DNA of 64,000 nt from Narthecium ossifragum (Eukaryota > Streptophyta > Magnoliopsida > Dioscoreales > Nartheciaceae): assembly GCA_963920575.1 (NCBI GenBank), contig OY986970.1:22203274-22267273 (forward strand). Direction: 5' to 3'. The notes under the pieces were generated by a model. That model ran no database searches. It was given only the letters and a program-made list of their open reading frames with translations, and was not told the DNA's origin. This document shows positions 1-64,000 of the stretch, in pieces (the stretch's first letter is position 1; each line of letters begins with the position of its first letter). The position numbers and the translations under genes were made by a program.

Positions 1-890
1 CTCAATACATAGAGAAGAGTTTAACAATAAAGTTTAAAACATGAACCATCGTTGGAGAAGAAACCCTAATCCTCGATAGGTCATCCGTCCGCCATGCCCG
101 GGGATTACTCGGCCATGGATGGAGATGTCTTCATCTTCTTCCCTTAGAAAACGTCCAGAAAGAGCCTCCAAAAACTTTCAAGAAGTCCCCCTTGACATAC
201 CCTAACTTTCCTATTTATAGGGTCTAAGAATTAGCAAACTCGGGTTAAGTTTAAACCCGTTATACGCTCCTGGCTGATCTGGCGGTCGACCGTGAGACTT
301 TGACGGTCGACCGTGAGGTGCACAATTTATTTTGACAAGCTGCGATCGATCTTCGCATCGACCGTCGGACGTGTTTTTCTTGACAGAGGCTGACGGTCGA
401 TGCCACGGTCGATGCTACGGTCGATCGTGGCATCTTACGGTCGAACATGAGGATTTTTGAGCTCCACGGTCGATAGTGAGGATTTGACGGTCGACCGTGA
501 GGATTTTTGAGCGCTACGGTCGACCGGGAGATCTGACTGTCGACCGTCACTATTCATTCAGCACTGCGCACTGGTACGAAAAATGTTGTAACTTCCTGTA
601 CGTAACTCGGAATCATGAATCGTAAAATTCTCCAGAAAGTAGACTTCAACATATTTCCAATGGTATATTGCACATCATCTGATTCTTCTTGTAAAGATAC
701 AGTTTAATCCTTGAAGTTGACCCATATAATCTTTTCAGTTTCTTTCAGCTCCAATTTCCTGCATTTTCCAAGCAACTATGTGAAGTAACATATACTATAA
801 AAATAGTGCTAAAGAAGTTGATTAAGTGTGAAGATATAGCAATTTAGATGGTTATACGATTGTTCAGAGTGCACTTTCATGCACTCATCA
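1..890 (-). repeat. A1 3' LTR, truncated by the window edge
   Basis: This stretch is nearly identical to 18690-21008 once the S1 insertion there is removed, so the two are the LTR pair of A1. On the minus strand it begins TGATGAGTGCATGAAAG at 890, next to a purine tract. About 640 bp of the LTR lies beyond the window. It contains a minus-strand TATA box and a palindrome array, listed separately. The open frame through the array is a translation of repeats, not a gene. Confidence 0.9.
213..548 (-). promoter_or_regulatory. A1 LTR promoter: TATA box and upstream ACGGTCGACCGT palindromes
   Basis: On the minus strand a TATA box (TATAAAT, 213-219) is preceded upstream by an array of TCGA-core motifs at 281-548. 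Exact ACGGTCGACCGT palindromes lie at 303-314 and 487-498. Degenerate or half copies lie between them, such as GCGGTCGACCGT at 282 and a run of ACGGTCGATG half-sites near 400-430. The position just upstream of TATA suggests an enhancer in U3; that role is inferred. Confidence 0.65.
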
Positions 891-906
891 CGCCCCCCAA
901 CCAGCT
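891..906 (-). other. A1 polypurine tract
   Basis: The minus strand reads GGTTGGGGGGCG immediately before the LTR start TGATGAG. This is the expected place and composition for the plus-strand DNA primer of an LTR retrotransposon. F (30964-30980) has a closely similar tract. Confidence 0.75.
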
Positions 907-2114
907 TATTGCTAGTCTCTAGGAATTCAAAGCGCATATAATATAATTAAGCACCCCAACGGTTCAAGAATGTAGACATGCATGATTAAGTACTACCTTA
1001 TCAAGTCAATAGTGTTTTATACAGTACAGAGCATAAAAACTTCTTATACTCCTACACATACTACCAACACATGAAATCAACTTCTACACATCAAACATGC
1101 TAATCACCATCCAGAAGAACACATGTGACGTGACAAATAAATGTTACGTACAGAAGCAACTTCTACCCACCATTAGTCCAAACACACTATTATCTTCATG
1201 ACCAATCATCCAACCCTCGCACTTTAAGTACATCATGCTCTTTCTTTTCTTTTTTCCTCTTTTTTTTTCTCAACTATCAGACACTTTCCCTTTTTACGCG
1301 AGCACTCTCCACTTCTTGAGACGCAGAGACCCAGTTACTTAGCAAAACACTTAATAGTTTTTTTTTTCTCCAGTGGTTCTACCTTTTTACTCGAGCTTCC
1401 CGCTTCCTGAGGCAAGAACACCCGGTTACTCAGTAGACCACCTAGTAGTTGTTTAGACACAGCTTTATCAAGCTCCAGAACTTTTTCTTCTTCTTTTTTC
1501 TCCATGCAATACTCAACACTAGCTAATGCTGAAATCATAGTCTAGATTAACAATAGCATGCTCATTCCTCTAGTGAGTATAATCGCCACTGCAAATAAAG
1601 TATTCGTGTGTGAATCACATGATGTTCTACCTTCAGGTTATCACGCATGCAATCAATATATATGCCAATCCATATGAAAGCAACATGTATAATAAGCATA
1701 AAAATTTCAGCTCATGTACAATTTCTAGTAACATATTAAACTCAATAAGGTAGCATGCATGAGATCATGGATGCCAACACCCCCCAACCTGAAATTCACA
1801 CTGTTCTCAATGTGTGCTAGGTATGGCCATAGAATAAAATAGGGTGTGGGTTTCAATTTTAAACAAAATAGATTAGAATTATAAATCGATATAGAAGTGA
1901 GACCACCTGATAGAATAAGCGAATATCTCCTCAAGGTTTCTCATGGTGGCCGAATTTCTCATCTCCAGAATAGTGGTTGAATTCCTCAAGCAAGGCAAAC
2001 GGTGGTCCAACATCCTAAGAAATAAGATAGAAAACAAAAACAAATGAAAACAAAAGTAAACAAACTAAAACAAACTAACCTAATCAAAAAGATAAATAAT
2101 AGATAGTAGAAAGG
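907..2114 (-). other. A1 post-pol non-coding region
   Basis: This 1.2-kb AT-rich stretch lies between the end of pol and the purine tract. Athila elements often carry an env-like reading frame here, but I see none. The minus strand around 1780-1815 carries a 'cattgagaacagtgtgaa' segment and a GT-rich tract resembling the post-pol region of A2. Pyrimidine-rich runs near 1240-1380 account for the short open frames. Confidence 0.6.
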
Positions 2115-4965
2115 TCATCCCTCGTAGATAGGGTCTACGAGAGGAAGGTGATGCTCATCAGTGGCCGCCTTCTCTGGAATAGGCTTCAACCGCTGTCCAT
2201 TGGCCTTGAATAGCCTCCCATCCTTCGGGTCTTGAACCTCTACAGCCCCATTCTCAAATACTCTAGTAACCATAAAAGGGCTGGTCCATCGTGATCGCAA
2301 CTTCCCAGGATGGAGGTGCAGTCGTGCATCATACAGGTAGACTTGCTGCCCTTCTTGAAATGTTTTCCTCAGGATCCGCTTGTCGTGATAGGCCTTTGTT
2401 TTTGCCTTGAAGATCCAAGAACTCTCATAAGCATCATTCCTGAGTTCCTCCAGCTCAGACAGCTGGAGTTTCCGTTCCTGACCTGCAGTATCCGAGAACT
2501 CTCTAATTCTACTGGAAGATGGCATGGTTTTCCATAAACTAGGCGAAATGGCAACATCCTCAACGTAGTCTTGTAAGCAGTGCGATAGGCCCACAATGCA
2601 TCTGACAGCCGCAAGGACCAATCCTTTCGGTTAGGGCTCACTGTCTTTTCTAGAATTTGCTTTATCTCCCTATTGGCTAATTCAGCTTGACCATTCATCT
2701 GTGGATGATAAGCAGTGGACACCTTGTGTGTGACTCCATACCTGTGCATCAAAGCCTCAAAAGAGCGATAACAAAAGTGTGATCCCTGGTCACTAATAAT
2801 AACTCTAGGAGTACCAAATCGGGATAAAATATGCTCTTTAAGAAACTTGATGACAGTGGAATGATCATTATTCCTACATGCAATAGCCTCCACCCACTTA
2901 GAAACATATTCCACAGCCAACAATATATATAAATAGCCAAAAGAAGAAGGAAAGTGTCCCATAAAATCTATACCCCAACAATCAAAAATCTCTACAGCTT
3001 GAATGGGGTTCAAATGCATCATATGTCTTCTAGATAAAGCTCCTAACGTTAGACATCTATCACAGGATTTGCAGAAAATATTAACATCACGAAACATGGT
3101 AGGCCAGTAAAAACCACATTGAAGAATTTTAGCAGCAGTCTTTTTCATCGAGAAATGACCTCCACATGCATGAGAGTGACAAAATATAATGATGCTTTCT
3201 ATTTCATTATCAAGAACACAATGACACATGATCTGGTCAGGACAATACTTAAAAAGACAAGGATCATCCCAATAAAATTTCTTTACCTCAACAAAAAATC
3301 TACGCTTATCCTGCGCACTCCAAAAGGAAGGGATCTCACATGTCGCTAAGTAATTAACAATGTGCGTATACCAGGGCAGCCGTGCAACTGAAAAGAGTTG
3401 CTCATCAGGGAAGTCTTCCATAATTGGTGGCTCATTTTCCGCTACTTCCACCATCAACCTTGATAGGTGATCAGCGACAACGTTCTCCACGCCCTTTTTA
3501 TCTTTGATGGATATATCAAATTCCTGTAAGATTAATATCCAATGAATTAGGCGCGCTTTAGCATCCTTCTTGGTGAGAAGGTACTTAAGTGCGGCATGAT
3601 CAGTGAAAATAGTGATAGGAGAACCAATCAAATAAGCACGAACTTGTCTAATGCAAAGACTATAGCTAACAGTTCTTTCTCGGTGATAGAATAAATCATC
3701 TGTGCATTATTCAAGGTTCAGCTAGCATAATGAATAACATGAAGTTTACCATCTTTTCACTGCCCTAAAACAGCTCCTACAGCAAAATCAATTGCATCAC
3801 ACATCAATTCAAAAGGAAGGCTCCAATCGGATGGTTGCACAATAGGTGCGGAAGTCAATTTATCAATCAAGGCTTGAAAAGCCTCTTGACAAGCAATAGT
3901 CCACTCAAAAGGGGTATCTTTTATCAAAAGATTACACAAAGGACGAGCAATAGCAGAAAAATTTTGAATGAATCTCCTGTAAAAACCAACATGCCCTAGA
4001 AAGGATCTTACATCTTTAACAGTCTTTGGCACAGGAAGCTTTGAGATGAGATCTATTTTTGATCGATCTACCTCAATGCCTCTGGAAGAGACTATGTGGC
4101 CCAACACATTGCCTGAGGGCACCATGAAGTGACACTTTTCCCAATTAAGCACCAGGTGCTTCTCTTCACACCTGACCAAGACTCTCTTTAAGTTCTGCAA
4201 GCATGCATCAAAAGTATTACCAAATACAGTCAAGTCATCCATATATACTTCCATACATTCCTCAATCATATCAGCAAACATACTCATCATACAACGCTGA
4301 AAAGTAGCAGGAGCATTACATAATCCAATTGGCATTCTACGTAAAGCATAAGTACCAAAAGGACAAGTAAAAGTAGTTTTTTTCCTGAACGTCAAAAGCA
4401 ATCTCAATCTGATAATATCCAGAATAAACATCAAGAAAACAATAAAAAGGATGTCCAGCTACTATCTAAAATCTGATCTAAGAACGGTAATGGAAAGTGA
4501 TCCTTATGGGTGGCAGCATTCAATTTTCTATAATCTATGCACATGCGCCATCCTGTTACCAATTTAGTGGGGACAAAGTCTCTACTTTCATTTTCAACAA
4601 CAGTGACACCAGATTTTTTAGGCACAACCTGTGTAGTACTCACCCATTTGCTATCAGCAATAGGGTAGATGATCCCTGCATCTAATAATTTCAACACTTC
4701 AGTTTTTACTACCTCTTTCATTGTAGGGTTCAACCTACGCTGAGGATCCCTACGAGGTACAGCCCCGTGTTCAAGATTAATCATATGGGAACATATCAAG
4801 GGACTAATACCTTTCAGATCTGCTATACTCCATCCAATAGCTGATTTATGCTCATTTAAAACCTAAGTAATTGCTCACCTTGCTCTGCAGTTAATGCTGA
4901 AGAAAGAATAACTGGGTATGTATCACCTGAACCAAGATAGGCATGCTTCAATCCTTGAGGCAGCG
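2115..4965 (-). pseudogene. A1 pol: RT, RNase H and integrase (degenerate)
   Basis: Reading leftward from the A2 insertion point, this holds the linker before RT, then RT, RNase H, integrase and the C-terminal tail. The RT active site reads YMDD (about 4234-4245). RNase H fragments include [12 protein letters not shown]. Integrase has the HHCC zinc domain (CHSHACGGH ... CKSCDRC) and DDE-region motifs [17 protein letters not shown] and [10 protein letters not shown]. The frame is broken near 4866, near 4434 (RT shift), near 3757-3640, and near 2500, where the C-terminal tail continues in another frame to a stop at 2115. The longest open stretch, 2369-3631, covers RNase H and most of integrase. 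The protein would have copied and integrated A1; it cannot now be made whole. It is close to A2 pol. Confidence 0.85.
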
Positions 4966-6625
4966 TGATGAGAATGCATAATGTTATATTTTTATCCCTT
5001 AATACTTAGTCTCCTGTGCTTATTTAGTTCCTAAATACACTCATTATTCTTATATTTTGATTTAGGATGCAATTGAAGTCCTTAATTCGAAAAGAAGCTG
5101 AAAAGAGTACATGGATCAACTTTAAAGATTTATCTGTACCTGCTCATGAAGAACCAGAGGATGTTCCATACATAGTTGGAAAGCTCTTGAAGTCTAAATT
5201 CTGGAGAATTTTACGGTTCGTGATTCCTAGTTTCCTAGAGGAAGTTACGGCAATTTCAGTACCGATGCGCAGTCTGAATGGCAGAAAGGAAAATAAGCTG
5301 GAAGTCCGAGTGATCCGCCGATCGATCGGACCACGCAAAAACGTGACAGAACATGTGTTTTTCAGCCACAACGCATCCGATCGATCCCTCCATCGCTCCT
5401 ATGGGGTCCGATCGATCCGACACCAATGGTCCGATCGATCGAACTCGGAAAAAGTCAAAAATAGCGGATTTTTACTCAACCGATCGATCCAACACTCATA
5501 ATTCGATCGATTGGACTTGGGAATAAAAGGGTGACAGAACATATGCTTTTTAGAGGAACACAGTTCGATCGATCGGACCATCGATCGAACTCGGGAAGAG
5601 CCAGAGACGAAGGATTTTTGCGAAATCGATCGATCCGACTCCCTTAGTCCGATCGATCGGGCTCGGGCGTGAATAGAAGTTGAAGATTTTAATGAGACCG
5701 ATCGATCCAGCATCCAAGGTCCGATCGATCGGACTTTCCCAGTAACAAAAATCAACGATTGTGATCTAATCCGAGGGTGGATACAATTGAGGCTATAAAT
5801 AGGACTCTTTCTAGGGTTTGAGGGGGGATTCTTGGACACTTTTGGCTACTCTTTCTCCTCCTTTATATTTTTTCTAGGTTTTCTTTTCCTTTATGAAATC
5901 TTTTGGAGGATTGTTCCTGATGGCCCTGCGTGGCTAAATCTTGATCCTTGGTCGAGGAAACTGAAACCTCGAAATCAATGAAACTGTGAGATCTAATTTA
6001 TTTTTATTGTTCAGTTTATACATGAGTATTGGATGTTCTTCTGAGATTAAATCTTCATGATTACCTTGTTTAATTACTAGGAGGCCTACTAGTTTATTAT
6101 TCATGGTGATCTACTGCTAGGTTTGATATCAAATTCGGAATTGTTTGATCCCTCTAATCTGCGAAGCAACTAGGATCTAATAATTTACTGCTGATCAGAT
6201 CTTGTTAGATCTTAGAAAGAATATTCAACTAGATTAAATGCAACCGCTTGTGCTTGTGTTGTTTAGCTTCATCGATCTCCCTATTCTTAATGCTGCTACT
6301 AGATTAAATCTACAACGCTTGTCTTAGGTTATTTAGTAGTTAGGGTTGATTAGATCGCTTGTTTCTAATTAACTAAGATTGAGGAGAGATTCGAATTGAA
6401 TTCGGACGGTGAATATTCATGGTATAAATTGATTAATACTTGCATCTATGATCAGTTGTTAGATTATTTCTTTACTGTTTTTCCTCACGTTTAAAACCCC
6501 CCATCTTTGTTCACTTAGCACAAAACTAGGCTAAATACTCTTCGTGGGATCGACTCATACTCGCACTGCTACATTTATTTTAACGAGTACTGGATTTATT
6601 TTTGAGTGCCTGCGACAACACATCA
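4966..6625 (+). repeat. A2 5' LTR
   Basis: This 1660-bp LTR starts TGATGAGAATGCATAATG and ends CACATCA, giving TGATG/CATCA inverted ends. It holds a palindrome array and TATA box (listed next) and is followed by the primer site five bases later. It lacks a 68-bp segment that the 3' LTR has near 15184-15252. The short open frames through the array are repeat translations. Confidence 0.95.
5318..5800 (+). promoter_or_regulatory. A2 LTR promoter: CCGATCGATCGG array and TATA box
   Basis: About twelve copies of a GATCGATC-core motif lie between 5318 and 5732, spaced roughly 20-60 bp apart. Several are perfect 12-mers, CCGATCGATCGG. The last extends to a 16-bp palindrome, GTCCGATCGATCGGAC (5719-5734). 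A TATA box, TATAAAT, follows at 5794-5800, about 60 bp past the last palindrome. The same layout recurs at 14043-14525 in the 3' LTR. I infer a U3 enhancer array; no factor is known to me. Confidence 0.65.
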
Positions 6626-6630
6626 AATTT

Positions 6631-6648
6631 TGGCGCCGTTGCCGGGGA
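6631..6648 (+). other. A2 primer-binding site (tRNA-Asp)
   Basis: The sequence TGGCGCCGTTGCCGGGGA begins five bases after the LTR end. It is complementary to the 3' end of plant tRNA-Asp (CCCCGGCAACGGCGCCA), the primer known for Athila elements. The same site, with changes, occurs in A1 (17999-18016) and X (38770-38787). Confidence 0.9.
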
Positions 6649-6764
6649 GTGATTCTAGTTGATTTTTGTGTTTATTGTGATCTTTGTTTTCATAAAAAAA
6701 AAAAAAGTTATTCGACTTTTCTTGATTTCTTTTTCTCGTTTTGCCGGAATTCTCTTGATTGTTT

Positions 6765-9446
6765 ATGAGTATAGCTCGATCTTTTAATCAAGGTGATTTA
6801 CAGTACGATCCAGGGATAGAATGAACTCTACGCAGGTTAAGGAGGGAAGCTCGAATAAATCCTGAGGAGGACGATTTGGCTCTTGACCACGTATTTATCA
6901 GTGATTCTGAATTAGAGGAGGAAGTCATGGCCGGAAATCGGACTTTGAAAGAGCTTGCACCCCCAGATTTGAATCAACAACCCTTATGCATTACATTTCC
7001 TACTTTGGATGTTGCTACTACTTTTGAATTAAAATCTGGACTAATACACCTCTTACCCACTTTTCATGGACTTTCAGGTGAGGATCCTCACAAGCATTTA
7101 AAGGAGCTTCATGTGGTGTGCACAAGTATGAAACCTATGGGGGTGACTGAAGATCAAATCAAATTGAGAGCCTTCCCGTTTTCTTTGAAGGATTCGGCTA
7201 AGGATTGGCTTTATTATTTACCATCTGGGAGTATTACTACATGGAATGAGATGAAGAGGTTGTTTTTAGAGAAGTATTTTCCAGCCTCAAGAGCGGCCAA
7301 CATTAGGAAAGAGATCTGTGGTGTAAGGCAACATAATGGAGAGTCTCTACATGAGTATTGGGAACGTTTCAAGAAATTATGTGCAAGCTGTCCCCATCAT
7401 CAAATTAGTGAGCAATTACTTATTCAATATTTTTATGAGAGCTTACTAACCAATGACAGGAGTATGATTGATGCAGCTAGTGGAGGAGCTTTGGTGGATA
7501 AAACTCCTGAAGCCGCGAGGAACTTGATTGCAAATATGGCAGCTAATTCTCAACAATTTAATACTAGGCTTGATTCTTATTCAAAACATGTTAATGAGGT
7601 AAATGTTTCATCTCTTGAACAACAGATTGCGAGTCTAACTTCTCTTGTTCGTCAAATGGCTGTAGGTAACATGCAAACAGCGAAGGTTTGTGGAATTTGT
7701 TCGGTGGCAGGACATCCAACCGATATGTGCCCAATTCTTCAAGAGGAACCGATTGAGCAAGTGAATGCAGCAGGGAGTTTCCCAGGACCACCGCAAAGGA
7801 AGTATGATCCCTATTCAAACACGTATAATCCGGGATGGAGGGATCACCCAAATCTCAACTATGGGAATCCACAAGTAAATCAGCCTACAACTCAATTTCG
7901 CCTAACTGGACAGCAATATCAACAATATAGATCGCCATACCCCACGAGACAACAACCAAACCCAATTCCGAATTCTGGTATGTCTTTAGAAGATATTGTT
8001 AATTCCCTTGCTACTAGTGCTATGCAATTTCAACAGGATACAAAACAATTTCAACAAGATACAAAACAATTTCAACAAGAGGCAAAGGCCAGTATCCAAG
8101 GTTTGGAACATCAAATGGGGCAGATGGCGTCAGTAATTAGCAAGCTAGAGGCGCAGAATTCGGGAAAATTACCTTCTCAAACGGTAATAAATCCAAGAGA
8201 GAATGCAAGTGCAATCATTTTGAGAAGTGGTAAAGAACTTGAGACTCCAGTAAAGGAAGTTTCTACATCGTCTGTGCAAGGAAAAGAGCAAGACATCGTC
8301 GCGGAAAAAATCTTTCCTGATGACGATGACGTACCTAAACGTAAGTTTCCACCTCTTTCTGATTATAAACCTGTACCTTCTTTTCCTCAGGCTTTGACAG
8401 AATCAAGAAAATATGAGAAGAATTCAGATCTATATGAGACTTTTCGCCGATGCGAGGTAAATATTCCACTCTTAGATGCTCTTAAACAAGTACCTCGTTA
8501 TGCTAAATTCTTGAAAGAATTGTGCACAATTAAGAGAAAGCAGAAACTTAAAGGATGTGAGAAGGTGAAAGTAGGGGAAAATGTTTCTGCAATTCTGCAA
8601 AAAAAAATTCTTACGAAGTGTAGGGATCCAGGTATGTTTACTATCCCATGTACTATTGGTAACACCAAATTTGAGAAAGCCATGTTAGATTTGGGAGCTT
8701 CTATCAATGTCATGCCATATTCTATATATTCTTCTTTAAAACTTGGGCCTTTGAATGAAACTGGTGTTGTGATTCAATTGGCTGACAGATCTAACACCTA
8801 TCCTAAAGGTGTAGTTGAAGATATTCTTGTGCAAGTCAACGATTTAGTTTTCCCTGCTGATTTTTATGTGCTTGATATGGAGAATGGTGATCATAGTACT
8901 CCTATTTTGTTGGGAAGACCTTTCTTGAAGACATCCAAGACTAAGATAGATGTCCATAGTGGCACACTTACCATGGAATTTGATGGTGAAACTGTTAAGT
9001 TTAATATTTATGATGCCATGAAATATCCTGCTGATGATTGTTTAGTGTATTCAATTGATGTGATTGATTATTTATCACAGGAAGTTTTTGAACTTAGTGA
9101 TAAAGATGAATTGGAAGTGGCTATTAGCAAATCTCTTGAGGAAGAAAATGAGGAGCTATCTTTGAGTACTAATTTGCAGGAAACTGTTGCAACACTGAAT
9201 GATTTTTCGATAATTCAGCAATCAGGTAACGATTCTTCTAGTTCATTGCCTGTATCTAATGAGAAATCATTACCTTCTGAATTGCAAGCACCTATTCCAG
9301 ATCTGAAACCTCTTCCTAATCATCTTAAATATGCTTTTCTTAGAGATGAAGGAGTATTACCAGTGATTATCTCCAATAACCTTAGTGCACCACAGGAAGA
9401 AAAACTTGTGCAGGTTCTTAAGAAGCATAAGACAGCTATTGGTTAG
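6765..9446 (+). pseudogene. A2 gag-protease, with in-frame stops
   Basis: The frame starts at ATG 6765, 117 bases after the primer site, and meets TGA at 6822-6824 after 19 codons. It is then open to TAG at 9444-9446, where it runs directly into RT. Gag carries the retrotransposon-gag capsid region, a glutamine-rich stretch with FQQDTKQ repeats (about 8030-8080), and a CX2CX4HX4C zinc knuckle, CGICSVAGHPTDMC (7689-7730). Protease has the motif LDLGAS at 8685-8702, with the catalytic aspartate codon at 8688. The region makes the particle shell and the maturation protease. The first stop would prevent translation from 6765 unless a later start or readthrough is used; ATGs at 6927 and beyond lie inside gag. 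Apart from the two stops, the frame looks undamaged. Confidence 0.88.
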
Positions 9447-12197
9447 ACAATTACAGACATCAAGGGAATCAGTCCAAGTACATGTATGCATGATATCTTG
9501 CTTGAAGAGGGAGCGAAACCTTCCCGCCAACCACAAAGAAGGTTAAATCCGCCCATGATGGATGTTGTAAAGAAGGAGATCCTCAAACTGCTTGAAGTTG
9601 GAGTGATCTATCCTATTTCGGATAGCACTTGGGTTAGTCCAATTCAAGTTGTTCCTAAAAAGACAGGAATAACTGTGGTGAGAAATCACAAAGATGAGTT
9701 AGTTCCCACCCGTGTGCAAAATGGGTGGAGGGTTTGTATTGATTACAGAAAATTAAATGCTATAACCCGCAAGGACCACTTTCCTTTACCTTTTATTGAT
9801 CAGATGCTTGAAAGGTTAGCTGGTCATTCTTATTATTGTTTTCTTGATGGTTATTCAGGGTATCTTCAGATTGCAATTGCCCCTGAAGATCAGGAAAAGA
9901 CGACGTTCACATGCCCATTTGGAACTTTTGCATATCGTCGCATGCCTTTTGGTCTTTGCAACGCCCCAGCTACTTTCCAAAGGTGTATGGTTAGTATATT
10001 CTCAGATTATATTGAACAGATCATAGAGGTTTTTATGGATGATTTCACAGTTTATGGAAACTCTTTTGATAATTGTTTACATAACCTTACACTTGTTCTC
10101 CAAAGATGCATAGAAACTAGCCTTGTGTTAAATTCTGAGAAATGTCATTTCATGGTTGAACAAGGTATAGTTTTGGGTCATGTTGTTTCATCTAAAGGAA
10201 TTGAGGTTGATAAAGCTAAAGTTGATGTCATTCAATCTTTACCTTATCCCACTAGTGTGCGGGAAGTTCGTTCTTTTCTTGGACATGCAGGTTTTTACCG
10301 AAGATTCATCAAGGACTTCTCCAAAATAGCATTACCGTTATGCACGTTGTTACAAAAGGACAAGGCTTTTGAGTTCGATGAAGCATGCAAAAAGGCATTT
10401 GATAAGCTGAAAGAATTGTTGACTTCTACTCCAATTATTCAACCCCCAGACTGGAGCGTTCCTTTCGAGATAATGTGTGATGCAAGTGATTATGCAATGG
10501 GCGCAGTTTTGGGTCAAAAGATTGGAAGAGCTTCTCATGCAATTTACTATGCTTCCAAGACTTTGGATGATGCCCAGAGAAATTATTCTACAACTGAAAA
10601 AGAACTTTTAGCTGTAGTGTTTGCTTTAGAAAAATTTCGTTCTTATTTACTTGGTACTAAAGTCATTGTTTATTCTGATCATGCAGCCCTTCGTTATTTA
10701 ATGACGAAGAAGGAGGCAAAGCTGAGATTAATCCGATGGATACTTCTCTTGAGTGAATTTGATTTGGAGATAAAAGACAAAAGAGGAACAGAAAATCGAG
10801 TTGCAGATCATCTGAGTCGGTTAGTTCATATGGAGGATAAACTTCGTCTACATGAAACATTCCCTGATGAACAATTGTTTTCTGCAATTGTGACATTACC
10901 TTGGTATACAAATATTGTGAATTATTTGGTTACTAATATGTTACCTTCTGATTTGTCTAAGGCTCAAAGAGATAAGATTAAAGGTGATGCTAAATATTAT
11001 GTGTGGGATGACCCATATTTATGGAAGCATTGTGCAGATCAAGTAATAAGAAGGTGCGTTCCTGAAAGTGAAATTATTTCTATACTCACTTTTTGTCATT
11101 CTTATGCTTGTGGAGGTCACTTTGGAGTTAAGAGAACGGCCAGAAAAGTGTTAGAATGTGGTTTCTATTGGCCTTCTTTATTTCGAGATTCATACTCTCT
11201 TTGTAAGTCATGCGAGAATTGTCAAAAGACAGGTAATATATCTCAAAGGAATGAGATGCCACAAACCCCCATATTATTTTGCGAAATTTTCGATGTTTGG
11301 GGCATCGACTTCATGGGTCCGTTCCCTATATCTTTTGGTTATATTTATATTCTACTTGTTGTGGATTATGTTTCAAAATGGGTAGAAGCTAAAGCTACCA
11401 GGACTGATGATTCTAAAGTTGTTGCAGATTTTATCAAGTCTAACATATTATCCAGGTTTGGAATTCCGAGAGCTTTCATAAGTGATCGAGGCACGCACTT
11501 TTGCAATCGAACTGTGGAGGCGTTGCTAAGGAAGTACCATGTGACCCATAAGGTATCAACCGCCTATCATCCACAAACTAGTGGACAAGCGGAAGTGTCA
11601 AATCGAGAGATCAAGTCTATCATTGAAAAGACGGTAAATCCAAATAGAAAAGATTGGAGTTTGCGTTTGGATGATGCGTTGTGGGCATATAGGACTGCAT
11701 ATAAGACACCCATCGGTATGTCACCTGATCGCTTGATATTTGGGAAACCATGTCACCTTCCAGTTGAGTTAGAACATAAAGCTTATTGGGCTATCAAGAG
11801 CTTTAATATGAACATGGATGAGAGTGGAGAACACAGGAAGTTGCAACTGCAAGAATTAGAGGAAATTCGCAATGATGCCTATGAGAGCGCTAGGATTTAC
11901 AAGGAAAAGACAAAAGCTTTTCATGATAAGATGATCTCTAGAAAGGAGTTTAAAGTTGATCAAAAAGTTCTCCTTTACCAATCACGCTTACATTTGTTTC
12001 CAGGTAAGTTGCGTTCTCGTTGGATTGGACCTTTTATTGTTACTAATGTTTTTTCTCATGGTGCAGTTGAAATTCAAAGTTTAGCCACTTCCAAAATGTT
12101 TACGGTGAATGGCCATCGACTTAAACCTTTCTATGAAGGCGTTCCAACAGAAAAGTTGGAAAAATTGGACCTTGAGGAACCAATTTATACTAATTAA
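9447..12197 (+). CDS. A2 pol: RT, RNase H, integrase
   Basis: This is an uninterrupted 917-codon frame, in phase with gag-protease and separated from it only by the TAG at 9444-9446. The first ATG inside it is at 9486, but a separate start there is not expected. RT shows [21 protein letters not shown] and the active site FMDD (10032-10043). RNase H shows [14 protein letters not shown] (near 10477) and [10 protein letters not shown] (near 10671). Integrase has its HHCC domain (CHSYACGGH ... CKSCENC, about 11095-11225) and DDE motifs WGIDFMGPF (near 11299), ISDRGTHF (near 11482) and [10 protein letters not shown] (near 11585). The tail has the GPFIVTNVF type conserved in Ty3 integrases. There is no chromodomain, as expected for Athila. 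The catalytic motifs look intact. Confidence 0.9.
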
Positions 12198-13675
12198 AGA
12201 AGCAAGCATGAAGTCGAGCCAATGACAATAAACAAAGGCGCTGCTTGGGAGGCAACCCAAGGGGAGTTCGTTCCTTTCTCTTTTTATTTTCGCATTTCCA
12301 TTTTAGTTATTTTTGCCTTTCTTTGCATTCCACCTTACATTGGGGACAATGTCAGTTTCAAATGTGGGGGAGGAGATCTAGGTTGCATATGCCATGAGCA
12401 AGAATTAGTTAAGCTTGACATTTTCATAACATGATTGAATGAGTAATTTTGTGACTTAGAATTAATTAGTTGAGTTATTTTCCTTGAGATGGTAGTGACT
12501 ACATGAGTAGACAAAAGCTGGTGAGATTTTGAACCTTTAGACTGACACATTCATATCAGTCTCACTAATTTCTTTCATGAGAGATATTCTTCCATGGATT
12601 TGTTTCTCTAGAACTTGCTTTGATTCTATTTGAGGTCACATTGACACATGTATACATGAACATGATTAAGGCCATCTTTGTTATAAGTTACATAAGCCAA
12701 ATAGCCTACCTTTTGATTAAATCCTTTTGCTAAACACCTTTGAGCTTTATTGACTTTATTGTTAACCCACATTACAAGCTTTAAACCTGAAAAAAAATAT
12801 TTCCGTTACCCAAGCCATGAAACTAGTGGAGCATTGATCATCATTATGACATGTATGGGTGCAAAAGTTCAAATGTGGGGGTGTTTGGATTTGTGGTATG
12901 GTTATGATTGGTGAAGTGGAGTTTATTTTCATACTCAATTTGTGAGTATGTTGTTTCTGAAAAAAAAAAAATCAGAAAAAGAAAAAGAAGAAAAGAAAGT
13001 GGAGGAAATTGTTTCTCATGTTGCAAAATATGTTTATGAATCCTCCTAATATTCCAAGAAAGGGGGATGTTTATGTATGATCTCTACAAAGGTGGAAGTT
13101 TTTGCAAAATATTGTTCACTATTTCAGTTAAAAAGTATTCCTTTGAAAAATCTCTTTGCCAATGTGGTAATGTTTTATGGGTTGAGTATGTTAAAGCTAA
13201 GTTGAAGAAAGTTGTTGAATAGAGTGATTGGTTGTACATGTCTTATTGATGCATTTTTGCTCCATTAGTTCCATTGGCTTTTGAGCTACATTCCTAAATA
13301 TTTCCCACCTTAATCCTGGACCCCATTACAACCTTTTGAAGTCCTTATGATTTGTGTTATGCATGTGATTCTACTGGCGGAGAATGAGAAGATATGCAAC
13401 CCTATGGTAGATCATTTTCATTGGAATGAATTTGAGTGAAATACATACCCTTCAAACACATGAGAGTTGAGTGTTTATTTCCGTGAGGGTCTACTTGTTT
13501 AGTATGCTCCATATTCAAGTGAATGCTTATTGATTGATTTTTAAGTTGTCTAAAAATGTTTGTTCATGATATGTTATGAATTGTGAAGAGCTTGATTGTT
13601 CTTTGTTGATGGCGTTGTAACCTTGATATCTTGAGTAGAGTGAATTTTAGTTTTGCCCGAGGACGAGCAAAAGCT
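12198..13675 (+). other. A2 post-pol region, no env-like frame
   Basis: This is 1.48 kb between the pol stop and the purine tract. It opens with a segment conserved in Athila elements, 'gctgcttgggaggcaaccc' (about 12241-12259); a related motif occurs in F near 33630. 'cattggggacaatgtcag' follows near 12338. The only open frame is about 70 codons (12222-12434) and resembles no env protein, so an envelope-like gene is absent. Homopolymer runs occur near 12960. Confidence 0.7.
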
Positions 13676-13690
13676 AAGTGTGGGGGAATT
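13676..13690 (+). other. A2 polypurine tract
   Basis: The sequence AAGTGTGGGGGAATT ends exactly where the 3' LTR begins. Composition and place fit the plus-strand primer. Confidence 0.8.
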
Positions 13691-15418
13691 TGATGAGAAT
13701 GCATAATGTTATATTTTAATCCCTTAATACTTAGTCTCTTGTGCTTATTTAGCTCCTAAATACACTCATTTTTCTTATATTTTGATTTAGGATGCAATTG
13801 AAGTCCTTAAGTCGAAAAGAAGCTGAAAAGAGTGCATGAATCAACTTTAAAGATTTATCTGTACCTGCTCATGAAAAACCAGAGAATGTTCCATACATGG
13901 TTTGAAAGCTCTTGAAGTCTAGATTCTGGAGAATTTTACGGTTCGTGATTCCGAGTTTCCTAGAGGAAGTTACGGCAATTTCAGTACCGATGAGCAGTCT
14001 GAATGGCTGAAAGGAAAATAAGCTGGAAGTCCGAGCGATCCGCCGATCGATCGGACCACACAAAAACGTGACAGAACATGTGTTTTTCAGCCACAACGCA
14101 TCCGATCGATCCCTCCATCGCTCCTATGGGGTCCGATCGATCCGACACCAATGGTCCGATCGATCGGACTCGGAAAAAGTCAAAAACAGCGGATTTTTAC
14201 TCAACCGATCGATCCAACACTCAAAATTCGATCGATCGGACTTGGGAATAAAAGGGTGACAGAACGTATGCTTTTTAGAAGAACACAGTTCGATCGATCG
14301 AACCATCGATCGAACTCGGGAAGAGCCAGAGACGAATGATTTTTACGAAATCGATCGATCCGACTCCCTTAGTCCGATCGATCGGGCTCGGGCGTGAATA
14401 GAAGTTGAAGATTTTAATGAGACCGATCGATCCAGCATCCAAGGTCCGATCGATCGGACTTTCCCAGTAACAAAAATCAACGATTGTGATCTAATCCGAG
14501 GGTGGATACAATTGAGGCTATAAATAGGACTCTTTCTAGGGTTTGAGGGGGGATTCTTGGACACTTTTGGCTACTCTTTCTCCTCCTTTATATTTTTTCT
14601 AGGTTTTATTTTGCTTTATGAAATCTTTTGTAGGATTGTTCTTGATGGCCCTGCGTGGCTAAATCTTGATCCTTGGTCGAGGAAACTGAAACCTCGTAAT
14701 CAATGAAACTGTGAGATCTAATTTATTTTTATTGTTCAGTTTATACATGAGTATTGGATGTTCTTCTGAGATTAAATGTTCATGATTACCTTGTTTAATT
14801 GCTAGGAGGCCTACTAGTTTATTATTCATGGTGATCTACTGCTAGGTTTGATATCAAATCCGGAATTGTTTGATCCCTCTAATTTGCGAAGCAACTAGGA
14901 TCTAATAATTTACTGCTGATCAGATCTTGTTAGATCTTAGAAAGAATATTCAACTAGATTAAATGCAACCGCTTGTGCTTGTGTTGTTTAGCTTCATCGA
15001 TCTCCCTATTCTTAACGCTGCTACTAGATTAAATCTACAGCGCTTGTCTTAGGTTATTTAGTAGTTAGGGTTGATTAGATCGCTTGTTTCTAATTAACTA
15101 AGATTGAGGAGAGATTCGAATTGAATTCGGACGGTGAATATTCATGGTATAAATTGATTAATACTTGCATCTATGATCAGTTGTTGGATTCCGATGGTGG
15201 ATATTGACTCAGACCAAGGTTTGTTCTCTTAATTTAACTCGTTTCTTTGCTTTAGATTATTTCTTTACTGTTTTTCCTAACGTTTAAAACCCCCCATCTT
15301 TGTTCACTTAGCACAAAATTAGGCTAAACACTCTTCGTGGGATCGACTCGTACTCGCACTGCTACATTTATTTTAACGAGTACTGGATTTATTTTTGAGT
15401 GCCTGCGACAGCACATCA
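13691..15418 (+). repeat. A2 3' LTR
   Basis: This 1728-bp copy of the LTR includes the palindrome array at 14043-14457 and a TATA box at 14519-14525. It is followed by the duplication CAGCG. It differs from the 5' copy by scattered substitutions, densest in the first 400 bp, and by the extra 68 bp near 15184-15252. Confidence 0.95.
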
Positions 15419-15423
15419 CAGCG

Positions 15424-17637
15424 GCTTCATGTCCAGCTTGGGCATCTCTACTGTTGATGGTGTTGGTGGTTGTCCTCTTTCTGGCAGTTCTTCAAATTTT
15501 GGATTCCATGGACCTGCAAAAGAACAATGTTCCAAATTTTTTCACGTACCATCAACATCAACACTTTCATCCAAATCTAATTCAAGAGAATTAATTTCAG
15601 TTTTAGCAAACTCCTCTTCAGGGAACAAATCAATCTGGTAAGTCTGCTGGGATTCATCATCCTCATTAGGTTGCTTAGCAACATTAAAAACATTAATTTC
15701 TAAAGTCATATTCCCAAAAGTTAACTTCATTAAACCATTCCTGCAATTAATTATAGCATTAGCAGTAACAAGAAACGGTCTTCCTAAAATAATAGGAATT
15801 CTAGAATCAGCAGTTACTACAGCTTGAGTATCCAAGACTAAGAAATCAACAGGGTAATAAAATTTATCTATTTGAACAAGCACATCTTCAACTACTCCTC
15901 GTGGAGTCTTCGTGGATCTATCTGCCAATTGCAAAATCACAGATGCTGAAGCAGTGCACTAACCTGCTCTGTTAAAAATGCAGTTTTCTTTACATGATGT
16001 CGTCTCTTCATAGTACATAAATCTTTAATCACTTTAGCATATGTAGTAATTTGCTTAATAACATCCAAAAGAGGAAGGTTTACCCTAACCTGCCGAAGAT
16101 GCTCGAAAATCTCGCTGTTGGGCTCCATAGTAAATTTAGTGGATTTCAATGACTGAGGGAATGGGACACATACCTTAAAGTCACTTGGCATAGGGCCATC
16201 TGGATGATCGGCCTCTGCATGGTTCTCCTTAATCTGGTCCTCTCCTTCAATAACAATAGGAGGTTCTGTGGGCTCTTGTGAAGGGCTTTTTGTTGTTTTT
16301 CCGCTTCTTGTAGTTACAGCGTTCATCTCCTTCACATTATTTTGCTCAGCACTAGATACCTGCGTTTGTTGAGGTTGAGCTGGAAACTTCCCTCGTTCAT
16401 GGACTCTCAAAGAATTGATCAGCTTCGTGATCTGGCTCTTAATCTCTTGAACATCCTCCTTTCTTTCCTTGGATTCCTGCACAATCATAGATTTCAGTTC
16501 CTGTAAACTGTCATTAAATGTAGGCCTAGGAAAACCATATGTATTATAAGGAGGGTTAGAAAAAGGCTTATTAGGTAGCGGTTGATGATGCTCGTTGCTT
16601 TGTGGAGCATTCGACTTCCAGCTGAAGTTCGGATGCTCTCGCCATCCTGGATTATACGTTTCCGAGTAAGGAGTGTACGGCCTCCTGAATCCGCCTACAT
16701 CGTTGCAATGCTCATCGTACACACCTCTCATCTCAGCATAGGTGGGGCAATCATCAATCTGGTGGTCCACACTTTGACAGATTGCACACGGGCCAGCCGG
16801 CCTTGTAGATTCATTATATGGAGAGGTCCGGGCTGCCATCATATCTTTGGTCTTTAATAGCTCCAGCTCCCTTGTTAGACTCTCCACTTTAGCCTTGAAT
16901 GCATCCTCCCCCCGCAGCTGATAAATTCCTCCACCTGGTTGCTGCGGTGGTGGTCTGGCCCTGTTTGTACATTTTGTTGCATTCGGTCCAGTCCATGTAT
17001 GAGCTTTCTCAGCAAGCTCAGTCAAGTATTCAATTGCTGCATCATGATCTTTTTGCAAAAATTCACCATTGCACATCATCTCAACAAATTGACGTTCTCT
17101 AACAGTTAAACCATCATAGAAATAACTAACAAGACGCCAACTTTCATATCCATGATGAGGACATAAATTCAACATGTCTTTAAATCGTTCCCACGCCTGA
17201 TACAAAGTTTCACTATCCTTTTGTGTGAAGATCGAAATCTGTCTCTTAAGTGCATTGGTTTTGTGCTGTGGGAATTACTTGTTGAAAAATATCTGTGTCA
17301 TTTCAGCCCAAGATCCTATAGATCATGGCCTCAAGGAATATAACCAACTCTTCGCTCTATCCTTCAGCGAGAAAGGAAAGAACTTAAGTCGGATCATATG
17401 TAATGCACCTGGTTGGCCATGGAAGGTCGCTACTACTTCCTCAAACTCCCTAATATGCACATATGGATTTTCATTTTCCAACCCATGAAAGGTAGGAAGC
17501 AACTGAATCATGCCAGGTTTAAAGTCAACATGTGCTGCATTAGGTGGAAACATGATGCATGAAGGTGTAGCAGTGCGTGTGGGATGCAAATATTCTTGCA
17601 AAGTCCTAGGAGGTTGTTCTTCCTCGTGCTCAGCCAT
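15424..17637 (-). pseudogene. A1 gag and protease remnant
   Basis: On the minus strand gag starts near 17637. It has the capsid region (IQLLPTFHGL ... FPFSLKDRAKSWL), is frameshifted near 17325, then is open from about 17205 to 15937. It has a zinc knuckle, CAICQSVDHQIDDC, followed by a conserved block NLPLLDVIKQ. At about 15940 the frame jumps to the post-active-site part of protease (ILQLADRSTKTPRGVVEDVLVQ ... IILGRPFL). The aspartate-bearing motif that should lie between is missing. Protease residues continue to about 15542, then a linker runs to the A2 insertion at 15423. The order of domains and similarity to A2 make the assignment firm; the product is non-functional. Confidence 0.85.
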
Positions 17638-18024
17638 AATGAAAATATGATGTGAAGTTTGTAACTATGCGTCAAAGAGATCAGCAATATATGGCTCACT
17701 ATCAGAAGTTTCAGAATCACCCTCAAGACGTTTAGCAAATTTGCCTAGTTTGTCTCTATACCGAGGCATACACCAACAAACACGCAATCTAAAAGATGCA
17801 AACCAACTAAAGAAAATAGGCAAAAGCAATAATTGAAACTAAGCTTACTAACTAAAACCGAATAAAAGAAAACAATCCTAACAGAGAAGAAAAATCAAAA
17901 CCAAAATAAAGAAATAAAGACTAAAGAAAATGAACGAAGTTACCGCTTTCGATGTCTACAATCACTGTAATCTGATTTTGGCGCTTTTCTAAACCGTCTC
18001 GCCGGCAATGGCGCCAATTTTTTA
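17638..18024 (-). other. A1 leader and primer-binding site
   Basis: This untranslated stretch lies between the 5' LTR and gag. The primer site on the minus strand (17999-18016) reads TGGCGCCATTGCCGGCGA, two changes from the tRNA-Asp complement in A2. The rest is AT-rich with no features I recognise. Confidence 0.8.
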
Positions 18025-18985
18025 TGTCGCTCAAATGTGTCACGCACAGCGGTCGCGGTGCAATACAGCATACGAGAGGTCGAATCCACAGAGAGACAAG
18101 CAGGAAAGATTCAGAAACACAGATAACAATGAATTGAAAACAATCAAGAGCGTAAAAGTTAAGAAAATAGATCGGAGATGTAACGGTAAAATAAAGGTAA
18201 AAAAGAAAATCAGGATTTGGTTAAGGCTAGGCTTTAGGACTCACTTCACTCGGATTTAGGTTCTTCTCTTCTCAATGGTTCAGCTAATACTCAGTTAAGG
18301 GATTCACATCCCAATCACCTTATCCGAAAGATATGGAATTATGAATCTAACAAAATATATAAATGTCTCCTCCTATGATTGATTCTTCCTTATTATAGTT
18401 CTAACTTCATCCAACCCAAACCTAATAATATATGATACCGGCTGTCACTACGGGCAACATATAGCAAAATTTCATCGGGACAAAGCCCTAACTCTATCTA
18501 ACCAGATCACTAAGAATACACAATACCAACTCTCACAATCGGTAATGCATAGCAAAGATTTCACGAGATAAAGTAGGTAAACAATAGGTAAAACTATGGG
18601 ATTATAAGATCATGAAAGAAGCATGACTGGATTCATAATATTAATCATCCACATAGAGATCTCTAATCTGAAAATAATCCTTGAAGACTCAATACGTAGA
18701 GAAGAGTTTAACAATAAAGTTTAAAACATGAACCATCGTTGGAGAAGAAACCCTAATCCTCGCTAGGTCATCCGTCCGCCATGCCCGCGGATTACTCGGC
18801 CATGGATGGAGATGTCTTCATCTTCTTCCTTTAGAAAACGTCCAGAAAGAGCCTCCAAAAACGTCCAAGAAGTCCCCCTTGACTTACCCTAACTTTCCTA
18901 TTTATAGGGTCTAAGAATTAGCAAACTCGGGTTAAGTTTAAACTCGTTATACGCTCCTGGCTGATCTGGCGGTCGACCGTGAGAC

Positions 18986-20431
18986 TGATGAGTGCATGAA
19001 AGTGCACTCTGAATAGTCTTATAACCATCTCAATTGCTAGATTATTATCCTTAATCAACATCTTTATTACTATTTTTATATCTATATGTTGCTTCACATA
19101 GTTATGTGGAAAATGCAGGAAAAAGGAGGAAAGAACCTGAAAAGATTACATGGATCAACTTGAAAGATTAAACTGTACCTGCTCATGAAGAACCAGATAA
19201 TGTACCATATATGATTAGAAAGCTCTTGAAGTCTAGATTCTGGAGAATTTTACGGTTCGTGATTTCGAGTTTTCTACGGAAAGTTACAATATTTTTCGTA
19301 ACAGTGCGCAGGCTGAATGAATAGTGACGGTCGACCGTCGCGCTCGAAAATTCCCCCGAACGACCGTCGCATCGACCGTCACATGCAAAACTTCCCACGG
19401 TCGACTGTGGCATCATCCGTGGCATCGACCGTCTGCCTCTGTTAAAGAAAATTCTTCTCAGGGTCGATGCGAAGATCGACCGTCGCTCTTCCGAATTATT
19501 TTGTACAATTGACGGTCGACCGTGAGATCTCACGGTCGACCGCCAGATCAGCAGGGATCGTATAATGAGCCGGATCTAACCCGAGTTTAGGCCTATAAAT
19601 AGGATACTTAGGGTTATCAAAGGGGATCTTTTGGAGGACTTTTCTGGAGCATCTGGTGGAGAGGAAGCCGTGTTAGGGTTTTGTTTTCTTCGTCTTTCTT
19701 TTCTTTATTTTTCTTTGAGCACTTTTCTCGTCTTCATGATGAACATGAGTGGATAGTTTCTTCTCTAAGGTTTCGATGTAGCCCTAACTGAATCATTCTA
19801 TGTTATTGGATCATGATTATTTAATCAGTTTATTTTCCTTATTTCATTCATCATTATAACTGAGATCTTAAATACCTTTATCTGGCCAATAAAAGTATTA
19901 TAGATTGTTTTATGCGGAATTGGGTGAGGGTTCATTCCCTAATCTTGCAGGATCTATGAATGAATGAGTTTATGTCGAGGCCGGGTTCAAGCTAAGAGTA
20001 TTCTTGGTTCATAATTGTTCTTCAGAGCTTAATGGATTCTTGGTTAACACTTAGTTATGGGTTCATTAGCTAGGGTTAATTGAGGGTACTTGGTGAAGAC
20101 CATGGCCGAACGGATCATCATACCGGAAGAACGAGCCCTTGGAATTAAACTGAAATCTTGATTGATTCAATGCATAGAATGAGGATGTTATGGTGAAATC
20201 GGAGCCTTAGTATTCATCCATCATATTTCTATCGATTTCTTATTTCGTTATTAGATTATCTATTCTCAATACTTCATATCTCTTATTTTCCCTTCCTTAT
20301 TTTCTTTATTTTCTGTTCTTTAATGTTTCACTCTAATAATCTTTACAAATCTCTGTGGGTACGATACTCGTCTTGCTGTTATACTGATTGCACCGATTCG
20401 TATACTTGTGAGATATAAATTTTATTCATCA
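18986..20431 (+). mobile_element. Solo LTR S1, Athila-like, inserted in A1 LTR
   Basis: A 1446-bp sequence starting TGATGAGTGCATGAAAG and ending TTCATCA is bounded by GAGAC (18981-18985) and GAAAC (20432-20436), a 5-bp duplication with one mismatch. The empty site is visible in the left A1 LTR at 294-298. There is no internal domain, so it is a solo LTR left by LTR-LTR recombination. It belongs to the A1 family or a close relative: its first 40 bases and a block near 19150-19290 match the A1 LTR reverse complement. It lies in the opposite orientation. It has its own palindromes (exact at 19327-19338 and 19512-19523) and TATA box (19594-19600). Confidence 0.9.
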
Positions 20432-20440
20432 GAAACCTTG

Positions 20441-20665
20441 ACGGTCGACCGTAAGGTGCATAATTTATTTTGACAAGCTGCGGTCGATCTTCGCATCGAC
20501 CGTTGGAAGTGTTCTTCTTGACAGAGGCTGATGGTCGATGCCACGGTCGATGCTACGGTCGACCGTGGCATCTTACGGTCGATCGTGAGGACTTTTGAGC
20601 TCCACGGTCGACCGTGAGGATTTGACGATCGACCATGAGGTTTTTTGAGCGCGACGGTCGACCGT
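20441..20665 (-). promoter_or_regulatory. ACGGTCGACCGT palindrome array of the A1 5' LTR
   Basis: Four exact 12-mers occur at 20441-20452, 20555-20566, 20604-20615 and 20654-20665, with half-sites between. This copy is less decayed than the one in the left LTR, where only two of these sites remain exact. In the uninterrupted LTR the array lies just upstream of TATA. Confidence 0.6.
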
Positions 20666-21008
20666 CACTATTCATTCAGCACTGCGCACTGGTACGAAAA
20701 ATGTTGTAACGTCCTCTACGTAACTTGGAATCATGAACCGTAAAATTTTCCAGAAATTAGACTTCAAGAACTTTCCAATGGTATATGACACATCATCTGG
20801 TTCTTCTTGGAAAGATATAGTTTAATCCTTGAATTTGACCCATATAATCTTTTTAGCTTCTTTCAGCTCCAATTTCCTGCATTTTCCAAGCAACTATATG
20901 AAGTAACATATACTATAAAAATAGTGCTAAAGAAGTTGATTAAAGGTGAAGATATAGCAATTTAGATGGTTATACAGTTGTTCAGAGTGCACTTTCATGC
21001 ACTCATCA

Positions 21009-21154
21009 CTCTCAGAGATTCCGAGGATTAAGGCTTGGGACTCATTCTGCGATGTCTGAAGGGACAACAACGATCCCTTGATACCGTCGATCTCTTTTCG
21101 GGTTACGGGAAGATCCGGGTCCTTGGAAGGACTTGTAGGGTTTGCTCCTGCCAT
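21009..21154 (-). pseudogene. 5' end of gag of element D (unassigned lineage)
   Basis: A minus-strand frame starts with ATG at 21154 (MAGANPTSPSKDPDLPV) and reads about 48 codons before A1 begins at 21008. It lies about 60 bp downstream of an LTR edge (21217), as a gag start should. I do not recognise the lineage from so short a piece; the residues are hydrophilic and a short helical stretch follows. The rest was displaced by A1 and lies outside the window or is lost. Confidence 0.5.
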
Positions 21155-21216
21155 GTGGACTCCTTCGGAAGGATTCCGAGCGGCACGGGTAGGTAAACCT
21201 GGCTCAGATACGAAGT

Positions 21217-21978
21217 TGATACGCCGAGCTTTCTCGTAAGCAGGTATTCAACGAGGAAGGCTTAAACCGGAGGAGAGAGACTGATAAGGAAGATTATTAC
21301 CTCGCAGCTTCCTCTATGATTGGCCGGCTACCCTTGGGGGATCCAAGCCTTCGATAACGTGGCAACGGATGAAGAGGTGGCAGAAGGAAGCACGGCAACC
21401 AAGGGGATGCTGGGGACTTGGAGTTGGACGGTGGAGGCGTGGACGGCGACGGCTTACGGCGGTGACTGGCGGGTGTAGAGAGGAGGCAGTAGGAGAGAAT
21501 GTGGAGGTGGCTGGTGGTTTCTGCAATATTAAATTATGGCTACTCCTAGGATTTCCTACTTTAACTACTAACTTCATTCATCAATGCATAATCCCTAATA
21601 CAAGCTATAGATGTCATTTTATAGAGACCTAGACAAAGTCCTAATCCAACTAGAGAACTACCTTGCTTTAATCAGCAAGTAATAATACTTTCCTCTTAAG
21701 ACTCAATCAAAACTCAAACTTTCTAATAACTAGGACTCATAATTGAAACTAATAAAGCAAAGCATAAACTGAACTCAAACTAGGAAATCAACTACGAAAG
21801 CAATTAACAAACTAACTAAGTAATAAGCAGCTAGGGATTAGGATTCCTTATGGCCGGTTGGGCTTAGGATGCCCAAAGGGACCTTGGTCCCTCCTAACCT
21901 TGACCATGGATCTGCCCATGCTTGGGTATGGGCGTGGATCTGGTCTGGGCTGGTTCAGTGGGGGTTGAACTCGTAACA
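21217..21978 (-). repeat. LTR of element D
   Basis: On the plus strand this runs TGATACGCC...CTCGTAACA. It matches the reverse complement of solo LTR S2 (48551-49507) in order throughout, though it is shorter (762 against 957 bp) and diverged. Next to its left edge the minus strand reads TTCGTATCTGAGCC, possibly a degenerate primer site of the TGGTATCAGAGC type. A GC-rich, gene-like stretch near 21350-21510 is part of the LTR because S2 has it too. It abuts MULE sequence at 21979. Confidence 0.7.
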
Positions 21979-21994
21979 TGTAGTCAATGGTAGA

Positions 21995-22352
21995 AGAGGT
22001 ATAGCTATTATTTCAGACTGACACAAAGTTATTAAAGTGGTAGTAAGGACTGAATCCCCCTGCCTTTGGGGCACCAGCCGTTCTGTACGAGGTACTTCAC
22101 TTACAACTTCAAGTGCAAGTTCAGGGATGAAAATTTGTATGCTTTATTTTGGACTGCGTTAAAGAAGGTCTACAATGAAGCAGTTGATAAGACCATGGAT
22201 AGAATTAAAAAAATTAAACCAGAAGCTTATTAGTGGATCGTCAGTGCTGAACCGCCAGAAACTTGGGCGGTGTCTCACGACGATAACAAACGGTTCGGCG
22301 CAATGACTACCAATTAGTCTGAAAGTTTGAATAATGTTATCAAATGTGCACG
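21995..22352 (+). pseudogene. MULE (Mutator-like) transposase fragment
   Basis: After one frameshift near 22060, the plus strand reads HQPFCTRYFTYNFKCKF, then a block with FWTALKKVYNEA, RIKKIKPEAY, ETWAVSH, RFGAMTTN and SESLNNVI. This order and spacing match the MULE transposase segment around the 'FCVRH..NF', 'INPEAYEWL' and 'MTSN.SESFN' motifs. Two in-frame TAG codons (after PEAY and after MTTN) and the frameshift make it a pseudogene. It is cut at 22352 by T1 and bounded on the left by element D. It is therefore part of the DNA into which the retrotransposons jumped. Only about 115 residues of a protein usually several hundred long remain. Confidence 0.72.
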
Positions 22353-23043
22353 TGTCACACCCCGACCTAGAAAATCTATCTGGACCGGAGCGTGAGGGGA
22401 GATACTACTATTCACATCCAATCTGGCATGATACATTGTAGAATTCAGAGTTAATTTAAAAATTTGACTTCCAATGGCAAAACTATAATTCTAACAAACT
22501 GCAAGCAATTGAAACTTAAGGATAGAAGCGACACGATTCTATTGATTTAACATCATAGTTGTACAGTTTAGACATCAGGTACAAATCTATGCCAAACTTC
22601 CTCAAAGATGAAAATTATACATTTAACAAATCCTAGAAGGATGTCTATATATAAGAGAATCTACGGAAAGTACAACTGGTATCCCACAGTAACCTCAAGT
22701 GCCTCCGGAAGTCGTCGCGCTGCCAAGAACTAGTCCAGCTCGAACTGTAAAGGATGGGCTAGCGCCTGTACCTGGAAAACGCAGTCAGGGTAGGAGTAAA
22801 CAACAAAACTCAGTATGGTTCTACTTTACGTCACACCGAAAAGGAAGAAAACAACAACCATGTCATTTTTCGCTTAAGTCTAAAGGACGCCAAGGGGCCC
22901 CATAACCCTTATCGATTCCTCAAGGAATTCTACTCTTCTCAACTCACCATGCTGGGAACATCTGCACCTGACGCGGAACCAAACCAACTGAAAAATGGCC
23001 CTCGACCTATGCGGCCGAGCCAGGTTAAAGGAACGGGTCCTCA
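22353..23043 (-). repeat. T1 3' LTR, internally deleted
   Basis: This 691-bp copy starts TGTCACACCCCGACC on the plus strand and ends GGGTCCTCA, followed by the complement of a purine tract. Its first 590 bp match the T1 5' LTR at 28037-28591. Compared with the 2.4-kb T2 LTR of the same group, about 1.7 kb is absent at 22969-22971, where 'gggaacatctg' joins 'cacctgacgcgg'. The missing part in T2 holds the palindrome array and TATA box. Confidence 0.85.
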
Positions 23044-23120
23044 CAACCTAACATTTTTAAAAGGAATTTTCTCCCGAAATTAAAGTAAGGATAGGGTCGG
23101 AAAAGAGGAACCAACTAGTC

Positions 23121-25436
23121 CTAGAGATACCAACACCCACAACGAAGAAAACTTCCAGCTGGGTTGAACAATCGGGGAAGCTCCCGACGCATGCGATCCT
23201 CACGCTCCCAAGTCAAGCTCTTAGCACTGTCGTGCTGCCATATGATCATCACTAATGGTATCGATCTGCCTCTAAGCACATGATCCAGTATGTCCGTAAT
23301 CTGCACTCGTGGCTCTATGTAGGTGGCATCCTCCTCGACTACGATGTCGGCGTGTTTGATCACATGTGACGGATCTGGAATGTACTTCCTCAGCATCAAC
23401 ACATGGAAGGTAGGATGGACTGCTGACATGTGCGGGGGTAGAGCGAACTGGTAGGTGACTACTCCAACGCGTCTGACGATTTCAAAAGGGCCCATGAACC
23501 TCGGTGCCAACTTGCCCTTACTACCAAATTTGATCGATCCTCTACGAGGAGACACCCTCAGTAACACTCTATTGCCAACTATGAACGCTAGGGGTCATCG
23601 CTTGTGATCTGCGTAGCTCTTCTGCCTACTCTGTGTTGTCATGAGTCTCTGTCTAATCTGACCCAACCGCTCTGACGACTGTCTGATGATGTCTGCGCCA
23701 GTAAGGGACGCCTCGCCAACCTTTGTTCAACACACTGGTGAGCGACATTGTCTGCCGTATAACACCTCAAAGGGTGTGAAACCCAAACTGACCTGAAAGC
23801 TGTTGTTGTAAGCAAACTCCACCAGTGTCACATGTTGCTCCCAAGTACCTCCAACATCTAACACACATGCTCTGCGCATGTCCTCCAAGATCTGGTTCGT
23901 CCGCTCTGACTGCCCATTCGTCTGAGGATGAAATGTTGTGCTGAACGTCAGTGTTGTCCCCAAGGAGTCCTGAAAGCTTCTCCATAACCTGCAGGTGAAC
24001 ACGGGGTCTCTGTCTGACATTATCGACACTGGGATGCCATGCAGTCTAACCACCTCGTCGATGTACCTCTGGCTCAGTCTGGCAACTGGGTTTGTCGTTC
24101 TAATGTGGAGAAAATGAACTGATTTGGTCAATCTATCAATGATAACCCAAATCACATTATTTCCCCCTAGGCGTCCTCGGTAGCCCGGTGACGAAGTCCA
24201 TCGCGATGTGCTCCCACTTCCAGTCTGACACTAGAAGTGGTTCTAGTAAACCCGGCGTCCGTCGGTGCTCTGCCTTCACCTTCTTACAGGTGAGGCATCT
24301 GGAAACAAACTCTGTAACATACCACTTTATTGCGCACTACCAACACTGTCGCCGTAGATCATGGTACATCTTGGTGCTCCCAGGATGAATCACAAAACTG
24401 GAGTAGTGGAACTCGCAAATGATCTCCTCTCGCAACGCGGGGTCCACTGGAACTGCAACACTGCCACTGAAGTGTAGACCACCACCTGCTGAAACTATCC
24501 AGCCCTTAATCGCGTGCCCGGTGCCGACAGCCGTACGGAATTCTACGAGCTCCAGATCTCTGCTTTGCGCCTCTATCACCCTTGTCAGAAGAACTGGGAT
24601 GCTACGAACAACATATAGAAAGCCGCCAGTCGCCTGGTTCTCGAAGTCAAGCCCATACTGACTAGCTGTCACTATTATCTGCCACTGTCGAGCCAACATC
24701 GTTGCCAAGGTCACTCTACCGTCTCTGGCCTGCCTACTAAGAGGGTCCGCTACGATATTTGCTTTACCAGGATGGTAATGCAACTAAAAGTCGTAGTCCT
24801 CTAGTAGCTCCATCCATCGATGCTACCTGAGGTTGAAGTCATATTAGGTGAATACGTGTCTCAAACTCTTGTGATCCGAGTACACCAGGAACCGTTCGCC
24901 GTAGAGGTAGTGCCGCCACGTCTTCAGTGCGAAGACAACTGCTCCAAGCTCAAAATCGTGGACTGGATAGTTCCTCTCATGGGTCTTCAGCTGTTTAGAA
25001 CCGAAGGCCACCACATGGCCCTACTGCATCAGCACACAGCCTATACCCTCCCTACTGGCGTCGCAGTGCACGCTATAGCTGACGCCTTTCTCTGGAACTA
25101 TCAGGATCGGAGCACTGGTCAACCAGGTCCTCAACTGTCGAAGCCCAGCTCGCAAGCATTGTCCGAAACGAATAGGACCACCTTCTGTGTCAGTCTGGTA
25201 AATGGCCATGCAACTCTGAAGAAGTCCCTGACAAATCTCATGTAGTATCCCGCCAAGCCGAGGAAACTGTGCACCTCGAACACTGTCTTCGGCCACTGCC
25301 ACTGTAACATTGCCTTGATCATGGCTGGATCAACCGAAATGCCTGCCGCTGACACTGCATGCTCCAGAAACTTCACTTCTGGGAGCCAAAACTTGCACTT
25401 GGAGGCGTTGGCGTACAACCTATGCTCTCTCAGTAG
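23121..25436 (-). pseudogene. T1 RNase H, integrase and chromodomain (degenerate)
   Basis: Minus-strand fragments in order are: RT/RNase H linker ([15 protein letters not shown], about 25250), RNase H tail (LEDYDF ... HYHPGKANIVADPLSR), the integrase zinc region (about 24430-24300) and the integrase core (IDRLTKSVHFL, MSDRDPVFT, HPQTNGQSERTNQ, 24155-23727). The integrase tail follows (SPRRGSIKF, GPFEIVRRVGVVTYQ), then a chromodomain-like end (VLRGRSIPLVMIIW ... LTWERED, near 23300-23190). Stops and frameshifts lie near 25437, 25131, 24784, 24300, 23727 and 23570. The chromodomain is thought to guide integration to heterochromatin in chromoviruses. The region is close in sequence to T2. Confidence 0.85.
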
Positions 25437-26540
25437 CTACAACACTGTCCTCAGATGCTGCTCATGCTCCTCCTCTATGTGTGAGTAGATCAGGATGTCG
25501 TCGACGAATACTACAATGAACTGGACCAAATACGGCCGGAAAACCCTCAACATCAGATCCATGAATGATGCTGGTGCGTTCGTCAGACCGAACGGCATCA
25601 CTGTGAACTCATACAATCCGTACCTCATACGGAAAGTCTTCTTCGGGATGTCGCAATCCCGAATCCTCAGCTGGTGATAGCCCATACGGAGATCAGTCTT
25701 CGAGAAGACTGACAAACCGCGAAGCTGGTCGAACAAGTCATCTATCCTGGGCATAGGATACATGTTCTTCACAGTCACGCTATTCAGCTTTCTGTAATCA
25801 ACACAAAGACGAAGAGTACCGTCCTTCTTCTTTGCAAACAACACAGGAGCTCCCCAAGGTGATGTGCTGGGACAGATGAAACCTCTGTTGATCAACTCAT
25901 CAAGTTGTGTCCTCAACTCCCTCTGCTCTTCTGGTGCCATCCTGAATGCTGGGAAAGAAATCAGACCGGTTCCTGGTACGAGATCTATCTCGAAGTCGAC
26001 AACTCTGGTAGGAGGAAGACATGGTAGCTCATATAGGAAGACATCTACGAACTCACAACCCACTGCTGGGAGACTGTTCTCTCGACTGCCCTCTGCAGCG
26101 AATAAGGAAAGTCGCACAAGTAAAGCTGACAACTGGCCCTCAGGGCTAGGAAAACAACAACAAGCAAGGGAATCAGCCGACTGGTGATCCCCCAATAAAA
26201 CAAAGCAAGCACCGTCGGGTGTCCAAGCAGTCACCCTACGACAACCACAGTCGATGACGGCTCGGTATGACGTCAGCCAGTCCATACCGAGAATCACGTT
26301 AAACCTGACCATGTCTAGCACCCAAAGGTTTAGAAGAACACGGAGGCCCCCAACCTCCAACCCTCAAGACCGACAAATATGCTCAACTCGAGCTCCTCCA
26401 TTGACCGGTGTGTCTAGGTGTAGTGTGGCCCCAAGTGGTTCTATCTCTAGCCCTAGCGATGCCACACACTCGCTAGCTACAAAGGAATGCGACGTCCCAG
26501 AATCTATTAGTACATTTACGAACAAACTGAAAAGTTGGAA
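25437..26540 (-). pseudogene. T1 protease and reverse transcriptase
   Basis: The minus strand has the protease motif DSGTSHSF near 26485-26520, then an open frame 26360-25437. It reads through the protease flap region (VILGMDWL), the RT N terminus ([18 protein letters not shown]), [23 protein letters not shown] and the active site FVDD (about 25498-25509). It ends at a stop after [11 protein letters not shown] frame change separates protease from RT near 26360. Catalytic residues of both enzymes are present, unlike in T2 where the protease motif is altered. A stop at the same place follows the equivalent residues in T2, so it may be shared ancestry. Confidence 0.82.
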
Positions 26541-27834
26541 TGTACCTATGAGAACCAGGGGGTTGGCCGGGGTTGGTTGGGGTTGGTGGGAGTGCTAGCA
26601 TCTGCTGGGGTGCCGGTGGGTGCTGGTAAGGCTGAATTGGTGGTTGGAATCTGTCTGGGTACTCACGGTAAGGCAGTGCGTAGACTCCTCCTCTAGGATC
26701 GCCTCGACCTCCGCCGCGGCGTCTGCCTCGCCCATCTCCCAATCTCTGCCAACCTCTGCTTGCTCCGCCTCGAATGACCTGCGCTCCCAACGTCAGACAG
26801 TCTCGATGGAAGTGCCTTGGCTGCAGGCACTTGTAGCACATAGGAGCTCCAAGTGCTAGCTCATGGCTCTGACCTCCTCCCTTGGATGTCTGCCCCTAAT
26901 GCCCAGCTGTGAGAAGTGACTGGCCTCCATGTCTAGGCTGCTACTGGTACCGGGGTGGGTGGCGCTGGTATGGCTGCTGGTGTCGTGGGTACCTTTGTCG
27001 CGGCCTCCACGAAAATCCGGCTGGACTGCCATGAGCTGCTCTCTGCAGTTGGCCTCTGCCACTGGCACTCGTAGACGGCACCGGCTAGACTGCTTTGAGC
27101 CCCGCCTCCTGCAACTGAGCCTCCATTGCCAAAGCACAGTCCAACGCCACTACGCGTACTTGCTAGCACGCTGCGCCGCGATCATCCACCTGAGTTCGCG
27201 CCTAAGCCCCCATTATAACTGCTCAGCTCTGGCAAGAGAGTCGCTCGATACTACTTCGACAAATCTAGCTAGTCTGGAGAACCTGGTTGCGTACTGCACT
27301 ATGGACTGAGTACCCCGAGAAAGAGTCTGGTACTCGCGGACAAGGGCCGAATGCGCACTACGGGGAAAGTATACCTCGAGAAAAGATGACCGGAACAAGG
27401 CCCACGATGGGTCACTCCCGTCCCTGGCGGCCTGTGTCGAACGCCACCTATCCAAAGCGTCCATGTCGAGCTAGATCGCGATAAGTCTGACCCGAATCTT
27501 CATCTTGGACGAAAAGAGTGTCAAGGACGCGACTGACTCCCTCCACCCAGTCATCCGCCATCGCTGGATCGCCCCGAGCACCATTAAACCTAGGCGGATT
27601 CAGCCTCTGGACCTAGATCACCGTTGTCGCAACAACATGTTGGTCGAGTGGAGGAGAGACCTCCTCGATGACAAAAGAAGCATCTCCCTCCACCACGACC
27701 TCAATCCTCGGCTCTGGATCTGGTGTAGGTGCCCGGGGCAAGGCTACCTTGGCCACTAAGGCCTGTCGGGCGGCACACTCATCGCGCGCATTGCCGTGAC
27801 CCAAAACCGAACAACTTGCCCGGCTCCCTACCAT
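26541..27834 (-). pseudogene. T1 gag (degenerate)
   Basis: The minus strand from 27834 holds a leader-like N terminus (PTPDPEPRIEVVVE), the gag capsid region in pieces (PSWALFRSSFLEVYFPRSA, LVREYQTLSRGTQSIVQYA, 27464-27213), then a proline/glutamine/glycine-rich linker. A zinc knuckle, CYKCLQPRHFHRDC, lies near 26838-26797. Several frameshifts divide it; T2 gag is a better copy. Role: particle assembly and RNA binding. Confidence 0.78.
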
Positions 27835-28018
27835 CTACACGTTCACCAGAGACGACAAGTATACACTCGTAAGAGACCAAAATAAAACAACAATCAATAA
27901 AGCGAAAACAAGTCACATACGAGCGCAAACAAATATGCAAGGATGTTCTAAACCTAGAACTATCCCATTCCACACTCAACCTTTATCGCAAGCCTAATAC
28001 TATCCCTGGAACGTACAG

Positions 28019-28033
28019 CCTGCTCTGATACCA
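28019..28033 (-). other. T1 primer-binding site (tRNA-iMet)
   Basis: The minus strand reads TGGTATCAGAGCAGG three bases after the 5' LTR ends. The first twelve bases are the usual complement of plant initiator tRNA-Met. T2 has the identical site at 52621-52635. Confidence 0.88.
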
Positions 28034-28036
28034 AAC

Positions 28037-28591
28037 TGTCACACCCCGACCCAGAAAACCCATCCGGACTGGGGTCTGAGGGGACCTACTACTATTCACA
28101 TCTAATCTGGCGCGATACATTGCGGAATTCAGATTTAATTTAAATATTTGAGTTCCAATGGCAAAATTGTAATTCTAAGAAACTGTTGGCAATTGAAACT
28201 TAAGGATAGAAGAGACATGATTCTATTGATTTAACATCAGAGTTGTACAGTTTAGACATCAGGTACAAATCTATGCCAAAATTCTTCAAAGAGGGAAATT
28301 ATACATTTAACAAATCCTCGAAGGATGTCTATATATAACAAAATCTATGAAAAGTACAACTGGTATCCTACAGTAACCTCAAGTGTCTCTCGAAGTCATC
28401 GCGCCGCCAAGAGCTAGTCCAGCTGGAACTGTAAAGGATGGGCTAGCGCCTGCACCTGCAAAACACAGCCTGGGTAGGAGTGAGCAACGAAGCTCAGTAG
28501 GGTTCTACTTTACATCACGACGTAAGAGAAGAAAACAACAACAATGTCGTTTCTCCGCCTAAGTCGAAAGGATGCCAAGGGGCCCTATAAC
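28037..28591 (-). repeat. T1 5' LTR, truncated
   Basis: It starts TGTCACACCCCGACCCAG and aligns with 22353-22910 throughout, then stops at 28591, where LTR X begins with TGATGAGTC. The promoter half is missing. ATAAC precedes the junction; I found no matching duplication on the far side. Confidence 0.85.
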
Positions 28592-28795
28592 TGATGAGTC
28601 ACTAAATATTCATACTTCAACCCCTTAATTTACCTTTGTTAGCCCGAGAGTATTTGTATTTGATAGTTTCTTAGTTGATTTCATGTTTAATTAAGATTCA
28701 AGTTAAAAAATACAGAAAAAGACTAATATGTTGAAATTACGCTGCTCCGCTATCAGTTTGGAAGAAATTTGATGCAGGACCAATTCTAGATTCAG
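28592..28795 (+). repeat. 5' portion of the X LTR
   Basis: It starts TGATGAGTCACTAAATATTC. It matches the start of the F LTR reverse complement at 30963 for about 130 bp, then diverges. The continuation of the same LTR type is at 37497-38764, so element E probably sits inside it. The right edge is approximate because I could not find a clean duplication. Confidence 0.65.
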
Positions 28796-29390
28796 ACCTG
28801 GCTGAGCCCAATCCAGAGAGAGTCCCTAGGCATTCAGGTCGTGTTCGAACTACCTCAGTCCGACTCAGATCTCCGTACGATTGTGACCGTCGGATGGGCA
28901 TAACATCCGGCCATGATGTCCGATTGGGGAGTGTAAACAGCCGTTTCGACTGGCTCGACGAGCTCTACCAGCCTCATCGGAGATCTTCGATCTCTCCATG
29001 ACCTGGACCTCCAAATATTCAGATTTCTTTTTTTATGGCCTAAAATTTCGTTTAGTGGAAATCTTTTGTTTTTTAGTAGGTTATCGGTCATTACTATTTT
29101 TAGCAGGTTTTCCTAGTTCTAGCCGTTTTCTTCTTTCTTAATTTCGAGATTCGTTCATTAGAAATTGGGTTTGGAGTATAATTCCTAATTTCAGTCAATC
29201 TGTAAGTTGGTCTCTCCTTATTCTACAAAAGGAGTTTAGGGTTTGTAATTCAGTCAGTTTTTTATTAATGAAGTTTTGAGTAGTTTTCTCCTGTTGAGAA
29301 TTCTGGTTTTCTCTCCCACAGAGAGAACGGTCGTCTCTCCCGTCAAGAGGCTATTCTTTCACGCTCATCCTGGGCCATAGTTGATCTACA
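28796..29390 (+). repeat. Chromovirus E 5' LTR
   Basis: About 590 bp, from 'tggctgagcccaat' to 'cttcacgctca', is repeated at about 36610-37496. It holds a promoter-like stretch, CTACAAAAGGAG, near 29224 (CTATAAAAGGAG in the 3' copy). Exact ends and the primer site are not clear: no standard tRNA complement follows. It contains no TCGA palindrome array. Confidence 0.65.
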
Positions 29391-29510
29391 GCAGGAAGTT
29401 GCCGCGCTCTAGCTTCAGCTCCAGCAACAAAACCGTGACCAAACTCCCTCTCTCTTGAAGAAGAGGAGTTGTCATCAGATGAGTCCTCCTTCCAAAATAC
29501 ATATGGTGAC
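29391..29510 (+). pseudogene. N-terminal gag fragment of E
   Basis: A frame reads EVAAL, a stop, then LQLQQQNRDQTPSLLKK. This is a glutamine-rich, coiled-coil-like start typical of chromovirus gag. It is cut off at 29510 by element F; gag resumes after 35165. Confidence 0.45.
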
Positions 29511-30963
29511 TAATCGCTCACAAACGTCGTCTTTAAAATGTTGTAAACTCAATCAAATATTAAATTTATAATCCTTATTCAATCACTACACTACTAGGTA
29601 GAATAACGGTGAAGTCGGGAGTCGATTCACAGGGAAAATGTTGGAAACCAAAATTAATTCTCAAAACCCTAAAACTAAGGAAAAGAATCAAAGATAGAAT
29701 AGAGTTATCTAAACTAACAAATAAAAGAGATAAAAGGTTGATCAATTTGAATCAATGGATAAGTGACTTAGGAATTACTCAATCCGCTCTAGTTTCGCCT
29801 TCAATCTTCTCTAGTTATCCTCTTGTTCTCTTCTCTCAACATTATGGATCATATGGCTACAAGCTCACATGAATCCCTAAAATAAAATTTATGTTTCTAA
29901 CAGCATAGCCTATCTTTCTTGGCATAGATTGTCTTCAGTACTACAATTACTTTAAGTTATACTACTCCTAATGACCTTGGCACAACCTATCCTAGCTTAG
30001 CATAGCCTATCTCACTAGCAAATCATAAATCACATGAAAACCATCCTATGAATCTCTACAATCAATCACAGAAATCATGTAGGACTGAAAATACGTCAAG
30101 GAACTCTGTTCCCTCAACTGTATTAACAATAAAAAGCAAATTCATAGGATCATGTCTTGAGAAAAATACAAGATTCAAACGAAAGAAGATAGAAAACTAT
30201 GCTAGAGTTTCATGAATAATCCTAAGTACAATAACTAGCAACTCATCTTTTGGATGAACGCCATCGGCTTGGAATAGAAAGTTGTCACCATCCACATCCT
30301 CGCTGTCTTCTCCTTCCTCCACCAAAGATTATCAAAAAGATGAGAAATTCGGCTGGAAAAGGCCTTTTAAATAGGGAAACCCTAAACTTGGACTTAAGAG
30401 TCCTATCTAGACTTAAACTTTGACTTTCCTCTTTTCGTATTTCAACTCCTATTCAGGATTCCGACTTTAACTCAATTCTGGCGCTAATTAGACTGGAATT
30501 TGAGAACGTCTGCAACAGGAAAGTTTTAGATGTTCAAGTTTTCTGTCCTATCCGGATGAGTTTATAATATTTAGAGTTATAGGGAATATTTGACGAATAT
30601 TCTACTAAACATCGATGGACCAGTTTTCCAGCAGCTATGTGTCTTGATCTTCTTCAAAACTGGAATCACTCCATCAGGAGTCTCGCAAAGTGTTCAACAT
30701 GAACATTATAGATGTTGAAGTCTTCTATTATGTACTAAATTTCCAGAATATTTAAACTTATTAAGAATTTCTGGGGAATATTCTCCTGACAGGCGATGAA
30801 ACAGTCTTTATCATATAAATTCATCTTTTTAGCTGAATTCCTTGTATTTCTTCTCATATCATGATTAAATCTGAAATCAACTAACAAACAATTAAATACA
30901 ACCACTCTAGGCCTAACAAAGGTAATTTAAGGGGTTTAATTATGAATATTTAGTGACTCATCA
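29511..30963 (-). repeat. F 3' LTR
   Basis: This 1453-bp LTR starts on the minus strand TGATGAGTCACTAAATATTC at 30963. It ends GCGATTA at 29511, where the terminal CA has changed to TA. It aligns with the two X LTR pieces in order, including the AACACTTTGCGA and GAGTTCCTTGACGTAT segments. The promoter region near 30365 reads CCCTATTTAAAAGGCC on the minus strand. Confidence 0.82.
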
Positions 30964-32420
30964 CACCCCCCAACTTACACTTTGCTAGTCCTCGAGCAAA
31001 GAGAAGATAAAAGAGAAAGCAGTAAATCTAACTAGCCACTTTCGTAGGTCACACGATTACACTTAGCATGTGCAACAAGCCTTTAAACCCCTGGGTTACC
31101 CCAGTGGGGGAGTTATAGTCTCCTGAGGGTTTTCAGGGATGACACCCACAAACATCAATACATTCCCTTGAATATATCATTTGAAATCAATCATAATACT
31201 CATCAACTCTAATGCATGAAATAGAAATAATATCCATGAATAAACATTTCAACTCATAGTCACATAAAAATATAGTAAATAAAAACATGTCATAACATAT
31301 TTCCAACACTTTAACATATTTAATCATGACTAAAAACAACTTTAACACTCATGTGTGTGACTAGGGTTCCACATGCTTCAGAGTGTCAATTATATCTAAA
31401 CACTTCAACTATTCAATATCACAATCATATTCAAGCACATATTTTCCACTTATAACATAACAATCTCTATTTTTTTTATTTTTCTTTTGTTTTCTTTTTT
31501 CTGCAGGAATTTCAACTGTTTTACGCGAACACCACGCTGGTTAGGCACACTTCCCGGTTACTAAGTTGAAAATCCTTTTTCTTGTCCTATTTTTTTTCGC
31601 ATACTCAGATAATTGCATGTGTTCATGTATTTTCTGTGTCATGATATAGAATTGTAAATCTATCCTAGTATTATGTTTAGAATCTAATATCAACCCCTTA
31701 ACATGTGGAAATGAACATGTGCATTAGGATATGTTAAGCTATCCTTAGATCATGGTAAAAGTGTTAAAGTATAGAAATAATATCATGCATAGACAAAATT
31801 TACTATTTCTTATATGGCATACAAGTCTCAAAATAATTCATAAGATAAATTTCTAAAACATGCACCTTTGTCAAATCATAACATAATTTCATTTTTTTGA
31901 CATAATTCAAGGGATGTATAATATTTGGTTACTATAAAAATAATAAGCTTGAATTCCTAGAATTCTACCCCCCAACTTAAATGTAACTGTCCGCAATAAC
32001 ACTAAGTCATAAAAAAAAATCAAAGGATAAAGGGTAGAGATAACCATAATGAATGCTTCAGAAATAGATTTCTCTCTCTTCCAATTTTAGTTTAGGCACC
32101 GCCATCATTGAATAAATACTTTCCTCCCCACCATACCCTGTCACAAAAATATATACCTTTCCAAAAAGATCAAATATAACTAATAAAAGTCCAAAAAGGT
32201 ATTAGAATCATGAAAAATTTCGGCAAAATCTCCTTTGTATTTTCATGATATATCAATCATGTACAAGCATTCATCCCGCAAAGAAAATAGAAAATGCACA
32301 GGCAGAAGTAAAGGAGATACCATCGTCATCATCTTCTCATATCAGCACAGCATCAAGTACAACTAACATCCAAAACATCCAAAAAGGTCTCAGATCAATA
32401 GCTAATCTTCATTAGAATTC
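30964..32420 (-). other. F polypurine tract and AT-rich 3' region
   Basis: The minus strand has the purine tract AAGTTGGGGGGTG (30964-30980) beside the LTR. Then comes 1.4 kb of AT-rich sequence with poly-T/poly-A runs and no convincing reading frame. A second G-rich stretch, AAGTTGGGGGGTAG on the minus strand near 31970, resembles the tract and may be a decayed or internal copy. Confidence 0.55.
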
Positions 32421-33650
32421 CTGAAATCAAGCGGTCTCACAGAAGTAGAGGTGTGGGCCTGCTAAGATGGCCAATCAAGCAAAGCCATGGCAAACCTCTG
32501 TCGTCAAGTCGTCAATCGCGGAGTCAACTACTACTGTCAGTGCAAAAATCAACCCTAGAGGCAGGTCCGGACTGGTCAAGGCTGTGGAACACTACATCGC
32601 AGAGGACTCGTAGACTCCGATCATGTGTCCTTCCTAAAGACTACTAATCCTAGGACTCAATGAAAATAGTAGGCAACAAGCTGGGATGTAGTAGATGAGA
32701 TGTGGGTAGTCTGGAGTACTTGAGTGTGGTCCTGATTGAAAATCTAAACCATCGGATGCAAAATCGGAGCGTTCTAGTACATGGATCGTGATCTGGAGCA
32801 ATCGGACGGCTGAAAGCTCACCGGCGATGGATCGACGGTGAAACCTCGTCGTCGGAGGACAGGACTGGTGGGGATAGAATCGTGAAAGGTCAAGGAATGT
32901 GTTGGTGAGGTCTGATCGAAGATTCGTGGCCTCCAGGCGGCGGAACGGCGGCGAATGACGCGGAGGATGATGGCGGCCGGAATTGGATTCTGATGATCGG
33001 AGCGCCAATCAAGGACGGGGACGATAGAGAAAGGATCATTGAAGGCAAAGGAACTGTCCTATGGTGTTCGATTGAAGAATTAGGCTTTCAGGTGGCGTAT
33101 TGAAGGCGGTCGGAGAGGTTGAGACCGCCGGAGGCGAAGCCGATGATTCAGCCATCAAAGAATGGTTTTGATGGTGGAGGAAGCTTCGCGGTGATGGGAG
33201 GAAGGTTCTGGAGGTATTAATGGGTGATGGGAGGCACGGGATGAGGAGATTGGAGATGGCCGGCAAAAGCAGGGGGCTTACCAGCGTCGGAGGAGAGGGT
33301 TCCGAGGGAAGAAGAGACCTTGGATGAAGAGGTAAGAGTATGGCGGAGGTTTTGGTGAAGGTTTGGAGGGTTGGGGATGGCCAGAGAGGTGGCGACGGGC
33401 GGCAATGGGTAACGGCTCGAGGACGAGCCGGTGAAGGCGATCGAGCCGGGACGATGAGGAACAGTGGGGGAGGAGAGAGAAAAATCCAGTGGAAAATAAG
33501 GAAAAAAAAGAAGAAGGTGGAGAAAAATTCCAGGAAAATATGGGAAAAATCCTAAAAATCAGGGGAAAATGGTAAAAATGAAATGAAATTATAAAAAGCT
33601 AAGGAAAAATCCTAAAAACTAGGTGCCTCCCAGAAAGCGCGTAAGTTTAC
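32421..33650 (-). other. GC-rich gene-like block inside F
   Basis: Base composition rises sharply here compared with both flanks. The minus strand has proline/serine-rich short frames, pyrimidine-rich leader-like sequence and a possible splice donor (GACGCTG|GTAAGC, about 33280). It resembles a plant 5' untranslated region or first exon, but I recognise no protein. It lies where Athila elements carry a post-pol region, so it may be captured host sequence. Left unassigned. Confidence 0.4.
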
Positions 33651-33658
33651 GTCTTTCG

Positions 33659-34942
33659 CTAGACGTTTCGGAAACAAGATTTAGGAGGGTGATGGCTCCA
33701 TGTGAAGAAATACATGGCCCGGATCATGGTGAAGGTATGCAGACATGCTTCATCAAAGAATAAAAAGGAGTCCTTAGCAAACAAAATATGCATAGAACTG
33801 GAACTTTTGATACGATCTTTGAGAAAGGGACGATAGGAATTGCCATGGTCTTCACTCACAACAAGGTTCTCCTCCCCACATAGTTCAATTAATGGGGATG
33901 ATATTAAAGGTAGAATTTCAAACTGAGGCTCTAGACAAGGAATATTGCTAACACCCTCATCCTCATTATGTTTATCACTAATATGCACATCATCATCAGT
34001 CAACTCATCATGTAGAAGTTCAACTTGAGGTTCCTGACAGGGGGTCTCACTAATATGCTCATCCTCATTTTGATCAGTGTAAATAGACATATTATCATCA
34101 TTAACAACCGACAATTTAGCATAACAACCCTCATCATCACTATCATCAAAAAAACTTGCTTCATAAGAATGAGTGAAATACATATAAGGCCCAGAATGTA
34201 TAACCGGATATAATTCATAAACATCATCAACTATATTATCCAAAGTTGGCAAAACAATATTTTCAGTAGCTGGTAAAACATTATCAATAGCATCATGAAC
34301 TGGCAAAGTATCACAAGCATTATAGCATGTATCAACATCGTTAGAAACATGAGCATCACAAGCATTGCCATTACAAATAGAAGGAACATAATCATTCACA
34401 TAATCATCATCTGAATCCATCTTACAAGCTAGTTGTCCGATTTGTATATCTAAATTCTTAATTGATTGAGCATTAGAGTTAACATTAGTCCCTATCCAAG
34501 CAATTGTGCTCCTAAGCTCAGTCGTCATGTCATTCATATTAGCAATGATGTTTGCATTCATGTTTTGATGTGCACTCATGATTGTGCTCAAAGTTGGTTC
34601 ATAGGGTATTTGTGGGGGAGGATATTGTTGTTCAAAACAAGGTTTAAAATTTTGAGCCGGTGTTTCTGTGTTCCATGATTGAACATTAGGAGGTTGGTAA
34701 CCTTGAAATTGCCAACTAGGGTATGTATCATTTCTAAAATTTGGATTATAAGGATATCAATGTGAATTATATGTCGCATTTGAGAAACCATATGTGTCAA
34801 TATTGTAAGCGGGTCCATAACCAAAAGGCATATCGTCATTCGACATGGCACCCGGTGGCATATAAAAATTACCCATGCATGCAAGATCACATAGACAATG
34901 ACCACAACAAAGATAAGAAATACAAACAGTGGGTTGGTCCAA
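33659..34942 (-). pseudogene. F gag-like frame with acidic C-terminal extension
   Basis: The minus strand reads a Cys-rich patch, then YGPAYNIDTYGF and YNPNFRND, the 'YNP' linker that follows the zinc knuckle in Athila gag. After a frame change near 34590, a 310-codon open frame runs to 33659. It begins MSTIMSAHQN and has a helix ending IQIGQLACKM, the counterpart of LEHQMGQMASV in A2 gag. It then departs from gag into a long Asp/Glu-rich tail (DDDYVNDY, FDDSDDEG, QNEDEHIS, DKHNEDEG). No protease motif follows. The N-terminal capsid part is missing. The acidic extension is not something I know from Athila gag; it could be an accessory protein domain or relic. Confidence 0.5.
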
Positions 34943-34956
34943 GAGACGACTGTCGC

Positions 34957-35165
34957 TGATGCGTGCTTTTGTGCGACTTGCAGAAGCGTCTCAAACAGCT
35001 AGATAAAATAACACAGAGTTTAGAACAAGCTTACTTAATTGCGCAGTTCCGATCGATCGCTCCCGTGTTCGACCGATCGCTCCTGGCTATGGGTTGCAGG
35101 TCCAAGTCCGAGAAAGTCAACTTTAGTAGCTGGACCATCCTCCGTTTCGGCACCATAACTAGCGT
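34957..35165 (+). repeat. LTR fragment G with TCGA palindromes
   Basis: It begins TGATGCGTGCTTTTGTG, like Athila LTR starts in this window. It carries CGATCGATCG near 35051 and a GACCGATCG half-site near 35072, followed by an 'aagtccgagaaagtc' segment. It stops where E gag begins. About 210 bp survive; it may be the start of a lost element or a solo LTR. Confidence 0.45.
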
Positions 35166-36605
35166 AATCCTTCCATGGATTATGGATTCAAGGTGGACCT
35201 ACCTGAGTTCGCGGGAGGATTACAACCGGATATTTTTATTGACTGGCTTCATCAAATTGAATGTATATTTGATTTTCGAGAAGTACCTGACGACATCAAG
35301 GTGAAGTTGGTGTCTATCAACCTGAAGGGTCAAGCTTTGGCGTGGTGGGAACAACTGAAGAGGGTTGAAGAGAAGCAGCAGAAGGACAAAATCCGAAGCT
35401 GGGAAAAGATGAAACAAACGATGAAAGAGCACTTCCTTCTTTTCGGATATACTCAATCCCTTTTTCAGAAACTTCATACTTTACACCATGGTACGTGATC
35501 TGTTGAAGAGTATACTGAAGAATTTTATCAGTTGTTTTCCAGGAATGATCTATCATAAACTGAGGAGCAAACGGTCACGAGATACTTGGGGGGGCTGCGG
35601 CTATCTATCCAGGACGCATTGAGCCTCCATGCTTTGTGGACGGTGTCAGAGGCTTATCAACGAGCGTTGACAGCAGAAAAACAACAAGCTTGGACGACGG
35701 CAACTGGGAGGAACCAATGAACAATTCCAGCACCAATGAACCTGACTCCGCAGGCGAAGACAGGCCCGCAACCTGCACCCTCAAATCCAGCCTTGGGATC
35801 CACCTTCAAGTGCTACCGTTGTGGTGAAGTACGACATCGGGCTTCAGAGTGCGGCTTACCTTCTATTAGGCCCGGGAAGGCTTTGCTCCTTGAAGAAGAA
35901 GCTGATGAACATGCTGACCTATCTAGAACCATCTTCGATGGCGGTGACGAAGAAGGGGAGGTCCTGTACGGAGACAGTCAAGAGACTCTGGTCCTGCGGA
36001 AGAGCTTCCTTTCTCCCAAGGAACAGGCCGACAGCAACTGCTTATGAACTAATATTTTCCAAACAACGTGCACTATCGGCGGACGAGTTTGCAAGATGAT
36101 AGTGGCTAGCAGAAGCTGTGAGAATGTCATTGCAGATGAGGCAATTTCCAAGCTAAAGCTTCCAACATAGTCCCATCCTGTTCCTTATCGGCTATCCTGG
36201 CTCAAACGTGGCAGTGAGGTAAAAGCTGATAAGCGTTGTATGGTATCTTTTTCCGTTGGTTCTAACTATCAAGATAGTGTATGGTGTGATGTGGTTACCG
36301 TGGCTGCATGCCATCTACTTTTGGGCCGACCTTGGCAATATGATCGCTTTGTTGTCCATGACAGTCGGAAGAACACCTACACGTTGAGGATCAAGGAGAA
36401 GAAACTGACCCTCACACCAAGACGAGATGACTCGCTGGCCAAAACCAAGGTGGACAGAGCAGTGACTATGCTATCCCGATCTCAATTCCTCTAAGAAGTA
36501 AAAGAACAACTGGTCATCTATGCGCTACTTCCAGGCTAACCAGAAGTTGATGAAGAAGTTCCTGATTTGGTGAGACCACTCCTAGATGAGTTCTCTGATC
36601 TTATG
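35166..36605 (+). pseudogene. Chromovirus E gag-protease (degenerate)
   Basis: The frame from 35175 reads a chromovirus capsid region (VDLPEFAGG, DWLHQIECIFDF, AWWEQLKR, then FGYTQSLFQKLHTLHHGT). It continues past stops near 35500 and 35558 through EEYTEEFYQLFSRND and GGLRLSIQDALSL. The zinc knuckle is CYRCGEVRHRASEC (about 35811-35852). Protease follows in pieces: SRSCENVIADEAISKLKL, then CHLLLGRPWQYDRFV (about 36302-36353). The usual catalytic aspartate before 'SCENV' is absent (IVASRSCENV). After LLDEFSDLM the coding region ends and the 3' LTR begins, so all of RT, RNase H and integrase is deleted. Family assignment (Galadriel/CRM-type gag) is tentative. Confidence 0.72.
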
Positions 36606-37496
36606 TCGGATCCAGACTTGGCTGAGCCCAATCTAGAGAGAGTCCCTTGGCATTCAGGTCATGTTTGAACTCCCTCACTCCGACTCAGATCTCTGTACGA
36701 CCATGACCATCGGATGGGCATAACTTCCGGCCACGGTGTCCGATCGGGGAGTGTGACCGATTTTAATCTCTCCATGATCTGGACGTCCAAAGATCCAGAT
36801 TCCTATTCTTTATGGCCTAAAATTTCGTTTTAGTGGAAATCTTTTCTTTTTTAGAAGTTTATCGGTCTTTACTATTTTTAACAGGTTTTCCTAGTTCTAC
36901 CCGTTTTCTTCTTTCTTAATTTCGGGATTAGTTCATTGTTTTTTTGACAAGCTGAGCCCTGAGGCTAGTGAAAACAAAATACAACAAAATTGGGCTAATG
37001 CTTGATCCCCCAAACGCTCTCTATGGGGCTCCTGGGGCTCCTACACAGAACTAGGCTACCCGTCGACTTCTCGCAGCCCGCGCACGCCCATCCGCTACTC
37101 CATTGAGTTCGCGCGGAACAAAACGAATGTGAATCTCCTTCAGCTGTGTTGCTTTCCAACAAAAATTCTGCAGTCTACCATTAAGGGGACCCGACCATTG
37201 TCATCTGCCATTCACCCACTCAACAAAACTCCTGCAGTCTTCCATCGACCTCTCGCCGCCAGCGCAAGCCCATCGGGATTAGTTCATTAGTAATTGGGTT
37301 TGAGTTTAATTCTTATTTGAGTCCATTTGTAAGTTGGTATGTCCTTATTCTATAAAAGGAGTTTAGGGTTTGTAATTCAGTTAGTTTTTTATTAATGAAG
37401 TTTTGAGTGGTTTTCTCCTCTTGAGAATTCTAGTTTTCTCTCCCACAGAGAGGACGGTCATCTCTCCCGTCGAGTGACTATTCTTTCATGCTCACC
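36606..37496 (+). repeat. Chromovirus E 3' LTR, with LINE insertion
   Basis: It matches 28796-29390 from 'gacttggctgagcccaat' onward and has a cleaner TATA box, CTATAAAAGGAG (near 37350). A 335-bp LINE fragment plus its duplication interrupts it at 36938-37288. A segment of about 40 bp present in the 5' copy (GTTTCGACTGGCTCG, near 28940) is missing here. Confidence 0.7.
36938..37272 (-). mobile_element. 5'-truncated LINE insertion
   Basis: The insert is flanked by a perfect 16-bp duplication, TCGGGATTAGTTCATT (36922-36937 and 37273-37288). On the minus strand it ends in a short poly(A) (the plus strand begins GTTTTTTTGAC). A minus-strand frame near 37148-37073 reads KEIHIRFVPRELNGVADGRA, which fits the C-terminal RNase H domain of plant L1-type LINEs. 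Long duplication, 3' poly(A) and 5' truncation together mark target-primed reverse transcription. The stretch after the RNase H residues is 3' UTR. Confidence 0.8.
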
Positions 37497-38764
37497 CTGC
37501 ACCAGAATTTACTAAATTCTGCTGATAAATCCTAAATTTGTGAAATTTGGAGGACTTTTAGAAGACATTAGGAGCTACAACTTTCATGTTGGACACTTTG
37601 CGATATTCCTGACAGATTAATACCAGTTTTGAAAAATTATGAAGATATTCAGATGCTGGAAAACTCGTCCGTCGATGTTCAGGAGAATATTCTCCAAATA
37701 TTCCAGATAAGTCTGAATATTATAAAATCTTCGGAATCAGATAGAAAACTTCCTAATATACATCTTTTGTGTTGGACATGTTTTGAAATTTCAGCTTTAT
37801 TAGACCCAGTGGCGACTGGAATAGGCTGTCAGGGATTAATCCAAGGAATCCGAGTTGTAGTAGAAGTCCAACATAGCCTAAAACCCTACTTCCGAGAGTT
37901 AACCTATAAGAGGGTGTTTGTTGGCTGAAAATTGGAGGCCCCCATAGAGGGAAAAGAGAGGATTAAGGTTTCTGGAGAAGATGGAGCCGCGACGTGCATC
38001 CCAATCATTCTTCATCAAATCTATGGCCTTCATCCCAAAGATGAGTGGCTAACTTCTTTACTTAGGGATCTCATGAAACTTAGTGTGACTTTTTTGTATT
38101 TTCTAGTTTAATACTTGTATTTCTTTCTGGAAATGATTTTATAGATATGTTTTTTATGATAATAAAGTTGAGTGAGCAGAGTTCCTTGACGTATATTGAG
38201 GCCTACCTGATTTCGGTGATTGATGATAGAGATCTATAGGATAATTTTCATGTGGTTTCTGAATAACCGATGAGATATTTTATATTTAGTGATGATAGGT
38301 TTTGCTAAGGTTACCCCGAAGATAATCTATACTAATCGAAGATAAAATATGCCTTTGAAAAACACTCACATTCTTTTAGGGATTCATGTAAGCTTGAGAA
38401 GTTGTGAATCTATAACGTCTAGATAAGAAAACAAGAGGATAACTAGAGAATACAGGAAGTGAAACTAAAGTGGATTAATTAATTCCTAGGTTTTCTCTCA
38501 TTAATATATTTCAATCTTTTTAATTGGTTTCTTAATTAGTTTTAATTAATAAGTTTCCAACACCCAAATCAATCCTTTTTCGCTTAGGATTAGAGTTTTG
38601 AGAGTTAATTCTGGTTTCTCCTTAGTAATCAAAGTGTTCTCTGTGGTTCGATCCCGTATTTCATCACTATTCTACCCCATAGTTTAATATTTTGAATAGG
38701 GGTTTATAAATTTTATACTCGATTGAGTTGGCATCTCATTTAATGACGTGTTTGCAAGCGATCA
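37497..38764 (+). repeat. 3' portion of the X 5' LTR
   Basis: It aligns in order with the F LTR and ends GCAAGCGATCA five bases before a primer site, so it is the end of the X 5' LTR. A TATA-like CCTATAAGAGGG lies near 37902. Small deletions relative to F occur near 38290-38340. The missing start is at 28592. Confidence 0.78.
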
Positions 38765-38769
38765 ATTTT

Positions 38770-38787
38770 TGGCGCCGTTGTCGGGGA
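38770..38787 (+). other. X primer-binding site (tRNA-Asp)
   Basis: TGGCGCCGTTGTCGGGGA matches the A2 site with a single change and lies five bases after the LTR end. Confidence 0.87.
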
Positions 38788-39023
38788 ACAATCTTTCAAT
38801 TTTCAACGGAGTATCGATTTAATTTTCTCTTAACTCTTTTTCTAAGCCTAGTTAGATATTTATTTAGTTTACATTATTTTAAACTTTTTACAATTTTTCT
38901 TACAATTTTCTGGAGTTTTTACAATTTTTCTTACAATTTTCTCGATCAGATTTTTCTGTGAAGTAGACTGGCAGACGATCGTGACATCGTCCGCAGGATC
39001 GACCATGATCCACTGTCATTAAA

Positions 39024-41250
39024 ATGCTTCTCAGGGTCGATGAGATTAAGCCACCTACCATTAATGCTACACATTATGAGATTAAGCCTAACTGGATTAC
39101 AACTCTTCCTTCTTTCTATGGGCGTGAGAATGAGGATCCCTATAAACACATTGCTAGCTTCCTTGAAATCCTGTCCATGTTCAAACTTCAGCATTTTAAT
39201 GATGATGCCTTTAGACTCAAGCTCTTCCCTTTTTCTTTGAAAGGCAAGGCTAAACATTGGCTTCAAACCTTTGCTTCAAATTCGATTTCAACATGGGATC
39301 AACTTCAGGATACCTTCCTTAAGAAATATTTTCCTATCATTAAAACTCAAAACTATCGAACCATGATTATTTCTTTTAAGCAAAATGAAGATGAAATGTT
39401 TAATGAAGCTTGGGAAAGATTTAAGGATCTTCTTAGAGAATGTCCCCATCATAAGGTACCTGAGTGGCAGTTAGCCCATTCATTTTATAATGGTCTGAAT
39501 GATCGCTATAGAATGATGGTCAAAGCTTGCTAAGAACGTGTTGTTCTTAGTAAGCCTTGGACTACTCTTTGGGAAATGTATGACAACCTTGCTGAAAATT
39601 CTCAACACAATGACTCAATTTCTAGGAGTCGGTCTACCACAGTTTGTAATTCTCGGGGATATCATGAAATTTCTGAATTCCAAAGTCTCTTCGCACAAGT
39701 AGCCCTCCTAACTAAAGATTTAAACCAGATAAAAACATGTCAATCTCTTACTCAACAATTGCCTAACACTTCTATTAAGACCTGCACCCTTTGCCTTAGT
39801 TCTGATCATTCTATAATTGACTGTCATTTAGCTCCCAATTTCCCTGACTTTGTTCAGAAATATGTCAATACAACTGATGGTTTTTTCAGACCTCTGAACA
39901 ACCCATATTCTAATACCTATAATCCTGGTTAGAGGAATCATCCTAATTTTAGTTGGAAGCCATAACAATCAACTAACTTTTAAGGATAAAACAATACATC
40001 CAATACTTCTTCTTTCAAGTACCCACCCAAACCTTCTGCAAATCCAAATCCTGGGTACCCTCCACATTATCTGCAGAATACACCTCAGCCTTCTCCTCCT
40101 GAATCATCTAATGAACCCACTTTGACTTCTATCATGAGTATACTTTTGGAGATGAGAGGTGATATCCATAGGGACATGTCATCTATGAAGGAAGAAATGG
40201 CGACCTTCAAAGGTGATGTCTCCTTGTTGAAAAACAACTTATCTTCAACGATTCAATCCGTATCACAATTAGAGAAACAAGTTGGGCAATTATCTAATAA
40301 CATGGCTACAAGAGAGGATGGAAATTTGCCAAGTCAATCTGTCACCAACCCGAGAGGCCAGCACTGTGTGGAAAGCCAAAACTTCGAGAGTGCCAAAGCC
40401 GTTGTGACCCTTAGAAGTGGCAAAACATTAGATAATCAAATAGGTGAACCAGTCAGTCTAGATTATGAAACGCTCGATCCGACGATCAATCGTCTAATCC
40501 GAGAGGACTCTTTTCTTCCACCTGATTATGATCCAACTGATTTTAGAGAGCCTCGTCCAGCTAAATACATTCCAAAAGTGCCTTTTCCAGCAGCTCTTAA
40601 GGATCCATCTTCAACCACAAAAGCCCGAAAAACTGCCGAAGAGATCCTTGAAACCTTCAAACAAGTCAATATCAACATACCTTTGCTTGATGTCATTAGA
40701 TAGATTCCTTTTTATGCCAAATTTCTTAAGGATCTATGTACCCATAAACACCAGGCCAAATCTAAAGTTTCTAAAAACATTTTTCTTACTGAATAAGTCA
40801 GTTCAATTTTGAAACATGATGCACCTTCCAAACTAAAAGATCCTGGTACCCCTTCCATACCTTGTTGTATAGAAGACTATCATATAGATGCTGCCCTACT
40901 TGACTTAGGTGCCAGTATGAACCTTATGCCTTACTACCTTTACAAGGAATTTGGGATGGGAGAACTTAAGGAGACACCGGTAATTTTGTAATTAGTTGAT
41001 AGATCCATTAAAACGCCGAGAGGTATCTTAGATGATGTTTTAGTGAAAGTGGATAATTTCTTCTTTCCCATTGACTTTGTTGTCTAGGATACGGAACCTG
41101 CTATCCACTACAAAAAGACCGTACCTATTATCTTAGGACGTCCCTTTTTGGCCACATCAAATACATATATAAACTGTCTAGGATATGGAACCTGCTATCC
41201 ACTACAAAAAGACATATCCATGTTAAATTTAATATTTTTAAAACTGCATG
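39024..41250 (+). pseudogene. X gag-protease (degenerate)
   Basis: An Athila-type gag: LPSFYGRENEDPYKHI, FPFSLKGKAKHWL, NEAWERFKDLL, zinc knuckle CTLCLSSDHSIIDC (near 39783-39825), a YNPG linker, then a coiled-coil LEKQVGQLSNNMA and NINIPLLDVIR. Protease has LLDLGASMNLMPY (near 40893) and IILGRPFLATS (near 41130). In-frame stops interrupt it near 39531, 39930, 40702, 40795, 40989 and 41087, most being TAA or TAG where A2-type proteins have Gln or Trp. A 38-bp segment is duplicated at about 41083-41120 and 41176-41213. Upstream, 38941-39023 contains decayed TCGA motifs. Confidence 0.82.
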
Positions 41251-41251
41251 T

Positions 41252-43375
41252 TTGCCTGAGCAGGATGATGAATGTTATAATATTGATATTTTGACTGAAT
41301 GTATTAATGATAGATCACATGCCATGATTTCTGATGAATTATCTGATATTTTGCATGATCATGACCCTGATAATGGTAATTATGTTAATTTAGAAATTGG
41401 ACAATCGAAAGATACTATCAAAACACACATCTTAGATATACCAATCGATAGGCCAGACGGTCGATTAATCGGTCTGGACACATCGGAGATTCCACCACTC
41501 TCTTCTACTTTTGCACCTTCTTCATTGGAAGCACCACCTGATTTAGAATTAAAACCACTACCTAAAACGCTAAAATATGTTTTTCTAGGATCAGATTCCT
41601 CTCTTCCCGTTATCATCTCTTCTTCACTTTCAAACGATCAGGAGAGCCAACTTATAGAGGTTCTGAAACAACATAGAAAAGCCATAGGTTGGTCAGTGGC
41701 TGATTTGAAAGGTATTGACCCTTCGATTTGTATGCATAAGATTCATCTTGAGGATGAATCTAAAACCGTTAGGGAAATGCAACGCCGCCTTAATCCTAAT
41801 ATGAAAGAGGTGGTGAAGAAAGAGGTAGTGAAACTTTTAGATGCCGGTATTATTTACTCAATTTCTGATAGGCAGTGGGTCAGCCCTACGCAAGTAGTTC
41901 CTAAAAAATCAGGCATAACAGTGGTAGAAAATTAGAATGGTGATCAGATCCCAATGCGTCAGACCACGGGATAGCGTGTTTGTATTGATTATAGGAAACT
42001 TAATGCCTTGACTAGGAAAGATCACATCCCGCTTCCTTTCATTGATCAAATTTTAGAGAGACTTTCTGGTTAGAGATATTATTGTTTTCTAGATGGTTAT
42101 TTAGGGTATAACCAAGTTGCAGTCGATCCTCAAGATCAAGAGAAAACTACTTTTACATGCCCCTTTGGTACTTTTGCTTACCGTAGGATGCCTTTTGGTC
42201 TTTGTAATGCACCTGTAATTGTTCAAAGGTGTATGATGGGCATCTTCTCTGATATGATTGATAAATTCTTAGAAGTCTTCATGGATGATTTTTCTGTATT
42301 TGGAAATTCTTTTGAATCATGTTTAGATAATCTTTCTAAAGTCCGTGATCGATACATTGAAACTAACTTAATTCTGAGTTGGAAAAAGAGTCATTTTATG
42401 GTTCAGGAAGAAATTGTTTTAGGTCACATTGTTTCTGAACGTGGTATAGAGGTTGATAGAGCTAAAGTCGAGTTAATTGCCAAACTACCTCAACCTTCAT
42501 CTGTGCGTCAAATTCGTTCTTTTCTAGGTCATGCTGGATTCTACTGTCGATTCATTACAGATTTTTCTAAAATCTCTCGGCCCTTATGTGAATTACTGGC
42601 CAAAGATGTTCCTTTTGTCTTCAATAATGCCAATTTGACAGCTTTTAAAACTATCTATGATTTATTGTCTAGCGCACCTATAGTTCATGCTCCAGACTAC
42701 TCTTTACCTTTTGAACTTATGTGTGATGCTTCTGATTCTACCATAGGAGCTGTTTTAGGACAGTGAGTAAACAAAATCTCACATATAATTTATTATGCTA
42801 GAAAGACCCTCTCTGAATCTCAATTGAATTATACCACTACTGAGAAGAAATTATTAGCCGTAACATTTGCATTGGAAAAATTCCATCTCTACCTCCTAGG
42901 TTCCAAAATCCTTATCTACACTGATTATGCTGCCTTGTGATATCTTTTAGCTAAAAAGGCTGCCAAACCTAGACTGATTCGATGGATCTTGCTTTTGCAA
43001 GAATTTGATCTAGAGATTAGGGATAATAAAAACTCAGAAAATATAGTTGCTAATTACTTGTCTCGCCTTCCTTTGAAACATATTCTTGATAACACTCCTG
43101 TTGATACGTTCTTTCCCGATGAGCAACTCTTTCAGGTGACTAGTCTTTCACATCCTTGGTATGCACATATAGTGAATTATCTTGTTTCAGGCAAGCTTCC
43201 CGATCCATGGTCTAAAAATGCTAAAGATAGATTCTTTTCTCAGATTAAATATTATATTTGGGAAGACCCTGAGTTGTTTAAACATTGCTCTGATCAAGTA
43301 ATTAGACGATGTCTACCTGAGTCAGAAATTCATGACATTCTCACTTTCTGTCACACACATGCATGTGGTGGTCAC
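41252..43375 (+). pseudogene. X RT, RNase H and truncated integrase
   Basis: The frame reads the pre-RT linker (LKYVFLGSDSSLPVIIS, HRKAIGW), RT with FMDD at 42278-42289, an RNase H core (CDASDSTIGAVLGQ) and the integrase HHCC start (CHTHACGGH). There it ends abruptly at about 43375 against fragment H. Stops lie near 41934, 41973, 42072, 42764 and 42938. It is the closest relative in the window to A2 pol but is much more decayed. The rest of integrase, the post-pol region and the 3' LTR of X are not in the window. Confidence 0.83.
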
Positions 43376-44289
43376 CGGAACTGACACCCTTCCGGATTCA
43401 CTCCGTTCGATCGAACCTCCATCCTCTCACTACCTCTTCTCCATGGGATATTAACTCCGACGAGCTTCCATCACAAGCGATTGAGTTCCGGCCACTTTCA
43501 GCTGCCAGATCTCTTTCCATTCCCAAGTTTCGTCAAGCACTGGAAAGATCTCAACCATCAGATCATATCATATCAAATCACCACTATTTGAACCTGGATC
43601 TGATACCAAGTTGATACGAGTGGTCTACTCGCAATTCTCTCGTATCAAGTCTCTACTGCTCCAATTGATCAGAATTGAATCGAATCATGCTTGATTATCT
43701 AAACCTCGCTAGCTGGATCAAGTCTGGCTTGAGCTGGTTCAGATCTGGTTGAGCCTGATAGGGATAGGACTTGACAGGGTCAACTCTAAGTTGATCTGGA
43801 TCAGGTTGAGTAGGTTGGATTGGGTTGGATCTGGATTAAGTGGCTGAGTCTGGATCAAGTGGCTGGGTGAACCAGACCCGATCTGAGGGCTGAGGGTCGC
43901 CGGAGTGGATCGCCGGCGTAGGGCAGTCGGCGGCGGTCGGGAACTTGGTAGGAAGGGTCGTCGACGGTAGGGAAGAGATCCACTGGAGTGGATGGGTTGG
44001 ATGGACACTAGATCGGCCGGATTTAGAGGGAACGGTGGTGAGGTTTGGGCCGGCCGGCATCGGAGATGACGGGGAGCTCGGCAGAGGGCCTGGAACGATT
44101 GGGGAAGGTCGGGATCAGGTCTTGGGAGGTCGGTGAGGGTTTTAGAGGGGTTTGAGGGTGAGGTTGAGGCCGGACAAGGAAGGGGCGACGGAGCTTGGAG
44201 GTTGGGTACAACAGGGTAGGCGCCGTAGAAGATGAACGGGGCAGTGAAAGGGTTGGCCGGGGTCCTAAGGTCATGGGGAGAAGATGGTC
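43376..44289 (-). mobile_element. LTR-leader fragment H (unassigned, minus)
   Basis: On the minus strand an LTR-like sequence (44289 to 43612) ends CGTATCAA. It is followed by TGGTATCAGATCC (43596-43608), a near match to the tRNA-iMet primer site, then about 220 bp of leader to 43376. The LTR part is GC-rich near 43880-44280 with proline/serine frames and repeated 'ctggatcaagt' and 'ggttga' phrases near 43715-43860. Its outer end is cut by T2 at 44290 and its internal region by X. I cannot assign the family. Confidence 0.5.
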
Positions 44290-46692
44290 TATCATACCCC
44301 GACCCAGAAAACCCATCCCGGATGAGGCATGAGGGTTCCTATCACTATTCATCTCCAATTGGCGCGATATGAAGCGGAAAAGACAGATAATTTAAACAAT
44401 TTATATTCCAGAGGTGAAACTGATATTCAATTCATATATATATACATCAAGTTGTACTGATACAAGATTCTGTAACAAACTCCTCCAAGGGAAAGATTTA
44501 TACAATAATCCAAAATTCCTCAAAGGATGTTTATAATGTACAAACTATCAAAAAGTACAACAGTTTATCCTCCAGCAATCTCAAGCACCTCTGGACGTAC
44601 CAGCGCCACCAAAGGCCGATCCTGCCGGCTCCACAGAAGAAGAACTGGCGCCTGCACCTGCAAACGCAGCCCGGGTAGGAATGAGCGATAAGCTCAGTAG
44701 GGTTCTACTCTACGGCACACAGAAAGGAGGAAAACAACAACAGTGTTGTCTCCCCGCTCAAGCCTAAGGAATGCCACGGGGTCCCACAACCCCTGTCGAT
44801 TCCCCAAGGGATCCTACTCTTCTCAACCGACCACGCTGAGAACATCAACCGACCACGCTGGGAGGAAAAGAACCAGAACCAGTAGGATCACCGTTAGCCA
44901 GCAGAAAACCACTGCCTGGAGACCATGTCAGGGACATCGACAACCATCGTTAAGACTTAGCCTTGGGAAGACAACACAACCTCTAAACCTCGAAACATTG
45001 ATCAGAGTCAACTATCACAAATCCTCAATAACAAGAGATTCCATTATACAATCTTACCCTAATCCTGACTACCCAGCCACGGTCCTATGGCTAAATCCGA
45101 GCTACCCGAGAGCCTCGGATCGGCGACCAAACCCATCGCCCGCCTAACCATATATGCCTCTAATGCATACAATGCATGAACCTATTCAAACATCTACCCT
45201 AAATGTCTCTAAATGCCACACATCAGTTATAGGTTCAACAGATATACAATAGCCCTCAGCACTCCCCGGTAAGAGGCTAAGGTTCCACAATTCCACATTA
45301 GCTAGCACTCATAGCTAGCTAATGGCTAAGCACTCAGTTAAGCATTTAATTACCAACCAAACATGTATTTAAATGCAAGCCAAACCATCAATTTACTCAA
45401 AAGGGATATACACGCGATTTAATCTCAATATCAGTAGAAATCCCTTGAAAACTCCATGAAAACAACATGCAAACTTCCCAACAAGTTTAGATATCAATCA
45501 CGAATGAAAGCCATTCAAAAAAAGCCAGAAAACAATGCTCAAGGGCCCACGGTCGATCCGACGGTCGACCGTGAGGCCACGGTCGATGTCACGGTCGATG
45601 CAACGGTCGACTGTGAGACCAAAACGAGGAAAACTATAAGGATGACGGTCGATCCACACATCGACCCTGGGAAGCCCTAAACCAACCAGATCCTGATGGT
45701 CGATCCGATGGTCGATCCGACGGTCAACCGTGAGGCAAAATGGAAAAAGGAGAAGATCCCACGGTCGATCCATGCATCGACCCTGGGAGACTAAAAACCA
45801 CACAGAGCCTGACGGTCGATGCGACGGTCCCAGAAAGAGCGTATCAACGCTTGACGGTCGATCTACCGATCGACCGTCGAGCCTTAGGCACAGTTTATCA
45901 TAACAGTGCCGGAAATCCAATTTCTTGGATTTCAAGGATCAAATCAAGTTGGAAGTTGATGAAACATTCCAAGCATGTGTAATTAACGATGGAGAATCCA
46001 ATGGTCAGAAGAGATCACATTTTTTTATGGTTAAATCTCCTATCTAGGTCAAAACGGTGAAAACCGACAAAATGGCGATAATACGGAAACCAGCCGTCAA
46101 AATACGAAAAACGCAAGCTAGGAATACTTTAAATCATCCACAACACATGTGCAATGAGCTACATAACATTCTAACAAGTCTTCCTATAGCGAAAAGGCAT
46201 TAAACCTATCCTAGGAGAACCCGATCACGAGATCGAGGTAGAAACACCTACTTGAGCAAGTAGGGCAGCTCCTCCACGCGTCCAACAAGTCAAGCCACCA
46301 AGATCCGCGCCTCGGAAGCCACGCTCCGAAGCCCTAGCACAGTCGTAGGAGAGTGATAGAGAGAAAACGACAGCATAGAAGAAGAAAGAAAGAGAGAGAA
46401 AGGGACAGGCCTTATATAGAGATTCGGATCGATCTCAGCCGTCCGATTCGATCTTTCCCGATCGAGCTCTGATCTTCCGATCAGACGCACCCTTAAGATT
46501 CTAATCAAACACAATCATCAATCCAAGGCCGTGTGTGAAACGCGGGTGTAAAACTGACCACCAGGGGGCATATTTATCAAAATGCCCCTGGGGTCGAAAC
46601 CGCCATATGATCGTACCCGATGCGGAACCAAACCAACAGGAAAACGGCCCTCGACCCATGTGGTCGAGCCAGGTCAGTGGGACGGGCCCTCA
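44290..46692 (-). repeat. T2 3' LTR
   Basis: This 2403-bp LTR runs on the plus strand from TATCATACCCCGACCC (terminal TG changed to TA) to GGGCCCTCA at 46692. It aligns with 52639-54505 at high identity. The minus-strand TATA box is at 46412-46418. TCGA-rich sequence (CGGATCGATC, CCCGATCGAGC) lies just upstream at 46425-46495. The main palindrome array lies 530-860 bp downstream in the transcribed part. Repeated 'accgaccacgctg' units occur near 44825-44862. Confidence 0.88.
45549..45881 (-). repeat. TCGA palindrome array in the T2 3' LTR
   Basis: One exact ACGGTCGACCGT (45561-45572) and many half-sites and hairpin forms occur here, such as ACGGTCGAT-CTACCG-ATCGACCGT near 45855. The motif is the one found in A1/S1 and the SIRE element, although T2 is of another lineage. 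The open frames across it are repeat translations. Confidence 0.7.
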
Positions 46693-46712
46693 CAACCTAA
46701 CAACCTTAAAAG
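46693..46712 (-). other. T2 polypurine tract region
   Basis: The minus strand reads TTTTAAGGTTGTTAGGTTG just before the LTR start TGAGGGCCC. A degenerate purine tract is expected here; 'gggacgaaattc' lies further upstream, as in other Tekay elements. Confidence 0.5.
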
Positions 46713-46837
46713 AATTTCGTCCCAAAATTCAAGGTTGAATCCGGGGAAAAAGAATCAACTAGGCCTACCTGCACAAACAAGGCTACAACTAGGGGCGCCA
46801 ACGCCCACAACAAGAAACTACCTGCTGAGGTGAACAA

Positions 46838-48550
46838 CTAAGGAAACTCCCGACGCATGCGATCCTCTCGCTCCCATGTCAGACTCTCTGCACTGCCATG
46901 CCTCCATCTGACCATGACCAACGGTAACGACCTGCCTCTCAGGACCTGATCCCGTCTGTCCAAGATCTGCACTGGTTGCTCTATGTAGTTGGCGTCCTCC
47001 TCCACCTCAATGTCGTCGTGTCTGATCACGTGAGAAGCATCTAGACTATACTTCCTCAGCATAGATACATCGAAGGTGGGGGTGGACTGCTGACATGTGC
47101 GGAGGTAGAGCTAACTGGTAGGCGACTGCTCCAATGCGCCTGACGATCTCAAAAGGACCCGTGAACCTCGGCGCTAGCTTGCCCCTGCTACCAAACCTGA
47201 TAGACCCTCTGCGCGGGGACACCTTCAGTAGTACTCTGTCACCAACTGCGAAATCCAGGGGTTGTCGCCTGCGATCTGCGTAGCTCTTTTGCCTGCTCTG
47301 CGCTGTCAGAAGCCTCTGCCTGATCTGAGCCAACCCCTCTGACGACTGTCTGATGATGTCCGGACCGGTTAGGGACGCCTCTCCAACCTCTATCCAACAC
47401 ACCGGTGAGCGACACGGTCTACCACACAACGCCTCAAAGGGTACAAAACCCAAACTGGCGTGAAAGCTGTTGTTGTAGGCAAACTCCACCAGAGTTACGT
47501 GCTGCTCCCAAGTACCTCCAGCGTCTAGCACACATGCTCTGAGCATGTCCTCCAAGATCTGGATAGTCCGCTCCGACTGCCCGTCTGTCTGAGGGTGGAA
47601 AGCTGTGCTGAAAGTCAGTGTCGTCCCCAAGGAGTCCTAGAAGCAGCTCCAGAACCTGCCGGTGAATTTGGGATCTCTATCTGACACTATCGACACTGGA
47701 ATGCCGTGCAGTCGTACGACCTCGTCGATGTACCTCTGGCTCAGTCTGGCAACTAGATCTGTCGTCCTCATGGGGAGGAAATGAGCCGATTTGGTCAGTC
47801 GATCAATCATGACCCAAATCGCATCATTCCCCCTCGGTGACCTGGGTAGCCCGGTGACGAAGTCCATCGCTATATGTTCCCACTTCCACTCTGGCATTGG
47901 AAGTGGCTGCAGCAAACCTGGGGTCCGTCTGTGCTCTGCCTTCACCTTCTGACAGGTGAGGCATCTGGAAACGAACTCAGCTACTGACCTCTTCATCCCG
48001 CACCACCAGAACTGTCGGCGAAGATCGTGGTATATCTTAGTGCTCCCGGGGTGAACGGCGAAACAGGAGTGGTGAAACTCGTGAAGGATCTCCTCTCGCA
48101 ACGCTGGGTCTGCTGGTACTGCAACTCTGCCTCTGAACAGTAGACCACTGTCTACCGACACTATCCAGCCCTCAACCGCGTGCTCGGTGCCAACCGAAGC
48201 ACGGGTCTCCACGAGCTTTGGGTCTCCAGCCTGTGCCTCGATCACTCTGGCCAAAAGAACTGGAATGCTGCCAACAGCATACAGGAAACCACCTGCCGCC
48301 CGGTCCTCGAAGTCAAGCCCGAACAGACTAACTGTCTCTAGCATCTGCCACTGCCGAGCGGACATCGCTGCCAAGGTCACTCTGCTGTCTCTGGTTTGCG
48401 TGCTGAGAGCGTTTGCTACGACGTTTGCCTTACAAGGGTGGTAATCCAACTCGAAGTCGTAGTCCTCTAGAAGCTCCATCCACCGCCCCTGCTTGAGGTT
48501 GAGGTCACGCTGGGTGAACACGTGCCTCAAACTCTTGTGATCAGAGTACA
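46838..48550 (-). pseudogene. T2 RNase H end, integrase and chromodomain
   Basis: After the S2 insertion the minus strand resumes in RNase H (SLRHVFTQRDLNLKQ, WMELLEDYDFELDYHP). It continues open from about 48550 to 47637 through the integrase HHCC domain (HHSCFAVHPGS ... CLTCQK) and core (MDFVTGLP, IDRLTKSAHFLP, SDRDPKFTG). It meets a stop at 47637 inside the core and resumes at 47630 (HPQTDGQSERTIQ, about 47600) to 47046. A frame change leads to the chromodomain (VLRGRSLPLVMVRW ... LTWERED, 46950-46850). Catalytic positions of integrase are visible on both sides of the stop. The chromodomain ends the protein, as in T1. Confidence 0.85.
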
Positions 48551-49507
48551 TGATACACGAACCAACTGAGCCAATCCAAGAAGGGACCCACATCCTTGCT
48601 TGGGCAGGCCAACACCAAGGAGCTGGCTGCAACCAGGTCCTTTGGAGCAGGTTGAGCCAAGCTAGCCTTAGGGCCAAATCATAGTTGAACCAGTTCCAAG
48701 ACCAAGCTCAAGCATGGGTGGACCCATGACCCACGAGGTGGCTTAGCCAAGCCGGCCTTACTTGGTTATTTCCTTAGTTGAGTCTTAATTGCTTTCCTAG
48801 TTGATTTCCTAGTTTGAGTTCAGTTTGTGTTTTGCCAGTTTCTATTTAATTGAGTCCTAGTTTTGGTTGAGTCAAGTCATTAGCTTACTTAGTTCATTCC
48901 TGGTTATTAGGAATCAGTTTGAGTTGAATTAGTAAGAGTCTTTTACTTGTTGTCCAAGCAAGAAGGTATTCAGGTTGTAGTAGAACTCTCTTGAGGCCTC
49001 TATAAAAGGACCTCTATAGCTTGTATTAGCGTTTTTATGCATGGACGAATTTATAAGAGTTATTATTTAGTAGAGATAAATCTTAGGAGTAGTTGTAACC
49101 CTAGGAGTAGTTGTAACTTAATCTTCCACAAATCCCCCAGCCACCTTCTTCTCTCTCTACAGCCGGATTCTTCTCCACCAACTGGCCACTATCATCACCG
49201 TCGTTACCAGCCACCTCCACCGTCCAACCCCAAGTCTCCGACGTCCCATTCGCTGTCGTGCTTCCCTCCACCACGTTCTCCAAGGCTTGGATCTCCAAGA
49301 GAAGCCAGCCAACCCTAGAGGAGCTGCAAGGTATCCCTCTTCTCATCCGTCTCCTCCTCTAGTCTTCGCCTTCCTCGTCGAATACCTAGAGTCCTTTTCC
49401 TAAAACCCTAAAGGTATCTCTCGACCTATCCATAGATTTGGCTAAAGAGGATCTGAGACAAGGCAAGAGACCAGGTACGAAAGCCCTATAGAAGGTGCAT
49501 CGTAACA
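48551..49507 (+). mobile_element. Solo LTR S2 inserted in T2 pol
   Basis: A 957-bp sequence runs TGATACACG...CGTAACA between perfect 5-bp duplications GTACA (48546-48550 and 49508-49512). T1 shows the empty site. There is no internal domain, so it is a solo LTR. It belongs with the LTR of element D (21217-21978). A TATA box, TATAAAAG, lies at 49001-49008, followed by a leader-like GC-rich stretch (49130-49330) whose open frames are not genes. Confidence 0.9.
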
Positions 49508-49512
49508 GTACA

Positions 49513-51160
49513 CCAAGAACCGCTCACCGTAGAGGTAGTGCCGCCACGTGTTCAGAGCGAAGACAACCGCTGTAAGCTCGAGATCGTGGACTTGATAGTT
49601 CCTCTCATGGGCCTTCAGCTACCTGGAACCGTAGGCCACCACATGGCCCTTCCGCATAAGCACACAACCTAGACCCTCCCCACTGGCGTCGCAAAAGACA
49701 CTGTAGCCGACGCCTCGATCTGGAACTATAAGAATCGGTGCACTCGTCAGTCTGGTTCTCAACTGGATGAACGCCTGCTCGCACGGCTCGTCCCAAGGAA
49801 ATGGGACCGCCTTCTGTGTCAACCTGGTCAGCGGCCTTGCAACCCTGGAGAAGTCCCGCACGAACCTCCTGTAGTAACCTGCCAAGCCGAGGAAGCTGCG
49901 GACCTCGAACACTGTCGTCGGTCTCTGCCACTGTAGCACTGCCTCCACCTTGGCCGGATCAACTGAAATGCCTGCCGCTGACACCACGTGCCCCAAAACC
50001 TGTACCTCTGGAAGCCAGAACTCACATTTGGAGGCTTTGGCATATAGCCTATGCCCCCTCAACAACTACAACACTATCCTCAGATGCTGCTCGTGCTCCT
50101 CCACGGTAAATGAGTAGACTAGGATGTCGTCGGCAAAAACCACCACGAACTGATCTAAGTACGGTCAGAAGACCCTCTGCATCAGATCCATGAACGCTGC
50201 TGGTGCGTTCGTCAAGCTGCACGGCATCACGGTGAACTCGTACAACCCGTACCTCGTACGGAAGGCCGTCTTCGGGATGTCGCAATCCTGAATCCTCAAC
50301 TGGTGATAGTCGGTACGGATATCGATCTTCGAAAAGACCGAAGAGCCTCAGAGGTGGTTGAACAAGTCATCGATCCTCGGCATCGGATACTTGTGCTTCA
50401 CCGTCACCCTGTTCAGCATCCTGTAATCAATGCAAAGACGAAGCGTACCGTCCTTCTTCTTTGCGAACAACACAGGAGCTGACCAAGGTGACGTGCTGGC
50501 AAGGATGAAACCTCTGCCGATCAACCCGTCTAGCTGGACCCTCAGCTCCCTCTGCTCTGCTGGTGCCATCCTGAGGGCTGGCAGAGAGATCGGCCCGGTA
50601 CCCGGTACAAGATCTATCTGGAAGTCAACTGCTTTGGAAGGAGGACGGCCCGGTAGCTTGTCTAGGAAGATGTCAGCAAACTCACAAACTACTGCAGGCA
50701 AACTGCTCTCTCGACTGCCCTCTGGAGTGAACAAGGAAAGGTGGACCAGTAAAGCTGACAGCTGGCCCTCGCGCCTGGGAAAGCAACTATACATGAGGGA
50801 ATCGGCCGACTAGCGATCCCCCATCAAAACAAAACGAGCGCCGTTAGGTGTCCAAGCAGTCACCCTGCGACGGCCACAGTCGATGACGGCTCGGTATGAA
50901 GTCAGCCAATCCATACCGAGAATCACGCCGAACCCGACCATATCTAGCACCCGAAGGTCTAGAAAGACACAGAGGCCCCCAACCTCCAACTCGTAAGAAC
51001 GACACATCTGCTCAACACGAGCCCCTCCCCTGACTGGTGTGTCTAGGTGTAGTGTGACTCCAAGTGCCTCAGTCTCTAGCCCTAGCGATGCCAGACACTC
51101 GCTAGCTACAAAGGAATGAGACGCCTCAGAATCTATCAGAACATCTACGAATGACCTGAA
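49513..51160 (-). pseudogene. T2 protease, RT and RNase H N-terminal part
   Basis: On the minus strand the protease motif near 51150 reads DSEASHSF, where T1 has DSGTSHSF, so the conserved glycine is changed. [17 protein letters not shown] follows (51007-50810). RT covers 50794-50049 in pieces, with [23 protein letters not shown] and FADD at about 50126-50137. RNase H follows ([28 protein letters not shown]) and stops at the S2 insertion. Stops occur near 50810, 50348, 50285 and 49619. Enzyme order and similarity to T1 make the assignment firm. Confidence 0.83.
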
Positions 51161-52300
51161 AAGCTAAAAGGAACCTCTGAGGACTGGAGGGTCAACTGGG
51201 GCTGGTGGAAGAGCTAAAGTCTGCTGGGGTGGCGGGTACTGGTAGGGCTGGAAAGGTGGCTGAACTCGGTCTGTGTACTCGCGGTCTGGAAGTGCGTAGA
51301 CTCCCCCCTCTGGGCCCGCCTCGACCGCCACCGCGACCTCTGCCTATCCCGGCTACTGGTGTCCGCCATCCTCCGCCTGCTCCGCCACGAACGAACTGTG
51401 ACCTCAACGTCGGACAATCTCGGCGAAAGTGTCATGGCTGCTGGCACTCGAAGCACACGGGAGGTCCAAGCACTAGCTGCTGGCTCTGGTCTCCTCCCCC
51501 GGACGTCTAGTCCCTGAGGCCCAGCCGTGAGAAGTGGCTGGCCTCCCTGCCTGGGCTGCTGCTGGTACTGGGGTGAGTGACGTTGGTAGGGCTGCTGGCG
51601 TCGTGGGTACCTTTGCCGCGGCCTCCACGAACCTCCTCTGCCCTGAGCTGCTCTCTGCGGCTGTCCTCCGCCACTGGCACTCGCAGACGACGTCGGATGG
51701 ACTACCCTGGGCCTCGGCTCCTGCAACTGGGCCTCAACTGCTAAGGCACAGTCCAGTGCCTCTGCGTACGTGCTAGCGCGCTTAGCCGCGATCAGCCGCC
51801 TAAGCCCCCACTCGAACTACTCAGCTCTGGCAAGAGGGTCCGCCGACACCGCTCGGGCAAATCCGGCAAGTCTCGTGAACCTAGCCGCGTACTGCACTAC
51901 CGACTGAGTACCCTGAGAAAGGGTCTGGTACTCACGGACAAGGGCCGAGCGCGCACTGCGGAGAAAGAACGCGCCGAGAAAGGACGAATGAAACACGGCC
52001 CACGATGGGTCACTCCCGTCCCTGGCGGCCTGAATAGAGTGCCACCAGTCCAAAGCGTCCCCGTCGAGCTGGAACGTGGCAAGTCTGACCCGGATCCGGT
52101 CATCCTGGACGAACAGAGTGTTAAGGACGCGACTGACTCCCTCCAGCCAGTCGTCGGCCACCGCTGGGTCGCCCCCAGCACCGCTGAACCTAGGCGGGTT
52201 CAGCCACTGGAAGTCGACCACCGCTGTCACAATAGCACACTGGTCGAGTGGAGGAGAGACCTCCTCGGCGATGAAAGAAGCATCCTCCTACTTCACGACC
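51161..52300 (-). pseudogene. T2 gag
   Basis: Minus-strand gag is best preserved at 52230-51817: FQWLNPPRFSGAG, ADDWLEGVSRVLNTLF, LDGDALDWWHS, FLRSARSALVREYQ. A proline/glutamine/arginine-rich linker follows, then a zinc knuckle near 51460-51415 that reads CFECQQP-stop-HFRRDC, a stop replacing the residue before His. The leader between gag and the primer site (52301-52620) has short frames only. Gag would form the particle; the linker and knuckle bind RNA. Confidence 0.82.
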
Positions 52301-52620
52301 ACAATCCTCGGCTCTGGCTCTGGTGCAGGTACACGGGGCACGGCTATGTTAGCCCCTAAGGCCCGTCAGGCGGCGCGCTCGTCGCGCGCACTACCACGAC
52401 CCAAGACTGGACAGCTAGCCCGGCTCCCTATCATCTGCACGTTTACCAGAGACGACAAGTGTTCACCCGTAAGAAATCAAAACTCAACAACAATCAATAA
52501 AGCAACATCATAACACACATGAGCACGAACAAGCACACAGGGATGCTCTACTCCTAGAACTATCCCAAACCGCGCTCAAAACCTTAACCGCAAGCCTAAT
52601 CCTATCCCTGGGATCTACAG

Positions 52621-52635
52621 CCTGCTCTGATACCA
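52621..52635 (-). other. T2 primer-binding site (tRNA-iMet)
   Basis: The minus strand reads TGGTATCAGAGCAGG, three bases after the LTR end, identical to T1. Confidence 0.9.
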
Positions 52636-52638
52636 AGT

Positions 52639-54505
52639 TGTCACACCCTGACCCAGAAAACCCATCCAGTACGAGGCATGAGGGTTCCTATCACTATTCA
52701 TCTCCAATTGGCGCGATACGAAGCGGAAAAGACAGATAATTTAAATAATTTATATTCCAGAGGTGAAACTGATATTCAATTCATATATATACATCAAGTT
52801 GTACTGATACAAGATTCTGTAACAAACTCCTCAAAGGGAAAGATTTATACAATAATCCAAAATTCCTCAAAGGATGTTTATAATGTACAAACTATCAAAA
52901 AGTACAACATTTTATCCTCCAGCAACCTCAAGCACCTCTGGACGTACCCGCACGACCAAAGGCCTATCCCGCTGGCTCCACAGAAGAAGAACTGGCGCTT
53001 GCACTTGCAAACGCAGCCCGGGTAGGAGTGAGCGATAAGTTCAGGAGAGTTCTACTCTACGGCACACAGAAAGGAGGAAAACAACAACAATGTTGTCTCC
53101 CCGCTCAAGCCTAAGGAATACCAAGGGGTCCCACAACCCCTGTCGATTCCCCAAGGGATCCTACTCTTCTCAACCGACCACGCTGGGAACATCAACCAAC
53201 ACGCTGGGAGGAAAAGAACCAGAACCAGTAGGATCACCGTTACCCAGCAGGAAACCACTGCCTGGGGACCATGTAAGGGACATCGACAACCGTCCTTAAG
53301 ACTTAGCCTTGGGAAGACAACACGACCTCTAAACCTCGAAACATTGATCAGAGTCTACTATCGCAAATCCTCAATAACAAGAGATTACATTATACAATCA
53401 TACCCTAATCCTGGCTACCCAGCCACGGTCCTAAGGCTAGATCCGAGCTACCCGACAGCCTTGGATCGGCGACCAAACCCATCGCCCGCCTAACCTCATA
53501 TGCCTCTAATGAATACAATGCATGAACCAATTCAAACATCTACCCTAGATGTCTCTAAATGCCACACATCAGTAATAGGTTCAACAGATATACAATAGCC
53601 CTCGGCACTCGCCGGAAAGAGGCTAAGGTTCCACAATTCCACATTAGCTAGCACTCATAGCTAGCTAATGGCTAAGCACTCAGCTAAGCATTTAATTACC
53701 AACCAAACATGTATTTAAATGCAAGCCAAACCATCAATTTACTCAAAAGGGATATACACGCGATTTAATCTCAATATCAGTAGAAATCCCTTGAAAACTC
53801 CATGAAAACAACATGCAAACTTCCCAACAAGTTTAGATATCAATCACGAATGAAAGCCATCAAAGAAAAGCCAGAAAACAATGCTCAAGGTCCCACGATC
53901 GATCCGACGGTCGACGGTCGACGGTCGACGGTGAGGCCACGGTCGATGTCACGGTCGATGCAACGGTCGACCGTGAGACCAAAACAAGGAAAGCTATAAG
54001 GATGATGATCGATCCACACATCGACCCTGGGAAGCCCAAAACCAACCAGCGCTAGACGGTCGATCCGACGGTCGACCGTGAAGCAAAATGGAAAAAGGAG
54101 AAGATCCCGCGGTCGATCCAAGCATCGACCCTGGGAGACTAAAAACCACACAGAGCCTGACGGTCGATGCGACGGTCAATCCGACGGTCGACCGTCTGGC
54201 CCAGAAAGAGCGTATCAACGCTTGATGGTCGATCCACCGATCGACCGTTGAGCCTTAGGCACAGTTCATCAGAACAGTGTCGGAAATCCAATTTCTTGGA
54301 TTTCAAGGATCAAATCAAGTTGGAAGTTGATGAAACTTTGCAAGCATGTGTAATTAACGATGGGGAATCCAATGGTATGAAGAGATCACATTTATATGGT
54401 TAAATCTCCTATCTAGATCAAAACGGCGAAAACCGACAAAACGACGATAATACGGAAACCAGCCATCAAAATACGGAAAATACAAGGTAGGAATATATTA
54501 AAGCA
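52639..54505 (-). repeat. T2 5' LTR, truncated, with palindrome array
   Basis: It starts TGTCACACCCTGACCC and aligns with 44290-46130. Similarity stops near 54505, so the promoter end is lost. The array at 53893-54245 has three exact ACGGTCGACCGT copies (53963, 54068, 54184). It also has a tandem GACGGTC-type expansion at 53905-53932 that the 3' LTR lacks. Confidence 0.85.
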
Positions 54506-54661
54506 ATTGGGATATATTAATCATTCAAGCAACATTTAATCATTCTACGCTACTTCGCCGCACACCAGCAATCAGTTGGGATATATTAAAGCAGTAGGGC
54601 ACATCTTCGTCCCATTTATTCTACACATTCCCGGAAGGGCGTGACTCCCCCAGTTAACCAC
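54506..54661. other. Short unassigned segment between T2 and the SIRE element
   Basis: The phrase 'tgggatatatta' occurs twice (about 54510-54521 and 54579-54590). No frame or known motif is visible. Joined across the SIRE element it may continue into T3 (60297 on), since both flank the same target duplication. Confidence 0.35.
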
Positions 54662-55713
54662 AGTACTGAAGGTCCGGAGGGGGGGGGGGTGAATTGGACC
54701 TTTTTGAGGAAATACATTCAATGAAAACCAAGATAGAAAGCTAGAAGACTAGTATGTTGTATGCTTGTTTAGTTATGAAAGCAATGGATAAAGCAATTAA
54801 TGAAGGAAGAGTTAGGAGACTTGCACCAGATTTATAGTGGTTCGGCAAACCTTGCCTACGTCCACTACACTCAAGGTCCTCCTTGAGGTTCCACTACTTG
54901 TAAATCCCTTTACAAGTATTCCCACCGAGCTTCCGGGTGCTTGGCAACCTTACAAATCCTTCAACAACTGCTGGAGCTCCCCCTCAAGCTCTCGGGTGCT
55001 TGAGAACCTTACAAATCACTCCAAGCTCTCTCTTGGATATTTCTCTCAAACTCTACTTCACATTTGAAGTAGTTTTACAAAGGTTAAATCTCTCAAAATA
55101 AGACTAAAACTTGTTACAATGTAAACTAATATCTCCCTTAGTATTACCGCAAGTTTACTGCATCTTCTCATATATACTTGAGTTTTAGGGCCTAAAAAAA
55201 TAGCTTTCAACGACTATTTTCTGTTTCTGCAACGGTTAGTTTCTGGGCTCACGGTCGAGCATTGCATCGTCTGTGGCATCATCCGCCAGGCTTTTCTTGA
55301 GCCACGGTCGATCCACCTATCGACCGTCAAGAGTCACGGTCGACCGTAGCATTGACCGTGACATCATCCGTCAGGCACTGTCAAGAAAAAAGCTTCCCAC
55401 GGTCGATGCACGGATCGACCGTCGCTTCTTCACTTTTCTTCATAAATGCTCCACGGTCGATCCACAGATCGACCGTCGCATCCCCGTCGCATCCCACGGA
55501 TGCATCCATGCATCATCCATCAACTCCACGGATGCATCTATCCGTCATCCGTCAATCCCACGGACGCATCCATGCATCATCTGTCAATCCAATAATAGCT
55601 CAAATATGAAAGTTAAAGCTTGTTATCAACATATATTTTATCACATATATATTTTAACATTTAGGAACATATTGGCATCATCAAAACATAATCAAAACGT
55701 CATTAGGGCTAAC

Positions 55714-56233
55714 TGTAACGCCCCGGCCCTCCACTGGGCCCCGGCTCTGGCCCGTTGGCTCCCGGTCCGACCAGGATCTGCCCAGCGGCGCTGCTCCCCG
55801 ACACAATATTGTTCGCTTTTGGCTCACCGCAGAAATCTGGAAAAACTTCCCAGTACGTCACCCATCGTGTGACTACTCCAGGTCGAGCACGCTTAATGTT
55901 AGACTTTTCTGATGGATCACTGTCATCACGGCTTTAAAACACGTTGTGCCTATTAAGGGCTTAATATATACTTATATCGAACCCCGAACCATACCCAGGC
56001 ATTATGGGATTGCTTACCCGGCTACCCGACTCATCCCCGCCCTGCAGGCGAAGGCATCTTGTCCCCCCGTAGACCCAGCAGGCCTCACAATCCACCTTGA
56101 GGGCCCAGCGTCCTCGCTGGCACAATTTTCGACTGAGAACCGGCTCTAATACCATACTGTAACGCCCCCGCCCTCCACTGGGCCCCGACCCGCGGGCTCC
56201 CGGTCCGACCAGGATCGGCCCAGCGGCGTTACA
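55714..56233 (-). mobile_element. TRIM with 5S rRNA-like segment (Cassandra-like)
   Basis: A 520-bp element runs TGTAACGCCCC...GGCGTTACA between perfect duplications CTAAC (55709-55713 and 56234-56238). Related terminal repeats lie at 55714-55803 (90 bp) and 56158-56233 (76 bp). On the minus strand, beside the right repeat, TGGTATTAGAGCCGG (56140-56154) is a one-change match to the iMet primer site. It has no coding capacity. Size, short repeats, primer site and 5-bp duplication define a TRIM. A 5S-like segment (next entry) points to Cassandra, but Cassandra carries 5S inside both LTRs; here only one copy exists, between the repeats. Confidence 0.78.
55844..55945 (-). pseudogene. 5S rRNA-like segment within the TRIM
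   Basis: The minus strand reads CCATCAGAA, then TTAAGCGTGCTCGACC, AGTAGT and GATGGGTGACGTACTGGGAA. These match, in order and spacing, the second half of plant 5S rRNA with its internal promoter (A-box region and C-box). The first half, toward 55945, is much less alike. It is a mobile-element derivative, not a 5S gene: the ends do not match and no tandem copies exist. The promoter boxes may still recruit Pol III; that is unproven. Confidence 0.75.
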
Positions 56234-56239
56234 CTAACA

Positions 56240-57514
56240 ATCTCCCCCTTTTTTATGATGACAATCTATTTATATGTGATGATAAAATATCTATTACTCC
56301 CCTAAAATCTATGCATCCATTTCTTTGATAAAAGGTGTTCTAAGATGAATACTAAGGATGCATACTAGTCATATTATATAGAAAAGTTCTATCCATGATA
56401 TTATGACAAGATAATTTATATTTTAGTATAATTTCTTCTTTAACTAATATCATGATTGGTAGCAATAGATTACATCACAACTTTTTCTCCACCTATTGCA
56501 TCATCAAAAAATGGGCAAGGGGCAAGAGAAAAAGGTTGATCACTAATGGAGGCTTGATATCTAATCAATGAAAATATTCATGATACTAAAGACAGTAGGG
56601 GATATATATATATATATATATTTTTTAAAAATGTTTAAATCCATTTAAATAAAGTACTCCCCAAACATAAGTTCTTTTATCTCCCCCAATTACAAATTAC
56701 TTAAAACAATTTTTTAAAAGGAGATCCGACGAAAAATTTAAAACGAATGTGACACAACGAGTGGCGGTCAACCTTCAAAGGTTCATGGTCGACCGTCGAG
56801 TATGATTTTAGCATTTCATGAAATATTGCGTAGTCACGGTCGAACCAAGTGAACTCACGGTCGACCGTCACTTCCAGAAAATGAATTTTGAAATTTAATT
56901 TAAAATGATTTTTGAATCAAAATCTCATGAAAATTTACATACACATGTAATTTAATATTTTCATCTAAACCAAGTCAATTTTTCTAGAAATTCATGCATT
57001 TATTCAAAATTATGGCGCATGAGTGTATGTGTGTGAAGATGAATTTTTAAGAACTCACATACCTCTTTTCTTTTACATGAAATCAATTTAAGAATTGTAG
57101 TAAATGATGCATACAAGATGCAATTTCTCATAGAAGATGATTAAACATCATTTCAAAATAGTAAGCATTATAAAACAAAATATGACCATATGACCTCTTT
57201 TAAAATCAATCAAGATACAAGATTTAAGTCAAGATTAATTCTTTTCAAGGATTCATTTTTAAATCAAAAATACTTCATAAGGAAAATAAATCATAGAATA
57301 AAGTTCACTATAACTATTTTGAAATACCAAATGAAAAATGAGGAACAAGACTTCATACCATTGGAGGGATCATTTGATGACTATTTAGATTACCTCTTTT
57401 TCTTGGAAACATTTTCTTGTCCTCACCATATGCCTTTACCATCCACCATCAAGATATCTCCATTTACTTTTGAATTTGTCTTGACAAATGGATCTCAAGC
57501 ATCCCTAACACAAA
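56240..57514 (-). other. SIRE-like element: purine tract and non-coding interior
   Basis: The minus strand has the purine tract AAAAAAGGGGGAGAT (56240-56255) beside the LTR. The rest is AT-rich, with an (AT)n run at about 56602-56621. It holds a second TCGA cluster at 56763-56873, including exact ACGGTCGACCGT at 56857-56868. The 111-codon plus-strand frame at 57190-57525 is AT-rich and resembles no protein I know. Pol would be expected here but is absent. Confidence 0.6.
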
Positions 57515-59191
57515 TCATATCTTGATTTTTGGTACCCAAATTTTTTTGGGTCCACTATCGTTAGTTCTTGAAATATTGATATAAGATGAATGCTTTGGAA
57601 TCCAAAACGTGTTAGCACTTGCATTCTTCATTAAATAGCAATTAGGAGCAATATGTCCAATTTTACAACAATAGTGACAAGTAAGTGCATTTGCAAATCT
57701 AGGAGGATGAGATGATGCTTTAACAAAGCTTGTCTTTTTAAAATTATTCATCTTCCTAGGGTTATAGCCAATTCCATTCTTGTTCAATGAACTACGTTGG
57801 CTATCAAGGATCTCATTAAGTATGATCTTACTTTTCATAAACATAGAAAGAGTAATTTTCAAATCATTATTTTCAAGAGTGAGATCCCTTTTTTATTCTC
57901 TCAAAACGATGATTTCCTTTTGCAAGTTACTTGAGTTATTTTGTAAAATGTCATGCTCACACTTGCAAATTTCAAGTTCTTTTCTAAGTGAGGCATGATC
58001 ATCACTAGATGTCTTACTCATAATGCATTTGTTTTCATTTTCCAAAAAGTCAATCTTATGCATGGCATCTAGTTTTTATTGTTCTAGCTTTTTCAAGTCC
58101 TTACATGAAGCATAATATTTCATTTTAAGGAACTTGAAATCCTTAGCTAAGGAATGATAAGCTTCAAAAAGTTCATCAAAAGCTAGCTCATCATTTACCT
58201 AATTATCTTCTTCCTCGTCCCCGATGGCCATTAGACAAATATTTGCTTTTTCTTGTTCTTTTTCATCAGAGGAGGAATCCTTATCGCTTTCACTCCAAGT
58301 TGCCATCATGCCTCTCTTTTTCTTGAAACCCTTCTTGGTTGACTTCTTGAGTTGAGGGCAATCGGACTTGTAGTGACCGGGCTTTCTACACTCATAGCAT
58401 ATAATATTATTTGAATTATATGAGGTAGAGTTTGATTTTTCACCTTCGGAGATTTTCTTCTTGAAAATTTTCTTTCCTCCTTGGCGATTGAGCATCCTTT
58501 TGATTTTTCTTGTAATTGATGCCAATTCCTCATCGCTCGAATCTGATTCTTCATCCCTTGAACTTGATGAATCTTGGTATGATGACTTGAATGCAACCGA
58601 TTTTTCTTTCTTCTCTCCTTTAGTGTTGTTCTTCTTCAAGCTCATCTCATACATCATGAGTGAACCCATGAGGTCATCAAGTGATAGCTTGGAAAGGTCT
58701 TTGGCTTCTTCAATCGCCGTCACCTTGGGATCCCATGCTCTAGGTAGACACCTAAGTATCTTTCTTACAATTTCATCATTAGCATAAGATTTGCCAAGAG
58801 ATTGAAGCACATTCAAAATATTATTAAAGCGTGTAAACATTTCACTAAAAAACTCATTTTCCTTCATGCTAAGCAATTCATAGTCATGAACAATCATACT
58901 TATCCTAGTCTCCTTAATACGGTTGGTTCCCTCATATGTAATTTCAAGTTTCTCCCATATTTCCTTGGCTGATTTACAACTTGAATTTCTACTAAATTCA
59001 TTGGGACTCAATGCATAAATAAGAAAGCATTTGGCTTTAGCATTGATTTCCAATTTCCTTATGTCGGATGGAGTGTACTCACTCTTAAGCTTGGGTACAT
59101 CCCTTCCTTCATGAGTTTTAGTAGGAATGAAAGGTCCTTCCTCAATGGTAAGCCAAGCTTCATAGTCTAAGGATTGGATAAAAATTTCCAT
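57515..59191 (-). pseudogene. SIRE-like gag and start of pol
   Basis: The minus-strand frame from ATG 59191 is open for 330 codons. It has the UBN2-type copia gag region (AKEIWEKLEITYEGTN, RFNNILNVLQSLGK, ILRCLPRAWDPKVTAI), a Ser/Glu-rich stretch, a zinc knuckle CYECRKPGHYKSDC (about 58358-58399) and NICLMA, ending at 58199. Downstream, 57862-57515 holds a second knuckle-like motif CHYCCKIGHIAPNC and KKIWVPK, known from the pol start of SIRE elements. The stretch 58198-57863 between them is frame-shifted coiled-coil sequence. The coding region then stops. It was probably made from an LTR-driven minus-strand RNA. Confidence 0.8.
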
Positions 59192-59315
59192 CCTAGTCTT
59201 TCAATAATTGTAATTCTCTCCATCAAAGTAAGGAGGCCTATTGATAGATTGTCCTTATTGGTTTTCCATCTATACCTAGGATCCTCTAGGGTCGTTAAAC
59301 CTCGAATTTAGAGAC

Positions 59316-59330
59316 GAGGCTCTGATACCA
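59316..59330 (-). other. SIRE-like primer-binding site (tRNA-iMet)
   Basis: The minus strand reads TGGTATCAGAGCCTC two bases after the LTR end. It matches the initiator tRNA-Met complement. Confidence 0.88.
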
Positions 59331-59332
59331 AT

Positions 59333-60291
59333 TGAAGGTCCAAGGAGGGGGGGGGGGGGGTGAATTGGACCTTTTTACGGAAATACAATAGATGAAAATC
59401 AAGATAGAAAACTAGAAGACTAGTATGCTTGTTTAGTTATGAAAGCAATGGATAAAGCAATTAATGAAGGAAGAGTTAGGAGACTTGCACTAGATTTATA
59501 GTGGTTCGGCAAACCTTGCCTACGTCCACTTCACTGAAGGTCCTCCTTGAGGTTCCACTACTTGTAAATCCCCTTACAAGTATTCCCACCAAGCTTCCGG
59601 GTGCTTGGCAACCTTACAAATCCTCCAACAACTGCTGAAGCTCACCCTCAAGCTTTCGGGTGCTTGAGAACCTTACAAATCACTCCAAGCTCTCTCTTGG
59701 ATACTTCTCTCAAAGTCTACTTCACACTTGAAGTAGTTTTACAAAGGTTAAAGCTCTCAAAAGAAGACTAAAACTTGTTACATTGTAAACTAATATCTCC
59801 CTTAGTCTTACCCAAAGTTTGCTGCATCTTCTCATATATACTTGAGCTTTAGAGCCTCAAAAAATAGCTTCCAACGGCTATTTTCTGTTTCTGCAATGGC
59901 TCTTTAACGGCTAGTTTCTGGGCTCATGGTCGACCGTCGCATCATCCTTGAAATCGTCGCCAGGCTTTTCTTGCGCCACGGTCGATCCACCTATCGACCG
60001 TCAAGCGTCACGGTCGACCGTCCCATTGACCGTGACATCGTCCGTCAGGCTCTGTCAAGAAAAAAGCTTCCCATGGTCGATCCACGGATCGACCGTCGCA
60101 TCCCACGGATGCATCCATGCATCATCCGTCAACTCCACATATGCAACCATGCATCATCCGTCAATCCAACAATAGCTCAAATATGAAAGTTAAAGCTTGT
60201 TATCAACATATATTTTATCACATATATATTTTAACATTTAGGAACATATTGGCATCATCAAAACATAATCAAAACGTCATTAGAGTTAATA
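59333..60291 (-). repeat. SIRE-like 5' LTR
   Basis: This 959-bp LTR starts TGAAGGTCC and ends TTAATA (terminal CA changed to TA). It has a 14-base G run near 59347. The TATA box is at 59835-59840 (minus). TCGA motifs lie upstream at 59925-60105, with exact ACGGTCGACCGT at 60010-60021. It matches the 3' LTR throughout, except that the latter has one more array segment near 55440-55480. Confidence 0.85.
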
Positions 60292-60296
60292 AATAC

Positions 60297-61808
60297 ATAT
60301 AAAATGTCCGACCCCACATATGAGCCTAAGACCTATAATGCTATGTACACATTAGTTGGAAAATAGTAGAGCAAGCACAAGCAACTAAATGCACAATTAA
60401 CATAAAATTGGTTGAAATCGGTAAACGTTGGTAAACAATTTCATAATACAATCCTCGGTATATTCCTACGTTAAACCTGTCAAAAATCCGATTAAAATAT
60501 TATAATAGTCACTAGCTATCATCGGGAAAGCAACGCAAGAAGATCGGGTCGAAAAGAAATCGAAAACATCGAAATCGGACCAAGACTTGTTAATTGCAAA
60601 CAAGAGATCGATCTTTACATCCAGTGAAGATCGATCTTATTCCGTACAAGCCAACCACCACCAAAACAAGAGATCGATCTTCGACAAAGGGGTCCTCTGT
60701 CTGGAACATCAGAGATCGATCTTCATGCACAGAAGATCGATCCTCTTCAGACGAGACAGAGCACTAACACACAAAAGATCGATCTCCTCCCTAGAGAAGA
60801 TCGATCCTTCATAGTCGGCGGCCTACTTGGCAACAAGAAGATTGATCTTCAGGCCTGTGAAGATCGATCCTTCTTCCGCCGACAGCATATATGAATAGTG
60901 TTGCGAATCAAATTTCTTGGATTCGATCCACCAAAACTCGTTGGAATAAAACGAAACTAGGAGGGGATATGCAGTTTGAGGTGAGGAATCTATTGGTACT
61001 AAGAAATTCAACTTTAGATCATCAAATCTCCGGATCTAAGACAAATTGGCTGAAACCCGACAAAACTGATGAAAACACGAATTTACTAGATTAGATCTAT
61101 AAACCGTGATGAAATACATTCAAACTTTAATTGAAGGTAGATTACGTGGTAGGGGGTTCACTCATGCAATAAATTCCAAATTCAGATCCTGAAATTTCAA
61201 ATCTGAGCCGATCTGGTTCAGAAATCAATAAAAATACGGAAAACGTTTGAAAGAATACGAAACCAACTAGATAGCAATCTCCCTTATATACAATAGAACT
61301 AGGATACGGGATATGAAAACATTCCAACAAGCAAAACTACACCAAAACATAAAATAAATAATTCTAGGGTTACCAATTCGCAAGAATTCGGTTGAAATGC
61401 CTACATATATAGACAAGCAGGCGATCTACTTGACCCTTCACTCCAATCGCCGCGAATCTGAGCCGAAATCCCATAGCCCAAGCTCCAGCCGGCAGCCAAG
61501 GGGAGAGAGGTCAGAAAAAGAGAAAGAAGGGAAGAGAGAGAAAAGAGAAGGGTATTTATAGAGATATGAAACGATCTCGGTCATCCGATTCGATCTTTCC
61601 CGATCGAGTTCCGATCTTTCGATCGAAAGCACCCTTAAGATTCTAATCAAGCGCATACATCAATCCAAGGCAGTGTGCAATTTTACCAAATTTCTCCTGG
61701 GGTTCAAAATGTCAATACAATCGCTCGATCGCACCCGACGCGGAACTAAACCAACGGGAAAATGGCCGGCGACCTACGCGGCCGAGCCAGGTTAGAGGAA
61801 CGGGTTTA
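60297..61808 (-). repeat. Third Tekay-like LTR, T3 (partial)
   Basis: The right part (61620-61806) matches the T2 and T1 LTR ends: 'gattctaatcaa', 'gcggaactaaaccaacgggaaaatggcc', 'gccgagccaggtta'. The middle follows the T2 LTR order (gcgaatcaaatttcttggattc, near 60903). A minus-strand TATA box is at 61553-61560 with TCGA motifs just upstream (61568-61630). The LTR start is missing and no internal domain is present, so it is a broken or solo LTR. Its palindromes are of a different type (next entry). Confidence 0.7.
60604..60871 (-). repeat. AAGATCGATCTT palindrome array in T3
   Basis: About nine copies of an AGATCGATCT-type motif occur within 270 bp. Exact forms are at 60605-60614 and, as the 12-mer AAGATCGATCTT, at 60627-60638. 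One copy near 60840 is changed to AGATTGATCT. The place in the LTR corresponds to the ACGGTCGACCGT array of T2, 680-950 bp downstream of TATA. Confidence 0.72.
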
Positions 61809-61914
61809 TGGAGGTTTGGGATGGCTAGGTAAATATGAATTTCAAGAAAGCTATCATTACTGAGTTTAATATTTCAACTTGTGTACCTTATAGGTAACTT
61901 TCGTGTTTTACTAA

Positions 61915-63025
61915 CAGGATAATGACGAAATCGGCCTTAAGTGTACAGAGCATCCACTGCATCTACAGACCTTGCAGATTGTGGACGAGCGTCAGATAGA
62001 CTTGCTTCGACGTTCTGGGTTTTACATTGTTGACGGGGAGGTAGTTTTAGGGAGCACATCTTTAGTTTTGCACGAGACATCCTTAGATTTGCTTGGTGTT
62101 GTACCTATGGAGAGTTGACCGGATATTCTTGACTTATCATGGCTACACACTACTTTCTGACATGTTGGACTGGATGTCACTAACCAATTCACATATCGAG
62201 TTACGCACGCCTACATCCTATATGTGTTGGGTTGTTTGGTGGTACCAGACATCAGTGGGTCCAGGGTAACTATAATTGCATATCAGTGTTTCATTTTAGG
62301 ATTTATTATTTCAATTAGCATTGTCTTTCAATTATAGATACATCTAAAGTACCTACCTTTGTTGTGTGGCTTGGGCCTTTGGGGATAGTATGCTTGGGGG
62401 GTGGCCTGCCTAGCAAGTCTCTTTCGGAAGCTGTCTAAAGCTTCATGAAGGGAAAAGAAGGAGATCTCTTGGTGCCTTTACCCGCTACAAGTGATTTATA
62501 GTTTACTTAATAAATATAGTTGTTACAAGTATTTTATACTATACCCAACATGGATTTGTTTTCACAGGATGGCTTTTGAGGCCAACGTACAACTACTGCA
62601 AAAACTGGTATATATAATTTATTCGTTAGTAATTAATTCCTACATTATTTTAATCTAATCAAACTTTTTAAGACATCACTAACATTATGACACCACCGAG
62701 AAGAATTATAACGTGTGTCGCGCTCCTGCTGGAGAGGAGCTCGCCAATCATTTTGCATTGGAATTCTACTCTATGATGGAGTATTTGCAGATTTGCGGTG
62801 GAGCTTCTGTCAGTTCACAACAGCAGACTACCGGGGAAACAACCTCCTATGTCATGCCGATATCTCAAGATATACCGTTGTCCTATTCAGTCACGGGCAC
62901 AATAGGGGAGGATCCGGAGCGACACACCAGACATGATGTTGATGTCAGTGCTATGAGGGGAGAGGCTGGATAGTCAAAGAGGAAGAAGATGCTTGCGAAG
63001 AAGAAAAAAACTTGGAGATTATGAT
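61915..63025 (+). pseudogene. Plant-mobile-domain (PMD) gene fragment
   Basis: Plus-strand exons read HPLHLQTLQIVDERQIDLLRR ... SGFYIV (61920-62060), then YRVTHAYILYVLGCLVV and DISGSR. A 72-bp intron (62266-62337, GT...AG) is followed by IHLKYLPLLCGL, YAWGVACLASLFRKL. The order 'LRRSGFY', 'YVLGxLxxxDxSGSRVHLKYLPLL', 'YAWGxAxLAxLFRxL' is that of the plant mobile domain (aminotransferase-like, MAIN-type). In-frame stops occur near 62116, 62156, 62386 and 62446. A 3' frame at 62713-62973 (MCRAPAGEELANHFALE), ending in a basic tail, may be the last exon. PMD genes occur both as host genes and inside MULE and other transposons. It is the only host-like gene seen. Confidence 0.6.
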
Positions 63026-63272
63026 AGTACTTAAATTATAATTTTGTGTTTGTTTTCATAGTTTGCGTCCATTAAGAGATTTTAACTTTTTTAAGTTTGA
63101 TTGTTTCATATGGTTTGATTTATAAAAAAAACTTATGTTTGGATTTGAATGGGGTGGGTGTAAATGTATTGGGTGGTTGGGTAGTTCGTTAATTTTTTAA
63201 AACATGTGGTTGAATGTTTGTACACTGGTGACAGAAGAAAATAAAAGGGAACGACTAGTGGTCCTAATAAGA

Positions 63273-63532
63273 CGTAACTCCAAGTTTTGTCTCAGTAGGA
63301 AACGGTCGATATGAGGATCGACCGTGAGTTTGTGCCGCCGATGCTCCAAACTTAGCCAAGTTGGAGCTGGGTTGACGGTCGAACCAAATATCAACACTGG
63401 AGTGATGTTCTCTTGAGAGAGACGGACGGTCGATGTGACGGTTGATGGATGGATCGACCATGAGTAAATCAAGGAGGATGAATGTATAGACCGTCGACGG
63501 TCAATGCTCATAAATTGTAACTTGGAGTTACG
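63273..63532. repeat. Inverted repeat enclosing TCGA palindromes
   Basis: A perfect 14-bp inverted repeat, CGTAACTCCAAGTT (63273-63286) and AACTTGGAGTTACG (63519-63532), bounds 260 bp. Inside are ACGGTCGAT/ATCGACCGT half-sites and a 12-bp palindrome, ACCGTCGACGGT (63490-63501). It may be part of another LTR or a small foldback element. I found no TG/CA ends or duplication. Confidence 0.55.
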
Positions 63533-64000
63533 GTTTATGGATCAGCGTTAAGAAACCAACACCTATGCCAACGTGGCTGCTGACATGGCCAAGGGAGGCA
63601 TATCCCCGTAAATACTTTTGCTATAGGTATATTTTAATAATATTCTATGAAAATAATATTATTTTAAAATTCCATAATGTCAGGCGTCACTCGTAGAATT
63701 ATAAAAATAAGAAAGAGTCAGTCAATTTTATCTGTGGGACTTTTTATCTCATGATTGAGATTTACTGTTCGAAGCCCAGCGATCAATGAGCAGTTTGAAG
63801 GCCTCTTGAGTTCCCAAATTCCCCCTTCCCTCGGATTTAAAGAAGGAAACAATGAAGAATTTTACAATTCACTCAGAGTTCCCACAAATTTGAAGAAGAA
63901 AACTAACAAGAATTTCTTAACTGATTTTAAATCAGTTATCTAATGAATTATTTAGATGGTGTATTTGTAAAGAAAAATTATAGATTACATACCAACGTGC
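63533..64000. other. Unassigned AT-rich tail
   Basis: I see no gene or element here. Short AT-rich runs and a 'ttctatgaaaataatattatttt' stretch occur near 63640. The open frame at 63755-63943 has no recognisable similarity. The segment 63026-63272, between the PMD fragment and the inverted repeat, is likewise featureless. Confidence 0.4.

What the first reader, a model, noticed from the sequence alone, without database searches (positions are those of the whole stretch)
213..60871. One palindrome type, TCGA-core, arrayed in LTRs of unrelated retrotransposon lineages
Exact ACGGTCGACCGT occurs at 303, 487, 19327, 19512, 20441, 20555, 20604, 20654, 45561, 53963, 54068, 54184, 55336, 56857 and 60010 (starts). 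These fall in Athila-like (A1, S1), Tekay-like (T2) and SIRE-like copia elements. A2 and T3 carry arrays of a different palindrome with the same TCGA centre. A random 12-mer is expected about 0.004 times in 64 kb. The copies are not all independent, but the three lineages diverged very long ago and their LTRs are otherwise dissimilar. Either a short enhancer-like cassette has been exchanged between elements, or the same host factor has driven convergence. This is the best candidate in the window for an undescribed shared regulatory system.
Basis: partly seen in the sequence, partly recalled or inferred. Interest (0 to 1): 0.88.

Follow-up and report, generated by a model that had tools for sequence, protein, structure and literature searches.

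The report
Palindrome arrays in unrelated retrotransposon promoters
In this plant genome several kinds of unrelated jumping genes carry, near their own start sites, rows of short mirror-symmetric DNA words built on the same four-letter centre, and some kinds share a piece of these rows, which looks like switches for the same sort of DNA-binding proteins.

Summary
In detail: all 15 ACGGTCGACCGT copies are where stated. The genome (379 Mb, host unnamed) holds 12,621, against 10 of the word reversed. It is one flavour of a larger set: palindromes with an RTCGAY centre and other flanks (CCGATCGATCGG 8,166 vs 8; GGATCGATCC 49,382 vs 260). They form arrays in Ty3 (Athila-like, Tekay-like) and Ty1 (SIRE-like, L024) LTRs, upstream of the TATA box where one could be assigned. 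A ~95-bp cassette, spacers included, is shared by Athila-like, SIRE-like and L024 LTRs (weaker link to Tekay-like) and inverted in SIRE. Another flavour fills the same LTR slot without clear spacer homology, and flank letters tend to change in complementary pairs. Sites are better conserved than spacers; spacings of two flavours follow the helix (except the commonest 12-bp one). I favour sites for dimeric DNA-binding activators, spread by cassette exchange and flank switching. No binder is known and nothing was tested by experiment; functionless repeat turnover is not excluded.

The parts
283..548 (-). Array of ACGGTCGA sites in LTR A1 (1-891, Athila-like, minus sense); array edge 63 bp from TATAAA
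5318..5731 (+). CGATCGATCG-flavour array in A2 5' LTR (about 4966-6625); 62 bp from TATAAA; LTR followed by TGGCGCCGTTGCCGGGGA, PBS-like by recall
14043..14457 (+). Same array in A2 3' LTR (about 13691-15418), 97% to the 5' LTR
19327..19544 (+). Array in solo LTR S1 (18987-20432); 49 bp from TATAAA
20441..20665 (-). Array in second A1-type LTR copy (18688-18986 + 20433-21012), split by S1
5091..5280 (+). 190-bp block conserved in the Athila-like LTRs (also 555-745, 13816-14005, 19130-19319, 20673-20863), bordering the array on the side away from TATA
   Evidence: 76-85% identity
45550..45880 (-). ACGGTCGA array in T2 3' LTR (44292 to beyond 46136)
53896..54247 (-). ACGGTCGA array in T2 5' LTR (52641-54505); TTTAAATA 176 bp downstream (TATA role uncertain)
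55250..55590 (-). Array in SIRE-like 3' LTR (54667-55712); 73 bp from TATATA
59928..60169 (-). Array in SIRE-like 5' LTR (59333-60289); 87 bp from TATATA
56764..56871 (-). Small site cluster in the internal region of the SIRE-like element; the unassigned array L020 4307-4551 adjoins sequence homologous to 56861-56959 (82%)
55319..55427 (.). Copy of the ~95-bp shared cassette in SIRE LTR, antiparallel (relative to promoter) to that in Athila LTRs
20475..20583 (.). Copy of the ~95-bp shared cassette in A1-type LTR; further copies at 337-444, 19396-19491, 59993-60095, diverged ones at 54090-54200 and 63376-63463
60605..60866 (-). AGATCGATCT-flavour array in T3 (61523-61803 is 72% alike to the outer part of the T2 LTR; LTR status not shown by a pair)

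Best explanation
The arrays are promoter-proximal enhancers (UAS) of LTR retrotransposons. Each palindrome is a DNA site for a symmetric (dimeric) DNA-binding protein that reads an RTCGAY centre plus 2-4 flanking bases per half; different flank 'flavours' would be read by related but distinct proteins. Sites are repeated, often in helical phase, so that several dimers can bind together near the TATA box and drive LTR transcription. Elements obtain arrays in two ways: by exchange of a ready-made ~95-bp cassette across Ty1/Ty3 lineages (mechanism inferred: template switching or ectopic gene conversion), and by local duplication followed by paired changes of both halves. Shown: genome-wide excess, arrays, promoter position where a TATA was found, spacer homology, paired flank changes, conservation of sites, phasing for two flavours. 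Inferred: protein binding, dimer, activation, host origin of the factor.
For: Counts against reversed words: 12,621 vs 10, 8,166 vs 8, 49,382 vs 260. In 10 loci at fixed positions (50 kb), 8 RTCGAY arrays, 0 in 20 shuffles; 11 other palindromic hexamer classes give 0 or 1 each. In the window 12, the others 0-4. Position: array edge 49-63 bp upstream of TATAAA in five Athila-like LTRs (four elements, three flavours), 73-88 bp in three SIRE-like LTRs, 107 bp in L024 (L034 placed by 74% match to the A2 LTR). Spacers homologous with sites masked: Athila-SIRE antiparallel, Athila-L024 parallel, SIRE-L024 antiparallel, SIRE-Tekay antiparallel and weaker (alignment). Flank pairs complementary: GATCGATC -1/+1 91/156 vs 48.5 shuffled, -2/+2 78/156 vs 41.1; one homologous LTR site with core kept and both flanks switched. 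Same palindrome within an array: 168/195 pairs vs 1205/3991 between arrays. Site cells in 15 Tekay-like LTR segments match the majority in 0.960 (ascertained 12-mers masked) vs 0.864 outside the array; CpG 0.958 vs 0.846. Phasing: GGATCGATCC best period 10.25 bp, R=0.78, n=49; without the 20-22 class 10.45, R=0.74, n=26; ACGG flavour without the 12-bp class 10.60, R=0.65, n=215; 0 of 1000 jittered sets as high. L010 LTR pair (98.3%) carries arrays in both LTRs; L024 pair (99.1% over 459 bp) reaches the first array site.
Against: No binding, expression or methylation data; no candidate protein tested. Half-symmetric words are common: AGATCGATCC 30,884 on both strands together; the AGATCGATCT count needed for the genome-wide pairing test did not complete. 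The commonest ACGG-flavour spacing is 12 bp, off the helical period, and pooled GATCGATC spacings do not peak near 10.5 (9.50; excluding <=25: 11.25, R=0.42). Single-core ACGGTCGACCGT shows no extra pairing beyond 12 bp (21/49 vs 21.5; at -2/+2 fewer than shuffled, 13/49 vs 22.5). Conserved words could partly reflect gene conversion. No TATA was found for T3 (minus) or L028 arrays. 5 of 48 arrays have no LTR assignment; one of these adjoins SIRE internal sequence. 20 of the 30 loci hold the 12-mer by choice and come from the first 6.6 Mb of one contig. Copies are related, so shuffles and jitter overstate significance. One genome only.
Confidence: 0.6

Rival explanations
1. No regulatory role: the arrays are unstable short repeats that spread by slippage, gene conversion and RT template switching, and palindromes are kept or made by quasi-palindrome correction.
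For: Arrays are repeat-rich; words are homogeneous within arrays; cassettes are shared between elements; near-palindromes abound.
Against: Of 12 palindromic hexamer classes only RTCGAY arrays strongly (8 vs 0-1 in fixed-position loci; 12 vs 0-4 in the window); similar promoter position in unrelated lineages; 8-bp sites conserved while adjoining spacers are not, even at CpG; helical phasing of two flavours.
Confidence: 0.22
2. Targets of an element-encoded anti-silencing protein, as in the VANC/VANDAL system: motif arrays recruit a factor that removes methylation, with motif and factor co-evolving.
For: Dense arrays in non-coding regions and family-specific motif flavours resemble the passages on VANC targets.
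Against: One flavour is shared by Ty1 and Ty3 elements. A gene for such a protein was not searched for.
Confidence: 0.1
3. RNA-level function: palindromes in the 3' U3 of the genomic RNA pair within or between RNAs (hairpins, dimerisation).
For: Two-core units have 10-bp arms with paired flanks (52/78 vs 36.4).
Against: Many sites are loop-free palindromes that cannot form hairpins (56 of 126 converging ACGG pairs, and the GATCGATC words); no G-U tolerance in the sense strand (GU 19 vs AC 12; two-core arms GU 3 vs AC 14); helical phasing is a DNA property.
Confidence: 0.05
4. One later-inserted small mobile repeat (MITE- or SINE-like) landed in each LTR.
For: A ~95-bp cassette is shared and inverted in SIRE.
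Against: Shared part grades into lineage-specific array; A2 array without clear homology; similar promoter slot. Empty sites and free copies were not searched (genome search mostly unavailable).
Confidence: 0.03

Closest known systems
Heat-responsive elements in ONSEN/COPIA78, COPIA37, TERESTRA LTRs (PMC5059998, passages seen)
   Same: Clusters of short repeated motifs in LTRs, bound in ONSEN by a host factor (HSFA2), gained repeatedly and independently in copia families.
   Different: Here both Ty1 and Ty3 lineages, a different motif with unknown binder, several flavours, and a cassette shared between superfamilies.
VANC target motifs of Arabidopsis VANDAL transposons (PMC5735166, PMC10398659, passages seen)
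   Same: Short motif arrays in non-coding regions that evolve quickly and differ between related families.
   Different: The word palindrom- does not occur in the main text of either paper; motifs are read by the element's own protein; here one flavour spans unrelated elements.
Tnt1/Tto1-type U3 enhancer repeats (recalled, nothing read)
   Same: Repeated boxes upstream of the LTR TATA acting as stress enhancers.
   Different: Family-specific as far as I recall; no cross-superfamily sharing known to me.
BED-finger factors on CG-centred palindromes such as DREF on TATCGATA (recalled; search listing only)
   Same: Symmetric site with an ATCGAT centre.
   Different: Animal example; no link to this genome tested.

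Membership tests
LTR enhancer hijacking a host transcription factor (ONSEN/Tnt1 kind) | Repeated sites in U3 upstream of the LTR TATA | tested here: met
   for Athila-like, SIRE-like and L024 LTRs; uncertain for Tekay-like, not found for T3 (minus) and L028
LTR enhancer hijacking a host transcription factor (ONSEN/Tnt1 kind) | Sites bound by an identified host factor | not testable with these tools
   no binding data
LTR enhancer hijacking a host transcription factor (ONSEN/Tnt1 kind) | Sites needed for LTR transcription | not testable with these tools
   no expression data
LTR enhancer hijacking a host transcription factor (ONSEN/Tnt1 kind) | Sites more conserved than surroundings among family members | tested here: met
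   1372/1429 vs 7451/8623 cells over 15 aligned LTR segments of one family
VANC/VANDAL anti-silencing target | Dense short-motif arrays in non-coding regions, differing between related families | tested here: met
VANC/VANDAL anti-silencing target | Binder encoded by the same element family | not tested
   sharing across Ty1 and Ty3 argues against it
RNA dimerisation/hairpin palindromes | Pairing with tolerance of G-U in the transcript sense | tested here: not met
   GU 22 vs AC 26 in total, small sample
Inserted small mobile repeat | Clear boundaries and target duplication in each LTR | tested here: inconclusive
   one search shows a core cassette; empty sites not searched

The most novel reading that the evidence does not exclude
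A palindromic address code shared by the retrotransposons of one genome: a family of related dimeric factors, each reading an RTCGAY-centred palindrome with its own flanking letters, drives many LTRs; elements of different superfamilies trade ready-made arrays and switch address by paired changes of both half-sites, in an arms race with, or in exploitation of, a diversifying host protein family.
Probability: 0.3. Interest if true: 0.9.

Novelty: new variant of a known kind. Interest (0 to 1): 0.76.

Why it matters
LTR enhancers that copy host sites are known one family at a time. Here one symmetric site type is found in gypsy and copia LTRs and tens of thousands of times in the genome, in several flavours, with evidence that an enhancer-like cassette crossed between superfamilies. 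If a binder exists, it would be a control point for many retrotransposons of a plant, and the flavours would make co-evolution of motif and factor directly testable.

Tried and rejected
Motif words in the literature: searches (74 papers, 30 listed; 55 papers, 12 listed) gave titles unrelated to this subject; none was opened. One search found no paper with its five terms; searches listed nothing whose title or abstract start describes such arrays. This covers only the held open-access library and the listed rows. RNA hairpin or dimer idea: tested, not supported. Naming the host: one protein search (best 120 of 7947 listed) gave best named full-length hits of 79% identity (Citrus) and about 75% (Malus and others), so the host is not identified. 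A genome-wide table of flank pairs stayed incomplete: four words were counted; GATCGATC, AGATCGATCT, AAGATCGATCTT, TGATCGATCA and CACGGTCGACCGTC did not complete. Free-standing cassettes, empty sites and host transcription-factor families were not searched. GATA-type, type-B ARR, MYB and BED proteins as binders were considered from recall only; none was tested.
Full report
Observation. All 15 copies of ACGGTCGACCGT lie where stated, and 100 dinucleotide shuffles gave none. The window also holds CCGATCGATCGG x7 in A2 and AGATCGATCT x5 in T3. Genome-wide (G000, 379.4 Mb, 150 contigs, host unnamed), the 12-mer occurs 12,621 times and its reversed form, also a palindrome of the same composition, 10 times. 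CCGATCGATCGG occurs 8,166 times against 8 and GGATCGATCC 49,382 times against 260.

Where the sites are. Self-comparison and sequence reading give: LTR A1 (1-891, minus), a second A1-type LTR (18688-18986 + 20433-21012) interrupted by solo LTR S1 (18987-20432, plus), A2 with LTRs at about 4966-6625 and 13691-15418, T2 with LTRs from 44292 and at 52641-54505, and a SIRE-like copia element with LTRs 54667-55712 and 59333-60289. Pfam hits place A2 and T2 in Ty3 and the gag at 58199-59200 in Ty1. Site 56857 is in the internal region of the SIRE-like element, not in an LTR. A further type, L024, is Ty1 (RVT_2, rve and gag_pre-integrs in pieces) with an LTR pair 99.1% alike over the 459 bp in view.

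Arrays, not single words. In 10 loci of 5 kb at positions I fixed beforehand there are 8 arrays of at least four RTCGAY sites, none in 20 shuffles, and 0 or 1 for each of 11 other palindromic hexamer classes; in the window the figures are 12 against 0-4. Of 48 arrays in loci L005-L034, 43 lie within 700 bp of array-masked LTR reference sequence, and 8 of 8 in the fixed-position loci. The test is loose: references from L010, L024 and L028 match themselves, the F6 reference (L028) is assigned only by homology (each of the 8 fixed-position arrays also matches another reference), and in nested regions a neighbour can match. Five arrays have no assignment; one, L020 4307-4551, adjoins sequence 82% alike to 56861-56959, so it corresponds to the internal SIRE cluster. 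Twenty of the 30 loci were chosen from places listed for the 12-mer on contig C1; not all listed places were fetched.

Promoter position. In the promoter sense the array edge lies 63 bp (A1), 49 bp (S1), 62 and 61 bp (the two A2 LTRs) and 61 bp (L034 3878-4090, whose promoter side is 74% alike to the A2 LTR over 100 bp) from TATAAA, across three flavours; 73, 87 and 88 bp in SIRE-like LTRs; 107 bp in L024. The Tekay-like distance of 176 bp rests on a TTTAAATA word and is uncertain. No TATA-like word was found within 260 bp for T3 (minus sense) or one L028 array in either sense, and the A1-type copy is cut off from its TATA by S1.

Flavours. Around GATCGATC, flanking bases are complementary more often than shuffled at -1/+1 (91/156 vs 48.5), -2/+2 (78/156 vs 41.1), -4 (67/156 vs 47.9) and more weakly at -3 (54/156 vs 40.6); controls CATGCATG, TGCATGCA and GAATTC show nothing, AGCT a slight excess (353/1187 vs 303.6). 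Distinct flank pairs were counted once, but relatedness of elements was not removed. Single-core ACGGTCGACCGT shows no pairing beyond its 12 bases (21/49 vs 21.5). Within an array the same palindrome recurs (168/195 pairs) more than between arrays (1205/3991). In an alignment of three related LTR pieces, one site keeps GATCGATC while both flanks differ in a paired way (GA..TC in L026 against CG..CG in L028 and L034); other sites there are asymmetric. Half-symmetric AGATCGATCC counts 15,504 + 15,380, so many sites are imperfect.

Constraint. In 15 aligned Tekay-like LTR segments, site cells match the majority in 1372/1429 after masking the exact 12-mers that brought the loci in, against 7451/8623 outside the array and 3056/3635 in spacers; CpG cells 684/714 against 939/1110 elsewhere. 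CpG is expected to decay faster in methylated repeats (general knowledge), so conservation there is notable. Gene conversion among copies is not excluded.

Geometry. Half-sites ACGGTCGA converge at 4 bp (56/126) or 16 bp (62/126) and repeat directly at 12 bp (59/119) within 60 bp. GGATCGATCC spacings from the first 82 listed places have a best period of 10.25 bp (R=0.78, n=49), 10.45 without the 20-22 class (R=0.74, n=26); ACGG-flavour spacings without the 12-bp class 10.60 (R=0.65, n=215). With the 12-bp class they peak at 9.50 (R=0.70, n=393). Pooled GATCGATC spacings peak at 9.50 (R=0.61, n=127), or 11.25 excluding up to 25 bp (R=0.42, n=60). None of 1000 jittered sets reached these values in any case, but copies are not independent. 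Mismatches show no RNA-type G-U tolerance.

Reading. The account I favour is an enhancer array for symmetric DNA-binding proteins, spread by cassette exchange and diversified by paired flank changes. It would work like the HSF-driven elements of ONSEN-type LTRs (PMC5059998, passages), which were gained repeatedly, but the motif, its spread over both superfamilies and the flavours are not described in anything I saw (searches; open-access library, listed rows only). It also resembles VANC target arrays (PMC5735166, PMC10398659, passages), though those are read by the element's own protein. PMC6911290 (passages) reports only a weak preference of insertions for palindromes. What is missing is any experiment and the binding protein.

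Noticed in passing
window 7299-7405 (-), 17147-17253 (+), 39351-39457 (-): Three of three Rfam snoR71 (RF00097) matches lie antisense to retrotransposon gag frames, so this Rfam family may in part describe gag sequence rather than a snoRNA.
   Followed up: no
window 18980-18990 and 20430-20440: Solo LTR S1 sits inside a related LTR in opposite orientation, directly beside a CGGTCGACCG site, with a 5-bp flank repeat differing at one base (gagac/gaaac).
   Followed up: partly
window 55712-56242: About 530-bp insertion in the SIRE-like 3' LTR with end repeats (55712-55790 / 56156-56228, 86%), perhaps a short non-autonomous LTR element.
   Followed up: no
L024 4978-5073: Five head-to-tail 21-bp spaced copies of ACGGTCGACCGT in a young copia LTR.
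   Followed up: partly
L010 1916-2049 and 9064-9179: A second array of CGATCGATAG words in the same LTR that carries an ACGGTCGA array: two flavours in one LTR pair 98.3% alike.
   Followed up: partly
window 63306-63494: Cluster of six TCGA sites outside the given coordinates, with ACCGTCGACGGT at 63490 and a further diverged cassette copy at 63376-63463; its element was not identified.
   Followed up: partly
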